A model generated the notes under the pieces. It was not told the origin of the DNA, did no database searches, and saw only the letters and a program-made list of their open reading frames with translations. Below, one piece after another: positions 1 through 64,000 of a DNA stretch of 64,000 nucleotides (within the stretch, counting starts at the first letter, position 1; every line of letters starts with the position of its first letter). A program made the position numbers and the translations under genes. This DNA is from Tilletia caries (taxonomy: Eukaryota; Basidiomycota; Exobasidiomycetes; Tilletiales; Tilletiaceae): assembly GCA_032718865.1 (NCBI GenBank), contig JALUTQ010000037.1:1240001-1304000 (forward strand), read 5' to 3'.

Positions 1-446
1 GAGCTCGTTTATGTCGAGATCGGATGCTCTCAACCGAGGTCCGGTGTGATACCATCCAACCATCTTCTCCCTAGCTGTTGATGAGGAAAATCAATGACAC
101 AGTTCAGCAACCAAGCTTCGTCCGTAGACAGCTGCATGGGAGTGAGAAGGAGAGGAAGGCGCCACTCACCATTGACCTTCTTGAACATCTCCATCAAGGA
201 TTCGATATAGTCATGATCCAAGAACCAGGTCTTCCCATCCCTCTCGTCCTCCTCGAAGGGTACCGCAAAGGAGTTGGCGACATTGACCGAGGTGCCGTTG
301 TCCTGTCCGAGCAGCACGCCGAGGACGCGCTTACGAGGACCGGATGAGGAGCGTGAGGCGTGGTCGGTTACGGAGAGGAGGACGAGCGGGTGGACGACGA
401 CGGTGGTGCCTGCGAGCGCGGCTGTTTCTTCTGCTGTCGCTGGCAT
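1..446 (-). CDS. RPN8: 26S proteasome regulatory subunit Rpn8, 5' part (runs off the left edge)
   Basis: Two exons are visible, 446-170 and 74-1, with a GT-AG intron (169-75) between them. Splicing gives the MPN-domain start: a [14 protein letters not shown] block near residue 20, a VLGVLLG block, then WFLDHDYIE and, across the junction, [16 protein letters not shown], which is the diagnostic Rpn8/Mov34 signature. Rpn8 is the catalytically inactive MPN partner of Rpn11 in the proteasome lid. The start at 446 was chosen because it opens directly into MPATAEE and the MPN core; an upstream in-frame ATG at 536 would add 30 residues without similarity. The gene is truncated by the window edge, not visibly broken. 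Its upstream region now ends in a retrotransposon LTR. Confidence 0.93.
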
Positions 447-686
447 CCTGTGCTGAGTGTATGCTGAGTGAATGCTGTTGTTGTTGATGCTGTCCAGATA
501 TCCACGAGGAGGTCTGAGCGAGGCTTCCCAAGGCAACGCGCAAGTCGGTCGGTGGTCAGTGGGTCGCCGAGCGTGGGAAACTTGCCTGCCTCCACATCGT
601 GGCTGCCACGTGGCTTCGTTATCTTATCTTATCTCGGACAAACGATCGACAGATAGAGTTTCGGCTTTGGCGTTTGGGGCTTGGGC

Positions 687-961
687 AGTTGTGAATCGAG
701 GAGATGCTATGGTCAGCATCACCGTCTCAACACAGTGGCTCCATGACCACTCACCGTTGTGACTACGGTAAGGGTATGGAGAGCAGCTGGCTCTCTTGTG
801 AACGGGTAGAAGACTTATGAGTTGGTTGATTTAGAGAAGAAGAAAAGATCAAAAGAGTGTGTACATAGTCTTCTAGTTTTGGGTGAACTGCCACTTCGAT
901 GTTCCCACGCATAGCTCCTCCACTTCCTTCCCACGGCCCACGGCTGCCCTAGATCACAACT
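687..961 (-). repeat. 3' LTR of the copia element
   Basis: A 275-bp direct repeat matching 5994-6268, ending in the inverted octamers AGTTGTGA/TCACAACT. In element orientation it is the downstream LTR and points toward RPN8 (start at 446), so any promoter in it would read toward that gene. Confidence 0.9.
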
Positions 962-971
962 CTCCCACCTC
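962..971 (-). other. Polypurine tract
   Basis: GAGGTGGGAG on the minus strand abuts the 3' LTR, the expected position of the plus-strand primer of an LTR retrotransposon. Confidence 0.7.
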
Positions 972-1029
972 GAAGTCGGCTGAACCCTGATGGTGCCGTA
1001 GTTCCTCGTCTGGCGTTGTGTTGTGGTGC

Positions 1030-4000
1030 CTAGTCGTTGTCATGGTTGTGGTCGCGAGTAAGGTGTAGACGGACTCGTGCGTCGTGCATCTTGGTGCCAG
1101 GCAACACTTTTGTGCAAACGTCGGCAGGATTTTTCGCTCGTATCCACGCGAGATACCGAAAGGTCTCCGTGGTCAACTGCATTCCGAGTCCGATGATATT
1201 GCGTGTCGATGTGCTTGCTCCTCCTATGGTCGTCTGGGTTGTGTGCAAGTGACCTGCAACCATCGTTATCCGTGTACAGCGGTACCGGACCTTCGTGCCA
1301 AAGGCCAAGCTCCCGGTACAACGACCGCAACCATAGACCCTCCCGCATACCCTCGCAGAGAGCCATATATTCTGCCTCGGTGGTGCTGAGCGCAACGGTG
1401 GGTTGGAGTCGCGATGTCCAGGTGATGGGGTTGCCGAAAGCGTAGTAAACAAACCCAGTGGTGGAACGTCGTGTCTGCACATCTCCTGCGTAGTCTGAGT
1501 CACAGAAACCCACCAAGGGGTTTGTGCTCGATGACGATCTTGTGTAAACGAGGGTCCAATCCTTCGTTCTGCGAATGTATCGCAATGTTTGCTGGAGCAA
1601 CGCCTCGTGCTCCTCAGACGGATTCGACTGGAATCGTCCGAGACAACCAGCAGCGAAGATGACGTCGGGTCGCACAGTATGCGCGATCCATTTCACGCTG
1701 CCGGTCCGCTGTGCGTATGAGCGCACCCTGTCCACTTGTGCTGCGGTGTCTTTGGGCGTGCGAGATGGGATGAGAGGCGGCAATGGGCTGGCTGCGTTTG
1801 CGATCTTGGTGACACCAAATCGCTCGAGCATTGCATCGATGTAGGCTGCCTGCGAGAACACCACCTTCCCCTTGATAGGATCGTGGTCGATCTTCATGCC
1901 GAGGAAGTGTGTGACTGGTCCCGAATCCGTGCATTTGAAGGCCTTGTTGATGAACGCCTTGATGGCGGTCATGCTGAAGTCTGTTTTGGTGAAAATGAGC
2001 AAGTCATCCACGTAGACCAAAAATGATCGCAAACTCCACACCTTTCCCTCGCCGCACATAAATGCACCTCTCCGCTTCACACCTCCTAAACCCATTCTGC
2101 TCCAACACCTCGTGCAGCCGCAAGTTCCATTCGTGTCCCGCCTGCTTGAGTCCGTACAGGGGAACTAGAAGCCGGCAAACATCGTTCGCATTCCCGATGT
2201 GGAAACCCGGAGGCTGTCGCATGTAGATAGTCTCGTGGAGCGTGCCGTTGAGGTAGGCAGTGACCACGTCCATCGAGTGCGCGATGAGGCCTAGGTGAAT
2301 GGCGATGGCGAAGCATAGTCGGACGGCGTGGAGGCGGGCGACTGGCGCGAAGGTGCTGGTGTAGTCTTCGCCAGGACGCTGAGTGAAACCCTGCGCTACC
2401 AGGCGCGCCTTGTGCCGGGCCGCATTGCCGTGCTCGTCCACCTTGAGCTTATATACCCATCGACTCCCCACAATGTTGGCTCCCTTTGGAAGCTCCACAA
2501 TCTCCCAAGCGTTCATCCCCATCAGTGCATCGTACTGCTCCCTCTCAGCTTCCTCCCACCGACCCCAGTCACTCCTCCGTAATGCCTCCTTCCTATTTGC
2601 TGGTTCCAGGAGGACTCCATCGAGACTGGTTCTGAGTTCGGTCGTGGTGCTGATGCTGTATGCAACCGTGCTCAAAGCGAAGTACTGAGCTGCATTGCTG
2701 ACGCCGAACCGCATGATATGCCTCCGTTCCGCTCTGAGCTGGCACTCGTTCACGGCTTCGGCGGGCGCATCCTCGACGAACGACGGTCCATCGATCACCG
2801 GCAGAAAGATATCGGCCGGTGGTGCTGCTGCGTCTGATGGTGGTGGTGGTGGTGACTCGGCTGAAAATATCGGGTCGAGGGGAGGTGATTCCATATCCAA
2901 ACGAGACGCTAGCACATCACTCAGAGACAACAACGAGTCAAGATCAACCGAACTTGCACCGTCAATGTCTCGTTCGACCTCGGGGAACGCTCTTGCTTGC
3001 ACGACGTCGTCCTCGATGTGTGCTGATCCGTGTTGTTGCGATGACGACGCGAGCTCGTTGGTCACGTAGACGGCATCATCGACGGGGGGGAGACTCCGCT
3101 GACGTCGCTCCAATCCAGCTCAGTGAGCTCATGTGCGCCAGGAGCTCCTGCAGTTTGCTGGCTGAGCAGAACGTCGTAGAAGCAGCGGGTCTCGTCGAAT
3201 ACCACGTCCCTTGACCAGTGGAATTGCTTGTTGGTGTTGGTGGGCGTCCAGACTAACCACGCCTTGTGTTGCTGGTCGTAGCCGGTAAACATTCCCCGAA
3301 CACCCCGAGCCCGAAGCTTCCCTTCGTCCGACCGATGAACCTTGATCCAACACACGCACCCCCACACCCGTAACAGACTCAGGTCTGCCACCTTGCCGGT
3401 CCACTTCTGCTCGGGCATCTTGTAGCCGATGGCCTTGTGTGGGGTCCGATTGAGGGTGTACGACGCTGCAGCGATCGCCAACGGCCAGAAGAAAGCCGGG
3501 GCCTTCGCGCCTTGCAGCATGGTGCGCATTCGATCCTGTAGGGTCCGATTGGTCCGCTCCACCACACCGTTCTGCATGCTTGAGTATGGCGCTGTGTACT
3601 GTCTCACAATGCCCTTCCCAGCAGCCCACTCCTCCGCCACCTTAGATCCAAACTCTCCTCCCCCATCGGTGCGCAGGACCTTGAGCTGCCTCTCCGTCTG
3701 ACGCTCCTGTTCCGTGACCCAACCCAGTAAGTGCCGCAGCGCGGACGCCTTGTCCATCAGCGCAACGACCCATTGCTTGCGCGAGAAGTCGTCGACGATG
3801 ACGAGGACGTACTTGAGAGGGCTGTCCGACCGAATTGGTCCAATCAGGTCGACATGGACAAGCTGAAGCTGGTGGTCCGACCGATGCTGCGAGTGTGGAA
3901 ATGGCAGTCGTGTCATCTTGCACTCGATGCAAGTGTCGCATTTCTGAAGCTGCTTGAGGATGTCCCGCACCTTTTGCGGGGGCAACTTCGACACACCGGC

Positions 4001-4846
4001 CGCCCGAAAGAACCAAACGAGAGCTGCTTGCCCACAATGGCTAAGGCGCCGATGCCACATTAAAACCTCCCGCCACGTCCCGCCTGCAGCGGTATCGCCA
4101 GCGGTCGGAGAGTTCAGGTTTGCAGGACCGTGCTCCCTGCCACTCTCCCCTTCATTATCCCGCACTGTCCCGCCTTCAACGGTGTCAGCTGCGGTCGATG
4201 GACCCAAGTTGGCTTGGTCCCGCTCCCTGCGGTCCACCCCTTCTTCTGAAACACGCCCTGTCCCGCCCGTAGCGGTATCAGCAGCGCTTGGACGGCCTAG
4301 GTCGGCCTGCGCGATGCTAGGCTCCCTACCACCTCCTGTTTCAACGTGCCCAGAGCCGTCCGCCATGGTCGGCTGGTCGATCTCTGAGGTTGTCGTCACC
4401 AGGGCCGCTAAGGCTCCTGGTCGAGCATGGATGATGCTGGTTCCGGTGCTCTTGTCGAATTGGGCGATGAAGGTGGTGCCAGACGGGGCTTCAATCCGGG
4501 CACCCTGCTCATCGAATATGGTTGTGTAGCCTTGGCGTTGGAGTGATGGGACCGAAATGAGATTCACCGCCAGATCAGGAACATGGAGTGCGTCCCGTAG
4601 CTTCATTTCGCGCCATCCTCGGTCGCCCTTGACCCATATCTTCACCGTCCCTCTACCTTCAACCCCAATCATATCCCCGCTAGCTACTTGCACCGTGATC
4701 GACCCAGACTCCCTCCAAGATGAGAAAAGCTGTCTTGATCCGGTCATGTGGTGTGAGGCGCCGCTGTCGATGATCCAGTCTTGAGACCTGGTTTCTAGCG
4801 ACGGACCATCGCCTGTGAACATTGCAATGGCCGACGCCGGCTCATC
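1030..4846 (-). pseudogene. Copia-type Pol (protease, integrase, RT, RNase H), interrupted by frameshifts
   Basis: In order on the minus strand: protease with IDSGASHHMTG (about 4760), GAG-pre-integrase HHCC region with WHRRLSH and CDTCIECK, integrase DDE core (LVHVDLIGP, LRTDGGGEF), a variable linker, reverse transcriptase (SRWVYKLK, MDVVTAYLNG, YVDDLL at about 2000) and RNase H (STTEAEYMAL, SKHIDTQYH, NPADVCTK). The frame is kept from gag apart from the amber stop, then shifts by one base at a C7 run (3084-3090 on plus), an A5 run (2019-2023) and a T5 run (1130-1134). Each shift sits in a homopolymer and moving one base returns the conserved motifs to frame. As read, no full-length Pol can be made. 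Old decay looks unlikely given the matching LTRs, so recent slippage or sequencing error are the options. Confidence 0.88.
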
Positions 4847-5989
4847 CTATTTGCTTGATGGTTCTCCGTTGCCAATGCGCTTAGGCTGCGGGCACTCGTT
4901 CTTCCAATGGCCAGCTTGATCGCAGTTGTGGCACTTTGTAGACCGCCGATGGGCTCCCGACTTCCGACCTTGGCCTCTGTACGACGAATGACCTCCTCTC
5001 GATGAAGACTGCGAGGGGCCTACTGATCCGTGCAAAGCGATAGCGAAAGCGCGAGCCGACAGGTTTTGGTTTCCTCGTGCCCGGCGTGCCTCTTCTCCGA
5101 GTAGTAGCGCCATCTGGTGGTCGTAGCTTGAGCGTATATGTTCAGGGACGCCTGATCGGATGGAGTTCTGCGTCATGACCCAAGGATCATATTTGGAGTC
5201 CAGGGCTCCGAACAGGTAATTGACCTTCTGCGATTCGTTCATGACCAGACCGGCTCCCATGGCCTTCGAGAACCACACTTCCAGAGTCTGATTGAGCTCC
5301 GTGATGGAATGCGTACCCTGCTTGAGGGTAGCCAGGGTCGTCTGGATCTCCTGGATCGTGGCGTCGTCGCACCATTCGTAGTGCTTACGGATTACTGCGT
5401 ACAGCACCGATCCCCGCTGTTCTCCAGCACGCTGGATGGCGAAGATAGGACTCAACGCGGCGTCCGTGATCGTGCTGACAAGGAGGGTTCCGAGAGCAAT
5501 GTCGAGCTCATTGTTGTAGCCGGGGGTTTTGACGTCCATGATGCTGGAAAACCCGTCATCGTGCTCGAGGCCTTCCAAGTGGTCTTGGGCCGTGGAAAAC
5601 GAGGCCAAGTGCGAGGTGAAGTGCAACCTCCATATGTGCCAATTGTCTCGTCCACGCAGCTTCACCAGTTGGGTGAACGTCTTCTGCTGCTCGCCCAGCT
5701 GGGATCGACCTGCTATCCATCCATTTTTGCCTGGCTCCGACTTTGTTGCGCCAACCGACACAGCTCCGGATGTATCGGCGAGAGCTTTGAACCACATGGC
5801 GGTGACATGGTCGTACGCCTCCATGCGGCTCATGCCGAACATGGCCACGTACTGCTCGACAAGAACCTCAATCCTAGCCGCCGAAGCCGAGATGCCTGCA
5901 TCATCGCGCTCCGGTGCGCTCGGCGTCTGGTTTGAGGTGGTGTTGTCGGACATGGTGACTAGTTCTGCTGCTTGAGTATCTGGGCTCAT
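4847..5989 (-). CDS. Copia-type Gag with CCHC zinc knuckle
   Basis: A 380-residue reading frame from the PBS-overlapping ATG; a second Met at 5953 is an alternative start. The middle resembles the UBN2/copia Gag core (KLRGRDNWHIWRLHF near residue 110). The C-terminus has a CX2CX4HX4C knuckle (CHNCDQAGHWKNEC), which binds RNA in the virus-like particle. It ends in TAG at 4847-4849, after which the same frame continues into protease, so Gag-Pol would need readthrough or the stop is a mutation. No other frame break is seen in gag. Confidence 0.88.
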   Translation of the reverse strand: MSPDTQAAELVTMSDNTTSNQTPSAPERDDAGISASAARIEVLVEQYVAMFGMSRMEAYDHVTAMWFKALADTSGAVSVGATKSEPGKNGWIAGRSQLGEQQKTFTQLVKLRGRDNWHIWRLHFTSHLASFSTAQDHLEGLEHDDGFSSIMDVKTPGYNNELDIALGTLLVSTITDAALSPIFAIQRAGEQRGSVLYAVIRKHYEWCDDATIQEIQTTLATLKQGTHSITELNQTLEVWFSKAMGAGLVMNESQKVNYLFGALDSKYDPWVMTQNSIRSGVPEHIRSSYDHQMALLLGEEARRARGNQNLSARAFAIALHGSVGPSQSSSRGGHSSYRGQGRKSGAHRRSTKCHNCDQAGHWKNECPQPKRIGNGEPSSK

Positions 5990-5993
5990 AACC
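5980..5993 (-). other. Primer-binding site: internal initiator tRNA-Met fragment type
   Basis: On the minus strand the 14 bases directly after the 5' LTR read GGTTATGAGCCCAG. This is complementary to CTGGGCTCATAACC, the anticodon-arm sequence of eukaryotic initiator tRNA-Met, not to a tRNA 3' end. Drosophila copia is known to prime from such a half-tRNA, so the same mechanism is inferred here. The first ATG of gag lies inside this site (5987-5989). Confidence 0.75.
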
Positions 5994-6268
5994 AGTTGTG
6001 AATCGAGGAGATGCTATGGTCAGCATCACCGTCTCAACACAGTGGCTCCATGACCACTCACCGTTGTGACTACGGTAAGGGTATGGAGAGCAGCTGGCTC
6101 TCTTGTGAACGGGTAGAAGACTTATGAGTTGGTTGATTTAGAGAAGAAGAAAAGATCAAAAGAGTGTGTACATAGTCTTCTAGTTTTGGGTGAACTGCCA
6201 CTTCGATGTTCCCACGCATAGCTCCTCCACTTCCTTCCCACGGCCCACGGCTGCCCTAGATCACAACT
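5994..6268 (-). repeat. 5' LTR of the copia element
   Basis: A 275-bp copy matching 687-961 at every position I compared. The primer-binding site starts at the adjacent base (5993). Confidence 0.9.
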
Positions 6269-6438
6269 TGGGCGTGTTGTTTGTTTACGTCAGCAAGGAG
6301 CCCCTAATCCCCATCGTGTTTCTTGTCTAGTTGTCCCGCTCCTCTCTCCCTCTCCCTCATCTTCTGACTCGCCCTCATCGACCATCTCCTTGTCTCTCGA
6401 TCCCATCGCCTGACAGTACAGGGCAACAGCAGCCAATC

Positions 6439-8731
6439 ATGCCAGCACCGCCAGACCTCGCTCAGCAGTACACGCTCCTCGAAAAGCTCGGGACTGGCTC
6501 GTTCGGAACGGTCTACAAGGCCATTCACAACGAGACCCGCCAGATCGTGGCCATTAAGCAGATCGACCTCGAGGACAGCGACGATGACATCAGCGAGATA
6601 CAGCAGGAGATTGCACACTTGGCCCAGTGCGACAGCGAGTGGGTCACCCGCTACTATGGCAGCTTCGTCAAGGGGTACAAACTCTGGATAGGTCAGTCTC
6701 TTCCATTCCGCGTTCACCTTCTATCCTCCGTCCAGGCTGACTCTCATTTGTCGTTCCACAGTCATGGAGTACCTGGCCGGTGGCTCCTGCCTCGACCTCC
6801 TCAAGCCAGCGCCCTTCTCCGAGCCGCACATCGCCATCGTCTGCAGAGAACTGCTCCTCGGTCTCGAATACCTCCACAACGAAGGCAAGATCCATCGAGA
6901 CATCAAGGCCGCCAACGTCCTCCTATCCGCCTCCGGTAAAGTCAAGCTCGCCGACTTCGGTGTCGCTGCACAGCTCAGCAGCAACAAGTCTCGTCGGAAC
7001 ACCTTTGTCGGTACGCCCTTTTGGATGGCCCCTGAAGTCATCCGTCAGGCTGGCTACGACTCCAAGGCGGACATTTGGTCTCTCGGCATCACTGCAATCG
7101 AGATGGCCAAGGGAGAACCTCCTCTCGCAGAATACCACCCCATGCGAGTCCTTTTCCTCATCCCCAAGGCAAAGTCGCCCGTTCTTGAGGGTAACTTCTC
7201 CACTGCCTTCAAGGACTTTGTCGACCTCTGTCTCATTAAGGATCCCAAGCACCGCCCGACCACCAAGGAACTCCTGACCCATCGCTTCATCAAGGGTGCG
7301 AAGAAGACACAGATCCTCACCGACCTTATTGAGCGGCATCAGGAGTGGAAGGCTAGAGGTGTCAATAGGGGTGGTGCCATTGTTCGGGATCATCTCACTA
7401 AACATCGTCTCGATCCCTCGGGAAGCACTCTCGACGGGGGAGAGCATGGCGCGAACGGTGGACTTAACGGCGGGACAATGATGAGCGAATGGCAGTTCGA
7501 AACTGTCCGGTCGAGGATTTCGGCTCTCGACTTTGATACTCAGGATATCGACGACGAGGACGACGAGGAGGATACGAAGCGTACCCAGCAGAATGGTGTT
7601 TTTGCACGGCAACATTCAAATGAATCGAGCTCCACTCTTAATGGCGGGACGGAGAAGCAACGTCCGCAAGCCAACCTCCCTTCTGTTGTACCCCAGCCAA
7701 CGGGACATCTCCTTCCACCCTCTTCCTCTTCTTCTTCCACATCATCCTCCAGCCCAACTGCCTCGTCATCGTCCTCCTCCAGCGGCACACCAAATGGTGT
7801 ACAAAACGGTAGCATGAGGGGCACCCGACGGTCGAGCTGGAACGAACGCAACGATATCAACGGTACCGTCCTGCGTCCCGCCGACATTGCCTCTGGCCAT
7901 GACACCATTCGACCTGTCAAACGACTCGATGCCGGCGGAAGCGCACGCTTCAGTACCGAGCTTCTCCGTGCGAACGGTGTCGGTGCTTCGGGTTCGGGCA
8001 GTGTAAGGAGCCGCAGTGGGTTGAGTGGGATCGTTGGGGAGGACAGTGTGGAGAGTGCGGGTAGTAATGGCAGTGCTCAGACGAATGGGACGAGACATCG
8101 GAAGGGAAACGGAAGTGGGAGTGGAGCGTTGCCCGTGGGGTCGGACGAGGCTACGGCAGGCACTGCACTTGTAAATCAGGTCATTCTGCCTACATTGGAA
8201 AAGGTGAGCATTGACACCTGTGCCCCACAGCAACAAAACCTCCAGACACTCACAATCGTCATTCTTCCCTTGCAGACTCGAGATCGGACCGACCTCGGTG
8301 CCGCCGAACTCGAGGCCCTCGCCACGATCTCCAAAGGATTCGAAGACCTGAGCAACGCAAACGCACCACTTGCATACAACCTCATCGTCGACATCCTCCT
8401 CGGCATGGACGACAACGAAGCCGCACGGGAAAACCTGACCGGCACCTTCCGGAAACGGTTCGCCGGCGGCAATCGGGCGAATGCTGCCAAACCTAAAGGC
8501 CCTCGCAGCTCGGCTCCTGCCGGCCCTGCGAATGCGAATGCGAATGCTGGGTTTGGTCCCGGCCATTTCGAAGACTCGGACGAGGAAGGTGGTGCTGATG
8601 GCGCGCGGAGACAACGGACGGCGTCGGCGGGCAGCGGACCTGCGGGTGCTGAGGGGAATCGGTCGCCGATTGCGGATCTGCTGTATGGACGCTGGCTCGA
8701 GGGGCTACGGGCGCGCTGGATCGGTTATTGA
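6439..8731 (+). CDS. STE20-family (GCK-III, Nak1/Kic1/Don3-like) protein kinase
   Basis: Three exons (6439-6691, 6762-8203, 8276-8731) give 716 residues. The N-terminal kinase domain has GTGSFG (18-23), catalytic VAIK with Lys40, [14 protein letters not shown] and [22 protein letters not shown], diagnostic of germinal-centre STE20 kinases. A Ser-rich, acidic linker follows, and the C-terminus ends in a conserved tail around [14 protein letters not shown], as in fungal Nak1/Kic1 homologs. These kinases act in the RAM/morphogenesis network or septin and cytokinesis control; the exact role here is inferred from family. The start follows 165 bp after the retrotransposon target duplication, so its upstream region was cut by the insertion. 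The last intron (72 bp) keeps the frame and could be retained without a stop. Confidence 0.9.
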
Positions 8732-9585
8732 TGGAGGACGGTTTCCCCCCCATCCCTCTCTCGCCCCGCGAACTTCTCCTCGGTACCAACCAACTGGCAC
8801 GGAAACGGCTGCCATAATTATACCTTTTCTTTTTTACGACAACCCCGCCCCCCGCCTCTTGAGGATCCTGTCGTTCCCATTGCACATGGGACGGAACGGA
8901 GTCTCTCTGGCGGTGCGGGAACGACCTTTTACACATCGATCACGGCTTTTTTGACGACCCCCTTCTCAACACCACCAACATCACGCACTCGACCCGCACT
9001 TCCCAGAATCGCAAGGGCATTATTGGCAGATTTTACCAAGCCACGTACTACTACTACCACTACTTACACTCGCTACTGCTCCAAGAAGTCCCTCACACCG
9101 TTCCCATCCGGCATCAGGCTCTTGTCAGTCCTTGGACCTTTTCTCTGCCTGTCTCTTTCCTCGTCCTTGTCCTGCCATTTCGCCTTTCTGCATCCCCTGT
9201 TTTGTTCCTCCAAATCTTCGACGACTCTGCCCTTCAGTTTCACTCTAGCCCCTCCCCGCCTGTCCCCCCCTTTTCGGCAAGAGGAATGATGATTCGCCAC
9301 GGCGTTGTCTTTTGATCCAAATGTCTTTCTGACCCCCTGTCATCCGCATTCCGCTGTCTCTCGTGCCTCTGTGCTGTGGCTCTTGATGAGCTGTCTGATG
9401 AGGCTTTGATGAGATGCGATTTCTTATAGTCCTCACGCTCGAACGTTCCCATTTGCGTTCCAACTTCCAACTTCCAGCTTCCAAGTTTCCAACTCTTCCT
9501 TCATCTCCGTTTTCTTCGGCCATCGTCCTTCGTCCTTACCAACCCTCTCGCATCCCGGTACCTTGTCTATACAGAAGCAGCACAG
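8732..9585. other. Intergenic: kinase 3' region and promoter of paralog A
   Basis: No gene is seen. The stretch is pyrimidine-rich on the plus strand. Unlike the regions upstream of five paralogs (B, D, E, F, G), I find no GACGCGA or ACGCGT box here. Confidence 0.5.
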
Positions 9586-10896
9586 ATGTCGGGCGGACCG
9601 TTAGCTTCCTCAGGACAGGAGGTTTCCGACATGTTACGGTGGAACCATATGTTCACTGCTCAGATTCTTGACAGCGCTGGCAACCCAATGCGCTTGTACG
9701 GGGTTGACAGAAGTCTTCGCCGCGTAGAAGCATGTGAGTCAGGCCCGAAACGCTGGAAGAAGTCCGATCCCACTCAACCCAAAGTCGATGTCCCTAAATC
9801 ACAGATGTCGAGGCCGAGGTGGGAGAAAAGTTCTCAGTCAAGATCGACTGTCTGTTCCTACACAGAGAGACGCATGTTGCATACCTCTATCTGGGACAAC
9901 AGTACATCACTGGCGCAATCTGCAAGCCCGACCTTTGGCCAGTAGACCTGAAGGAGCGACAGATCAGCGAAAACGAAGCACAGACGTTGGTGAGTGCCCT
10001 GCATGAGCGACGACCGAGATCGGATAGATTAACACATATGCATTCCCTTCTTCTTTCAGATGTTCTCTAAACCTGCCATGACAGGTGAGCTTTACGGAAC
10101 ACTGGCCTTCAATTATTGCTGTTCTGACCAATGACAAGAAATGAGCTGTACGAGCAGATGACGAGACGAACAGCATCCGGAAGCCAGAGGATGTCGCCAA
10201 GCTGGGTGTGGTGTCAGTCCAGCTGAGGAGGGTGGACAGTCAGCAGCCCATGAAGGACTCGTTTCCGGACGCCTCGATCGGTCCGCAGCAGGCGGTCTAT
10301 GAGCGGGCGAAAAAGGTCGGCGCGATCCAGTTCAGGTGAGTTCGCGCTGGTCCCGCACACAAGCTGTATTACAGGCTGAAAAAACATCTATTCCTTACTA
10401 CATAGTGCTGGACCGAAAATACAGCGTCCAAGTCCAGGGAAGGCGCAGTGCATTATTGATCCCTCCTTCCCGCCAGTTTTCCTCGATTTTCACTGCACCA
10501 CTCGTTTAGGGCTACAGCTACTCGGCCACATTCCGATGGACGGGGCGGATATCTCGTCGCGTTCCAAGAAGCGGTCGAGGGAAGAGGAAGAGAAGAACGA
10601 GGCTGAGAAGATCGAGGCGGAAGAGCGGCGTCTGAGGGTGAGTTTATTCGTCGGCAAGCGTACCCATGCGTTAATGACGACCTTGAGCTGATTATCTCTA
10701 ACAACGACTCCTTCAGAACGAGCTCGAGATCCTGGAGCAGCGCAGACGTTCTCTGGGAAATGCGAGCGGCTCGGGCAGTGCGGGAATGAGAACTAAGACG
10801 AGCCGATCCTCCGTCCCCGTCAAGAAGGAGAAGAGAAAGTTCGACTTCACCCATGGAGGAACTGCGGAAAATCCGTTGGCTATTGCCGACGATTGA
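9586..10896 (+). CDS. DUF7918-like protein, paralog A
   Basis: Six exons: 9586-9733, 9805-9989, 10060-10084 (25 nt), 10158-10335, 10406-10637, 10717-10896; 315 residues in one frame. Visible blocks: an N-terminal ITAQ/FTAQILDSAGNPMRLYG segment, VEAEVGEKFSVKI, LGQQYITG, the microexon core MFSKPAMT, DDETNSIRKPEDVAKLG, QAVYERAKKVGAIQFSAGP, FHCTTRLGLQLLGHIP, a basic NLS-like KKRSREEEE stretch, a coiled-coil segment, and a terminal FDFTHGGTAENPL motif. The overall order resembles the fungal DUF7918 family (beta-rich, function unknown). No signal peptide or membrane segment is seen, so a nuclear or cytosolic protein is inferred. It is the inverted counterpart of paralog E. Confidence 0.8.
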
Positions 10897-11045
10897 ACGA
10901 CGCTTCACCGGCCCCCAGCCACGTCAGAGCCAAACGCACAGTGGCTGCTGCCTGCTGGCGTCCTCGCACTGTCCCTCTCAACTTTTCATTCATCTTCAGG
11001 TTCTTCCACCGCTTCTCTCTTAGTCTCTTCTCGCACCAACGTCAC

Positions 11046-11095
11046 CGTCTCGTCTCGTCTCGTCTCGTCTCGTCTCGTCTCGTCTCGTCTCGTCT
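11046..11095 (+). repeat. CGTCT pentanucleotide array, 10 units
   Basis: Ten perfect tandem CGTCT units between paralogs A and B. The matching position in the other arm (37953-37982) has six units, which accounts for nearly all of the length difference between arms. Confidence 0.9.
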
Positions 11096-11798
11096 CCTCT
11101 GCGCTGCGCCAAAAGGACCAGCAAATACATAGCAATGTTTTTACTATCTCCTTTCCATTCCCCAATCGCCGCTGGATCTTCTGTCTTATCTCAAGAAGCA
11201 AGACCATCGTCTTCAGATTGGAACTCACTGGGAATCTGCGTATGGGAGGTCAAGGCTGAACGACGAGTATTGAATCTGAGGCTATCAAAAATGGCCACAA
11301 CTGAGGAGCTGCGTTAGATGGAAGAGTCTTGTCAGTGCAACGTTCGGCTGAGGAGTGTATAGAGAACAGAGATCAGAGACGCCCTGCCCCAGCGCCTCCC
11401 CATTATCGCGTGTGACTCCTGACGAGGCCAGATGAAAACACCGTCCACTGGCGGCTGGCGCAAGCCGCAAGATACATGCGACCTCGAAGAGCTGGGCCGG
11501 AGAGCCGGGCGCAAGCACATGGTATCCGACTCGCGCGCTTGTGGGCTCCGGGCCTGTGGCAGAAACGGCTGGTTGCCGAGCGGGACGCGAGGAGGCCAAA
11601 CGATCTGATGGGCAGAGAAATGATAAGACTTGGATTAGGAGGAAGAAGGTTGAGCAGACCAGCAGGACACGTATCTGAGGAAAAAGTAGGGAGACGAGGA
11701 TGGAAGATGTAAGTAACGTCAGAAGTTCAGAGCACAGCCAGCGCGAAGAAAAGGGGAGAAAAGAACTGGTGTCGTAGCGATCCCTTCACCGTCAGACG

Positions 11799-11962
11799 TG
11801 CCATGGCATGCCATGGCATGACATGACATGGCATGACAGAGGAAGCACCAGCGACGGAAAGAGGAAGAGGAAAGCGTGGAGAAGGTCAAGGTCGGGTAGG
11901 AGATGGAGATGGAGATGGAAAATCAGAACAAAACTGGCAGCCCAACTGGAACGCGTCGCGTC
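11799..11962. promoter_or_regulatory. Paralog B upstream region with CATG repeats and ACGCGT box
   Basis: A run of overlapping palindromic CATG units (ATGCCATGGCATG type, 11799-11838) is followed at 11951-11962 by ACGCGTCGCGTC, containing the MCB-type hexamer ACGCGT. Equivalent boxes lie upstream of paralogs D, E, F and G. A regulatory role is inferred only from recurrence. Confidence 0.4.
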
Positions 11963-12128
11963 CGCGCAGGCGCGTGAACCGTGCCTCGTTGGCTTTGAGT
12001 TTGAGTGGGTCCTCGAGAAGAGCAACACTTCGAACAAAGATCTTCTCGACCATCACCATCGCATCAAGCGTTCCTTTCCTGTCCCACTTACAGATCATAA
12101 AGCACCAGCGCCAGCAGCAGTACCACAG

Positions 12129-13454
12129 ATGTCAGCTGCGCCTTCAGGTTCATCGGCACCGGCTGTGTTTGATATGCTCCGGTCGGATGGGCTCACTGCT
12201 CAACTCCTGGACAGGACCGGCACGCCGATGCGCTTCTATGGCATCAAGGAGGAGGAGCATCTCGTGACAGCATGTGAGTTTCCGGTACATGCAGAGCGTG
12301 AGTGCCCAACGTTATCAGCTGATCCGTTGGGGTGCGCGTTTCAACCATAGATGTCGAGGCTACGGAGGGAGAACAATTTTCTGTCAAGCTCGACTGTGCG
12401 GTACAGTCACACAACTATTCAGCGAGACTGGGACTGGGGGGCCAACACTTCAAATCTCAATCTTGCCAGCCTCATTGTTGGCCGTCCATTATCAAGAGCA
12501 GATCCATCAGTCAGACGGAAGCTCAGACATTGGTGAGCATCTTGCAGTTACTGCCTGTGAAGCCCGAGAACAGACCAAGATGGACTGATGATACGGATTC
12601 GATTCCCCTGACACGCCTCAGATGTTTTCCAAAGCTGTTCTCACAGGTGAGCATCGCCAAGCAAGCATGCCTTTGCAGTTCGTGCCACTCACCGAAGAAC
12701 ACGGCAGACGACGAGACAAATAGCATCCGAGACCCGGCCGAAGTCGCTGGGCTGGGAGCAATTTCCATCAATATGCACAAAGTGAAGTCCATAAGAAGGC
12801 GGATTGAGAGAAAGTTCAACACAGAAGCCATCGGTCCGCAGCAGGCGATCTACGAACGGGCAAAGAAAGTGGGCGCTGTTCAGCTGAGGTGAGTCACTAT
12901 GTCTGATCCATGTCGGAGACCTTGGGCTACCGCGTTACATACTGACCCGCTATTTCTTTGAGACAACAGCGCCGGGCCAGTCATACAGAAACGAGCCTCA
13001 CCTAAAGTGAAAAGCACGTACGACCGTACGGTTCCGGTCGTCATATTCAAAGTGCACTGTGTCACTCGTGTTAGTCTGCAGCTGCTCGGTTATATCCCGA
13101 AGGAGATCGAAAATAACTCGCCCTGCCCTGCCCAGAAGCGCGCTAGGGAAGAAGATGAAATCCTCGCTGAAGAGACGCGTCTGGAGGTAAGTTCATCCGT
13201 GACTGGCGAAGTGGACCTGTACCTCACGCTTCAGACTCCTTTCTTGTGCTGAGCGTCTTTGAGATTGGAATTTGCAGAAGCAGCTCGAAGAGCTCAAGAG
13301 GCGTCGACGGGTTCTGGGCAATGCAGGCAGCCCGGCAAACGCAGGTCCGAGTACTCAAGCGGACGAATCGTCGTTCACCATCAAGGCGGAGCGGACCGTG
13401 TTTGACTTCAGCCAGGGCGGCACCGCAGACAAACCCTTCACCATTGACGACTGA
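12129..13454 (+). CDS. DUF7918-like protein, paralog B
   Basis: Six exons: 12129-12273, 12351-12532, 12622-12646 (25 nt), 12708-12888, 12970-13186, 13278-13454; 308 residues with an intact frame. It has the family blocks in order: LTAQLLDRTGTPMRFYG, VEATEGEQFSVKL, MFSKAVLT across the microexon, DDETNSIRDPAEVAGLG, QAIYERAKKVGAVQLSAGP, FKVHCVTRVSLQLLGYIP, KKRAREE-like basic segment, coiled coil, and FDFSQGGTADKPFTIDD at the end. Its 5' part is nearly identical to paralog D while exons 4-6 have diverged. Function unknown. Confidence 0.8.
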
Positions 13455-14117
13455 AGGTCGCTCCGATACCAGCTTGCCGATGTGAAGCCACACACAAAGC
13501 GACTTTGGGTCCATAATTCTGCTGACTCTTCCCACATCCTCACCTGTTGCAAATTCATATCTTGCTCTCTAATGTAATTATTAACGATTCGAAAAGGTGA
13601 CTGCTCTACTTTCTCAGACGCTGTAATCCCGTATTCCCACTGCCACGTAAGAAGAGGCGGAGTTGTATCAGTCTCCTGAAGACATGGTGCATATACTGGA
13701 GCACACATGGACATGAAGCTGTATGCTGTATGCACCAAAACGAGGGCATGATTGATTCCGACGCGTCATGACAGCGTCTAAGTCAAGGGCGTCCTGTCCC
13801 CGGACCCATCCCTGCCGCTGGGAGAGATGGAATAGGGCCTGAAAGACCCGTCAGTCGTCCCTTCCGAGTCGGTTCTGTTCCAGTTCCGTGCGCGGTAATA
13901 CGGGGGCGTCGAATGATTCGTCTACCAGAGCGCTCCCGCTACCTCCCTCCATTTGCTGCCCTTCGCTCCGCTTCCCTGTCCCTGCTATCCTCTTCCATCC
14001 CTCCAGCTCCAGCTCCTCCACGGACACACCCACCAGACCCGCAAACTCTTTCATACTGTCGACCGCGTCCGCGGTTCAGTTCAGCTGTTTGGCGTTGGAG
14101 GGTGAGGAGCGGAAGGA
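13455..14117. other. Intergenic with no convincing gene
   Basis: Downstream of paralog B. A minus-strand frame (14054-13851, 67 codons, acidic) exists but has no recognisable domain or clear promoter; I do not call it a gene. Confidence 0.3.
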
Positions 14118-14252
14118 TTAGCCGATGATGAGGGCGGCGGCGAGGGCGAAGAGGAAGCCTTCGGATACGTAGAAGATCTTGACGCGACGGGTGGGCCTGA
14201 GCGATGTCGTCCTAAGGGAGCGCATTTGCGTCCAGACCTGTAGAGCGATCAT
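14118..14252 (-). CDS. Possible small membrane protein (44 residues)
   Basis: ATG at 14252, stop at 14118. The first half is Arg/Thr-rich (RSLRTTSLRPTRRVKIFY) and the second is a hydrophobic segment ending ALAAALIIG, which would fit a small mitochondrial or ER tail-anchored protein. An in-frame stop lies just before the ATG. It could instead be the last exon of a spliced gene. No family is recognised. Confidence 0.25.
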   Translation of the reverse strand: MIALQVWTQMRSLRTTSLRPTRRVKIFYVSEGFLFALAAALIIG

Positions 14253-14400
14253 CCTTCAGGACGATCTTGAGCCGGAAGAAGAAGAGAGATTCGGAGACGA
14301 ACTGAGAGCTGATCCGGCCGCCGAATCCGGATACAGATATCGCGTGTTCGTGACGGAAGCGAGTACCACAATGGGCGTTGTCGGGATGCCCGCGAGCGAG

Positions 14401-15051
14401 TCACTGCAGAGCTTCGAGAGCGGCGGCAAGGTCGCTCCATGCCTTGTGCTGGATCCTGAGAGCGCCGAGGGACAGACGCGCATCATCGGGCAGACCAACA
14501 ATCGATGGTTTCGCGCCGCCCGCCTCCTTGGCGGTACCTCCTTCCTCGACCGTTGGCGCACTTGCTTTGTCTCCCGCTGGGACCTGGGCTGGCGGCGCAG
14601 CGCTGTTCTGCTGAGCGATGTCCTCGGGCCGTAAGGAGTGCCCCTTTGTGACTGTGGCCGCTCGCAGGGCGTTGAATGCACTTGACGTCTGGGCGGGCGT
14701 GAGCGGTGCTCGCTTGACATTGTGAACCAGATGGAACACGGCTGAGCGGAGGAAGAGCTGGATGTCGTTCATCAGCGCGAAGTAGTCCGTCGCGGACGTT
14801 TCGAAGCGCTCGATACCGCCATCTCCGCTACCGCCGGTGGCACCGTCGCCAGTAGCATCTGCCGCAGAGGAAGCGGGCAGAAGAGTGTCGATAGCTTGAG
14901 CTGCGAGGTCGAGGACCTGCGCGAGAGAATCGTCTGCCTCGGCGAGCTTGGCGAGTAGAGCATTCGTGCGAGCGTTGCGCTCTATGCGGGTGAGTGCGGA
15001 GGATGCGCCTGCGCTTCCACCTGCTCCGCCGCCGCCGCTGTTGCTCGCCAT
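14401..15051 (-). CDS. MED11: Mediator subunit 11-like protein
   Basis: A single exon of 216 residues. After a Gly/Ser-rich start, IERNARTNALLAKLAEADDSLAQVLDLAAQAIDTLL (about 24-59) forms a long amphipathic helix like the Med11 head-module helix, followed by DYFALMNDIQLFLRSAVFHLV (about 88-108), matching the second conserved Med11 helix region. The C-terminal half is Ala/Pro-rich and low in complexity. Med11 pairs with Med22 in the Mediator head and contacts TFIIH. The start at 15051 was preferred over an upstream in-frame ATG at 15144, which adds an Arg-rich stretch. Family assignment rests on two short helices, so other small coiled-coil proteins are possible. Confidence 0.5.
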   Translation of the reverse strand: MASNSGGGGAGGSAGASSALTRIERNARTNALLAKLAEADDSLAQVLDLAAQAIDTLLPASSAADATGDGATGGSGDGGIERFETSATDYFALMNDIQLFLRSAVFHLVHNVKRAPLTPAQTSSAFNALRAATVTKGHSLRPEDIAQQNSAAPPAQVPAGDKASAPTVEEGGTAKEAGGAKPSIVGLPDDARLSLGALRIQHKAWSDLAAALEALQ

Positions 15052-15251
15052 CTTGCTGTTGCGCGCCCGGTTCACGAGTCCTGCTGAGGTCGTCAATCGT
15101 CCGCTCCGCTGCGAGGCGAGCGCGAAGGTGTTGAATTGTAGCAATTTTGAAAAGTGCCGCTTCTGAAAAGATCTTTACGTCTGAAAAGTGGAGTGCGCTC
15201 GGGGCATCGCTTCTGGGAACAACATGCTCAAGGCGTAGGCTCGTACCCAGC

Positions 15252-16446
15252 CCCTACCCTGCGGTCACGTGCTTATGAATTTCATTCGCCAGTTACGGAC
15301 CGGTCGCCCGAACTTTACAGTCTTTGACCTCCGCACCGAGGGGCTGGGAACATACTCATTAGTACACTAAGAGCAATCCTCCACTAGTAAATGTACGTAG
15401 ACTTAGAGCACCAACCACACAATACTGGCAGTACAAGTTGGTCATGTAGCTTCGACAGAAACTAAAGGCGAGCACAGCAGGAGCAAGTTCCATGAGAAGA
15501 GATGCTGGAGAATGAAAAGAAACGTAATCACTTGTCAGTGACATGTCCGGAGGGGATCAGGAAAGAACGGAGAAAGACGCAAGATATCCCTGAACGCGAA
15601 ATTGGAATAAGGATAGTACTGACCAGTAACCAGTCACGACGTCAAATGCCCTTCGCCCCTCGCTTGCGCCGTGATGTCGGCGTTATGTGATGCTGCCGGC
15701 TGGAGAGGTTGAAAATGAAGAGAGATTTGATGTCAGAACAAGGCTACAAGGTGGAGGAATCAGCAGATGGCAGGCAGGGGACGATGGAGGTGCATACCGG
15801 TGTCGTTCACACTCCACAGTCTGACTCCAGAGATCTGATGATTGCTGCTGCCTGCCTAATGAGTGATGTTGCCTGAGCCGCGAGGTGACTGGTGAGGAGG
15901 GTTTGAGCTGTGAGATGCGCCGGTCGATGCGAAGAGCGAAGAGCAGACGGGGAGCAGAACCCAGAGACGGGAGAGCAGGAAGCGGTCGGCGGGATTGGCA
16001 GACTTGTGGCGAAGACCGGGTGAGGTTGCGAGACTGTATGCGCGTGAAGAGAAGCAAAGTTGAAAGAGAACAAAGCAGTGAGCTGTGAGAAGATGTGATC
16101 AAGCAAGGGGCAAGCGACGAGCTGCAAGACGTAGTTCGCAAAGCAGTCAGCAGTCAGCAGAGCTGGAGCTGGAGCTGAAGCTGAAGCTGAAAGAGCTGGT
16201 GTGGATCGATGTGGTGATTGGCGAATGCTTGCGGATGGTGGTGTGGTGTCCATCCACTAATGGAGATTTGCTCGGAGCTGCTCCCAGCCAAACACTTAGT
16301 AGAATCGGGCTCTATTAGAGAATTGCTCTTAGTGTACTAATGGGTATGTTCCCAGCCCCTCCTGAGGAGGTTCAGAGACTGAAAGTCGGGCGACCGGTCC
16401 GCAACAGCCGAATACAATTTATATGTTAGCACGTGGCCTCAGTAGG
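15252..16446. mobile_element. Nested non-autonomous element with about 130-bp inverted repeats
   Basis: Arms about 15252-15383 and 16314-16446 are imperfect inverted copies. They share GGACCGGTCGCCCGA and, further in, GGGGCTGGGAACATAC and CATTAGTACACTAAGAGCAA. The interior (about 15390-16310) has no transposase. It sits inside the left terminal repeat of the MULE, so it is younger or hitchhiking. The exact outer ends and its target duplication are unclear. Confidence 0.65.
15807..16253 (-). CDS. Hypothetical frame inside the nested element
   Basis: 148 codons on the minus strand, Ser/Pro/Ala-rich, with one block TADCFANYVLQLV that resembles the core of a Pumilio repeat. There is only one such block, so a Puf protein is not supported. 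It may be chance or a captured fragment. Confidence 0.2.
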   Translation of the reverse strand: MDTTPPSASIRQSPHRSTPALSASASAPAPALLTADCFANYVLQLVACPLLDHIFSQLTALFSFNFASLHAHTVSQPHPVFATSLPIPPTASCSPVSGFCSPSALRSSHRPAHLTAQTLLTSHLAAQATSLIRQAAAIIRSLESDCGV

Positions 16447-16904
16447 GAATCCAGCCCATCCCCCTGAAAATCCGGAATCGCGACACGGTGTTGCTAATTA
16501 CTGATGAGCTCTTCGGGCTCGCGGTACGCCCTACTCTCGGCCCCACCTCTTAACCTAGTCATCTTTGCCTTTCTTTACAGTCAGCAAGCAGCACATCATC
16601 AAGATTCAAGGTGAACGGTTATCAGCAATCATCGTTTTCACTGGTGAGTTTCTATTGATTCGGTGGTTCGCAGCAGGTTAGGTCGTGTTCCCTCGACTGA
16701 AGGCATTCGTCTTTGCCCTTTTGCCTCTCCCACTGTTTCACGTATCAGGACCTGGTGATTTTGCAACTCCCGTCGCCCGTCGTCTCCATCTTCCTACACC
16801 GACTCCGTGTCTGCCAAGGCGTCGAGGCAGCCACTACGCAGCTGTCACTGTCCCTCCGCCACTCTCATCCACCCATCCACCCATCCACCAATCCAAGCCT
16901 TCCG

Positions 16905-17360
16905 AGCCCGCCGCTCCGCTAATGGTTGCCACTTGTGGCCGTCCATCCACGTCGCCTGCCGTCCAGCCCGCCGCCTCCGCCGCTGCGGTAATGGTTGCCA
17001 CCCTCCTCCTCCGCCGCTAACGGTTGCGAGTTTACCACTCTGATCGGCGCATCCACCGTCCACATCGTCCAGTCCGCCGCCGCGGTAATGGTTTCCCTCC
17101 TCTTCGCCGATAATGGTTGCCACCCTGATCGATACATCCACTCCTTTCATCCACGCCGCACAGCCCGCCGCTGCGCTAATGGATGCCGAATTCGCCACCC
17201 TCATCGGTCCGCCCACGTCGCTCAGTCCGCCGCTGCGCTAATGGATGTCCTCCGCCGCTGCGCTAATGGATGTCGTGTTCACCGCTCTCATCGTCCGCCC
17301 ACCTCACTCAGCCCGCCGCTGCGCTAATGGTTGGCCGCTAATGGTTGGCCGCTAATGGTA
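16905..17360. repeat. Dispersed GCTAATGGTTG-type repeats in the MULE subterminal region
   Basis: About eleven copies of a motif close to CCGCTGCGCTAATGGTTGCC, some spaced and the last three in tandem (about 17318-17355). Variants include GCGGTAATGG, CGATAATGG and GCTAATGGATG. They lie between the left end and the transposase gene. Subterminal repeats often bind the transposase; that role is inferred. Confidence 0.65.
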
Positions 17361-18004
17361 TGGCGCGCCAACGCCTTCTCATTCGCCATCCACCCGCCAC
17401 CGCACCTGCATCCGCATCGTCCAGCCCGGTCGTCTCAAGATCCAGCTCGTGCGTTTCCTGGTGTCCGTGAGCGTCATCATTCATCACCATGCCATCAATC
17501 ATATGATCACCCTCGACCCTCGTCATCAGGACAAGTTACTAGCAGTTCATCACCTGTTGGGCTATTGCTGCTTATTGATCTTATCTCGTAGCTGATCCTG
17601 TTTATACTTTCGTGTCTTCCAGGCTACCCCACGGCACTATCATGTCACGCCCGTCATCAGAAGAGCGGTGTGTGTCTGCGCTGCCCGGTCCTTCCCTTCT
17701 CTTCCTTTTTCTGAGTACCATGTTGAACATCATGCTTATGCTTCGCATCAATCATCAAACAGACGCAGCCATCCATCCAGCGCATCTTTCTCTCTCGCTG
17801 TTCCGTGCGTCCGGCCGATGCGGTACTGATCCCCGCGTCAGCCATCAGCCAGAGCCTTGCTGTCCGAGACCAAAGACCCGACGGCTGATGGATGACCAGC
17901 TTGAGGTGCGTGTGACTTGCCAGGCATTGAATACTTCGTTGATATCAAATTGAACTGCATCACTGATGGTAATCTGTCTGATTTCTTACACAGTCTTCTA
18001 CAGC

Positions 18005-20524
18005 TTAGACTCTGCTGGAGCCCCGCAGATACAAAGACGATGGGTGCTGACCGGGAACCCAAGTGCGTTGATGATTGTGAGCGCGGAGACGTGTGTCAAC
18101 GTCACGGAGCAGTTGTTGATTCCTCGAGTTTGCGTCCCAAAAGTTGTCGATGAATCCTGACGATGCAAACGGCTCCTCGCGTTCCAGCAAGGCCTGCATA
18201 CGCGTGAGCATAAGCCGTGCTCGCTGGAACCGGGCCTGCACTGACAAACTGCTTTCACCTCCCTCATCCCTCTCTTCTCCCTCGTCCCATTCGCCCCTTA
18301 TGCTGCGTGCATCGGCTTCGCTGTCATCGTCGCTACGGGCACCTTCGTCGATACCAGACCCATCGTCGGCACCAGCTGTAGCAGCGTCAGCATTCGAAGC
18401 CTGGTTGTTGTGGGGGTCGTCTTTTGTGCCATCTGATGCGCCTGCGGGCCTGACGATGTCGGGATGCGTCCAGAAGGGGCTCTGACGATGCCGTTTCATT
18501 GTGCGCAAGGCAGGCACGGTCATGGGTGGGGCCAAGCTTACCAAATGCTTGCACAGCAGGAACCGATGCATGGGCAAAGCAGGGCATGCACATTTCCACG
18601 CATGTACGTCCGTTCGGTAGCGTTGAATAGCCTCCGCGCTGACCTCCTTTGCTGCCTCTTTTTTCCAAGCTACCGCCATGCTTGTTCGCCAGGCAGGTCT
18701 TGCGATCCGGTCGGTCCCTGCGCGCAATGCCACCACGCGCTTGACGGCTGTCGGCAGTACACGCGTCTGCAAGATGAAGGTGACAAGGTCGATACGTGGT
18801 CGGGCAAAGCGGTGTAAGTAGTCATGCTTGATGACTCGCCAGTGAGATTCGTTGACCATTGTCGACTTGAGAATGGGGATTGACTCGTTTGCTCCCCTTG
18901 CCCACAGCTTCCATTCCTTGCCCGTGTACCAATTGGCCCATAGATAGGCCCACACGCGTGCCCATCCCTTTGCCTTGCACAAGTCGTAGGCCTCCGTGGC
19001 CTGCCTGCGATACAACTGCTCTTGTGTGAGGTATATACCGTGTAGCGTTGGAAACGCAGTGTGCTCGTTCAGATGTTTGGACAGCAAGTCGAGGATGATG
19101 ACGCTGTCTGCTTTGTTGCACTCCAGCCTGCCAGGCTCATCCCATTGTGACGCGTCCTTCTTGCACTCGCACTTGCACCTTTCCGAGTGATGGCGAAGGT
19201 TCTTTACGACCCCCCAACACGGCTCAAGGTCGGGTATCGTACGAATGGCGTCCCAAGGGTTGTATTTGCGCGTGCTTGTGGGTTTCGTTGAGGCGAGCTT
19301 CTGTCGCACCGCTCGTCGTACGTGCCAATAGCAAAACTGGACCTTTGCGGTAGGCCATACGTTGGCGATAGCAGCAAGCTCAGCGCTATCCTTGTCACAG
19401 CCGACAAAAGTAGGAGTGAGCCCACGACCCTTAAGCGCCTGTAACACCTCCGTAAGAACGCTGATTTTGCGCCCATCTGCCTCCATGTCCTTCGTGTTGA
19501 GAAAGCAGTATGCCAGTGGAACGCCCATCCCGTCCAGCTCAGCGAGGATGCCGAAGAGCTCATGGCCGGCGTTGTTGGTTCCGTATGTTGAGTCTATTGA
19601 GATCTCTACCGTGGTTGATGCCAGCATGCTGATCAGTTCCTCTGCTATCAGCAGCATTCCTCGCACCTGCCCATCACGCTCGATCAACTTCGCAGACATT
19701 CTACAGCGTGGACCATCGCCGCGCGTACTTTCGGCGTTGACGAGCTGCATAGCCGACTGGAAGGGATCGTCTTGAAGTCGCCAGATAGCCGAGGATAGCG
19801 CCTGCCACCAATAATAGACTTGCTTTTGCGTGATTTGGCCTACAACAGCATCTGGAAAGGTGGCGCGCATGTCTTGAAATATCTGGCCGGGGGTCGAATC
19901 GAGGCGACCTTCAATGTATTCCAGGACCACAGGTGGCAGAGTTCAATCACAGTAAGGATCGTGAGAGGTATGACGAAAGCGTATGTTGAGCAGGGGGGCT
20001 AGAGGTTTGAACGTCAGGCGCAACGAGCTATTGCATTGATGCTGGGCCACGGAATCTGCTGCTGCTCGGGTACCCTTGTTCCCGTGGGGCTGATGAGGAC
20101 CGCTAACGCAGCGACGACTGGCATCCTGGGAGCAGTGGAAGCGGCTTGCGCATCCGTCGACTGTAACCAAGGTATCGTGATACTTGAAGCAAAAACCTGT
20201 AGTCTCCCATATAACGCGAGCCATAGCGTGCGCGTCGTTTCGAGCCGCCTTCTCCTCGTCTGCGTTTTCGTGTGCGTTGGCTCTTGATACGCGGATGGGA
20301 AGGTCATCATAGCTGAGGCAGACGTCCGTGTGGAGACTGTGGGACGCGCTCTGGCCATGGTTCTTGAACGCTTGCTGAACGTCAACCCAGAGATCATTGG
20401 GCACTGCTCGCTTTAGGTGTTTCTGGCAAGTTTTCCGCCTCTGACCGCTGCTGGTTTGAGGGAAGTCATCAATAGGACGGTATCCTTTGCAGCTCGTGCA
20501 CCAGGATCGTGTCGAGTCGTCCAT
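18005..20524 (-). pseudogene. MULE transposase with N-terminal zinc finger and SWIM domain, one in-frame TGA
   Basis: One frame runs from ATG at 20524 to 18005, interrupted only by TGA at 19943-19945. The first part (193 residues) has a CX2C...CX2H zinc-binding block (WCTSCKG...KTCQKH). The second (641 residues from an internal Met at 19930) has the MULE catalytic region: ISIDSTYGTN with the first Asp, FVGCDKDSAE with the second, and the CYWHVRRAV block. A SWIM finger CAC...LLCKHLV follows. The tail is acidic and low in complexity. The flanking residues of the stop read like conserved MULE sequence, so a point mutation, possibly TGG to TGA, is inferred. An intron removing it is not evident. 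Confidence 0.82.
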
Positions 20525-20912
20525 GGATGATGAAGTGAGAAGAAGAAGAAAAGCGGGGAAAGCACTGGAAGCAGGACTGAGGAGTGAGGATTGAGGAGAG
20601 AGTAAAGGAAAGTGCTTGCGCGTCTATTGCTTATAAGGTATAACACAAGGCGCGCTTGCTGCCATCGGCGCGTAGCTAGACGCGACGCGCGCGCGTCACG
20701 CGTGGTGTGAAGAGTTCAAGGAAGCCACGTGGCTCCGGATTTTCAGGGGGATGGGCTACTGACGTTGGCCTCAGTGCAGGGGCTGGGTACGAGCCTACTC
20801 AAAGGCGGTGCTTGTGCTCCCTACACTGACTTGTCCTTGTACCACCTCGACCAGCTCAAGCTCCAGCTCCTGTTCCTCCCCCTGCTCCTGCCCCAGCGCG
20901 TACGAAGAAGAA

Positions 20913-22253
20913 ATGTCACAACCGGCTCAAGTTCCGTGCGCATACAAGACCGGCCGCACGCTCGGCCAGGGCACCTACGCCGTCGTCAAGGAATGTGTCC
21001 ACATCAAGACCGGCAAGTTCTACGCATGCAAGGTCATCTCCAAGCGTCTCATGGAGGGACGCGAGCACATGGTCCGCAACGAGATCGCATCCCTCAAGCT
21101 CGTCTCCCAGGGCCACCGCTCCATCGTCACCCTCGTCGACTACTTCGAGACGATGAACAACCTCTACCTCGTCACCGATCTCTGCGTCGGTGGAGAGCTC
21201 TTCGACCGCATCTGCGAGCGAGGTTCCTACTACGAGCACGATGCGGCGCACATCGTTCGGACCATCGTCGAGGCGGTTGTGTACCTACACGGACAAAACA
21301 TTGTTCACCGCGGTAAGACCCCCTTGCTTCGCCAGCCCTGCCGTTCTGCCATGCTGACCCGGTCCCACTGCCGCATTACTTTCTATTTACAGATCTTAAG
21401 CCTGAGAACCTTCTCTTCCGCGACAAGACAGAAGAGTCCGACCTGCTCATTGCCGACTTCGGCCTCTCACGTGTCGTCGATGATGAGAAGATGACCGCTC
21501 TCTCCACTACATGCGGAACTCCAGGATACATGGCTCCAGAAATATTCAAGAAGACAGGGCACGGCAAGCCCGTTGATATGTGTGAGCTTCTGCGCTGCTT
21601 TTGACTATCCGAAAGGTGCGCATAATATGCTGACAGAAGGAGGATACATGCGCTTTCAAAGGGGCCGTCGGTGTGATCACATACTTCCTCCTGTGTGGCT
21701 ACACACCCTTCGACCGCGACTCGACAATGGAAGAGATGCAAGCCATCATCCACGCCCAATACGCCTTCGAGCCAGCCATGTACTGGGAAGGTGTCTCGGA
21801 AGAGGCCCGCGACTTCATCAACAAACTCCTCACCATCGACACCGCCCAAAGAATGACGGCCTCAGCGGCGCTTGAGCATCCCTGGCTTGTCGGCGTCAGC
21901 GTCGGTGGAGAGGGTGCTGGAGAGAAGAAGGCGGGTCAACGCGATCTGTTGCCGGACATCAAGAATGCGTTCAATGCGAAACGGACGTTCAAGAAGGCGA
22001 TCAATGGTATTGTGTGAGTGCAGACGATCCTTTCTTTCACGGTATCAGGCATATGCTGTCCTCAGGTACTGATCTCTCCTCAACTTATCTCAGTATGATC
22101 AACCGCCTTCGTGGAGAACAAGCAACGGACGCGAACAGTCCAAACAAGCTGCCCAAGGGCGAGTTGGAGCGGTTGCAAGAGGGAATAGCAGCGGCCGAGA
22201 AGGAGGCTGCCACTGTCGACTCGGTGTACGCGAAGGACGGAGACGAGCAATGA
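20913..22253 (+). CDS. Calcium/calmodulin-dependent protein kinase (CaMK-I type)
   Basis: Four exons (20913-21312, 21393-21581, 21662-22013, 22094-22253) give 366 residues. The kinase domain has GQGTYAVV, ACKVISK with the catalytic Lys, HRDLKPENLLF spanning intron 1, DFGLSR, and CGTPGYMAPE followed by DMWAVGVITYFLLCGYTPF spanning intron 2. This is the CAMK-group pattern of fungal Cmk1/Cmk2. The segment after the kinase, KNAFNAKRTFKKAINGIVMINRLRGE, is basic and amphipathic like an autoinhibitory/calmodulin-binding helix. The ATG starts 116 bp after the right end of the MULE, so the promoter probably lies in or was displaced by the element. Calmodulin binding is inferred. Confidence 0.9.
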
Positions 22254-22788
22254 TTTCTACCTGCCTCGCGAAAAAATTCGTCCGGACGAGCCCTTTCCCT
22301 TCCCTCGATTCGAGCGTCTGCCATCCCGGATCGAGTCAGGAAGGATCACCGTACATTCCTTATTCCGGTCGCCCACTCTGTAACGTCACTCTCTCCCCTC
22401 CTCGCTGTTTATTCCCTTCTACTCTGTTCCTCTTCCTCCCTTTCTCACTCGCGCGGGCGCCGATCGTTCCCCAGTCCTCACGCGTCCGCATGTCCGGTGC
22501 CCACTCACTTAGATTTCAATCCGATTCGAGCCCTTCAACAGATGTCTGAAATCGTGCCTTCGACTGTGGAGATCGCCCTGGCACTGAGATGAGCCGCTGC
22601 GTTGAATATCAAAAGAGTGGATATGGCTGGGATTGCCGGACCTTTCGGCAAAGTTGTACGAATCCGTGACGAGTGATACATAGAATAGGTAGAAGATAAA
22701 GACGAATAAGAGGGCGCAACGGCAGATGCCTGGCCAGGGGAGGGTAAACGCAGCAGAGGGCAAACGCAGCAGAGGTGGAAAGCGAAGA
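22254..22788. other. Convergent 3' region between kinase and GH45-like gene
   Basis: Pyrimidine-rich downstream of the kinase. No additional gene seen. Confidence 0.5.
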
Positions 22789-23673
22789 TCAGGACAGTAG
22801 TGGTAAGGAGAAGATTCCGAGCATCATAGGCAGGGAGAAGGTCCACAGCGCCATTGCCGCCAGAGAGGACCCGTCGGCCCGTGGTCGAAGTGCATATCCC
22901 GCCCCAGCCACCCCGGCCGTCGAGGCAGGTCCATCATGGTCGTGCTTGCTGAGTGGGTTGGAGGTATTGGGAACCATGGCCGGATCCGCTAGCAGCGTAT
23001 CGGCGTAGTTGGGACAGGCCAGGGGCATGCCTCGATCCGCGACCTGAGACTGGAAAATCGTGTTATTGAAAGCGGGGTCCGAAGGCAACGGCGGGTCCTT
23101 AGGGCAGCACGCCGAGTCCTCCTGGATCCAATCCGAGCCGACCACCTTGGGGTTGTTGTAGCCTCGCCAGGCTTTGCACGAGACGAAGGAGTAGGAAACG
23201 TTCCAGACGCCGTAGTCGTGTGTGCCCGGGAAGAAATCGGAGGGGATGGCAACGGAGGGCCAGGCGAGGTCGAAATGGACGTACGAGCCCAGCCCGTTCG
23301 GTCCGTTCACGGTGGCGTTGCAGTGGGGCGGGCCTAACGGGCACGAATCGATGACCTTGACAACGATACTGGGCGCGGTTCCGTTCTCCTGTTCTTCCTC
23401 CGAATACGCGATTCCAGCATCGCCAGGGTTGGGATTGTCAATCATGCTGCCTTGCCCAGCCAAGTCGGCAAGGGGTGTTGAAATGAGGGTGAGTTTGGCG
23501 CAGAGACCGCATGCAGGGCCGAACGAGGTCTCGCTGCCGAAGCTTAGGACATTCAAGGCGGCCGAGGGCATCGTCGGTGCATTTCCGACACAGCCGCAGG
23601 CGGCCGTGTAGAAGGTCGGCAAGTCGTAGTGGGTCATCGTCGCCCATCCGGACTCGGGGAGACGCCAGGTCAT
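22789..23673 (-). CDS. GH45/expansin-like secreted, GPI-anchored protein (first exon unresolved)
   Basis: From Met at 23673 the 294 residues include GWATMTHYDLP, YTAACGCVG, FGPACGLCAKL, IVVKVIDSCPLG, NGLGSYVHFDLAWPS and HDYGVWNVSY, the double-psi barrel of GH45 subfamily C endoglucanases and expansin-like proteins. The HFD aspartate, acid catalyst in GH45, is present. The C-terminus has a hydrophobic tail after a Ser/Gly linker, consistent with GPI attachment. A hydrophobic stretch LSLPSALLCLN lies upstream in frame after an acceptor at about 23709, so the signal peptide probably begins in a short first exon I cannot place with confidence. Cellulose or beta-glucan wall modification is the likely role; true hydrolysis versus loosening cannot be told. 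Confidence 0.78.
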   Translation of the reverse strand: MTWRLPESGWATMTHYDLPTFYTAACGCVGNAPTMPSAALNVLSFGSETSFGPACGLCAKLTLISTPLADLAGQGSMIDNPNPGDAGIAYSEEEQENGTAPSIVVKVIDSCPLGPPHCNATVNGPNGLGSYVHFDLAWPSVAIPSDFFPGTHDYGVWNVSYSFVSCKAWRGYNNPKVVGSDWIQEDSACCPKDPPLPSDPAFNNTIFQSQVADRGMPLACPNYADTLLADPAMVPNTSNPLSKHDHDGPASTAGVAGAGYALRPRADGSSLAAMALWTFSLPMMLGIFSLPLLS

Positions 23674-23942
23674 GTTGAGGCAAAGGAGTGCGGAAGGGAG
23701 GGAGAGATTCTGAGCATAAGAAGATGATGGTTAGCAAGAAGAAATGAAAAGGAGAACCAGGTGTCGCATTGGAACCGGAGACTGGAGAGCCGTTCCGCTT
23801 CCATTCCATTTGAGAAACAGCCTGCGAATGGTACCGAAGCCGGCCTTAACCCGCTTAACCCCCTAACCCCAATATTGCAACCTCCATCTCCTCGTCTTCG
23901 CCTGCAGAGAGCCCTCGTCAACATCGTGTCAAGGTGAACGGT

Positions 23943-25347
23943 ATGCCAGCACCGCCGCAGCGTCCGGACGCAAGCCAGCCGAAAAAGGTCAACGAGCTCA
24001 AGCTGAGGGGAGTTCGATGCTGGCTGGCGCTTCAAAGTAAGATGCACCGCCCATTACCTCTCTAATGGGGTCCAGGAAGATGATGATATGATCTCCTGCT
24101 GTGAGTGCAGCCATCTTCCCTCCTAGGCGTACCTCTCGTGGCCTTTCTCTCACCGTAAAGCTATGTCCACAGTCATCGAGGCTGTCGAAGGCGAAGCTTT
24201 TAGGATCGTATCGCAGTACGATGACTGCAGCGCGGCAAGGAGCGAGCGTCTCCATTTGGGCGGAAAATGCGTTTTATATTCATGGCCTGAAGCCGGAGAA
24301 TGGGGCACGACATCATATACATGGGGCTATGACTCTCATAGCGAAAAGAGAGCTTTGGTATGCATCTTATCTCCTGACTTGTAAGCTCATGACTGTTGCA
24401 ATTGCTCGGGGCTGACATCTGCCATGTCTTATTGTCTATTCTGCACACCAGATATTCTCGAAGCCCACAACATCCAGTGAGCTCATCAAATGTGCCTGCC
24501 ATTCGCTGTATGTCAGTCATGAGAAGCTGATGATATTCGCTTCTTATTTATGTAGACGACGATGAAGACCCATCCATAGTCAAGGACGCTGCCAAGCTTG
24601 CGAATTTCGGGGTCGTCGAATGAATATCAATCAGCTGGCCAGCTTGGAATTGCGCGATAAGGAGGGCTCAGACTCAGACTCAGGCTCAGGAAATGGGAGC
24701 AAACCTCGACCATGTATCATCCACGAACAGAACAAGAAAGCAGTCGGACACCTCGATGCAAGGTAAGCACTGGTGCTAGCTGTTCCGTTGGTTATAGGCT
24801 CACGAAAAAGTCGTTGCATATCCTGATAGGCTCGGTGACCGCGTTGGGGACCAAAAGTCGAATGACTACCAGACTTATTCGCTCGACGACCCGGACGTCA
24901 AGCCCTGGATCTTCCGCTTCGTTTGCCTGTCCCGCCTCGGCCTCCAGCTGAAGGGGTTTCTTCCGCACGAGGAATTCCAGGAGCAACTCGAACGTGAGCA
25001 ACGAAACAAGAAACGGACCCAGGAGCAAGCTATTCTCGATGCCCGAGAGTCTCACCTTCTGGTGCGTAGATCACTTCCTCCTTATATCCTCAGTCTCCAC
25101 ACATCTTGCATACCCAGACAAAACTCGTGAATGGAACGCTTGGCTCACATCGATGTACTCCCTGCAGGAAGAGGTAGAACGCATCAAGCGCAAGCGGGCC
25201 ACCCTCGATGCGCAGATGCCTGGAAGCAGCCAGGCGGGCGGGAGCTCCAGCTCGCAGGTCAATGTCAAGCCAGAACCGGACCGCGTGCCCTTCGACTTCA
25301 AGGACGGCGGCCGTTCGATGGAGGACCCGCTCGTCATTGACGACTGA
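23943..25347 (+). pseudogene. DUF7918-like protein, paralog C, divergent and frameshifted
   Basis: Six exon positions match the family: 23943-24036, 24173-24357, 24452-24476 (25 nt), 24556-24762, 24830-25061, 25168-25347. Family blocks are recognisable but divergent: LRGVRCWLAL, IEAVEGEAFRIV, the microexon IFSKPTTS, DDDEDPSIVKDAAKLANFG, FRFVCLSRLGLQLKGFLP, coiled coil, and FDFKDGGRSMEDPLVIDD. In exon 4 the frame hits TGA at 24621 just after ANFGVVE, and the remaining similarity continues one base out of frame. Summed exon length is also one base short of a multiple of three. A one-base deletion near 24600-24625 is the simplest reading; unrecognised splicing is less likely. Unlike the others, it stands alone in the inter-arm region. 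Confidence 0.7.
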
Positions 25348-25845
25348 CGACTCGCTACCCTTTCAGATGTCGGCCATCTTACTTCGAGCGCTGCACAACC
25401 ACGCGCCGGTCTTAAGTCCACCTACGTCCTACCTCAAGGTTCAACGCGGTTCGACCTTTCTTTTATCACGACACATCACAGTTTACACAGCCACATTCTC
25501 CTTTGCCCCGTTTGTCGCATTTCCCTGCTTTTCACATTGTATTTTCATCGTAATGCTGCTCGCCTGCTCACCTCACTCTCAGTAGAAAAAACTGTGGAGG
25601 ATTGGTGGAGAAATTGCCCAAATGGACCGTTTGTGTAGCCTCATTGACTCAGGCGTGTCTATGCGGTCGCGGCAACGGCGTTGCCGCAGTGTCACGTGGC
25701 AAATTTATCGGCCGAGATGAATTCAATCAGAGAGCAGACAGAGACACCGCGATAGACAGACAGCCTGAGAACACTTGTAAGGAGCTACCCGGACTGCCAC
25801 CTCCGCAGGGGACTTAGACGAAATTGACCGAATCCACCACTCACA
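25348..25845. other. Intergenic, no gene seen
   Basis: Region between paralog C and the Fot1-type element; only short frames without similarity. Confidence 0.5.
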
Positions 25846-28800
25846 TACAGGGGGGGGACATCGAGTGGGTCAACAAACAAAAGATTTTAACGTGGCACAC
25901 CATCCCACTGGACAACCAATGCATAAACACTTAGCACTCCAAAGGAAGATATTGTTTTCTACTGACAGACCTACAAGCTCCCGCTTCTTTCGCTGCCTCA
26001 TGATGTGTGGTTGTCGACTTCGTTTTTGGACTGAAGAATTGTACAGTTGGTTTTTGTTTTTGCCATCGAGTGGGTCAATCGAATCGGGTGATCGATCATC
26101 TTCCTGAGGAGAAATTAATTTCAAAAGGCTGGCCCGAGCGCACGAAAAAAAAAAGAGTGGTGTGGTGCGCTCATGCACTTCTGCATACCCAATTACACTC
26201 AACCCAATCCTCTCTCCTGCCAGCCCCTCCCCTCAAGAGAACACGAAATGCAGCCCGTCGCCACTACTGCTTCTACTACAGGCGATGATCGCGAGACACG
26301 GGTCTTAGCTGGTGTTGCCCTGGTAAACAACGGTCTTTCTTTGCACGAAGCAGCACGCATTTCGGGTGCACCTCGAGAGACAATCAGACGTCGACAGAGT
26401 GGCACCCTCGCCCGCAATGCAACGGAGAACGGTAGACAGCGTCTCACTGATGGCGAAGAAGCAGGTCTCGTCAGCTTCATATTGGAAATGGAGCAGCATG
26501 GGTTTCCTTTGCGGCGCGCAGACGTAGAGCATTCAGCCATGGCACTTGTTGCGAGCCGCTGGGATGGCGCGACTGTGCCTCCCCCGCTGGGCGAGCATTG
26601 GTTCGATCGGTTTATTCAGCGCCACTCGGAGGAGATAGGCTTTCGAACCAAAGAGACTCTCTCTCGGCAGAGGACCAAAGGACTTTCCAGGGTCAATGCC
26701 AATCACTTCTTTCAATTGGTATGTGTGGTTTATGTTCAGGTCTTGGCCTAGTGTCCCAATTTCCTTTTTGCCGCTGTCTCTGCTCTTCAAGCTTCAAGTC
26801 CATTAACCTTTGCTGATCCATTATTATCCCTTCCTATCCATCTCTGCTCTGTTCTGCAGTTAGAGGGAACGCTCACACAGCACAATATAAGCCCTTCCAA
26901 CATTTATTCCATGGACGAGACGGGAGTTCAGATTGGTGTCTGCTCGAAGCGGTTTAAGTACGCGGGCTCTTCCAAGCCGCGGAAGGAGCTGGTGACGGCC
27001 AAGAGGGGTACGTGTCAATACAACCATTATCTACTACACATGCTCATCGGAGCCACTGTGTAGTGATGGCTGAGCTCCGCTGCGGCGCTGCCAATATACA
27101 TCAATTTATAGCGCTGACTTTCTATTGTTGCCTATTTGACTTTGTATGCTTGCAGATGGCTCTCAGGAGCTTACAACAATCATCGAGGCGATATGCGCCG
27201 ACGGATCTACCTTGCCGCCTACGTTCGTTTTTCAAGGGCAAATGCTATGATGCGACGCTGTGCCTCGACGCGAAGGAGGTCGCTGTTTTTCACTTCGAGC
27301 GAGTCTGGGTGGACCAACGCCTTGATCACCCAACGGTGGTTCGAGAAAGTCTTCCTCCCCTACAGCCTCGTCAGGTCAAGTGGGGGGGAGCTCGTCTGTT
27401 GATCATGGTGAGATTCCACAATAAGAAATTTAGGCAATGCCTCTATAATGTCTGCAGCTGCAGAGGTTTGTAGACCGATAAGACTGATCCGATGCTCTTA
27501 TGTTTGTTATGCTTAGGATGGTCACTCTTCGCACTTCACTCTCGAGATGCTAAAGCTCGCTCAGCAGCACAATGTGCATGTGCTGTCGCTGCCTTCTCAT
27601 AGCACGCACGGAATGGCACCTCTCGACCGGACGTGTTTCTCTCCGCTCAAGGTGGCATGGGCGGAAGCCCAGCGAATGGAATTCTTTATGACAGGCGTGG
27701 TGCGCAGAGACGATGTTGTCAGGTCAGTAACATTGAAGCTTGAAGCCTACAGCTGCCTAAAGACATGTTCAAACGTCGAAGCTGTAGGCTTAATTGAACG
27801 CCGCACAGACGCGATGGGCTAACTAGTATTGTTTGTTTGTTTACTGTTTAGACTCTACGAAGAAGCGCGTCTAAAATCAATGACACCAGCTAATGTCATT
27901 GCAGGCTACAGGGCCACAGGCATCTGGCCGCTCACGGGCGTCGCGGCTATACCAGCCGCTATGTTTGCTGAGACGCAGCTCAGCGAAGCAGAGCTCGAAG
28001 AGGCGGAAAGCGATGCATGGTTGTCGGACAGCCTTGCCGAAGCACTGTGGGACCTACTTCCAGTCCTTCGCTCTCGGCGGGCCAGGGAGACAGTGGTGCA
28101 AGCATCGCGTCGCATCCGAGAGGCATCGGCGGAAAAGCTTCTCTTCAAAGACACAGTCGAGAAGCTTCGGATGCACGCGGCGAGCTTAAAGGCAAAGCCT
28201 AGGGCATTTCGGGTGGCGGAGAAAGGTTACGGGCAGGCTAAGCTTTGGACTCAGCCGGAGTCTATTGCAGAGATGGAGGCAGCTAGGGCACACAAGCAGC
28301 AAGAAGAAGCCCGCCTCGAGCAGGTGCGAGAGGAGAGGGAGCTCAGGAGGGAGCAGAAGGAAATTGAAGACGCGGAGAAGAAGAAGAGGCAGGAGATCAA
28401 GAAGGCGGAGGCACTGGCCAAGAAGATAGAGAAGGAAAGGGCAAAGAAGGAGGCGAAGCAGGCGAAGGAAGCAGCGAAGGAAGAGGCGAAGAGGGCAAAA
28501 GAGGCAGCGGACCGGGCCAAGAGAGTGGAAGAGGAGAAGGCGAAGAAGGAACGCGAGGCTCTGAAGCGGAAGGCAGCGGGAGATGGGGTGGACGCGAATA
28601 AGCCGAAGAAAAGATCGAAGAAAAATTGGCCTTTCAAACTCTAAATCGCCCACTGCCGATCCCAAAAGTTCGTCCTCCGAACCCTCCAATCCCCTCGTAC
28701 TTCAACCCACCCAGCTCGCCAACCAGTAGCTCAAATAACCTCAATACACATGCCTCTTCTTCTTTGATCACTGTTCTACCAGCCCTTCCTCTGCTGCGAC

Positions 28801-29076
28801 ACCGCTTGTTTGGATGGATCTGGCGTGGTTGGTGTCTGAAAACGGTGTACAATTTTTTCTCAATGAATCTCGAAATCTCAGAACGACCTCACTCTCTTCA
28901 CAGCACCATAGCTCCGCCATTAGCAAGGCAATCACACCTAAAACTTGCACGGCGAAGTCGTAGTGGACTACAGAGTAGAATGCATGTCTTTGTAGCTTTT
29001 CAAATTGTGTTGTGTGAGAGTTATGGTCTCTGACCCACTCGATGGCGGTTGACCCACTCGATGTCCCCCCCCTGTA
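25846..29076 (+). mobile_element. Fot1/pogo-type (Tc1/mariner superfamily) DNA transposon
   Basis: The element spans 25848-29074 between TA duplications (25846-25847, 29075-29076). Ends are inverted CAGGGGGGGGACATCGAGTG. The GAGTGGGTCAA motif recurs once internally on the left (about 26067) and as a tandem unit on the right (about 29032-29065). It encodes a transposase with a CENP-B/Tc5-type N-terminus and a DDE_1 core. The transposase has two apparent frame breaks, so this copy may be inactive. Confidence 0.88.
26248..28644 (+). pseudogene. Pogo/Fot1-type transposase, frame broken in the DDE region
   Basis: Exon 1 (26248-26718) has a helix-turn-helix start (GLSLHEAARISGAPRETIRRR) and a Tc5/CENP-B second HTH (WFDRFIQRHSEEIGFR). 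Exon 2 (26870-27007) has the first catalytic Asp (SMDETGVQIG). Exon 3 (from 27156) continues with CADGSTLPPTFVFQG, then shifts frame near a T5 run (27228-27232), continuing as TSSESGWTNALI and WFEKVFLPY. It shifts again at a G7 run (27382-27388) into LLIM, which splices to exon 4 (27517-27722) with DGHSSHFT, the second Asp, and APLD. Exon 5 (27852-28644) ends in a long Lys/Glu/Ala coiled coil. Splice sites are clean, so only the two single-base shifts prevent a full protein. Confidence 0.8.
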
Positions 29077-30300
29077 CCTGACCCCTCGTCACACTTCATC
29101 CTCGCACCTCGACCAAACTCACGATGAGCACATACGCATACTGTCATCCTCTCAAGCATCCTATCTGCGCGCTGCTGCTTGGTTAGTTCGGAGGATTGCG
29201 TCCACTGACCTCCTCCTCTTGTCTCCGCAGTGCGCAGTATTCAAACTCCTCACATCCAGCTGACAGCTCCCAAGTCCCACTTTTTGTTTCCTTTCTCATA
29301 CAGCTAACATCTGCTACACTTCCGCTTATCTTCTTTGAGCCCTTTGCCTCTCGCGCCCAACACGACGCGTACCTAGATGTCGCTGCTTGCTCAATGCTCT
29401 CGTCTTCCTTGTCCTCCCCTTCTGCATTCCTCTCACAGGTCACAACGTCTACTTGCTTCTCTCCCTTTGCAGTTTGCCTTTCTTACACCGATCGCAGGGC
29501 CCTCCACAACTTCAAGGTATGTGTGCCCATCCACCTTCGGCTGCCGCAGATCTTCTCACTCACTCACTCACTCACTCACTTCTCGTTCACGTTGACAGAC
29601 TCATCAACCAGGCTAGCCATGACCGGTGTTCTCCTGCAATCTCGAGCGAGCCGCTGTCGGTCCTCCGGCCTCCCACTTACACAGCACACTCGTTCTCACT
29701 TCTCGAGCCAGAAGAACGTCTTTCACCTATTCATTGTTGGCACTTGGCATAGCATTTATCTGCAATCCACTTCATCGTTTTCAATGTCCAATATGCTGTC
29801 TGAAGGCTGAGAGTAAGGAGCAGAAGCAAGCTAGAAATGTACATAGGTAGACAGTGGTGGATTGCGGTCTATTTCGTCTAAGTTCTGTGTGGAAATGGCA
29901 CTCCGGGTCGCTCCTTGCAAGTGTGCTCAGGCGTGTTTGTGCACGCCGCGGCTTCTGGCCATTGAGCAATTCATTACGGCCGAGAGAGCATCACGTGAGC
30001 GACATTACAGCACACACACACGCCTGAGTTTCTGAGGCTACCGTTTGTGGGGCTTTTGTGGAGCATCCGTGGAAAGCAAACCGCAACCCCTGCCAAAAGC
30101 TGATCTGGCACCTTTGCCACGTGAGTGTTGTCCAAATTTGCGTTGCGGTTGACAATCTAGTCGCCGAGCATCGAAAACGACCACGTGGAATTTTTTTCAC
30201 CACCTTCAAAACAGTCACACACCAAAAGGGAGCATAACGATCCTCATTAAATAGACGCAACAACGCCGTTTGAGGCAAAACTTACGCGAGAGAGGGCATG
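29077..30300. other. Non-coding stretch with simple repeats
   Basis: Contains a CTCA tetranucleotide run (about 29556-29580) and a small inverted pair, CTCAGGCGTGT near 29928 and ACACGCCTGAG near 30021. Several open frames on both strands show no recognisable protein; a short spliced gene near 29124 cannot be excluded. Confidence 0.4.
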
Positions 30301-31019
30301 CTGATGAGGTTGAGTGACTGTGGATGGCTACAGGAGCGCGTGAGAGCGGGAGTGCGGAAGGGGAGGGGGCAAGGGGAAGGCGTGCGTGCTGGGCCTTGGG
30401 AGCACACACAGGCGCTTTCCACTCATTTTTACTGTCGGGCAAAAAGCGCGCTAAGCCACATTTAAAGAGTGAAGTTTGGTGGAGCTTTCGTGGAGCTTTC
30501 GTGGAGAAAAAAGTTCATTTTGGAGGTTTCGTGGAGACTCCACCAAACCTCCACGAACCATCCACATTTTTTTCTACTGAGCCTCACTCAAGTATCTCAA
30601 GCTCCAGCCTCATCGCTTCAAAGCCTCGACGTGGAGAAATAGTGTCAAAGGAGCGCGAAGATGTGACAAGTCAATTTCAGTTGTTTGCGTGGGGAGGGAG
30701 AAGTATTCTGTTCACCGTAACAAGCGAGGGTTGCTGAATTTTCGAAGGGGAGCGCACACGGTAGTCTGCAAGCGTTACGTGCTCCAGCATGGAGAGCAAG
30801 AAGAACGCCCGTCCCTGATGCGTGATGCATGATGTCCGGTGATGGTTGAGTGACTGTGGAGCAAGGTGAAGTGGAAAGACGGGGGGTTGCGGATGGTGCT
30901 TCGAGGTAGGAGAGAAGAAGGGTGCCTCAATGATGGTCGACAGACGAGATGGCTTGATCGCCGTTCAGAGCGTGTCGATGTTATACGACGTATGTCGAGC
31001 ATGACGCCCGGTAAATCGC
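30301..31019. other. GTGGAG-rich stretch with hairpin and a direct repeat
   Basis: TTGAGTGACTGTGGA occurs at about 30310 and again at about 30846. Between them are repeated GGAGCTTTCGTGGAG units and a hairpin (30522-30552). No gene seen. The second half is probably SCD6 3' sequence. Confidence 0.45.
30522..30552. repeat. GTGGAG hairpin
   Basis: GGAGGTTTCGTGGAG, one A, then CTCCACCAAACCTCC: a 15-bp stem with one mismatch and a one-base centre. Confidence 0.7.
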
Positions 31020-32990
31020 TCAACCACGCATGCCTGCCACCTGCGCAGGTCCAGCTGGACCACCGCGGTATCCACCCCTCCCACGTCCTCGTCCACGCCC
31101 ACGTCCTCGACCGCCAAATCCGCGGTCCCCTCCGTTGTGACCACCACCGACGGCAGCGCCCGTGTCGCCAAAGGTCATCATATTCTTGCGCTCCTCCGCC
31201 ATACGGTTCGCTCGCGCGCCTCCAAAGGCTCCTCCACCTCCTCCGCCGCCCATACCTCCGCCTCCATCGCGTCCTCCTCCTCCTCCTCCTCCTCCTCCTC
31301 CCATACCTCCTTCGTAACCACCTCGTCGTCCACCTCCACCTCCGCCTCCACCTCCGCCGCCACGACCACGTCCTCCACCGCCGGACGAATGACCACGTCC
31401 CGCACCGGGCGTGACGCGTTCGTAGCGCTCCTTGACTTCCGAACTGATGTCATCGAAGAAGGACGACTTCTTGTCGTACAGCACGCCCGGGCTGGCACCT
31501 GGGATGGAGCTGAGGGGTGCGGGAGGGATGGAATCGAGCAAGTCAGACACGCCGTTCAAGCCTTGACCGTTCGTCGAAGCACTGGCTGCAACACCATCGC
31601 CGCCGCCGTTCTGCTTGGAAGCAGCCTCCTTTTCCTTCTGGAATCGAGCATTGGCGCTCTCGAAGTCGAACTCTTCGTTGAGAGCCGCACCCGCGACGGG
31701 CCCAAGACCGGTGTTGGGTTGTCGGAACACCGAGGCTCCGTTGGCCGAGTCACCCGCAGGGAGGTCAGAACGGTTCTCACGTGCGCCTCCACGACCTCTG
31801 TGGCCGTTGCGACCTCCGCCGCCTGCTGGGGTCTTAGAGGGGGACTGCGCAGGGTTAGCGTGGTGCTGGGTCGTCTGGGCCTGGTTCTGTGCGGCTTGCG
31901 CTGCGGCGTGAGCGGCGGCGGCACGAGGCACGGCGGGCAGAGCGTGCTTCTGCTGAGCCTGGGCCTGACCTTGACCTTGGGCTTGGGCTTGAGACGAAGC
32001 TGCGACAGTTGGCGCAGCGGGTATCACGGCAGGTGCTGGCTGAGGCTCTTGTGCGGGCGTCTGGGCTTTGCTTTCGCGAGCAGCAGTAGGCGCTGAAGGC
32101 GGCGCATCAGCTTGGGCTTGCGTCGGTGCAGACACTGGTGCTGGCGAGGGGGCCGCGACTGGAGCTGGGGCCGGAGCAGATGCAGTCGCGACAGAAGGAG
32201 CGGGCGCTGGGGAAGCTTCGGGCTTGGGCTGCTGTGCTGGCTGTGCAGATGCAGCCTGAATACCCGGCTGAGATTGAGCAGAAACGTGGCTTGGTGTAGC
32301 TGGCGAGGGCGCGCCAAATGGATTTGGGCCGGGTGGGCCGAACCCTCGTGGACCGGTGCCGGGAGGGCCAAATGCGCCAGGCGGCGGAGGTGGGCCGCCA
32401 AACTGGCCTCCATGCATAGGAGGGGGTCCGAGGTCGAACCCTGGAGGTCCAAAGGGACTCCTTCCGGGAGGGCCAAAGGGTCCGGGTGCTTGTGGTCCAC
32501 TCGACTGCAGATAAATGCGGTGAAAATTCAGCATTCAACTATCTTCTTCGAATCATTCTGTGTGGGTGATGAATGTGCTTACCCCGAGAATGGCAGGGTC
32601 GTGGAACTGGGGCGGAGGCGGGGGTGGCTGATGCCGTGGCGGAGATGGATCGTCGATCTTGAGGTCCTTTACATCGGCGGCCCGGAAGACGATGTACTCG
32701 TACAAGTTTGCGTTGGGCGGGATCTCGTCGTGGGCCCGATTCTGAGCTGCGAGTCGTCCCTCGGTGCCCCAGCTGCGCACCTTCTCGAGGGAGATGGTGG
32801 CCTGTGCGGGGTCGACCTGTGCGAGCAGACCCTGGTAGCGGATGTCGGAGCGGGAGATGAGGGAGATGAGGGCACCGATCAGATGGTTGGCCCCCCCACC
32901 GGCAGCTGCTCCCTGTGCGGCTGCCTGCTGCGGGTCGTTGCTGTTGCTGTTGGTGCCGAGGCCTGCTGGCGGTGGCTGCGGCGACGCCAT
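31020..32990 (-). CDS. SCD6: Scd6/Lsm14 family mRNA decapping and translation repressor
   Basis: Exons 32990-32583 and 32504-31020 give 630 residues. The first exon holds the LSm14 domain: LIGALISLISRSDIRYQGLLAQVD, ATISLEKVRSWGTEGR, EYIVFRAADVKDLKI. A long Pro/Gly/Ala/Gln-rich linker follows. Then come an FDF-type motif (NEEFDFESANARF), an FFD box (KKSSFFDDISSE), a TFG box (ERKNMMTFGDT) and two RGG/GGR blocks at the C-terminus. This is the complete Scd6/Rap55/Lsm14 plan. These P-body proteins bind eIF4G through RGG and Dhh1 through the FDF/TFG region. The protein is long because of the linker. It is divergent with CDC37, 240 bp apart, so the two share a promoter. Confidence 0.93.
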
Positions 32991-33230
32991 GGCTGTTTCC
33001 TGCTTGCTGTTTCCTTGTCTGCGTGGATGGTCGTGGTGGAAGCCAGGCAGGATGCATTCCCCCCTTGCGAGAGCGAGGATCGTCTGAGCACTGCCCTGCA
33101 GCGACACCCTGTTGCGAGAATATGCATGGACCCACCCACCCCGACCTTCCACATGTACATAGAAGAGCGACCTGCTTCTCAACCACCACCTTCACTTGGT
33201 AGCATTCATACATACATACACAGAGTGACG

Positions 33231-35194
33231 ATGCCGCTGAACTACTCGAAGTGGGACAACATCGAGCTCTCGGACGACAGCGATGTCGAGGTCCACCCCA
33301 ATGTCGACAAGAAGAGGTATGTCTTTGGTCGGCTAGAGCATGCATTTATTCCCGGCGACTGACTTCCCTTCTCTCTGCTGCGGCGCATACAGCTTCATTC
33401 GATGGAAGCAGAGCGATATCCACGAAAAGCGGGAACAGCGAAAGGCTCTTCGAGGTCAGCTCCAGGCGGAGCGTACCACGAATACAGCTCTCCGGCCGCG
33501 TCTGCTCGATTTGAAGGAAGGTCTCCGCGTTTCCGGAGCACCCTCCTTCAAGAGCGAGCTCGAGCGACTCACTGCCGAGCGAGTTGCCAAGGGAAACAAG
33601 GACAGCGGACCGAACGGCGGTCCCAGCATCGACGACCTGATTCTCAAGCTTCTTCATATCATCAATGACGAACCTACTGTCAAAGCCGCGGCAGCCAAAT
33701 CAGCTCGAACCGCTACTGCTGCTGGAGCTGAGGACAGTGGACCCTCGTCCGCTGCTTCGACCTCGTCTCCAACAGATGAGCTTACCAAGGTACTCAGCAC
33801 CCAGGTCGATTCGCATCTGTCAAAGCTTGACACGCGCCAGAACGACATCGATACCCAGCTCACGGCCATTGATGAGGAGGAAAGCCGCAAAATCACCACA
33901 GATGGGATTCGCGAAGGCTGGAGCAGCGGGGTATGTACTTATCTAATGTCAATATTCCACAGTAATCGCCTGGACTCACAATTTTTGTCAATTCTCACAG
34001 CATGTATCCAAGGTCGAGGCAGAACCAGAGCCCGACGTCGTGAAACCGAAGTCGAAAGTGAAGAAGGAGACTGTCACCAGTGTCGAGACTCTCAATAGTC
34101 CCTCGGCCAGCTCTTCCAAGAAAGCATCGACCGACGACAACGACGATGATGACGATGACGAGTTGCCCGAACTCACTCCTACTCTTGATGCCTGGATCGA
34201 GCTTCCCACGGTCCTGCCCAACTTCCCACTCACCCAGTCAGTCCTGCCAGCCTCGTACAACCCCGCCAAGTCACTGGACCCGGCACCGTTCGAAGTCGCT
34301 CTCAAGTTCCTTGCCTCCCACAAGCGTCTGATCACTCAGCGCGTCGCTAAGGACGACGGCGACGACCAAGATCCCACCGATGCCTGCCTATTTGAAGCAT
34401 TCCAGGCGCAGATGCAGGGTAAGGCAGATCGAGCACGACGCTGTGTCGAGAAGGGCCTGATGCTGCAATACTGCCGCAAGCTTGGTCCCGATGGAGTGAA
34501 CCTCTTCTTCCGCAGGTGAGTAGCATGTACCCTTGATTGTCTCCATTCGCCCTCACATCACGCCATAGCATTGACCTCATCCGTCCACCGGTTCAGGATC
34601 ATGGGTGGCGAACCCAAGGCAGCCGTGCTTTACATCAACGACGTCTTCACCACCTACACCCGCATCGTCGAACGCGCCGCCGTCCTGAACGACAAGCACG
34701 GCCCAAGCGGAGGCGATGTTGAGCAGATCCAGCTCGTACCCGAAGACGAAAACACGGTCATCTCCTTCAACGTCCCCTCCGAGCCGCCCTCGGTCGAGGA
34801 TCTCAAGGTCGACCTCCCCACGGAGGAAGAGCTTGCGCAGGCGAACGAACAAGCTCGGGCCGAGGGTCGACCGGAGATGCCTGTCCTGACGGTGGCGGAC
34901 GTCCATGCGCTCCTCACGCGTCGTTGGGAGATCTTCAGCGGCTTCAAGACGGATCTCCAGGAGGCACTGCGGACGGAGAAGCTCGTCGAGGTCAACAAAG
35001 TGCTGGGCGAGATGGATGTCGTGGAGGCGGAGGAGGCGGTCCGTCTGATGGACGAGGCCAACATCCTTGAGTTCGGTAGCGGAGCTGATGGCGATGTGGT
35101 GAGTGTTGTCCTCGGTGTGCTTGCTGATCACGGACGCAACGCTGATAAGTCGAGTCTCTTTCTGTCACAGATCGTCGACAAGACGGGCAAGTGA
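33231..35194 (+). CDS. CDC37: Hsp90 co-chaperone Cdc37
   Basis: Five exons (33231-33316, 33393-33930, 34001-34515, 34597-35098, 35171-35194) give 554 residues. The N-terminus is the diagnostic YSKWDNIELSDDSDVEVHPNVDKKS with the CK2-type serine at position 14, followed by FIRWKQ and the coiled-coil kinase-binding region. The central Hsp90-binding domain includes FEAFQAQMQGK and CVEKGLMLQYCRKLGPDGVNLFF. The C-terminal helical part ends in IVDKTGK. Cdc37 delivers protein kinases to Hsp90. The frame is clean through all introns; the last exon is only 24 nt. Confidence 0.95.
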
Positions 35195-35589
35195 GCATCA
35201 ATGTCCTGGGCAATCTCTGCGGTCTCCGAAATGCAATCCATCTGCACGTCTCCATCTTTTGATGCGCAAGTGCACAGGGGCACCGAGTAACGGAGAGGAT
35301 AGATCCTGGTTTTAAGCTTAAGCGAGAGTTTTTTTACAGCAGCGTTTTTGATTGTGGTACAGGTGGAGAAGGAGAGCAGTCGCTAGCGCTCGTTGCGGTA
35401 TGTAAAGGCGTGAAGCGCACTGGTGATGCAACAGAAGAATACGAAATGGTGTTGGATACGAGTCCATAGTGACGAAGGGAAAGTCCTATAAATAGGTTCC
35501 CAGGACTAAGGGCCTACTGCCGCTGCGTTCGGTCCTACGTTGGGTGGCAGGCCATAAATGGATGAAGGAATGAAGGGATGAAGCGCCAT
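35195..35589. other. Convergent 3' region between CDC37 and paralog D
   Basis: No gene seen. Confidence 0.5.
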
Positions 35590-36918
35590 TCAGTCGCTGA
35601 GGTCGGCAATCGTCAAGGGGTCGTTTGCGGTGCCTCCGCGGCTAAAATCGAACTTGGCCCGCTCCCTCTTGACGCTTAAGGGAGCCTCTTCCGCTTGGGC
35701 ACTTGATCCCGCGTTCCTCGAGCTTTCTGCGTCGGCCAGGACCCGTCTCCTCTTCTCAACCTCCTCGAGCTGGTTCTGTATGATTCAATTTCAAAGCTGG
35801 TCAGACCGAGGCCCGAGGGCACAAGCTTGGGAGCATGATAATACATCCACTTGCCCAGTGATCCATACTCACCTTCAGGCGCTGTGATTCAACCTCAAGC
35901 TCCTCCTCTTCCCTTGAGCGCTTCTTACTGGGTATTGAGGTACTTGTGTCCTCCTCCTTCGGAATGTAGTCGAGTAGCTGTAGGCCCAGGCGAGTGGCGC
36001 AATGCACTCTGAACTTGACGGCCGGAACCTGAGTATCGTTAATGGGGATCGACCGAGGTGCAGCTAATGCCTGAATGACCGGCCCGGCGCTTTTATCTCG
36101 AGGAAACAGTGGATCAGTATGCGATCATCCCACACAGGGATCGTACTTGTTGACTCACCCCAGCTGGACAGCGCCCACTTTCTTTGCGCGCTCGTAGATC
36201 GCCTGCTTTGGGCCAATCGCGACTGTGCTGTAAACTGGCCGCTTCATCTGGTACCTGGACTTCACTTTTTGCATCACGATAGAGATTTCTCCCAGGCGAG
36301 CGATTTCTGCCGGGTCTCGAATGCTGTTTGCCTCGTCATCTGCCGTGTTCATTGGTAAGCGTGACGAAGTCCAAAATCATCCTTTCTGGGCGAAGCTCAC
36401 CTGTGAGGGCAGCTTTGGAAAACATCTGGGGCGTGTCAGGGGAATTGAATGCGTATCAGCAGTCCATCTTGGGCTATTCTCGGGCTTCACAGGCAGTAAC
36501 TGCAAGATGCTCACCAAGGTCTGAGCTTCCGTATGACTGATGGGTCTGTTCTCGATGATGGACGGCCAACAATGAGGCTGGCAAGATTGAGATTTGAAGT
36601 GTTGGCCCCCCAGTCCCAGTCTCGCTGAATAGTTGTGTGACTGTACCGCACAGTCGAGCTTGACAGAAAATTGTTCTCCCTCCGTAGCCTCGACATCTAT
36701 GGTTGAAACGCGCACCCCAACGGATCAGCTGATAACGTTGGGCACTCACGCTCTGCATGTACCGGAAACTCACATGCTGTCACGAGATGCTCCTCCTCCT
36801 TGATGCCATAGAAGCGCATCGGCGTGCCGGTCCTGTCCAGGAGTTGAGCAGTGAGCCCATCCGACCGGAGCATATCAACCACAGCCGGTGCCGATGAACC
36901 TGAAGGCGCAGCTGACAT
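35590..36918 (-). CDS. DUF7918-like protein, paralog D
   Basis: Six exons on the minus strand: 36918-36774, 36696-36515, 36425-36401 (25 nt), 36339-36159, 36089-35873, 35775-35590; 311 residues in frame. Exons 1 and 2 are nearly identical to paralog B, while later exons differ: QMKRPVYSTVAIGPKQAIYERAKKVGAVQL, KFRVHCATRLGLQLLDYIP, SKKRSREEEELE, and terminal FDFSRGGTANDPLTIADLSD. It has the same basic, coiled-coil and FDF/GGT organisation as the family. It is the B-equivalent in the right arm of the inverted duplication. Function unknown. Confidence 0.8.
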
Positions 36919-38250
36919 CTGTGGTACTGCTGCTGGCGCTGGTGCTTTATGATCTGTAAGTGGGACAGGAAAGGAACGCTTGATGCGATGGTGATGGTCG
37001 AGAAGATCTTTGTTCGAAGTGTTGCTCTTCTCGAGGACCCACTCAAACTCAAAGCCAACGAGGCACGGTTCACGCGCCTGCGCGGACGCGACGCGTTCCA
37101 GTTGGGCTGCCAGTTTTGTTCTGATTTTCCATCTCCATCTCCATCTCCTACCCGACCTTGACCTTCTCCACGCTTTCCTCTTCCTCTTTCCGTCGCTGGT
37201 GCTTCCTCTGTCATGCCATGTCATGTCATGCCATGGCATGCCATGGCACGTCTGACGGTGAAGGGATCGCTACGACACCAGTTCTTTTCTCCCCTTTTCT
37301 TCGCGCTGGCTGTGCTCTGAACTTCTGACGTTACTTACATCTTCCATCCTCGTCTCCCTACTTTTTCCTCAGATACGTGTCCTGCTGGTCTGCTCAACCT
37401 TCTTCCTCCTAATCCAAGTCTTATCATTTCTCTGCCCATCAGATCGTTTGGCCTCCTCGCGTCCCGCTCGGCAACCAGCCGTTTCTGCCACAGGCCCGGA
37501 GCCCACAAGCGCGCGAGTCGGATACCATGTGCTTGCGCCCGGCTCTCCGGCCCAGCTCTTCGAGGTCGCATGTATCTTGCGGCTTGCGCCAGCCGCCAGT
37601 GGACGGTGTTTTTCATCTGGCCTCGTCAGGAGTCACACGCGATAATGGGGAGGCGCTGGGGCAGGGCGTCTCTGATCTCTGTTCTCTATACACTCCTCAG
37701 CCGAACGTTGCACTGACAAGACTCTTCCATCTAACGCAGCTCCTCAGTTGTGGCCATTTTTGATAGCCTCAGATTCAATACTCGTCGTTCAGCCTTGACC
37801 TCCCATACGCAGATTCCCAGTGAGTTCCAATCTGAAGACGATGGTCTTGCTTCTTGAGATAAGACAGAAGATCCAGCGGCGATTGGGGAATGGAAAGGAG
37901 ATAGTAAAAACATTGCTATGTATTTGCTGGTCCTTTTGGCGCAGCGCAGAGGAGACGAGACGAGACGAGACGAGACGAGACGGTGACGTTGGTGCGAGAA
38001 GAGACTAAGAGAGAAGCGGTGGAAGAACCTGAAGATGAATGAAAAGTTGAGAGGGACAGTGTGAGGACGCCAGCAGGCAGCAGCCACTGTGCGTTTGGCT
38101 CTGACGTGGCTGGGGGCCGGTGAAGCGTCGTTCAATCGTCGGCAATAGCCAACGGATTTTCCGCAGTTCCTCCATGGGTGAAGTCGAACTTTCTCTTCTC
38201 CTTCTTGACGGGGACGGAGGATCGGCTCGTCTTAGTTCTCGTTCCCGCAC
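36465..38250 (-). repeat. Right arm core of inverted duplication (near-identical tract)
   Basis: Reverse complement of about 10765-12570. It spans from the intron after exon 2 of paralog D to the last exon of paralog E, including the 1.2 kb between the genes. The GACGC/AGACG pentamer array here has six units (37953-37982). Confidence 0.85.
37085..37250. promoter_or_regulatory. Paralog D upstream box and CATG repeats
   Basis: GACGCGACGCGTT at 37085-37097 and CATG repeats at about 37212-37247 mirror the region upstream of paralog B. Confidence 0.4.
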
Positions 38251-39461
38251 TGCCTGAGCCGCTCGCATTGCTCAGAAGACGCCTACGTCTCTCCAACGTT
38301 TCGAGCTCGTTCTGAACGACGCAATGTCAGAATAATTCAGAGAAAGGACATCCGTATGCATGGGTCCCGCTTAAATATTGACAAACTCACCCTCAGACGC
38401 CGCTCTTCAGCCTCAATGTTCTCGGCCTCGTTCTTCTCTTCCTCTTCCCTCGACCGCTTCTTGGAAGGCGACGAGATCTCCGCCTCGTCCATCGGAATGT
38501 GACCGAGTAACTGTAATCCTAAACAAGTGGTGCAGTGAAAATCGAGGAAAACTTGGGGGAAAAGGGGGTCGATGATGCACTGCGCCTTCCCTGGATTTCG
38601 GCGCTGGATTGTCGGCCCAGCGCTGGCGAGTTTTAGAAGATAGATATCACATGTTGTCCTCAGCAAGTAATAAAGCCGTGCTGCAGTTGAAGGGACCAGG
38701 GCGAACTCACCTGAATTGAATCGCGCCGACCTTCTTCGCCCGCTCATAGACCGCCTGCTGCGGACCAATCGAGGCGTCCGGAAACGATTCCTTCATGGGC
38801 TGCTCATTGTTTACCCTCCTCAGCTGGACTGATACCACACCCAGCTTAGCAACATCCTCTGGTTTCCGGATGCTGTTCGTCTCATCATCTGCCCATTTCT
38901 TGTCTTTGGTCAGAAACTCAGAACAGCCGAAAACGAAGGCCAGTTTCCGTAAAGCTTACCTGTGACAGCAGGCTTAGAGAACATCTGAAAGAAGAAGGTA
39001 ATATGCGTCAGCCCATCTGGACTCGGTCGTCGCTCATGCAGATTGCAGGGTACTCACCAACGTCTGTGCTTCGTTCTCACTGATCTGCCGCTCCTTCAGG
39101 TTTACTGGCCAATGGCTGGGCTTGCAGACGGCACCAGTGATGTACTGTTGTCCCAGATGAAGGTATACAGCATGTGTGCCTTTCCGGAACAGACAATTGA
39201 CCTTGACTGAGAACTGTTCCCCCTCCTTGGCCTCGACGTCTGTAATTAGGGAAGTCGACTTTGGAATAAGTGGGATCGACTTTTTCCAGCGCTTCGGGTT
39301 CTGAACTCACACGCTTCTACACGGTGAAGGAGACTCCTCTTAACCCCGTACAAGCGCATAGGGTTGCCAGCGCTGTCGAGAATCTGAGCAGTGATCCTAT
39401 CGTTCCACCGTAACATGTCGGTAACTGCTTGTCCCGACGCGGCTGTCGGTCCGCCAGGCAT
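38132..39461 (-). CDS. DUF7918-like protein, paralog E
   Basis: Six exons: 39461-39311, 39239-39058, 38984-38960 (25 nt), 38888-38711, 38622-38391, 38311-38132; 315 residues, the same length as paralog A. Blocks include ITAQILDSAGNPMRLYG, VEAKEGEQFSVKV, MFSKPAVT, DDETNSIRKPEDVAKLG, GPQQAVYERAKKVGAIQF, FHCTTCLGLQLLGHIP, SKKRSREEEEKNE and FDFTHGGTAENPLAIADD. It is the inverted counterpart of paralog A: the last exon is almost identical and the earlier exons are diverged. Function unknown. Confidence 0.8.
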
Positions 39462-40430
39462 TCTGTGCTGCTTCGTAAATGGAGGCTTGACAGATCGACA
39501 GAGATGTGATGGAATTTTGAGCAGGGGATGTGCGATTATGGAGGGGGGGATGGTCTGCCGACGAGCTTCGTGCTGGCCGGGGCAAGGAATGGGAAATGGG
39601 GAAGGAGAAGGCACGGGGAAGCGAGCGGTTCAGCAAGAACGAAGGGGGAGTGGAGAGAGATTTCTGTCACTCGGACGACCGTTGGCCAAAGCAACGGGAG
39701 ATGTTACAGAAGGAAGGGTGATGGTCGAGACAACTTTCGTCCGAAGTGTTGCTCTTCTCGAAGACCCACTCAAACCCAAAACCATGGGCCACGGTTCACG
39801 CGTCTGCGCGAACGCGACGCGACGCGATGCGCTCTCCCTATTGGGCTCCAGTTCCTTTCTGATTCTCCATCTATCCATCTCCAACCCAACCTTGACCTTC
39901 CCCACGCTTTTCTCTTCCTCTTTGCGTCGCCGGTGCCTCCCGCTCCATCCGTCACGCCATGCCATGGCACGTCTGACGGTGAAGAGATCACTGCAACGCA
40001 AGTTCTTTTCTAACAGACTCCACTGCCGGCAATTCAACCATTCACGATATTGTTCAACGCTCTGGTTTGGCCAGAGTCGAAGAGAAACGCAGAGTACAAG
40101 GAAGGGATAAAGGGTAGTTCACAATTAGGAAAGCAAGAGAAGTTTAGAGAGCAGAAATTTCTATTGTTCTTGCAGAACATAAGTGGAAGGGAGGGGAGCG
40201 TTGGCTGCTGGCAGGGCAGGTGATGAGAATCAGCCATGCACGGGAGGGAAGCGGCCCAGCAGGAATAGCAGATATTTGTCGAAGGTGCAGTATCAGCGCT
40301 GGCTGGTCGACGCGGGCGGTACCTTTTGAGATGCGAGAGTGGGGTGATAATATGGGAATGTAGCAGAGCCTGCGATGTCGCAGGCAGCTCGGGAGGCGGG
40401 ATGTGTCCGGTCGCAAAACGAGGTGATCAT
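39462..40430. promoter_or_regulatory. Upstream region of paralog E with GACGCGA boxes
   Basis: ACGCGT at 39798-39803 and ACGCGACGCGACGCGA at about 39812-39827, followed by CATGCCATGGCACGTCTGACG, which resembles the paralog B and D upstream regions. No gene is seen between here and paralog F. Confidence 0.4.
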
Positions 40431-41777
40431 TCAAACGTTCAAAAAAGCAGCCGTCAGGGGGTTCTCCCTCGTGCCTCCGGTGCTGAAGTCGAAGGCTCTC
40501 TTCTCACGCTTGACGCGAATGGCATTCTCATCCGGTCGGGCATTTTCCGCGTTGTCCGTATCGCCCGCAATCACGCGTCGCCGCTTCTTAAGGTTCTCGA
40601 GCTCCTTCTGCGGTAGGAAAAGTCGCAATGATATATCAGCACGGGGAGAGAATAAAGAGTGGGGGATCACACTTACCTGCAGTCGTTGTTCCTCAGCATC
40701 GAGCTCCTCCTCCTCCCTCGTACGCTTCTGCTTGGCGGTAGGCGCCGTCTCCACTGGTATGATACCGTTGAGCTGCAGTCCAATACGAGTTGTGCAGTGG
40801 AACACAAACTCAGTCGGTGGGAAAGTGTCGTCGTAGATGCATCCCACTTGTTCCGTCCTTGGCTTGTTGATCGTCGGCCCAGCACTTGTGAATCACCACG
40901 TTACGACTCAGTATGTTGTTGTGGTGATGCCTCGCGTTCAACTATGGGACTCACCTGATCTGGACAGCGCCTAATTGCTTTGTTCGCTCATAGACAGCCT
41001 TCTGCGGGCCGAGGACGTCTTGCGGGTAAAGCTGTACACAGGGATACGTTTGCAACACTTTTCGCACGATGATGGAAATCATTCCAAGACCAGCTACCTC
41101 GGCAGGGTTGCGGATGCTGTTCGCCTCGTCATCTGTCAATGATATTCGTCAGTGCAGCACAAAATAATCTGAAGCCTTAAAACTTCCATCTCACCTGTGA
41201 CAGCCGGTTTGGAGAACATCTGAGGGGGATGAAGGAGTAGGTGAATTAGTCGCATGAGTCGCATTCAATATGACCATGAAGCTGTGGAGGCTCACCAGGG
41301 TCTGAGCTACAGTCTCGCTAATAGGTCGATCTTTGATCGTCAGCGCCCCCCCCCCCCCGCCAGGATAGCTAAGCTGACTCGAGACAAACTGCAGCCCGAG
41401 GAACAGAGCTGCACTGTAAGTGCAGCGTGCGTTCAGAGAGTCAATAATCTGGACTGAGAATTCTTCTCCTTCTTTGGCCTCGATGTCTGCAATAGTATCC
41501 GCAGATGCCACAAAGTCAGCTTGGCGTAAGATGCTTCAGATCGGAATTGTTGGTACTCACACGCATGAATGCGCCCCATATGGTCATAGGCGCAGAAGCG
41601 CATGGGCAGTGAATTGCCGGTACGGTCAAGCAACCGAGCGATGAAGCCTTGATGGTAAATGTTCTTGAGAGGGAAGAGCGCGTCCGTGACTGTATCAGCC
41701 GTCTCGCCGCTTGGTGCCGGTGAAGATGATGATGGTGGGTTGAACATTAGTCCTGCCATTCCTGTGGCTGGGATCAT
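40431..41777 (-). CDS. DUF7918-like protein, paralog F
   Basis: Six exons: 41777-41561, 41486-41296, 41219-41195 (25 nt), 41132-40955, 40884-40677, 40607-40431; 331 residues in frame. The first exon is longer than in the other copies, with a Ser/Pro-rich N-terminus before GFIARLLDRTGNSLPMRFCAYD. Later blocks: IEAKEGEEFSVQI, MFSKPAVT, DDEANSIRNPAEVAGLG, KAVYERTKQLGAVQISAGP, FVFHCTTRIGLQLNGIIP, KRTREEEELD and FDFSTGGTRENPL, ending in a different tail (TAAFLNV). A C-run of about 13 bases on plus (from about 41344) encodes a poly-Gly stretch in exon 2. Function unknown. Confidence 0.78.
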
Positions 41778-42331
41778 GATATCTGTGGCTTGAGTCTGTG
41801 AACTTAAGGAGGCGAGAGTTGTTGTAGTGCGAATGGAGACTGGCAGAGTGGAGGGTGAGAAAGTGTTAGAGTGAGGAGGATGGTGGTAGTAGGAAAAAAG
41901 TGTTGGTCTCCTCGAGGCGCGGTGGTTCTCGGTACGCGATGCGACGCGATTTTTTTCGACGCGATTTATTGACTCGAGCGTGACGCGACGTGCTATATGC
42001 GAATCGCGTTTGTGCCGGGGCTCAGACTCAGAAATAAGAAAGCGGGTATTGGGTCCTGTACGTAGGGCTTGCGAAGAAGTAGCTCGAGGTGAGGGTGTGA
42101 GATGTAAAAGCTTGCCGCTCAGCGTTAGCAGAAGGGAACATGACATTCAGTAGATCCAAGATGGAGATGTATGTTCTGCAAATGAAAAGGCTCGGCGCAA
42201 GAAGGGGGACCTGGAGAGACCATAGCAATCTGCAAGCAGGAGCAGAATGTGTCATGTTGATTCCGACCGTGTTGTGGCGTCTCTTGCAATCTGACGCCTC
42301 TTGCGGTGAAGAGGCGACATCGGAGAACCAG
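41778..42331. promoter_or_regulatory. Upstream region of paralog F with three GACGCGA boxes
   Basis: GCGACGCGAT at about 41941-41950, CGACGCGATT at about 41957-41966 and GTGACGCGACG at about 41980-41990, within about 230 bp of the start. No gene otherwise. Confidence 0.4.
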
Positions 42332-43621
42332 TCATTCGTCGTCGATAGCGAAGGGTGCATCTGCCGTGCCACCCCGGCTGAAGTCAAACACCGTCCGCTC
42401 TCTCTTCACGCTGATCGACGATTTGCCAGCCTGCGCGACCGCACTACTCGAGCTGTCCGCCTCGTCCAGTATCCGTCTCCGCTTATCAAGTCTGTCCAGC
42501 TCGTCCTGCAGGTTGACATTCCAAATCGAGCTCAGTCCAAGGGAGAGAAGGCGCGAAAAGCAGAATGAAAGTGGTACTCACTCTGAGTCGTTTTTGTTCG
42601 ACCTCAATATCATCTTGCTCCCTGGACCGCTTCTTGGGGGAGATCGGCGGCGCCTCGATTTGTGTTGGGATTGGTATGTGACCGAGAAGCTGTAGTCCGA
42701 CGTGAGTGGTGCAATGGATTGTGAAAGTGACCTTTTCGAACGTCTCATCATAGATGGGCAACACCGGAGGTTGGCTTGGCTTGGATATCGTGGGACCAAC
42801 GCTTGAGGTGTTGTCCAAGTCGTGGGTCAGTACTGTGTTTACGTCTCACTCCTGGCCAAGACGTTATGTGCTCACCCAAGCTGTACAGCGCCCACCTTCT
42901 TGGCCCTCTCGTAGATGGCCTTCTGAGGACCGATGTCTTCGGTCGAATACAGACGCTCCTCGCAGCTTTGCGTGCTCTCCACTTTCCGCACCTCGATACG
43001 GATTTCTCCCAAGCGAGCGACTTCCTCCGGCTTGCGAATGCAGTTCACCTCGTCATCTGACACAGCTCTTCGTCAGTACCAACTACGAAAGGCTCGAAAG
43101 GAAGAGTGGCCGACACTCACCTGTGACTTTCGGTTTGGAAAACATCTGATGTTTAGAGACAGAGGATCATTAGCAACGTTCCAGTCATTCCCGAACAGCT
43201 ATCGAAAAGGAAATGCTCACCAACGGCTGGGCTTCGGTCGTGCTGATGTATCGCTCCCCTATATTGCATGGCCAGTCGTCAGGGCCGCAGATGCGTCCAG
43301 CGACAAATTGTCCCCCGAAGGATAGATGTACAGAGAATTCGCCGGCACGAATTTTGGCTTTTCTGCGAGCCTTGATAGAGAATTGCTCTCCTTCCTTGGC
43401 CTCGACCCCTACGAAGATGATCGCACCCAATGGGATCAGCGCAACTTGCGGAATCTTGTAACTGATTTTCACTTACATGCCTCAGCCGAGTTCCCGTCCT
43501 TCCTTATGCCATATAAGCGCATGGCAGAGTCGGCACTGTCGATGAGGAGAATGCAGAACTTTCTACAGTCAAGCCATATGCCGTTCCGGCTGGGCCGCGA
43601 TTGGTCTGATGGTTCGGACAT
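42332..43621 (-). CDS. DUF7918-like protein, paralog G
   Basis: Six exons: 43621-43477, 43408-43221, 43145-43121 (25 nt), 43056-42876, 42801-42582, 42505-42332; 310 residues in frame. The first exon is diverged (LDCRKFCILLIDSADSAMRLYG); the rest keep the family blocks: VEAKEGEQFSIKA, FGGQFVAGRICG, MFSKPKVT, DDEVNCIRKPEEVARLG, KAIYERAKKVGAVQLG, FTIHCTTHVGLQLLGHIP, PKKRSREQDD and FDFSRGGTADAPFAIDDE. Function unknown. Confidence 0.78.
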
Positions 43622-44085
43622 GGAGTGCAGACGGGTTGATTGATAAGCCTTCTGTGAAAGCTATCAGAGGCGACTTGGAGTGAGCGAAGCCGGGTTTCTG
43701 TATTGATGCTGGCGTGTGGTGGGGGAGACGGCGCGAGTCGATGGTGGTTGTCCATTCGAAAGATGTTTGCTCTCCGCTCGTCGGCGCGCTCACAAGCAGA
43801 CAGCGACGCGACGCGATCCGTCCCCGAAAGATTTGTTTGAACGCTTGCGAGGCGGAGGGGGCATCGTCATGGCGCGGGCCAGCATCGGCTTGGGCGTTCA
43901 GCTTGAAGCAAGCGCGCCCAGGGGCATTGATTCCGAGAGGAGAAGTGGTATGTAAAAGCGGGCTACCTTGGATCCCGGCCTCTTTCCCTTGACGCCCCTC
44001 GCCGCCTCGCCTCATCCCTTTGTTCTGTCCCCTTTGTCTTCGCCCCCCCACAAGCTGGAACGGTGAACGAACAACGGCCACGACG
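43622..44085. promoter_or_regulatory. Divergent promoter region of paralog G and the hydrolase
   Basis: GCGACGCGACGCGATC at 43803-43818 recalls the boxes upstream of the other minus-strand paralogs. No gene seen. Confidence 0.4.
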
Positions 44086-45901
44086 ATGTCCTCACAAATT
44101 CGATACGCCGCCTTCTTCTTCATCTTTACCGTCTTCACGATCCTCTTCCTCCAGCTCCGTCTCGTCGTCCAGAACCCTGATTTCTCCATAATGGGCGAGG
44201 AGGCCAAGGACCGCTTTGAAGGCGAGCTCAACGTGACGGGGGAAGTCGAAGTGGTCGCTCCCAAGACCATGTCCGTCAAATCAGCCTCGCATTTGGACTT
44301 GCCCTCAGGTACGTATATCTCGCTCTGTCCATGCTTCTTGCGACCATGAGCACGCTGAAGCAGTTGGTTCTTTGTTCGCAGTAATCGGTGCTCGAGCAGC
44401 CGTCCTCGCTTTCCACTCGGTAACCCAATCAAGATCGTCCGAACCAGTCGAGCTGGCTTTCTATGAAGATGCCGCCCTCGGAAGGTCCTCTGTCAAGCGC
44501 GTCCTCATCCAAATACACGGCATGGGTAAGATCCAAAGTGAATATCTCTCCGTCCCCCTTGTTGCAGAATTCCTGATCAAAAGAGAAGGGGGTTCTCCTA
44601 TTTTCCAAATTTGGCGACAATTGTTCGTTCAACGAAATGGTCGTTTCCTTCTGGGTCTACAGGTCGAGAAGCATGGGTCAACTGGAAGCAAGCGTCACGG
44701 GCTCGGGCGAAGGCGGCAGAGAAGTCGCGTCACTTCAGCGTGAAGGACGTCCTTGTTGTCGCGCCTATGTTTGTGAGTGTGTGGTGCGCTGGCGAACGGT
44801 CAAGTCCGAACTCACACTCTTCACTTTGATCCACAGTTCAACGGAAATGACAAGGAGCGGTATAGATGGTCAGGGAAGGGCTCCACAGGGCCGCTGCTTG
44901 TCTGGAAAGGGAACGGCGTGAGTATGCACGTCGCGAACGTATTCCGCTGCAAACAGCATGGGCTCAGTCTGACGTGCTTGATTCTCTCGAATACATGGCC
45001 AGTGGGGAGACGGCGAATCGAATCAGTATCCTCACAAGCACAAGACTGTATCAAGCTTCGAAGCTCTCGACGCTATGCTGCTTTACTACTCAGATCGAAG
45101 CCACTTCCCCAACATTGAGTCGATTGTGATCTGTAAGTTGCGACAAACTCGTACTTGCGAAGCCGGTTTTACCGTTCACTGATCCGGTCCTTTAACTGTC
45201 CCCTCGATAGCGGGGCACAGTCTCGGTGGCCAGCTAGTCCACCGCTACTCCATACTATCCGACCTCCCACTCTCCTCCCCCGTCAAACTGTCCTTCCTCA
45301 TCGCAAACCCCTCCACCCTGCTCTACACCGACGGCGATCGACCCCGGCACAAGCACGACGCCTCCCCGCCCAAGCTCATCGAAGGCTACAACCGGTACAA
45401 GTACGGTTTGGAGGGCATACACGACAAGTTGGGCGAATACTATGAGCATCTGACCACTGCTCGGGCGGGTGGTAAGGCTCTCTGGGCGCGGTTCTCCAAG
45501 GAACGGAGGGTGCATTACGTGAATGGCGAAGATGATCGTGGGGTTGGCGATGAGCGTCCTCAAGCCTTTGTTCAAGGTGCGTTTTCGACTTTCCACTCAA
45601 TGAGCGTCAGGGTGCGCGGAAGCTGATTTGGGTATTGTGCCTTTCCCGCAGGCAAGAATCGCATGGACCGACTCAAGAACTACATAGCTTGGGCGTCATC
45701 CCCCGAACGAGGAGGAGCATGGCCAGCTCGACACACCGTCGAATGGGCGCCCGGTGTTGAACACGATGCCGGAGGCATGTGAGTTTTCGAACGCATCCTT
45801 TTTCTCTGTCCCCGAACTGGGCTGACTGTATGCCACAATGTCGCATTTCTCCGCGCAGTCTTGAATCGGAGGCAGGTTTGCGTCGTGCTTTCCTCGACTG
45901 A
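44086..45901 (+). CDS. Membrane-anchored alpha/beta hydrolase with GHSLGG lipase motif
   Basis: Eight exons (44086-44308, 44382-44525, 44663-44772, 44837-44917, 45003-45132, 45211-45576, 45652-45778, 45859-45901) give 407 residues in frame. A single hydrophobic helix near residues 8-27 (AAFFFIFTVFTILFLQL) suggests a type II membrane anchor. The hydrolase core has VLIQIHGMGREAWVNW with the oxyanion-type HG, VLVVAPMF, KTVSSFEALDAMLLYY and the nucleophile elbow SGHSLGGQLVHRYS. A C-terminal histidine in the VEHDAGGM context could complete the triad. The substrate is unknown; similar fungal proteins are annotated only as alpha/beta hydrolases. The acceptor of exon 5 (45001-45002) was chosen because it restores WGDGESNQYP and the downstream frame. 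Confidence 0.8.
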
Positions 45902-46273
45902 GAAAATCAAGCACCGCTCCGTCGCTAGCCTCAAGGACAATCATAGACGCGTGGTTCCACTTCTCACGGACGCTACCCAACTTATTCTCTTCCCTGGACC
46001 CTCGTCTGAAGAGTGGTCCCTGCTGTCTTCCATATACCTTTTCCGCCTCCTTTGTGATCTCTTTGTACTCTTGCACACTTTCTTCTTGTCAAATGGACAC
46101 TTGCTGAGCTCCTTGTTGTTTTGACACGTCACCTTGACAGACGGTTGACTTGGGGAGAGAGTGTACTGAGCGATACTGATACACCGGGAACGGCCTGTTA
46201 CATGGGAGAAAATTGCGAGAGGAAAAAGACATCAAGAGCGTGCTGAATGAAGTCCATGAGAGGTGCATCTGCT
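45902..46273. other. Convergent 3' region between hydrolase and FUR1
   Basis: No gene seen. Confidence 0.5.
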
Positions 46274-47319
46274 TCAATGGTTGGCCAGAGTTGCAAACAG
46301 GCGGTCTCCCTGCGAAAGAGAAACAAAAGGGTAAGCGGACCTTGTGTTATGCGATATATGCGGTAAAGCATACGGGGCTCAAAAGTAGGACTCACAGCAT
46401 CCCCCAGACCGGGAATCATCAAGCCTTGTCCATCGAGAGTCTTATCGATGTGTCCGCACCAGATCTCAACGCCGGGACAGGCGTCCAGGAGAGCCTGAAT
46501 GCCCTGCTCTGAGCCGAGGAGACAGAGGAACTTGATCTTGTTCGCGGGGATGCCCCAATCTCGGATCATATGCACGCAAGCCTGGCAATTTTTTTTTGAA
46601 AGTCCCGTTTGTGATCAGCCCTCTCGTTAGTTTTATGGTCGCTTTTTACGTGACACCAGCCAAACTACTCACAATTGCGGTTCCGCCTGTTGCGACGAGC
46701 GGGTCGACGATCAGGACTCGGTCCACCGTGGGTTGGGCGGGCAGCTTGGAGTAGTACTCGACGGGCTGGAGGGACTTCTTCTCGCGGAAGAGGCCTATGT
46801 GAAGGACGGAGGTGTCATCTGGTAGCAGATCGAGACATGCTGTGCCGTGGAAGGAGGTTAACTATATTAGCAGGGAGGGAGAAGATCAAGGTCCAAGTCC
46901 GGGAAAGGGACGTACCATCGACAAGACCGAGTCCGGCACGCAAGATTGGGACGACACCGATGCGCTCCTATGAAAGGCAAAGAGGCAGAAGGGAGATCAG
47001 TCACCAGATATAAAGGACGAATTCAAAGTATCCAGACTCGGGTCCCTCTCACCTTAACCGTATCCCCCTCAAAAGTAGCCAACGGCCCCTGCCCCTGCAC
47101 AGCCTGCACCTCCAAATCCCGTGTCGCCTCCACACACAACACCGTGGCCGCAGCCCTCGTGCGCTGCCGGAACGCGCGCGCGTCGGTCTCGGCCAGACGG
47201 AGGTGGGCGAGCTGGTGCTGGTACAGCGGGTGGTCGAGCACGTGCAGGGACGGGTTGGAGGGGGGCGCGTAGGAGGAGGTGCGTTCGGTGGCGGGGGTGA
47301 GGAGGGCGGTTGATGCCAT
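46274..47319 (-). CDS. FUR1: Uracil phosphoribosyltransferase
   Basis: Five exons: 47319-47053, 46967-46916, 46839-46673, 46581-46396, 46309-46274; 235 residues. The order matches UPRT: ERIGVVPILRAGLGLVD, HIGLFREKKSLQPVEYY, the PRPP loop VLIVDPLVATGGTA, and the uracil-binding end PGLGDAGDRLF. It converts uracil and PRPP to UMP in pyrimidine salvage and is the usual determinant of 5-fluorouracil sensitivity in fungi. An in-frame upstream ATG at 47454 would add a Pro-rich 45-residue extension; the start at 47319 is preferred. Confidence 0.93.
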
Positions 47320-48354
47320 GGTTGGTAGAGCGCGCGGGTAGTAAGGGGGCGGGGGGAGGGCTGGGGCTGGAGCTGGAGCTGAGGAAGGTTGCTGGGTCTC
47401 GTCCGCGTCGTCGCGCTGTTCGAGCTCGAGGATGGGTGAATGTGGTTCGTGCACCTCGGCCGAGCATAGCCGTTATCTTATCGCCTCACCTCGCACCTCG
47501 GGTGGCCGTCTTATTGCACGCCGATCCATCCAACGGAATCGAGTGGAATCGCGCGACACAAGGCAGCATGCTGAGCGCTGAGCGCTGGGATCGGAGGGTG
47601 TTGGCGCTTGCCACTTTGCCAGCGTGCGTACCGGCTGGGAAGAACTGAGAAGTGATGGGAAGCTCCGGCACAGCCTTGGTTAGCTGTTGCTCAGTCCAGT
47701 GGGTCGAACGTTCTCCCTCATCTGTCACGTTGTCGGGGCAGGGGGGGTCCTCATCGCTCGAACTCAGCACAACGGCTGGACATTATTATCAAACCACTGA
47801 CTGCGCAGGCAAGCTTGGGGAGAACAAGGGAGTGTCTTTATTCGGTCTAGCAATAGGGAGTTGAGGCAAGTAGATGGTGGTCCAGGGAGGAGGCGAGGAG
47901 GAGCGGCGTGAGACATGGGCACAACAGGAAGGGGAAGAAGGAGATCATTGCAACATGAGGGAGGGAGCTGAGAAGAAAAAGGAGAAGTCGAGGAGGGGGA
48001 GTGAAGTGGGAAGAAGTAGTGAGTGGGGGGTATACATATATTGGAGTGGAGAGGGAGTGGCAGAAGAAGGAAAAAAAGGAGTGCGAAAGATTGAACGAAA
48101 GCAGAGGAACCCGCGGAGGAGGGAGGTAGGATTGAATGAAAGAAAAGAAAAGCAGGACCGGATGTAGGATGTTGAGGCGTTGAGGACCGAGCTGGCTGCT
48201 GAAGCAAAGATGCTTGGAGGCGTGTGGGATGCGTGAAAGATGAAAGTCGTAGATGACATGTTGCGATGACACCGTTCATTTGCTCAGGCCGAACATTGGG
48301 CCGAACGTAAGGGCTTGTTTCCCTTCTTCTTCCCCCTGGAAGTCCATCCAGATC
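47320..48354. other. Intergenic between FUR1 start and RAS stop
   Basis: Strongly purine-rich on plus from about 47870 to 48150. No gene supported; FUR1 promoter and RAS 3' sequence are expected here. Confidence 0.5.
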
Positions 48355-49285
48355 TCACATCACGACGCAGCATGTGCAGCATCCGCCCTTGCGCTTCCCA
48401 TGTGGGCCATCTGCAGTTCCGAACCTCTCCATCCCACCCACTCCGCCCGGCCCACCGGCAGCTCCGGGACGGCCGACCGATTGCTGCTTATTGTAGCGTC
48501 GGATCTCGCGGACGAGGGAGTTGAAGGCGTCGTCGACGTTGATGCGTTGCTTGGCTGAGGTCTCGATGAAACGGCAGCCAAATTGCTTCGCGAGCTCTCG
48601 ACCCTCTTTTTGAAGCCGCGGGGTTTGGTGATGGAAATCGAAAGTTCCGTCAGCAACGGAAAGGGGTCTGTGCTCAGGGATAAAGGAGGGAGCCTCATAT
48701 GCGGGCATCCCAGAGGTATGTAGACGAAACTCACCGTGGTTGGTAACTTGCCGCTCGTACTCGAGATCACACTTGTTCGCGACAACAGTGACGGGGAAGA
48801 AGTCCTGGTCCTTGACGCGGAGGATTTGCTGGTAGAACGTGCTGATTTCGTCAAAGCTGTTGCGGGATGTGATGCTGTAGACGAGCAGGAAGCCTTCGCC
48901 GGCGCGCATGTACTGCTCTCGCATAGCACTGTGAGACGAGGGAAGGAGAACGAGATTGGTGAGAAGAGCTGGGACAGACACAGAGGCTGGGAGGGCTCGG
49001 CGCACCTGTACTCTTCTTGGCCGGCCGTGTCGAGGACGTCGAGCAGAGCAACTTCGTCGTCGATAACGCACTGCTTGCGATATGAATCTGTGTGTATCAG
49101 AAAAGGTAAGCATTGCCTCTGCCATCCTCCTGCTCCTGGTAGAAGGGTCACGCACCTTCGATAGTAGGGTCGTACTCGTCGACGAAGTGGGACTGGATGA
49201 ACTGGATGGTGAGTGCCGATTTACCGACACCACCTCCTCCGACAACGACGAGCTTGTACTCGCGGGGTGCTAGTGCGCCTGCCAT
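48355..49285 (-). CDS. RAS1: Ras-family GTPase with CaaX box
   Basis: Four exons: 49285-49156, 49087-49006, 48928-48735, 48605-48355; 218 residues. G1 is GGGGVGKS, switch I is YDPTIEDSYR, G3 is [17 protein letters not shown]4 is NKCDL and G5 is ETSAK. The hypervariable tail is Gly-rich and basic (GPHGKRKGG), followed by CCTCCVVM: upstream cysteines for palmitoylation and a CVVM CaaX box for farnesylation. This is a true Ras rather than Rho or Rab. It would act in cAMP/MAPK signalling at the plasma membrane. Whether it is Ras1 or Ras2 of its species cannot be decided here. Confidence 0.93.
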
Positions 49286-50626
49286 GACTGTGTGTTGATA
49301 TCGAGGATGCTGTGGGAAAGAGAGATTCGACTTGGAGGACCTGCTGTGAGGGAAAGGGGAAGCGGGCTTCGGTTCGTTGTTTGGGTGGAAGTTCAATCGG
49401 GTCCGAGCGGAGATGCAATTAGGGGCCGGCAGAAGATGAAGACGGGGAGGCGAAGGAAAGCCGCACTGGATTCGAGGGAGGGGGGCGAAGAGAGGGGGGA
49501 AAGACAGGGACGACCGCGAGCTGTGATGGTGTCGAACTGGGTTGACGTTTAGAAGTTCGTGAGGCGTGAGGTCCTCAAAAAGGGTGAAAGTGGATCTCCC
49601 AGCTCTGAAACAAAGGTGACGGGCATGAGACTTGTCTCGCTGAGACACCCGACCCTTGGGGCGGGGTCTCGTGACAAATGTGGTCGCTGCGAGTGGGAAC
49701 GGCCACCGCCGATGTCGATTTGGCCCTTCTTCGAAAGCTCCTCGCGCTGCAAGAAATGAAGATGGCAGTCTCAAAATCCGCAGAGCGCCTCAACCTGTGC
49801 ACTTCTCCCATCATGCGAAGTTTGAGCCTTTAGAATGCAGCCATTGACTGGGAATGAGGACCACTGTTTAGTAGTTTTGCAATGCAGTTTTTACTTAATG
49901 CATAAGCTCGCTCTCGAAGAACTTGACACCACCATGGAGCAAAGAGGAGTAGCCCAAACACCACCATTTTTTCACCACTACTGACAGGAATACAGCGGAG
50001 CATGCCTGCGGAATTTGGCGTCAATTGCGTTGCCTATCGATGACTTCCTTCGATTGCATAGAATCCATGGTGGTTTTCGGTTGCCGTTCTCACTCAGACC
50101 CCCGACATTTGTCACGAGACCGTCCTGCGGACGTCCCTGGCCCGCAGGCGGGCTCAGCGAGACAAGCATGAGACCGAAGACCCGGGGTCGTGCGTGGGGC
50201 GTGGGGTCTCAAGTGCAGTCACGTGGAGCACCTCTCTCCGCAATTCCCAACCTCAGTGACGTCTTGCGCTCGGACAGGTGGGACATGGGACAGCTTTCGC
50301 TCGCTCGCATTCATTTGGAGGGCCAAGGCAGCTGGACGGAACGAAGGGGAAGGTGTGTGGAGTGTGGACGCTGCTGTCTTTGACGAGGTCTTGGCCCCAA
50401 CACTCGCTGGTCCTCCTGCCATAGTGCGGCCGCCATCGTCATCATCATCTGACCCTCCTTAACCCGTCTCGGAATTGTCTCGCTGTGGACGCTGCCGACT
50501 GTCTGTGCGGTCGCTGTCCACTGGGTGTGTTCAGGGTGTTCTCGCTGGGTGGGACCGGGGACGGGGACTCAAGCCAGAACAAGACGCAATTTCCCAGCGC
50601 GGGGTGGGGAAGGTCTGGGGAACATA
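49286..50626. other. Intergenic with an imperfect inverted repeat
   Basis: RAS upstream region, then the repeat pair listed separately. No gene seen up to the small transposon at 50627. Confidence 0.5.
49624..50185. repeat. Imperfect inverted repeat, possible small transposon
   Basis: CTTGTCTCGCTGAG and GGTCTCGTGACAAATGT near 49630-49683 return in inverse orientation near 50105-50165, with an A/T-richer centre of about 400 bp. The arms are only partly alike and no clear target duplication is seen. Confidence 0.5.
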
Positions 50627-51352
50627 CAGAGACCGGACAGTGAGTGGGTCGAAATTCGCACATTTTTGCCGTTGCACACCTCCGAGCTCGACACACAATA
50701 CATAAACACCCTGCCTTCCAAAGAAATGAATTGTAGCTATCATAGATAGCAAGCACCTCCCGCTTGATTGAGGGTCATTGATAGCCGGGTCGTTGAGAAC
50801 GGTGGTGCTGAAGAAATGTACAGTTCAGAAATTTTTGGACAGTGTGTGGGTCAATTTTCAATCCATTGTATCGGGCGATCGATCGCGAAGCTCTTCTGAG
50901 TGAAGTTTGTCTCATCCAAAAGCGCTCATGGCGGATCGAACATCGACCCCCCAAAACTCGCCAACTACCCCTGCACTCCAGACCACCCAGCTCCTCAACC
51001 AGTGGACCAATTCACCTCAATACACCTGCTACGTTTTCTTCTTAGATAGTACTCCAAACTCTTTCTCTGTTCTGACACTGCTTATTCAGGTGGATTTGGT
51101 GTGGTTGGTGTTCAAAGTCGTTGTACAATTTTTTTTCAATGAATCTCGAAATCTCAGATCGACCTCGACCTGCTCGCAGCACCATAGCTCAGCCGTTAGC
51201 AAGGAAAGTACGTCTCAAATTTGCATGGCGGGGTCGCTGTGGGCTAGGGGATACAGTCCATGTGTTTGCGGCTACTTTTGTTGTGTTGTGTGGTAGTTAT
51301 GGTGACCGACCCACTCACTGTCCGACGACCCACTCACTGTCCGGTCTCTGTA
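50625..51352. mobile_element. Non-autonomous Fot1/pogo-like element (724 bp)
   Basis: Inverted ends CAGAGACCGGACAGTGAGTG at 50627 and 51350 with TA on both sides (50625-50626, 51351-51352). The right end carries the terminal motif twice (GACCCACTCACTGTCCG in tandem), as does the larger element at 25848-29074. Interior segments match that element: CATAAACAC...CCAAAG near 50700 and CAATGAATCTCGAAATCTCA near 51138 (also near 28860). It has no transposase, so it is an internally deleted relative with different terminal bases. Confidence 0.85.
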
Positions 51353-51538
51353 AGTCGCAATCCGTGAGGGAGATGAAGAGGTACTGCTGCCGTCGAATGC
51401 GTATATAAAGGCCGTCAGAAGCAAAACCGCATTCATCCAGCCCCCTGCCCCCCTTCTTCCAAAGTCTCGTCCCCTGACAAAGTATAACCATCCCACATTC
51501 ATCGACAGTCGAGAAGTAGCTACAGCTAAACCCACATC

Positions 51539-54156
51539 ATGGCCGACGTTCCCGAGGTACAGACGTTCCCCATTCCCGCCCGTCTGCAGGGCCAAGGCGC
51601 GGGCAACCACAAGCGTCCCCAGCCCCACATCGACGAGAAAACATACGAGAAGAACTACGCTGCCTCCCTCGCCGACCCTGACAAGTTCTGGGGCGATCTC
51701 GCACGAGAGACCATCAGCTGGGACGTCCCCTTCAAGACGGTGTCCTCCGGCTCTCTGACAGAGGGAGATATCACCTGGTTCCCAGAGGGCCAGCTCAATG
51801 CTGCATACAACTGCGTCGATCGTTGGGCCTTCAAGAACCCCAACAAGGTCGCTTTGCTCTACGAGGCCGACGAACCTGTGAGTCGCAAACGCTTTCCCAG
51901 CGCATTCGTCTGGAGTAGAGTGACTTGACGCGTTTGTTTGATTCCTACCTTTGTAGAACAACCACAAGGAGATCACCTTCGGCGAGCTCCTGAAGCAGGT
52001 GTCCCAAGCTGCCAACGTGCTCAAGAAGCTCGGCGTCAAGAAGGGTGATGCCGTCATCATTTACCTCCCCATGATTCCCGAAGCCATCGTCTCCCTCCTC
52101 GCATGTGCCCGCATCGGTGCCGTGCACTCCGTCGTCTTCGCCGGCTTCTCAGCCGAGTCCCTCCGCGACCGCGCCAACGACTGCGAGGCTCGCGTCCTCA
52201 TCACCACCGACGAGGGCAAGCGTGGCGGCCGGACTATCGCAACCAAAAGCATCGCCGACGCAGCTGTGAAGCAGTGCCCGGGGATCGAACACGTCCTCGT
52301 CGTACAACGCACGGGAGCCAAGGTCGACTTTGACGAGAAGCGCGACATTTGGTGGCACGAGGCTACCGCCAAGGAGCGATCTTACTGCCCGCCTACCATG
52401 GTCTCGGCCGAGGACCCGCTCTTCATCCTCTACACTTCTGGCTCGACCGGCAAGCCAAAAGGTGTCGTACACTCCACCGCCGGCTACCTGCTCGGCACCG
52501 CACTCACGGTCAAGCACGTCTTTGATGTGCACGAGGATGGTGAGTTGCGGGCTCAAAACTTGGACTTGGCGCGCATGTACTCACCTTTCTTACGCGCGAC
52601 GCGTCGTTTTGACACCGTACAGACAAGTTTGCCTGCATGGCCGACGTCGGATGGATCACAGGCCACTCTTACATCGTCTATGGCCCTCTCATGAACGGTG
52701 TCACCACCCTCGTGTTCGAGTCGACGCCCGTCTACCCAGAGCCCAACCGATACTGGGAGATTGTCGAAAAGCACAAGCTTACCCAATTCTACACGTGCGT
52801 ACAACGCGTGAAACGCGTCTTCCTCACGCGTCTGTCTACCTGTTCTCTTCGCTGACAATACCAATTCGGGACCCTTGTAGTGCACCCACTTCCATCCGAT
52901 TGCTCCGCCGCCTCGGTGAGCAGCACGTCAAGAAGCACGACTTGTCCTCCCTTCGCGTCATAGGTTCCGTCGGAGAGCCGATCAACCCTGAGGCGTGGCA
53001 CTGGTACAACGACCACGTAGGTCAGAACGAATGTGCCGTCGTAGACACTTACTGGTGAGCAGCGATAAAAAGAAAGACGCGTCCAATTTGACGTGTTCTT
53101 CACATGCGCATACATGCTAATAATTTTCTCGATTTTTACCAGGCAAACCGAGACAGGATCAATCCTGATCACTCCTCTGCCCGGAGCCACGAAGACGAAG
53201 CCCGGCTCGGCCACCTTGCCATTCTGGGGAGTCGAGCCCGTGATTCTGGACCCGCAGACCGGGAAGGAGCTCGAGGGCAACGATGTTGAGGGTGTGCTTT
53301 GCATGAAGCGGCCTTGGCCCTCGATGGCGCGGACGATCTACAATGACCACGAGCGGTTCCGTGATGTTTATCTGAATGCGTACAAGGGTGAGTAGTCTTT
53401 GGCTCTGTCCTGCATTTATTTGGGGGGAAAGGATGTTCTGACGCGACTTCTGTGGTTTGTTCCTTCAGGTTACTACTTCACTGGCGACGGTGCTGCGCGC
53501 GACAAGGATGGCTACATCTGGATCAAGGGCGTGAGTACATGCATGTCTGACTTACGTTAGGATGTCCCGTTGAGCCAAAGGATGGAGCGCTCTGACTCGA
53601 TATGCTCCCACCCTCCTTCTCCTTCACCCACTCGAACAGCGCGTCGACGACGTCGTCAACGTGTCCGGCCACCGGCTCTCCACCGCCGAGATCGAATCCG
53701 CCCTAATCACCCACCCCGGCGTCGCCGAGACAGCGGCCATCGGAATCCCCGACGAAGTGACGGGCCAGACCGTCGTCGCTTACGTGACACTCAAGCCCAA
53801 CTTTGAGATGGAGTCGGAGGAGGCCCTGACGAAGGAGCTGATTGTCACGGTTCGGAGGACGATTGGACCTTTCGCTTCGCCTAAGAAGATTATTTTGAGC
53901 CCGGACTTGCCGAAGACGCGCTCTGGCAAGATCATGCGTCGTATTGTGAGTGCAGCTGCTGCTTTTCGCCTGGGAGATGGTGCGTTTTCTGTTGCTACAC
54001 TGGCTAAATGCTGGCAATGTTGCCCTTCTCTTCCTCCCACAGCTCCGCAAGATTGCTTCGGGCGAGGCAGATCAGCTCGGGGACACATCGTCGCTGGCCG
54101 ACCCGAGCATCGTGGACAAGCTCGTCGAGCAGTATGAGAAGACCAAGGCCAAGTGA
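51539..54156 (+). CDS. ACS1: Acetyl-CoA synthetase
   Basis: Eight exons (51539-51877, 51957-52539, 52623-52794, 52881-53054, 53143-53387, 53469-53530, 53640-53945, 54043-54156) give 664 residues. Motifs: acetyl-CoA synthetase N-terminal [20 protein letters not shown]-loop [82 protein letters not shown], and the regulatory lysine motif [11 protein letters not shown]. It makes acetyl-CoA from acetate, ATP and CoA in the cytosol or nucleus. No targeting signal is visible. The frame is clean across all introns. Confidence 0.96.
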
Positions 54157-54583
54157 AAAAAAAAAAAAAAAAAAGCACACGAAATCAATGGAATATCCGG
54201 ATTCTTTCTTCTCCATTCGTATCCCAGGACCCCGTCGCAAGGAACAACAGTGTCTTTCGAAGCCAGTATCATGTATTCCACCCGCTTTGGTTTATCTCAC
54301 GTGCGCTGGTGTATGGAGGACAGCCTCTTCACCACTCCCTTGTCCTGGCCTATCTCCTATCTTCTCCCGAATCTCAGCTGTAGTCCTACTTCTTTCTGAG
54401 GCAACTATTCCCGCATTCTCATCACGAACGAAGGGTCTGTTGAATCGGACAAGCTGATGCCATTAATCAGTTAGTAATAAGGATGATACAGGCGGGTCGT
54501 CCGGATGTGATCCAGGAAGCCCGTGACCTAGCAGGCCACATCGCAAAAGGCGAGATGCAGAGCTCCCTCCGTCGCTCGTGAGC
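54157..54583. other. Convergent 3' region between ACS1 and the transporter
   Basis: Starts with an A-run of about 18 bases immediately after the ACS1 stop. No gene seen. Confidence 0.5.
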
Positions 54584-57074
54584 TCATGCCTGAGGCTCAA
54601 TCTCTCCCTCCACAACCTCCTCCTCAGTCCCTGCAACCAGTACCACAAACCCAGCCACAATCAGCGCACAGCCCACCACACTCGCCAACCTCAACGGATG
54701 GCCCAAGACGACAATGTCGGCAATCTCCACAAGGACCGTGGCGCCGATGATGCTGACGCTGGCGAGGACGGGGCCCCAAAGGGCGAGAAGGAGGGTAAAC
54801 GTGCCGTTGAAGATGACGCCGAGGAATCCTACGCCTGCCAGAGCTGCGACGACTTTCATGTTGGGCGGCAGTTCGAAAGGCTCCAGACCGGTCCAATGGC
54901 CGATGACCACGCCAATCCAGAGGACGGAAAGCGTGACGTAGCCGATCCCGCTGGTCATGATGTTCGCGTGCAGACCGAACGGCAGGGGAGGCGGGATCCA
55001 GTGGGAAGACGCCTCGGCGGCGCTGCGCAGAGCCGAAGCATGCAAGCCACTGGGTCGATCATGCGCGTCGTCATCGTCAATGGCCGTCCCGAGCACAGAT
55101 GCAGCTTTCAACCGAGACCGATGGAGCCGAGTCGCACCCGCTAGAATCTCTTCCTCCTCCCCATCCTGAAGCTCGCTCTCGGTCTCCGATTCGGCATCGA
55201 AACCGGACGGAGATGTCTCCAGCTCGGTCCTCGACCCATTCTCGGCGAAAAACGTCTGACGTAAAGGTGAGGGGCGGTGGCCAAGTAGCGGCGGCGAGTC
55301 GTTGAAGCCTATTTTGGTCGGCGCACCGCCCTCGAGAGTCTCTGAATCAATAAGTTGGCCCTGTCCAGCAGGACCAGCAAGGCCTACGGACGACCCAACA
55401 CGACCGGATATCGACTCGTACGAGTTCCGCGTCGACGTCGAAGACTCGTCAACGACGAGCGCAGTACGTTCGTGAGAATGCAAGAGGTCCTTCGACTCTC
55501 CCTCAGCAGACCAGTCCGCCGGACTGGCCGAGTCGGCATCGAAGAGAAGCTGGGCTTCAGATGGTTGGGTTCGTCTCGCTGAGGGAGACGGCTCATCACC
55601 GGTGGAAGGATAGCGGGCGGATGTGGGTGATCGGAGGAAGGCACCGCTGATGGTGCGGGAGTGCGTTCGACGGGAACTCGGTCGGGTGTATAATTTGGCT
55701 TGCGCATCTTCGTCCGGAAGAGTCGCGATGAGTGTAAAGATGACTTCGTAGGCACCCATCGTCAGGGCACCTATGAATTGGTAGGCTCCCGTTCAGTCCC
55801 ACCTTCGAAACGAGCATGGACGCGCGAGAGCTCACCTAGCAAGGCCAGAATGGAGCCGAGGAACGGATTTGTGAACTCATTTCGTCCTTTGGTCGGAGAG
55901 GTTCCTCCATATGCTACAATGGCGACGCCTACAGACGCCAGGCCAACAGAGAACACCTTGCGCTGTGTAAAGTAGGCTGTCGGTCAGGTACAATTGTGAG
56001 CAGATCATGGGTACTGGAGAGTAACTCACACGCTCCCATGTCTCGCCTAGGAAGATTACGGAGAAAACAAGTGCAAAAACTGGAGGAGGGAAGAGATATC
56101 TTTCAGGTGGCTGAAGCTTGGGGTAATTGGAGAGAAGGAATCACATACCGCTGAAAGTATTATATATCGCCGTGATGTCCGCCATGGTTGTCCTGTGATG
56201 ACCAGACGTGTTAGCTGTGCTCAGAGCAGTTTGATGATTCAGAGGGCTCACATTGGTACTGCCGAATACCTAATTCGAAGAGAGAGAAGCGTTTGTCAGA
56301 CCAGAACATCAAACAGCATTCACCTTTCCGATCTGCCCCTCGTCTCTCACTCACCAGCTTAAGGACGGAATTGTGATGCCGAGCGTGAGAATCGACCAGA
56401 TTCGTATTAATTTGAGCACGTCGAAGCCGAATCTCTCCTGAATCCTTCCCGTCAGCCCAGTACGTCTGGGAAATGGTCTGGACGTCCCTTCGTTCGCTTC
56501 GATGCCATCGGACAAGCTATGGTATGCCTCCGCCTTGGACCGAGAACTCAGCTGCCAGTCCAGATTCTTGGCTATCAGGCTGAGCCAGTGGTCGAGAGGG
56601 TACTTCTCCCTCCGAACGAGGAGGAGCAGGTGGCAGGGTAGTAGAATTGAGAAGAGGGAGTGTCCCAGCCATCTGAAAAAGAAGAAGGAGAAAAAGAAGA
56701 AGGAGATCCCCGGGGTCAGCTCTGGGTCGCAGATCCACTGTCGCAATTCGCACCCGCAGACAGAGGTCCTCTCAACTCACAAGGACAGAAACGGCTTCTT
56801 GTAGCCCAGCGTGGACTGCACAACCTGTGCGAGCTCCGTCTGCACTGTGTATGCGCAAATGCTCACAACGAAGGCTAGGAGGGCCTGGAAAAGGGGGACA
56901 AAGTTGACCAAGAGCATCAGCAGAACGTAGGCAAATGCACAGGCGCGCGAGAGGGAAGCTCACCTTTGTGCCTCCGGGCAGAGCAAGGAAGCCCTTCCGC
57001 ACCTCGACGTGCTGTGGGACTGTCCCAAGCTCGGAGCCGGCATGGCTGAGCGTCCGCTCGCGAGAACCTGGCAT
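54584..57074 (-). CDS. EamA/DMT-superfamily transporter (SLC35F/Thi74-like)
   Basis: Eight exons: 57074-56964, 56884-56781, 56672-56355, 56269-56252 (18 nt), 56192-56149, 56079-56030, 55962-55836, 55770-54584; 652 residues in frame. Hydrophobic segments include ALLAFVVSICAYTV, GHSLFSILLPCHLLLLV, VFALVFSVIFLGE, VFSVGLASVGVAIVAYGG, then after a long acidic Ser-rich loop (about residues 280-465) GYVTLSVLWIGVVIG, VVAALAGVGFLGVIFNGTF, SVSIIGATVLVEIADIVVLG and VVGCALIVAGFVVLVAG. The ten-helix layout with an EamA-like GE turn fits fungal Thi74/YML018C and SLC35F proteins. The substrate is unknown. The large cytosolic loop in the middle is unusual. Confidence 0.82.
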
Positions 57075-57286
57075 CTTAAGTGTAGTGGTCTGTTCCGAGG
57101 CCGGGCGCGGCGCAGAATGCGATGGGAGGACCGGACTTGGACAGGAGGAGGTCTACTATTGACCAGGCGAGCATCTATGGACGAGACGGGACGAAAGCGG
57201 AACGAGGTTGAGCTTTTGGCCTTGGTTACTGCCTACAAGGTGACGGTCATCCTTGATGAGATCGCGCTTCTCATCATCTCCTGGAA

Positions 57287-57354
57287 TATGGAACGCCGTT
57301 TCGGCCACCTCATCAACAACCACGATCAACAACCAACGACCATCGACCATGAGC
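57287..57354 (+). repeat. Inverted repeat arm near CWC21 (left)
   Basis: 68 bases match the reverse complement of 59138-59205 with one mismatch. A second pair, 57491-57518 and 58972-58999, is also inverted. Both arms contain the start of a short ATG frame (MERRFGHLINNHDQ...). Confidence 0.85.
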
Positions 57355-59137
57355 AGAACCGCTGCCATAGTCAAGCATTGAGCCACAAATACATACAGGT
57401 GAGTGCCCTTCTTCTCTCCCAGTACCTCCCCCTCTCTCTTTCTTATGGAGCGCCGAATGAATTCGAAGTGATCACCTTTTTGCCTTGAGTTCTGATCTTG
57501 ATTCTTGACCGCCACACCAACCACACCACACAGACACGATACATAGTACTGACTCTTGTTCACAGCGCGCACTACAAGGAACGCCTGCTGCAGGTATTCG
57601 AATGATCCCGCTGCTCGTGTTACCCTTGGTTCTTCTTCTGCTGACGCTTTCTGATCATCTCCATCCCTTCTTCATCCACTCCCGCAATCTGCCATCACTC
57701 GCTGCCGCTGCCGCCGGTCGCCGCTGCCTTTCACCCGCTTCCGCCATCTACTCGCTGGCTCTGCTTCCGCCATCCACTCGCTGCCTGCTTCCACTCGTTG
57801 CTTGCCTGGCTGCCACTCGCTGCTGCTTCACAGTGAGCCCGCTGCTCCTTGAGTGAGTGATCGATGGATCTCTCATCATGCTGCTTGGGAACCAGCGCGC
57901 TGACGCACAACTTCCGCTTTCGCCAGTCTCTTGCATCTACATTCGCGCTGCGCGTGCCCCGCCCGCTCTCCGCATCAGCTGTCACGCCCTCCTCTCGCAC
58001 CGCGCCGCGCCATGTCCCGGCGCCCACTCTCGTACCGCGACGCAGCGATGTCCGAGCTCGCCGCGTAAGAACGACGCGCCACGCACGCGTTGCACAGCTA
58101 ACAGAACATTCTTATCCCTCGTCCTCTTTGCTCTTCAGCATCACGGCCGTGCCGGTGGTCTATGAAGCTCCGCCTTCTGATTAACACCGTTCTCTCTCCA
58201 GTCCTGTTCCATTCCCTTTCCCGTTCTCTGTATCTTATCTTATCTCTCCACGTGGTTCGCTCATTTTTCTCACTTCATCACCTCTTTCTCTCTTTCCATG
58301 AACGCCTCCTTCTGTGCTGTACACTTATACACTTCACTCAATTCACTTTGCAGCATCCTCACTAACGTCCGCCGTTGCAATTGTCGTGAAGGTACTGACA
58401 CGAATCTCAGTTCCCGGATGGCACATAAGACAACTACGGAGGCAAAGTCGACCGGTCCCCGAGGGAGCGATGGGCAGGCGGCGATGGGCGGGCAGGAAGC
58501 CAGTGAGGTGGGCAGCGGGCGGTGCGCAGGTCCAGTGGGCGACGGGCAGGCAGGCGGCAAGACAAGGATTGGCGCGACCGCGCGAAAGGCAGGCAGACTG
58601 CGAGGAGTATAATCAGAAGGGATAGGGAGGAAAGCGTCAGCATACGTAGAGCAGTGTCAGCAGCAACCCCGTCGAGCTACCTATAACAGGCGTCATTGGG
58701 AGCTGCCACAAATACGAGACGTGCGCGCGTAGCACGATGTTTCTGCTGAGAATCTGGTCTTCAAGAAGCTGCAAAAATGAGGATTGAGAAAGGCTGAGGT
58801 AACTGATGAGAGAAGAAGTGGTCAGACAGCAGCAGCACTCAGCTGGACAGCGACGCGGAAGGAAGACGGGTCAGCGGAGCCGGAAGAGGAGCACGCGCGG
58901 GACGTGATGAAGAGAAAGGTGTCTTTGTGTGTGGGTGGGTGTGTGTATTGGTGTGTGGTGTGGTGACTGGTGGGTGTGGTGGTCAAGAATCAAGATCAGA
59001 AATCAAGTCAAAAAGGTGAGAACTTCGGCGTCCCATGCTCGAGCTTGGGGCGTCGCAGGTGCAGCGGAGAGGGAGGAGCAAGAGCTCATACTCACTGCTT
59101 GTCATCGAGACTGATCCCTGCTGTTTCTTCTCGCTTG

Positions 59138-59205
59138 CGCTCATGGTCGATGGTCGTTGGTCGTTGATCGTGGTTGTTGATGAGGTGGCCGAAACGGCGT
59201 TCCAT
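59138..59205 (-). repeat. Inverted repeat arm near CWC21 (right)
   Basis: Partner of 57287-57354. It ends 65 bp before the CWC21 start codon. Confidence 0.85.
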
Positions 59206-59270
59206 ACTGGAAGATCTTCCCGACCACCAGCATCATCCACATCGCTCCCAACTACGAATCCTCAGCAACA

Positions 59271-60292
59271 ATGTACAACGGCGTTGGTCTGCAGACAACG
59301 CGTGGCAGGTGAGTTGTGGCCCGCCGTTCAGACGTGGCGCTGGTCAGACAGCGACGCTGAACCCGGACCTTGTTCTTCCCTTTTTCAGCGGCACGAGCGG
59401 ATATGTTGTGCGCAACCTTTCAGCGCTGCGGCACAGAGACGAGCGAGGAAAATCAGGAGGGGAGGACTGTCGCGAAGATCGCGGCGATCCGGACCGTCGG
59501 AAGCCAGCAGACAAGGGCATCCTCGACCACGACCGCAAGCGCAAAGTCGAGATTCGCTGCATGGAGCTGCAAGACGAGCTTGAGGAACAGGGTCTGCCCG
59601 ACGACGAAGTCGAGGCCAAGGTTTCTCAGCTCCGGGAGACTCTCATCGACTCATTGGGTAACCCAGGCTCGTCGTTCGGCCAAGCAAGCCACGCTGATAT
59701 GAAGAAACTCCGACCATCAGACGTACATGCGCTGAAGGAGGCCAAAGCGGTGGAGGAGGAGAAGTGGAAGTCGGCTCTGGGCGTCAGGGCAGACTATCAG
59801 GAGGGCTCAAGCTTCGACCCCGAATACAGGAAACGGTTGCGGGCGGAAGCCAAACAGGAAAAGCAGGCGGAGTGGAAGCGGCGCGATGAGGAACGAGCTC
59901 GTCGCAATGCCGACTACGAGCGTCGGAAGCGGGCACAGGAAGAGGACAGGCGGCAGTTTGATGACGAACTCCGGGCTCGCAGGCGGCAAGGCCAGGATCG
60001 GCGCTCGCAATCGCCACCACCATCCCGTCGCGAACAGGGTGGTCGGCAAGTGGAGCGATCTTCCAGTCCAGGCCCTTCCACCTCGCAGAGGAGAAGCGGA
60101 AAAGAGAAGGCGGAGAGATCGCCCTCACCTGCCTCGCCCCCATCTCGTCGACGACGTGGCAGCTTCGACTCTTCCGACGGCTCTCGCTCGCCGCCACCGC
60201 GTCGTCGCCGTCAGGCAAGCTCCGAACTGCGCTCGCGGTCCCCTTCGCCGCGTCCTCAACAGCGGGAGATGTCTCCGGCGCCAGCTCCTTGA
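59271..60292 (+). CDS. CWC21: Pre-mRNA splicing factor CWC21 (Cwf21/SRRM2 N-terminus family)
   Basis: Exons 59271-59308 and 59389-60292 give 313 residues. The N-terminus MYNGVGLQTTRGSGTSGYVVRNLS is the hallmark of Cwc21/SRm300, split by the intron at a conserved place. ILDHDRKRKVEIRCMELQDELEEQG is the Cwf21 helix that contacts Prp8/Snu114. The rest is Arg/Glu-rich then RS-like with SRSP and RRRR blocks. It acts in the activated spliceosome near the 5' splice site. Confidence 0.92.
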
Positions 60293-60439
60293 TCGTCCTC
60301 TTTCCACTGCAATCACAAAGATCTCTCCCGTGTACTTGTAAAAGCAAAGTCCCCTGTGTCTGGTTTGAAAAGAAGACAGTAATGATTGCACACTCCTATT
60401 GAAACTCAAACAGGAAAAAAAATTGGGATTCAAAAAGAA

Positions 60440-60511
60440 TGGCTTGTGCCGGACTCGAACCGGCGTTTTAACCGTGTGAAGGTTACGTACTAACCCCTAT
60501 ACGAACATGCC
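60440..60511 (-). tRNA. tRNA-Val (anticodon CAC)
   Basis: On the minus strand a full cloverleaf can be drawn: acceptor GGCATGT with ACAAGCC (one A-A mismatch at pair 4), D-arm GTAT...GTAC, anticodon stem TAACC/GGTTA with loop TTCACAC, and T-arm GCCGG-TTCGAGT-CCGGC, discriminator A. No intron. A T-run follows 3 bases after the 3' end, matching a pol III terminator. Confidence 0.9.
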
Positions 60512-60644
60512 CCATATCCGATGGGATTGGAGAATTTTGGTCTGCGCAAGTTATAAGCCAGACATTGCAGACCGCTTATCTTGACGTGGGGAGCGTTCGA
60601 AGTTCGTGCGTTCAAGCAAGAGGACTTCGAACAGGAAACGAAAG

Positions 60645-62609
60645 ATGGCGACGCTTATGGCAGTCTTTGAGCCGCGCGAGGGCTTCACGCCTTCTGCGCC
60701 GGCCGTGATCCTTCCCGCCTCCGCTCCTGTGCAGGCCACGCTCTCATACCAAACCCTCCACGAGATCGTCCTCGACTTCCAGGCCCAACTGGCCAGCCTC
60801 GGTCTCGAGCCGGGCAAGGTCGTCTCGAGCAGCCTGGTGAACGGCATCGAGTTTGTGGTCAGCTTCCTTGCTGTCGGCGCTCAGAGGTGTGTTGTGTGAA
60901 GTGTGTTCGAGGTATTCCCCCGTCTTGGCTCCACTGGCTCAATCTTCGATTGCTCAATTCTACAGACTGGTATCCGCCCCGCTCAACCCAGCCTACTCGC
61001 CTCCAGAGGTCTCCTTCTACCTGAAGGACACAGATTCGGCTCTACTCCTCGTCCCTGCAGGCACGTTGTCCGCGTCTAAGGAGGTGCCTACCGTCAAAGC
61101 GGCTCGAGAATGCAAGGTTCCCCTTGCCGAAGTGATCTTCAACCCGTCCGCAGCGAATGGACGTGGCGCACTCGAGCTCGTCTTTGAGGGTGGGAAGAAG
61201 GCCGACCGGTCTTCGGTGCGGAAGCCGCAATCTCAGGATACGGCATTGGTGTTGCACACAAGTGGAACGACGGGGCGGCCTAAGGCGGTCCCGCTATCAC
61301 ACTTGAACCTCACTACAACGATGCGCAACGTTGTGAACACCGTGAGTACCTGCGTTTGCTTTGCGCTCTCTTCTTACCGGTCAGATAGCTTGCTCATGAT
61401 CTGATATGTTTCTTGACGGACACAGTACAAATTGGTGCCAAGCGACCGAACAGCACTTGTCATGCCGCTGTTCCACGTTCATGGCCTGCTGTGCGGTCTG
61501 TTGGGCACCCTGCTGAGTGGTGGCTCAGCCATGATCCCGCCCAAGTTCAGCGCAAGCGTTTTCTGGAAGGAATTCATCGACGCGAAGTGCAACTGGTACA
61601 CAGCAGGTGAGATCTCGATCTGCCAACTACACACATTCAAGCTGCCAGTGCGCTGACATTTCTGCTGCTGTTCACAGTTCCCACCATTCACCAGATTCTG
61701 TTGGCGACAGAGCACCCCTCTCCCATTCCCAACATTCGCTTCATCCGGTCATGCTCATCGGCACTGTCACCGGTAACATTCCACGCTATCGAGAAGGCTT
61801 TCGGTGCTCCAGTTCTCGAAGCTTACGCCATGACCGAGGTGCGTCTCATGAGTCAGAGCAGCACGGACGTGAGAGCTGTGGTTACTGATCTCTACCTCTC
61901 TTGATCTCAGGCTGCACATCAAATGTGTTCAAATCCTCTGCCTCCCGCCCAGCGCAAGCCAGGTAGTGTAGGCTTGGGACAGGGTGTTGAGGTGAAGATC
62001 CTCGACGGTCAAGGACGGGAAGTTGCTCAAGGGCAAGAGGGTGAGGTGTGCATTCGGGGTGCAAACGTCACGAAGGGCTACATCAACAACGAAAAGGCGA
62101 ACAAGGAGAGCTTCGTAACCCAAGCAAACGACGGCCCCCGGGAGAACTGGGGCTTCTTCCGAACAGGCGATCAAGGCAAGAAGGATACAGATGGCTATGT
62201 CTTCCTCACAGGCCGGATCAAAGAGCTCATCAACCGGGGTGGAGAGAAGATCAGTCCGCTCGAGATTGATGCGGCCTTGCTGGCCATCGAAGGTGTTGGC
62301 GAGGCCGTGAGCTTTGCGGTGCCGGATGAGAAGTACGGCGAGAAGGTTGGCGCGGTGATTGTGGCCAAGAAGGGTGCGACGGTGGATGCGAAGCAGATCA
62401 AGAAGGCGCTCGACGGCAAGATCAGCAAGTTCAAGATCCCGGAGAATATCTACATCACGGACAGCATCCCGAAGACGTGAGTTGTTTTTAAGGGTCTTTG
62501 GGATTCTCGAGTCTTGTGCTGATCCACCAATCCTTTGCTCCTCGACAGGGCCACCGGCAAGATTCAGCGTCGCAACCTCGCTGCCACCTTCGTCAAGCCA
62601 AAGTTGTAA
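60645..62609 (+). CDS. PCS60: Peroxisomal acyl/oxalyl-CoA synthetase (Pcs60-like)
   Basis: Six exons (60645-60886, 60966-61341, 61426-61606, 61678-61838, 61911-62476, 62549-62609) give 528 residues. Adenylate-forming motifs: LHTSGTTGRPKAVPLSH (P-loop), PLFHVHGLLCGLL, EAYAMTEAAHQM, GFFRTGDQGKKDTDGYVFLTGRIKELINRGGEKISPLEID, and ATGKIQRR with the catalytic lysine. This matches Pcs60/Fat2 of yeast and plant AAE3, oxalyl-CoA synthetases. The C-terminus is KPKL; PKL is a weak variant of the SKL peroxisome signal, so peroxisomal location is plausible but not certain. Confidence 0.9.
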
Positions 62610-63508
62610 AGTATGAATGCGCTCGATGCTCCTCCGCCTTTTGATGAATGGACGCGCAAGTACAGATTCTCGTCGAGGCTGCGGGCTGAGACGCTGAGAG
62701 TTAACCCAGACTGTACGGTCCCGACAACGGCGCTGGCCTTTCGGGAGCAGTTTTCTGCCGTGAAGCGTGAAGCGTCAACGCGTCAACTTCGCATTCGCCA
62801 AAGCTTGCAGCGGTGGCCGCCTGGTCGCCTGGATGCTGGATGGCTGAGTCTGAAGCGAACAATAATGCAGTACGCCGCCTGCCTGCTGCGGGACCTCGGG
62901 GGGGAACATAAGCTGATGTCCGTTCCGACTTCCGACTGAGGTGTCCTTTTCCTGCCACGCCGCCTCCCGGAAGTTTTTTTTCCGGACTCTGCCTACAGTC
63001 CGCGCGTGAGTGCTGCGAGTTGCGACAGCCTTCTTGCAACTTGGCTACGTATCATTGGGGAATCCTCGGGCTCCCTCTGCCATCTGGAGTTCTTGCCCGC
63101 GTTCGCTCTTCTCGCAACCTGCCGTTTGGTTTGGCTGCCCATCTCCACGAGTGAGCGCGGCGATCAAAATCCGAATTGCAGTCACAGCGTCCGTGCCCCT
63201 CAGGAAAAGTGGTGACGCTGTATAGACGCTATTATGGGCAGCCAGACGCTGTTAAGACGCTGAGGTTTCTTGCGTGCCCACCGAGTCTTTTCTCACGGAC
63301 AACTAGACGGGGCCGCCTAAGGACACTACTCTTTCCGCTAGGGACACTACACAGTGCTAGGGACACTACGAAGTACTAGGGGCACTACTAAGTAAGGCGC
63401 AACGCGTCGAGGTCGAGCGCGTGAGATCTGAACGCGTCCACAAAGAAAGAATTCAGAGAAAGAAGAGCAGCATTCTCGTCCCCCCCTCGGCATCAGAACC
63501 CAGCAGAC
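62610..63508. other. Intergenic with AGACGCT and GGGACACTAC repeats
   Basis: AGACGCT occurs three times at 63224-63262. No gene is supported. It probably contains the left end of the transposon whose gene starts at 63509. Confidence 0.45.
63320..63397 (+). repeat. Four-unit tandem repeat GGACACTAC...CTAG
   Basis: Four units of about 17-21 bases, each starting GGACACTAC or GGGCACTAC and the first three ending CTAG. Confidence 0.8.
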
Positions 63509-64000
63509 ATGACCGAACCCGCGCGCGCTATGCTCCCTCCTCCCGAGGAAGCTTTCGAGATAAGCCAAGCAGCGCAGAAGTACCTGCAAAGCTGGGCACG
63601 CGCAAACGGCTACGCGGTCGTGCTCAAACGATCCGTGAAGCAAGGTCGATATCTTTACTTCATTTGTGACCTTGGCGGCTCATATCGGAATACACGCAAG
63701 ACCGAGGACGAAGACAGGCAGCGAAAAACTTCCTCACGCAAAGCGGGATGTACATTTGAGGCAAGCATCACCAGCAGGAACGACACATGGATCATTGCAT
63801 GCCGTAACGGCACACACTGCGGTCACGAAGCATCGACGGATACTCTGGCGCATCCAATCCTCCGCCGTTTTGATGTGCCATCGCGGGAGCAAGTACTGGA
63901 GCTCGTTCGGCACAATACTCCAACGCGTCAAATCCTTCCCCTCCTCGCCGATCGCGACCCTCCCCTCGTCGTCACGTCCAAGGATATCAACAACCTCACA
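63509..64000 (+). CDS. MULE-type transposase, FAR1-like N-terminus (runs off the right edge)
   Basis: An open frame from ATG at 63509 continues without a stop to the window end (164 codons). It has a FAR1/WRKY-GCM1-like zinc-binding region: GRYLYFICDLGGSYRN, RKTSSRKAGCTFEAS, WIIACRNGTHCGHE, the usual N-terminal DNA-binding domain of fungal and plant MULE transposases. Similarity to the zinc finger of the other MULE (19943-20524) is not evident, so this is a different lineage. The catalytic part would lie beyond the window. The tandem repeats just upstream may be part of its terminal region. Confidence 0.7.
   Translation, partial: MTEPARAMLPPPEEAFEISQAAQKYLQSWARANGYAVVLKRSVKQGRYLYFICDLGGSYRNTRKTEDEDRQRKTSSRKAGCTFEASITSRNDTWIIACRNGTHCGHEASTDTLAHPILRRFDVPSREQVLELVRHNTPTRQILPLLADRDPPLVVTSKDINNLT

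What the first reader, a model, noticed from the sequence alone, without database searches (positions are those of the whole stretch)
9586..43621. Local expansion of a DUF7918-like family: seven copies with one rigid gene plan
Seven paralogs (A, B, C plus; D, E, F, G minus) in 34 kb all have six exons with phases 1-0-1-2-0 and a third exon of exactly 25 nt coding the IFSKP/MFSKP core. Proteins share a basic NLS-like stretch, a coiled coil and a terminal FDF..GGT motif. Seen in sequence; the family name is from memory and its function is not known. Fast-evolving tandem families in fungi often take part in self-recognition or host interaction, but that is only inference.
Basis: partly seen in the sequence, partly recalled or inferred. 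Interest (0 to 1): 0.75.

Follow-up and report, generated by a model that had tools for sequence, protein, structure and literature searches.

The report
Cluster of putative SUMO-target DUF7918 genes
A wheat bunt fungus carries seven related genes of an unstudied protein family close together; two pairs form a mirror-image duplication partly overwritten by copying, and all share a tail that looks like an attachment site for the small protein tag SUMO.

Summary
The observation largely holds. Six of seven copies (A, B, D, E, F, G) splice cleanly into six exons, phases 1-0-1-2-0, third exon 25 nt, and match Pfam DUF7918 above its cut-off. C differs: its exon 4 frame stops early and exon 1 is unclear. 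The plan is family-wide, not special to this cluster: of five dispersed paralogs, three keep all of it and five keep the 25-nt exon. Nor is this one recent burst: the window copies are not one clade. Only A/E and B/D are recent pairs, arms of an inverted duplication; 1,682 aligned nt (from 10788 to 12489) differ by two substitutions and two indels, while the exons beyond differ by 8-37%: recent gene conversion.

New here: the tail holds a SUMO-acceptor consensus (V/I-K-x-E) whose K and E are invariant in 30 aligned proteins from two subphyla. Pucciniomycotina relatives mostly end in LSDSD/E with a strict SUMO-interacting core; the window copies lack that core. Best reading: nuclear coiled-coil proteins regulated by SUMO, untested. 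A host-interaction role is unlikely: no signal-peptide-like start, and similar groups occur in yeasts not known (recalled) as plant pathogens.

The parts
9586..10896 (+). copy A, six exons: 9586-9733, 9805-9989, 10060-10084, 10158-10335, 10406-10637, 10717-10896
   Evidence: deposited P0007 is an exact substring; PF25534 39.4 bits
12129..13454 (+). copy B, six exons: 12129-12273, 12351-12532, 12622-12646, 12708-12888, 12970-13186, 13278-13454
   Evidence: deposited P0012 from exon 3 on; PF25534 47.1 bits
23942..25347 (+). copy C, diverged and probably not intact: exon 2 24173-24357, exon 3 24452-24476, exon 4 24556-24762 with in-frame TGA at 24621, exon 5 24830-25061, exon 6 25168-25347; exon 1 uncertain
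   Evidence: relation by exons 5-6 to other family members (best E 6.7e-9 outside itself)
35590..36918 (-). copy D, six exons (36774-36918, 36515-36696, 36401-36425, 36159-36339, 35873-36089, 35590-35775)
   Evidence: deposited P0008 from late exon 2 on; PF25534 37.4 bits
38132..39461 (-). copy E, six exons (39311-39461, 39058-39239, 38960-38984, 38711-38888, 38391-38622, 38132-38311)
   Evidence: deposited P0005; PF25534 42.2 bits
40431..41777 (-). copy F, six exons (41561-41777, 41296-41486, 41195-41219, 40955-41132, 40677-40884, 40431-40607); deposited P0018 starts at a later ATG
   Evidence: PF25534 27.3 bits, just over the cut-off
42332..43621 (-). copy G, six exons (43477-43621, 43221-43408, 43121-43145, 42876-43056, 42582-42801, 42332-42505); deposited P0001 starts at a later ATG
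   Evidence: PF25534 45.6 bits
10788..12489 (+). left arm of the near-identical (conversion) tract: end of A exon 6, A-B spacer, B exon 1, most of B exon 2
   Evidence: 2 substitutions, one 20-nt and one 1-nt indel against 36558-38240; windows
36558..38240 (-). right arm of the same tract (D exon 1 and most of exon 2, D-E spacer, end of E exon 6)
9586..13454 (+). left arm of the older inverted duplication (A-B block), paired with 35590-39461
   Evidence: A/E exons 84-92% identical, B/D exons 4-6 63-75%

Best explanation
The locus is part of a Tilletia DUF7918 family of about a dozen genes. Several old lineages sit together here (A/E, B/D, F, G and a probably broken C); an A-B block was duplicated in inverted orientation to give D-E, and ectopic gene conversion has since copied 1.7 kb between the arms, so that B and D share their first exon and most of the second, and A and E their last codons. 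The proteins most likely work in the nucleus: a beta-rich domain (confidently predicted; Ig-like only by weak matches) would bind an unknown partner, a coiled coil would pair the chains, and the disordered tail would be modified by SUMO at its invariant Psi-K-x-E lysine; in the Pucciniomycotina relatives a C-terminal SUMO-interacting motif would let modified molecules hold one another or other SUMO-modified proteins together. Shown: gene models, family, duplication, identity tract, conservation of the motif, predicted folds. Inferred: conversion as the cause of the tract, nuclear site, SUMO modification, pairing, scaffold role. In Tilletia the SUMO-binding end is weak or degenerate.
For: Gene plan and family. 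Identity profile with sharp edges: spacer 99.9% against A/E exons 84-92%, and for B/D no synonymous difference inside against dS 0.71 outside. Psi-K-x-[DE] in the last 110 residues of 11 of 11 complete proteins of this genome, 7 of 7 other Tilletia proteins with tails and 28 of 29 other relatives (27 named Sporobolomyces, Rhodotorula or Rhodosporidiobolus, two without organism name); the same pattern reversed in 2 of 11, 3 of 7 and 1 of 29; shuffled tails give on average 3.3, 2.5 and 7.7 and reach the observed count in 0, 2 and 0 of 5000. In a 30-protein alignment six columns are invariant and two are the K and E of this motif, with nine residue types between them and V, I or (once) P before. 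27 of those 29 end in LSDS[DE], 13 of them exactly in VIVLSDSD, one letter from the Daxx SIM IIVLSDSD quoted in PMC8616421 section 2.3. A gene that reads like SUMO is in this genome (C4:1682900-1684000; judged by eye). Structure: beta domain with block means of 80 or more, mostly above 90, then a long helix, then a disordered tail, in both models.
Against: No experiment. The strict SIM core (hXhh or hhXh of I, V, L) is found in 0 of 11 proteins of this genome and 1 of 7 other Tilletia, against 23 of 29 of the rest. Family members are related, so the counts are not independent. A four-residue motif can be kept for another reason, for instance nuclear import. PMC13213312 (passages read) notes that such motifs also occur in many unmodified proteins. 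No expression data.
Confidence: 0.5

Rival explanations
1. The conserved V-K-x-E is part of a nuclear import signal (basic patch), not a SUMO site.
For: In many Pucciniomycotina rows the motif reads K-[RK]-[VI]-K-x-E, like the c-Myc type import signal (recalled); several Tilletia tails have basic residues after it, such as VKREKR.
Against: The E is invariant and should not be needed for import; T. indica tails P0009, P0014 and P0017 keep VKAEP or VKVEP with no basic run around it; a separate basic patch (KKRSRE in 4 of 6, KRARE or KRTRE in the other two) precedes the coiled coil in the window copies.
Confidence: 0.25
2. The cluster is a fast-evolving self-recognition family, with gene conversion shuffling halves of paralogs to make new specificities.
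For: Clustered copies, inverted duplication, a tract that makes B and D share exon 1 and most of exon 2 but differ in exons 4-6.
Against: dN/dS 0.16-0.47 in 30 of 30 whole-gene pairs; the tract makes copies more alike, not more different; no known recognition domain by Pfam in the intact copies.
Confidence: 0.1
3. The proteins are host-interaction effectors.
Against: No signal-peptide-like N-terminus (crude test); relatives apparently on common contigs in Sporobolomyces pararoseus, S. ruberrimus and Rhodotorula kratochvilovae, yeasts not known as plant pathogens (lifestyle recalled); basic patches and the K-x-E tail point to the nucleus.
Confidence: 0.05
4. The near-identical tract is not conversion but a young inverted duplication whose flanks only look older, or an assembly artefact.
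For: Not excluded from a single assembly.
Against: Alignable homology continues through both whole genes beyond the tract, at 57-93% in 100-nt windows. Deposited P0005 and P0007 (T. controversa, partial) stop about 75 nt inside one edge, and P0008 (T. laevis, partial) begins 14 nt outside the other, as expected where short-read contigs break at a repeat (contig ends inferred, not seen).
Confidence: 0.1

Closest known systems
Pfam PF25534 DUF7918
   Same: Beta domain matched by 6 of 6 intact window models (F over the second half only in its best stretch); Tilletia proteins are deposited under that name or carry the precomputed match, as do most Sporobolomyces hits.
   Different: Pfam covers only the beta domain; the coiled coil, K-x-E tail and C-terminal acidic end lie outside it. 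Homologues P0013 and P0019 of this genome are missed by the profile.
SUMO-modified nuclear scaffolds with a SIM (PML, Daxx)
   Same: SUMO consensus lysine; coiled coil (in PML, recalled); in the Pucciniomycotina relatives a C-terminal hydrophobic-acidic SIM, VIVLSDSD against Daxx IIVLSDSD.
   Different: No sequence relationship to PML or Daxx was found or expected; the folded part is a beta domain; the window copies lack a strict SIM core; no experimental evidence.
Ig-like sandwiches of the RhoGDI, PDE6D and TEAD YAP-binding type
GCNA proteins (PMC5098910, passages read)
   Same: Rapidly evolving disordered region with conserved SUMO-interacting motifs.
   Different: No shared domain seen; human GCNA has a protease domain and a zinc finger.

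Membership tests
PF25534 DUF7918 | whole-protein score at or above the curated 27 bits | tested here: met
   6 of 6 intact window models, 27.3-47.1 bits; F only just
PF25534 DUF7918 | same for copy C | tested here: inconclusive
   single exons 2, 5 and 6 gave no DUF7918 match, as short pieces may; C was not read through
SUMO/SIM nuclear scaffold (PML/Daxx-like) | Psi-K-x-E acceptor consensus | tested here: met
   11 of 11 complete own-genome proteins; C also has VKPE in exon 6
SUMO/SIM nuclear scaffold (PML/Daxx-like) | strict SIM core (hXhh or hhXh) near the C-terminus in the window's family | tested here: not met
   0 of 11 own-genome proteins; 1 of 7 other Tilletia; 23 of 29 of the other relatives
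SUMO/SIM nuclear scaffold (PML/Daxx-like) | self-association by coiled coil | tested here: inconclusive
   one long helix predicted; no multimer run
SUMO/SIM nuclear scaffold (PML/Daxx-like) | actual SUMO modification and nuclear bodies | not testable with these tools
   needs proteomics and microscopy
Secreted effector | N-terminal signal peptide | tested here: not met
   highest mean hydropathy over 15 residues starting within the first 25 positions is 1.21 or less in 6 of 6 (a crude test, no dedicated predictor)
RhoGDI/PDE6D/TEAD-type fold | structural match well above background | tested here: inconclusive

The most novel reading that the evidence does not exclude
DUF7918 proteins are the core of an unrecognised basidiomycete nuclear body built on SUMO and SIM contacts, analogous to PML bodies but with a beta-sandwich ligand domain; clusters such as this one diversify that domain while conversion keeps tails and spacers alike, and the inverted arms could flip the 24-kb interval between them.
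Probability: 0.15. Interest if true: 0.75.

Novelty: new member of a known kind. Interest (0 to 1): 0.42.

Why it matters
Searches of the held paper library for DUF7918 and for PF25534 found no paper. A SUMO-acceptor consensus shared by two subphyla, with a Daxx-like SIM in one of them, gives a first testable function for the family. The locus also looks like a clean case of gene conversion between inverted paralogs in a wheat bunt fungus, and it suggests that short-read assemblies break exactly there.

Tried and rejected
A six-frame search of the genome with the Pfam profile found nothing, and nothing in its controls either, probably because the exons are too short; a search with D as protein worked. 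A C39 hit is only the 3' end of an A/E-type gene, with a stop just before it. A C28 hit with C's tail (E 0.016) looked like chance on reading the frames by eye. Foldseek gave no match at E 0.001 or better for either model. The PDB sequence search gave only two rows, sodium channel, E 0.75 and 0.77. ORFs in the A-B spacer were listed and look like chance, without a further test. Host-effector and positive-selection readings were set aside. A Rad60-SLD scan gave 14 matches, many of which look like ubiquitin repeats; one locus reads like SUMO by eye. Paper searches on Tilletia with gene conversion (7 papers, 7 listed), on SUMOylation with Ustilago or Basidiomycota (836 papers, 8 listed) and on Tilletia controversa genomes and effectors (36 papers, 15 listed) showed no title on this family; of these only passages of PMC9172201 were read.
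Full report
What is there. The window lies in a 38.1-Mb genome of 40 contigs. Six deposited proteins of the Tilletia controversa/caries/laevis complex are exact substrings of six window models. I read all seven copies in three frames and spliced six of them. A, B, D, E, F and G each have six exons with GT-AG introns, phases 1-0-1-2-0, a 25-nt third exon and a full open frame of 308-331 residues. The deposited predictions agree in the parts they cover when aligned back with introns allowed. Some are partial: those of A and E stop 10 residues early, that of B begins at exon 3, that of D late in exon 2, and those of G and F start at later ATGs.

Copy C. C keeps splice-site-flanked exons 2 to 6, including a 25-nt exon 3 (IFSKP..), but exon 4 reads DDEDPSIVKDAAKLANFGVVE and then TGA at 24621, and the exon's length does not carry the frame to exon 5. 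Exon 1 is ambiguous. Whether this is decay, a sequencing error or unusual splicing I cannot tell; the frame was left as found.

Not one burst. The genome holds at least five more full members, on C19, C3 and C40 (three), and a 3' scrap on C39. Fitted with their deposited proteins, three of these five (C19, C3, P0010 on C40) have the whole plan; P0013 keeps phases 1-0-1-2 and then has other introns; P0011 has exon 2 split and lacks the last intron; all five have the 25-nt exon. So the plan is inherited, not special to the cluster. On a 25-protein tree the six window copies need four label changes. F groups with two T. walkeri genes of consecutive locus tags (98/99), B with D (100/99), A with E (99/99), G stands alone, and B/D lean to the C40 trio (88/84, below the starred level). 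Synonymous distances exceed 1 in 27 of 28 pairs among eight of the genes, and dN/dS is 0.16-0.47 in those and in A/E and B/D.

Duplication and conversion. A-B and E-D are the arms of an inverted repeat. Identity along the arms is 84-92% in A/E exons; then, from 10788 to 12489, 1,682 aligned nt have two substitutions, a 20-nt indel in a short tandem repeat and a 1-nt indel; then it falls to 63-75% in B/D exons 4 to 6. The spacer is 99.9% identical where aligned, more than any A/E exon. Selection is not expected to do that to a spacer; recent exchange does. B and D have no synonymous difference in 94 codons inside the tract and dS 0.71 outside it; A/E outside it have dS 0.38, so the two pairs do not share one simple age. 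That deposited A, E and D proteins end near the tract edges suggests that the repeat also breaks short-read contigs in T. controversa and T. laevis; I did not see those contigs.

The tail. Counting in last-110-residue tails gave 11 of 11, 7 of 7 and 28 of 29 for own genome, other Tilletia and other relatives, with the reversed motif at 2, 3 and 1 as control. Shuffled tails reached these counts in 0, 2 and 0 of 5000. C, not being spliced, was outside the count, as were Tilletia proteins without complete tails or repeating an own copy. In 30 aligned proteins (of 53 fetched; fragments and many Tilletia rows left out) the invariant columns are M1, E48, A49, F122, K339 and E341; the last two are this motif. 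Psi is V 26, I 3, P 1, and the x position takes nine residue types. The pattern is the classical SUMO consensus as given in PMC13213312 (passages read). F122 is the F of the FSK core, coded by the 25-nt exon in Tilletia.

The end of the chain. Of the 29 relatives outside Tilletia, 27 end in LSDSD or LSDSE, 13 exactly in VIVLSDSD, with a strict SIM core in 23; the Daxx SIM is IIVLSDSD and the core rule is hXhh or hhXh (PMC8616421 sections 2.1 and 2.3 read). That the Daxx motif also lies at the very C-terminus is recalled. Tilletia ends, such as PLTIADLSD, PFTIDD and PLDIDDSSEE, are hydrophobic-acidic but fail the strict core in 11 of 11 own proteins and 6 of 7 others. So for the window the acceptor half is strong and the binder half is weak. 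Tilletia is Ustilaginomycotina; Sporobolomyces and Rhodotorula are Pucciniomycotina.

Reading. I take these for nuclear, coiled-coil, SUMO-regulated proteins (about 0.5). The chief rival is that K-x-E belongs to an import signal. It fits the Pucciniomycotina K-R-V-K-x-E well, but not the T. indica tails that keep VKAEP or VKVEP without a basic run. Host interaction is disfavoured: no signal-peptide-like start by a crude hydropathy test, and similar groups in yeasts. That those lie together is inferred from shared contig lengths and locus tags: four S. pararoseus JCM3765 genes on 473,735 nt, four S. ruberrimus JCM16303 genes on 353,783 nt, two R. kratochvilovae genes on 1,597,588 nt.

Noticed in passing
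window 686-6268: Two identical 276-nt direct repeats (686-961, 5993-6268) flank a Ty1/copia-type pol reading frame (3065-4846 -): an LTR retrotransposon with identical ends, so probably recent, 3 kb before the cluster.
   Followed up: partly
window 18008-19942: MULE transposase domain frame on the minus strand between B and C.
   Followed up: no
window 6692-8728 and 22792-34095: Ordinary genes lie beside and between the copies: a protein kinase (6692-8728 +), an expansin-like frame (EXPB1 domain, 22792-23730 -) and Cdc37 (about 33.2-34.1 kb +); a weak FDF-domain hit on 31023-32534 - is below the Pfam cut-off.
   Followed up: no
L043:1009-1071 (C39): A stray 3' end of an A/E-type gene, coding FDFSRGGTAENPLTIADD with a matching 3' flank and a stop just before it.
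   Followed up: partly
window 41296-41486: Copy F has a run of 13 G in exon 2 coding glycines; deposited P0020 (T. caries) lacks this stretch, so length may vary or the annotation differ.
   Followed up: no
window 57287-59206: Two short inverted repeat pairs (95% and 86%) with arms about 1.4-1.8 kb apart, possibly a small mobile element.
   Followed up: no
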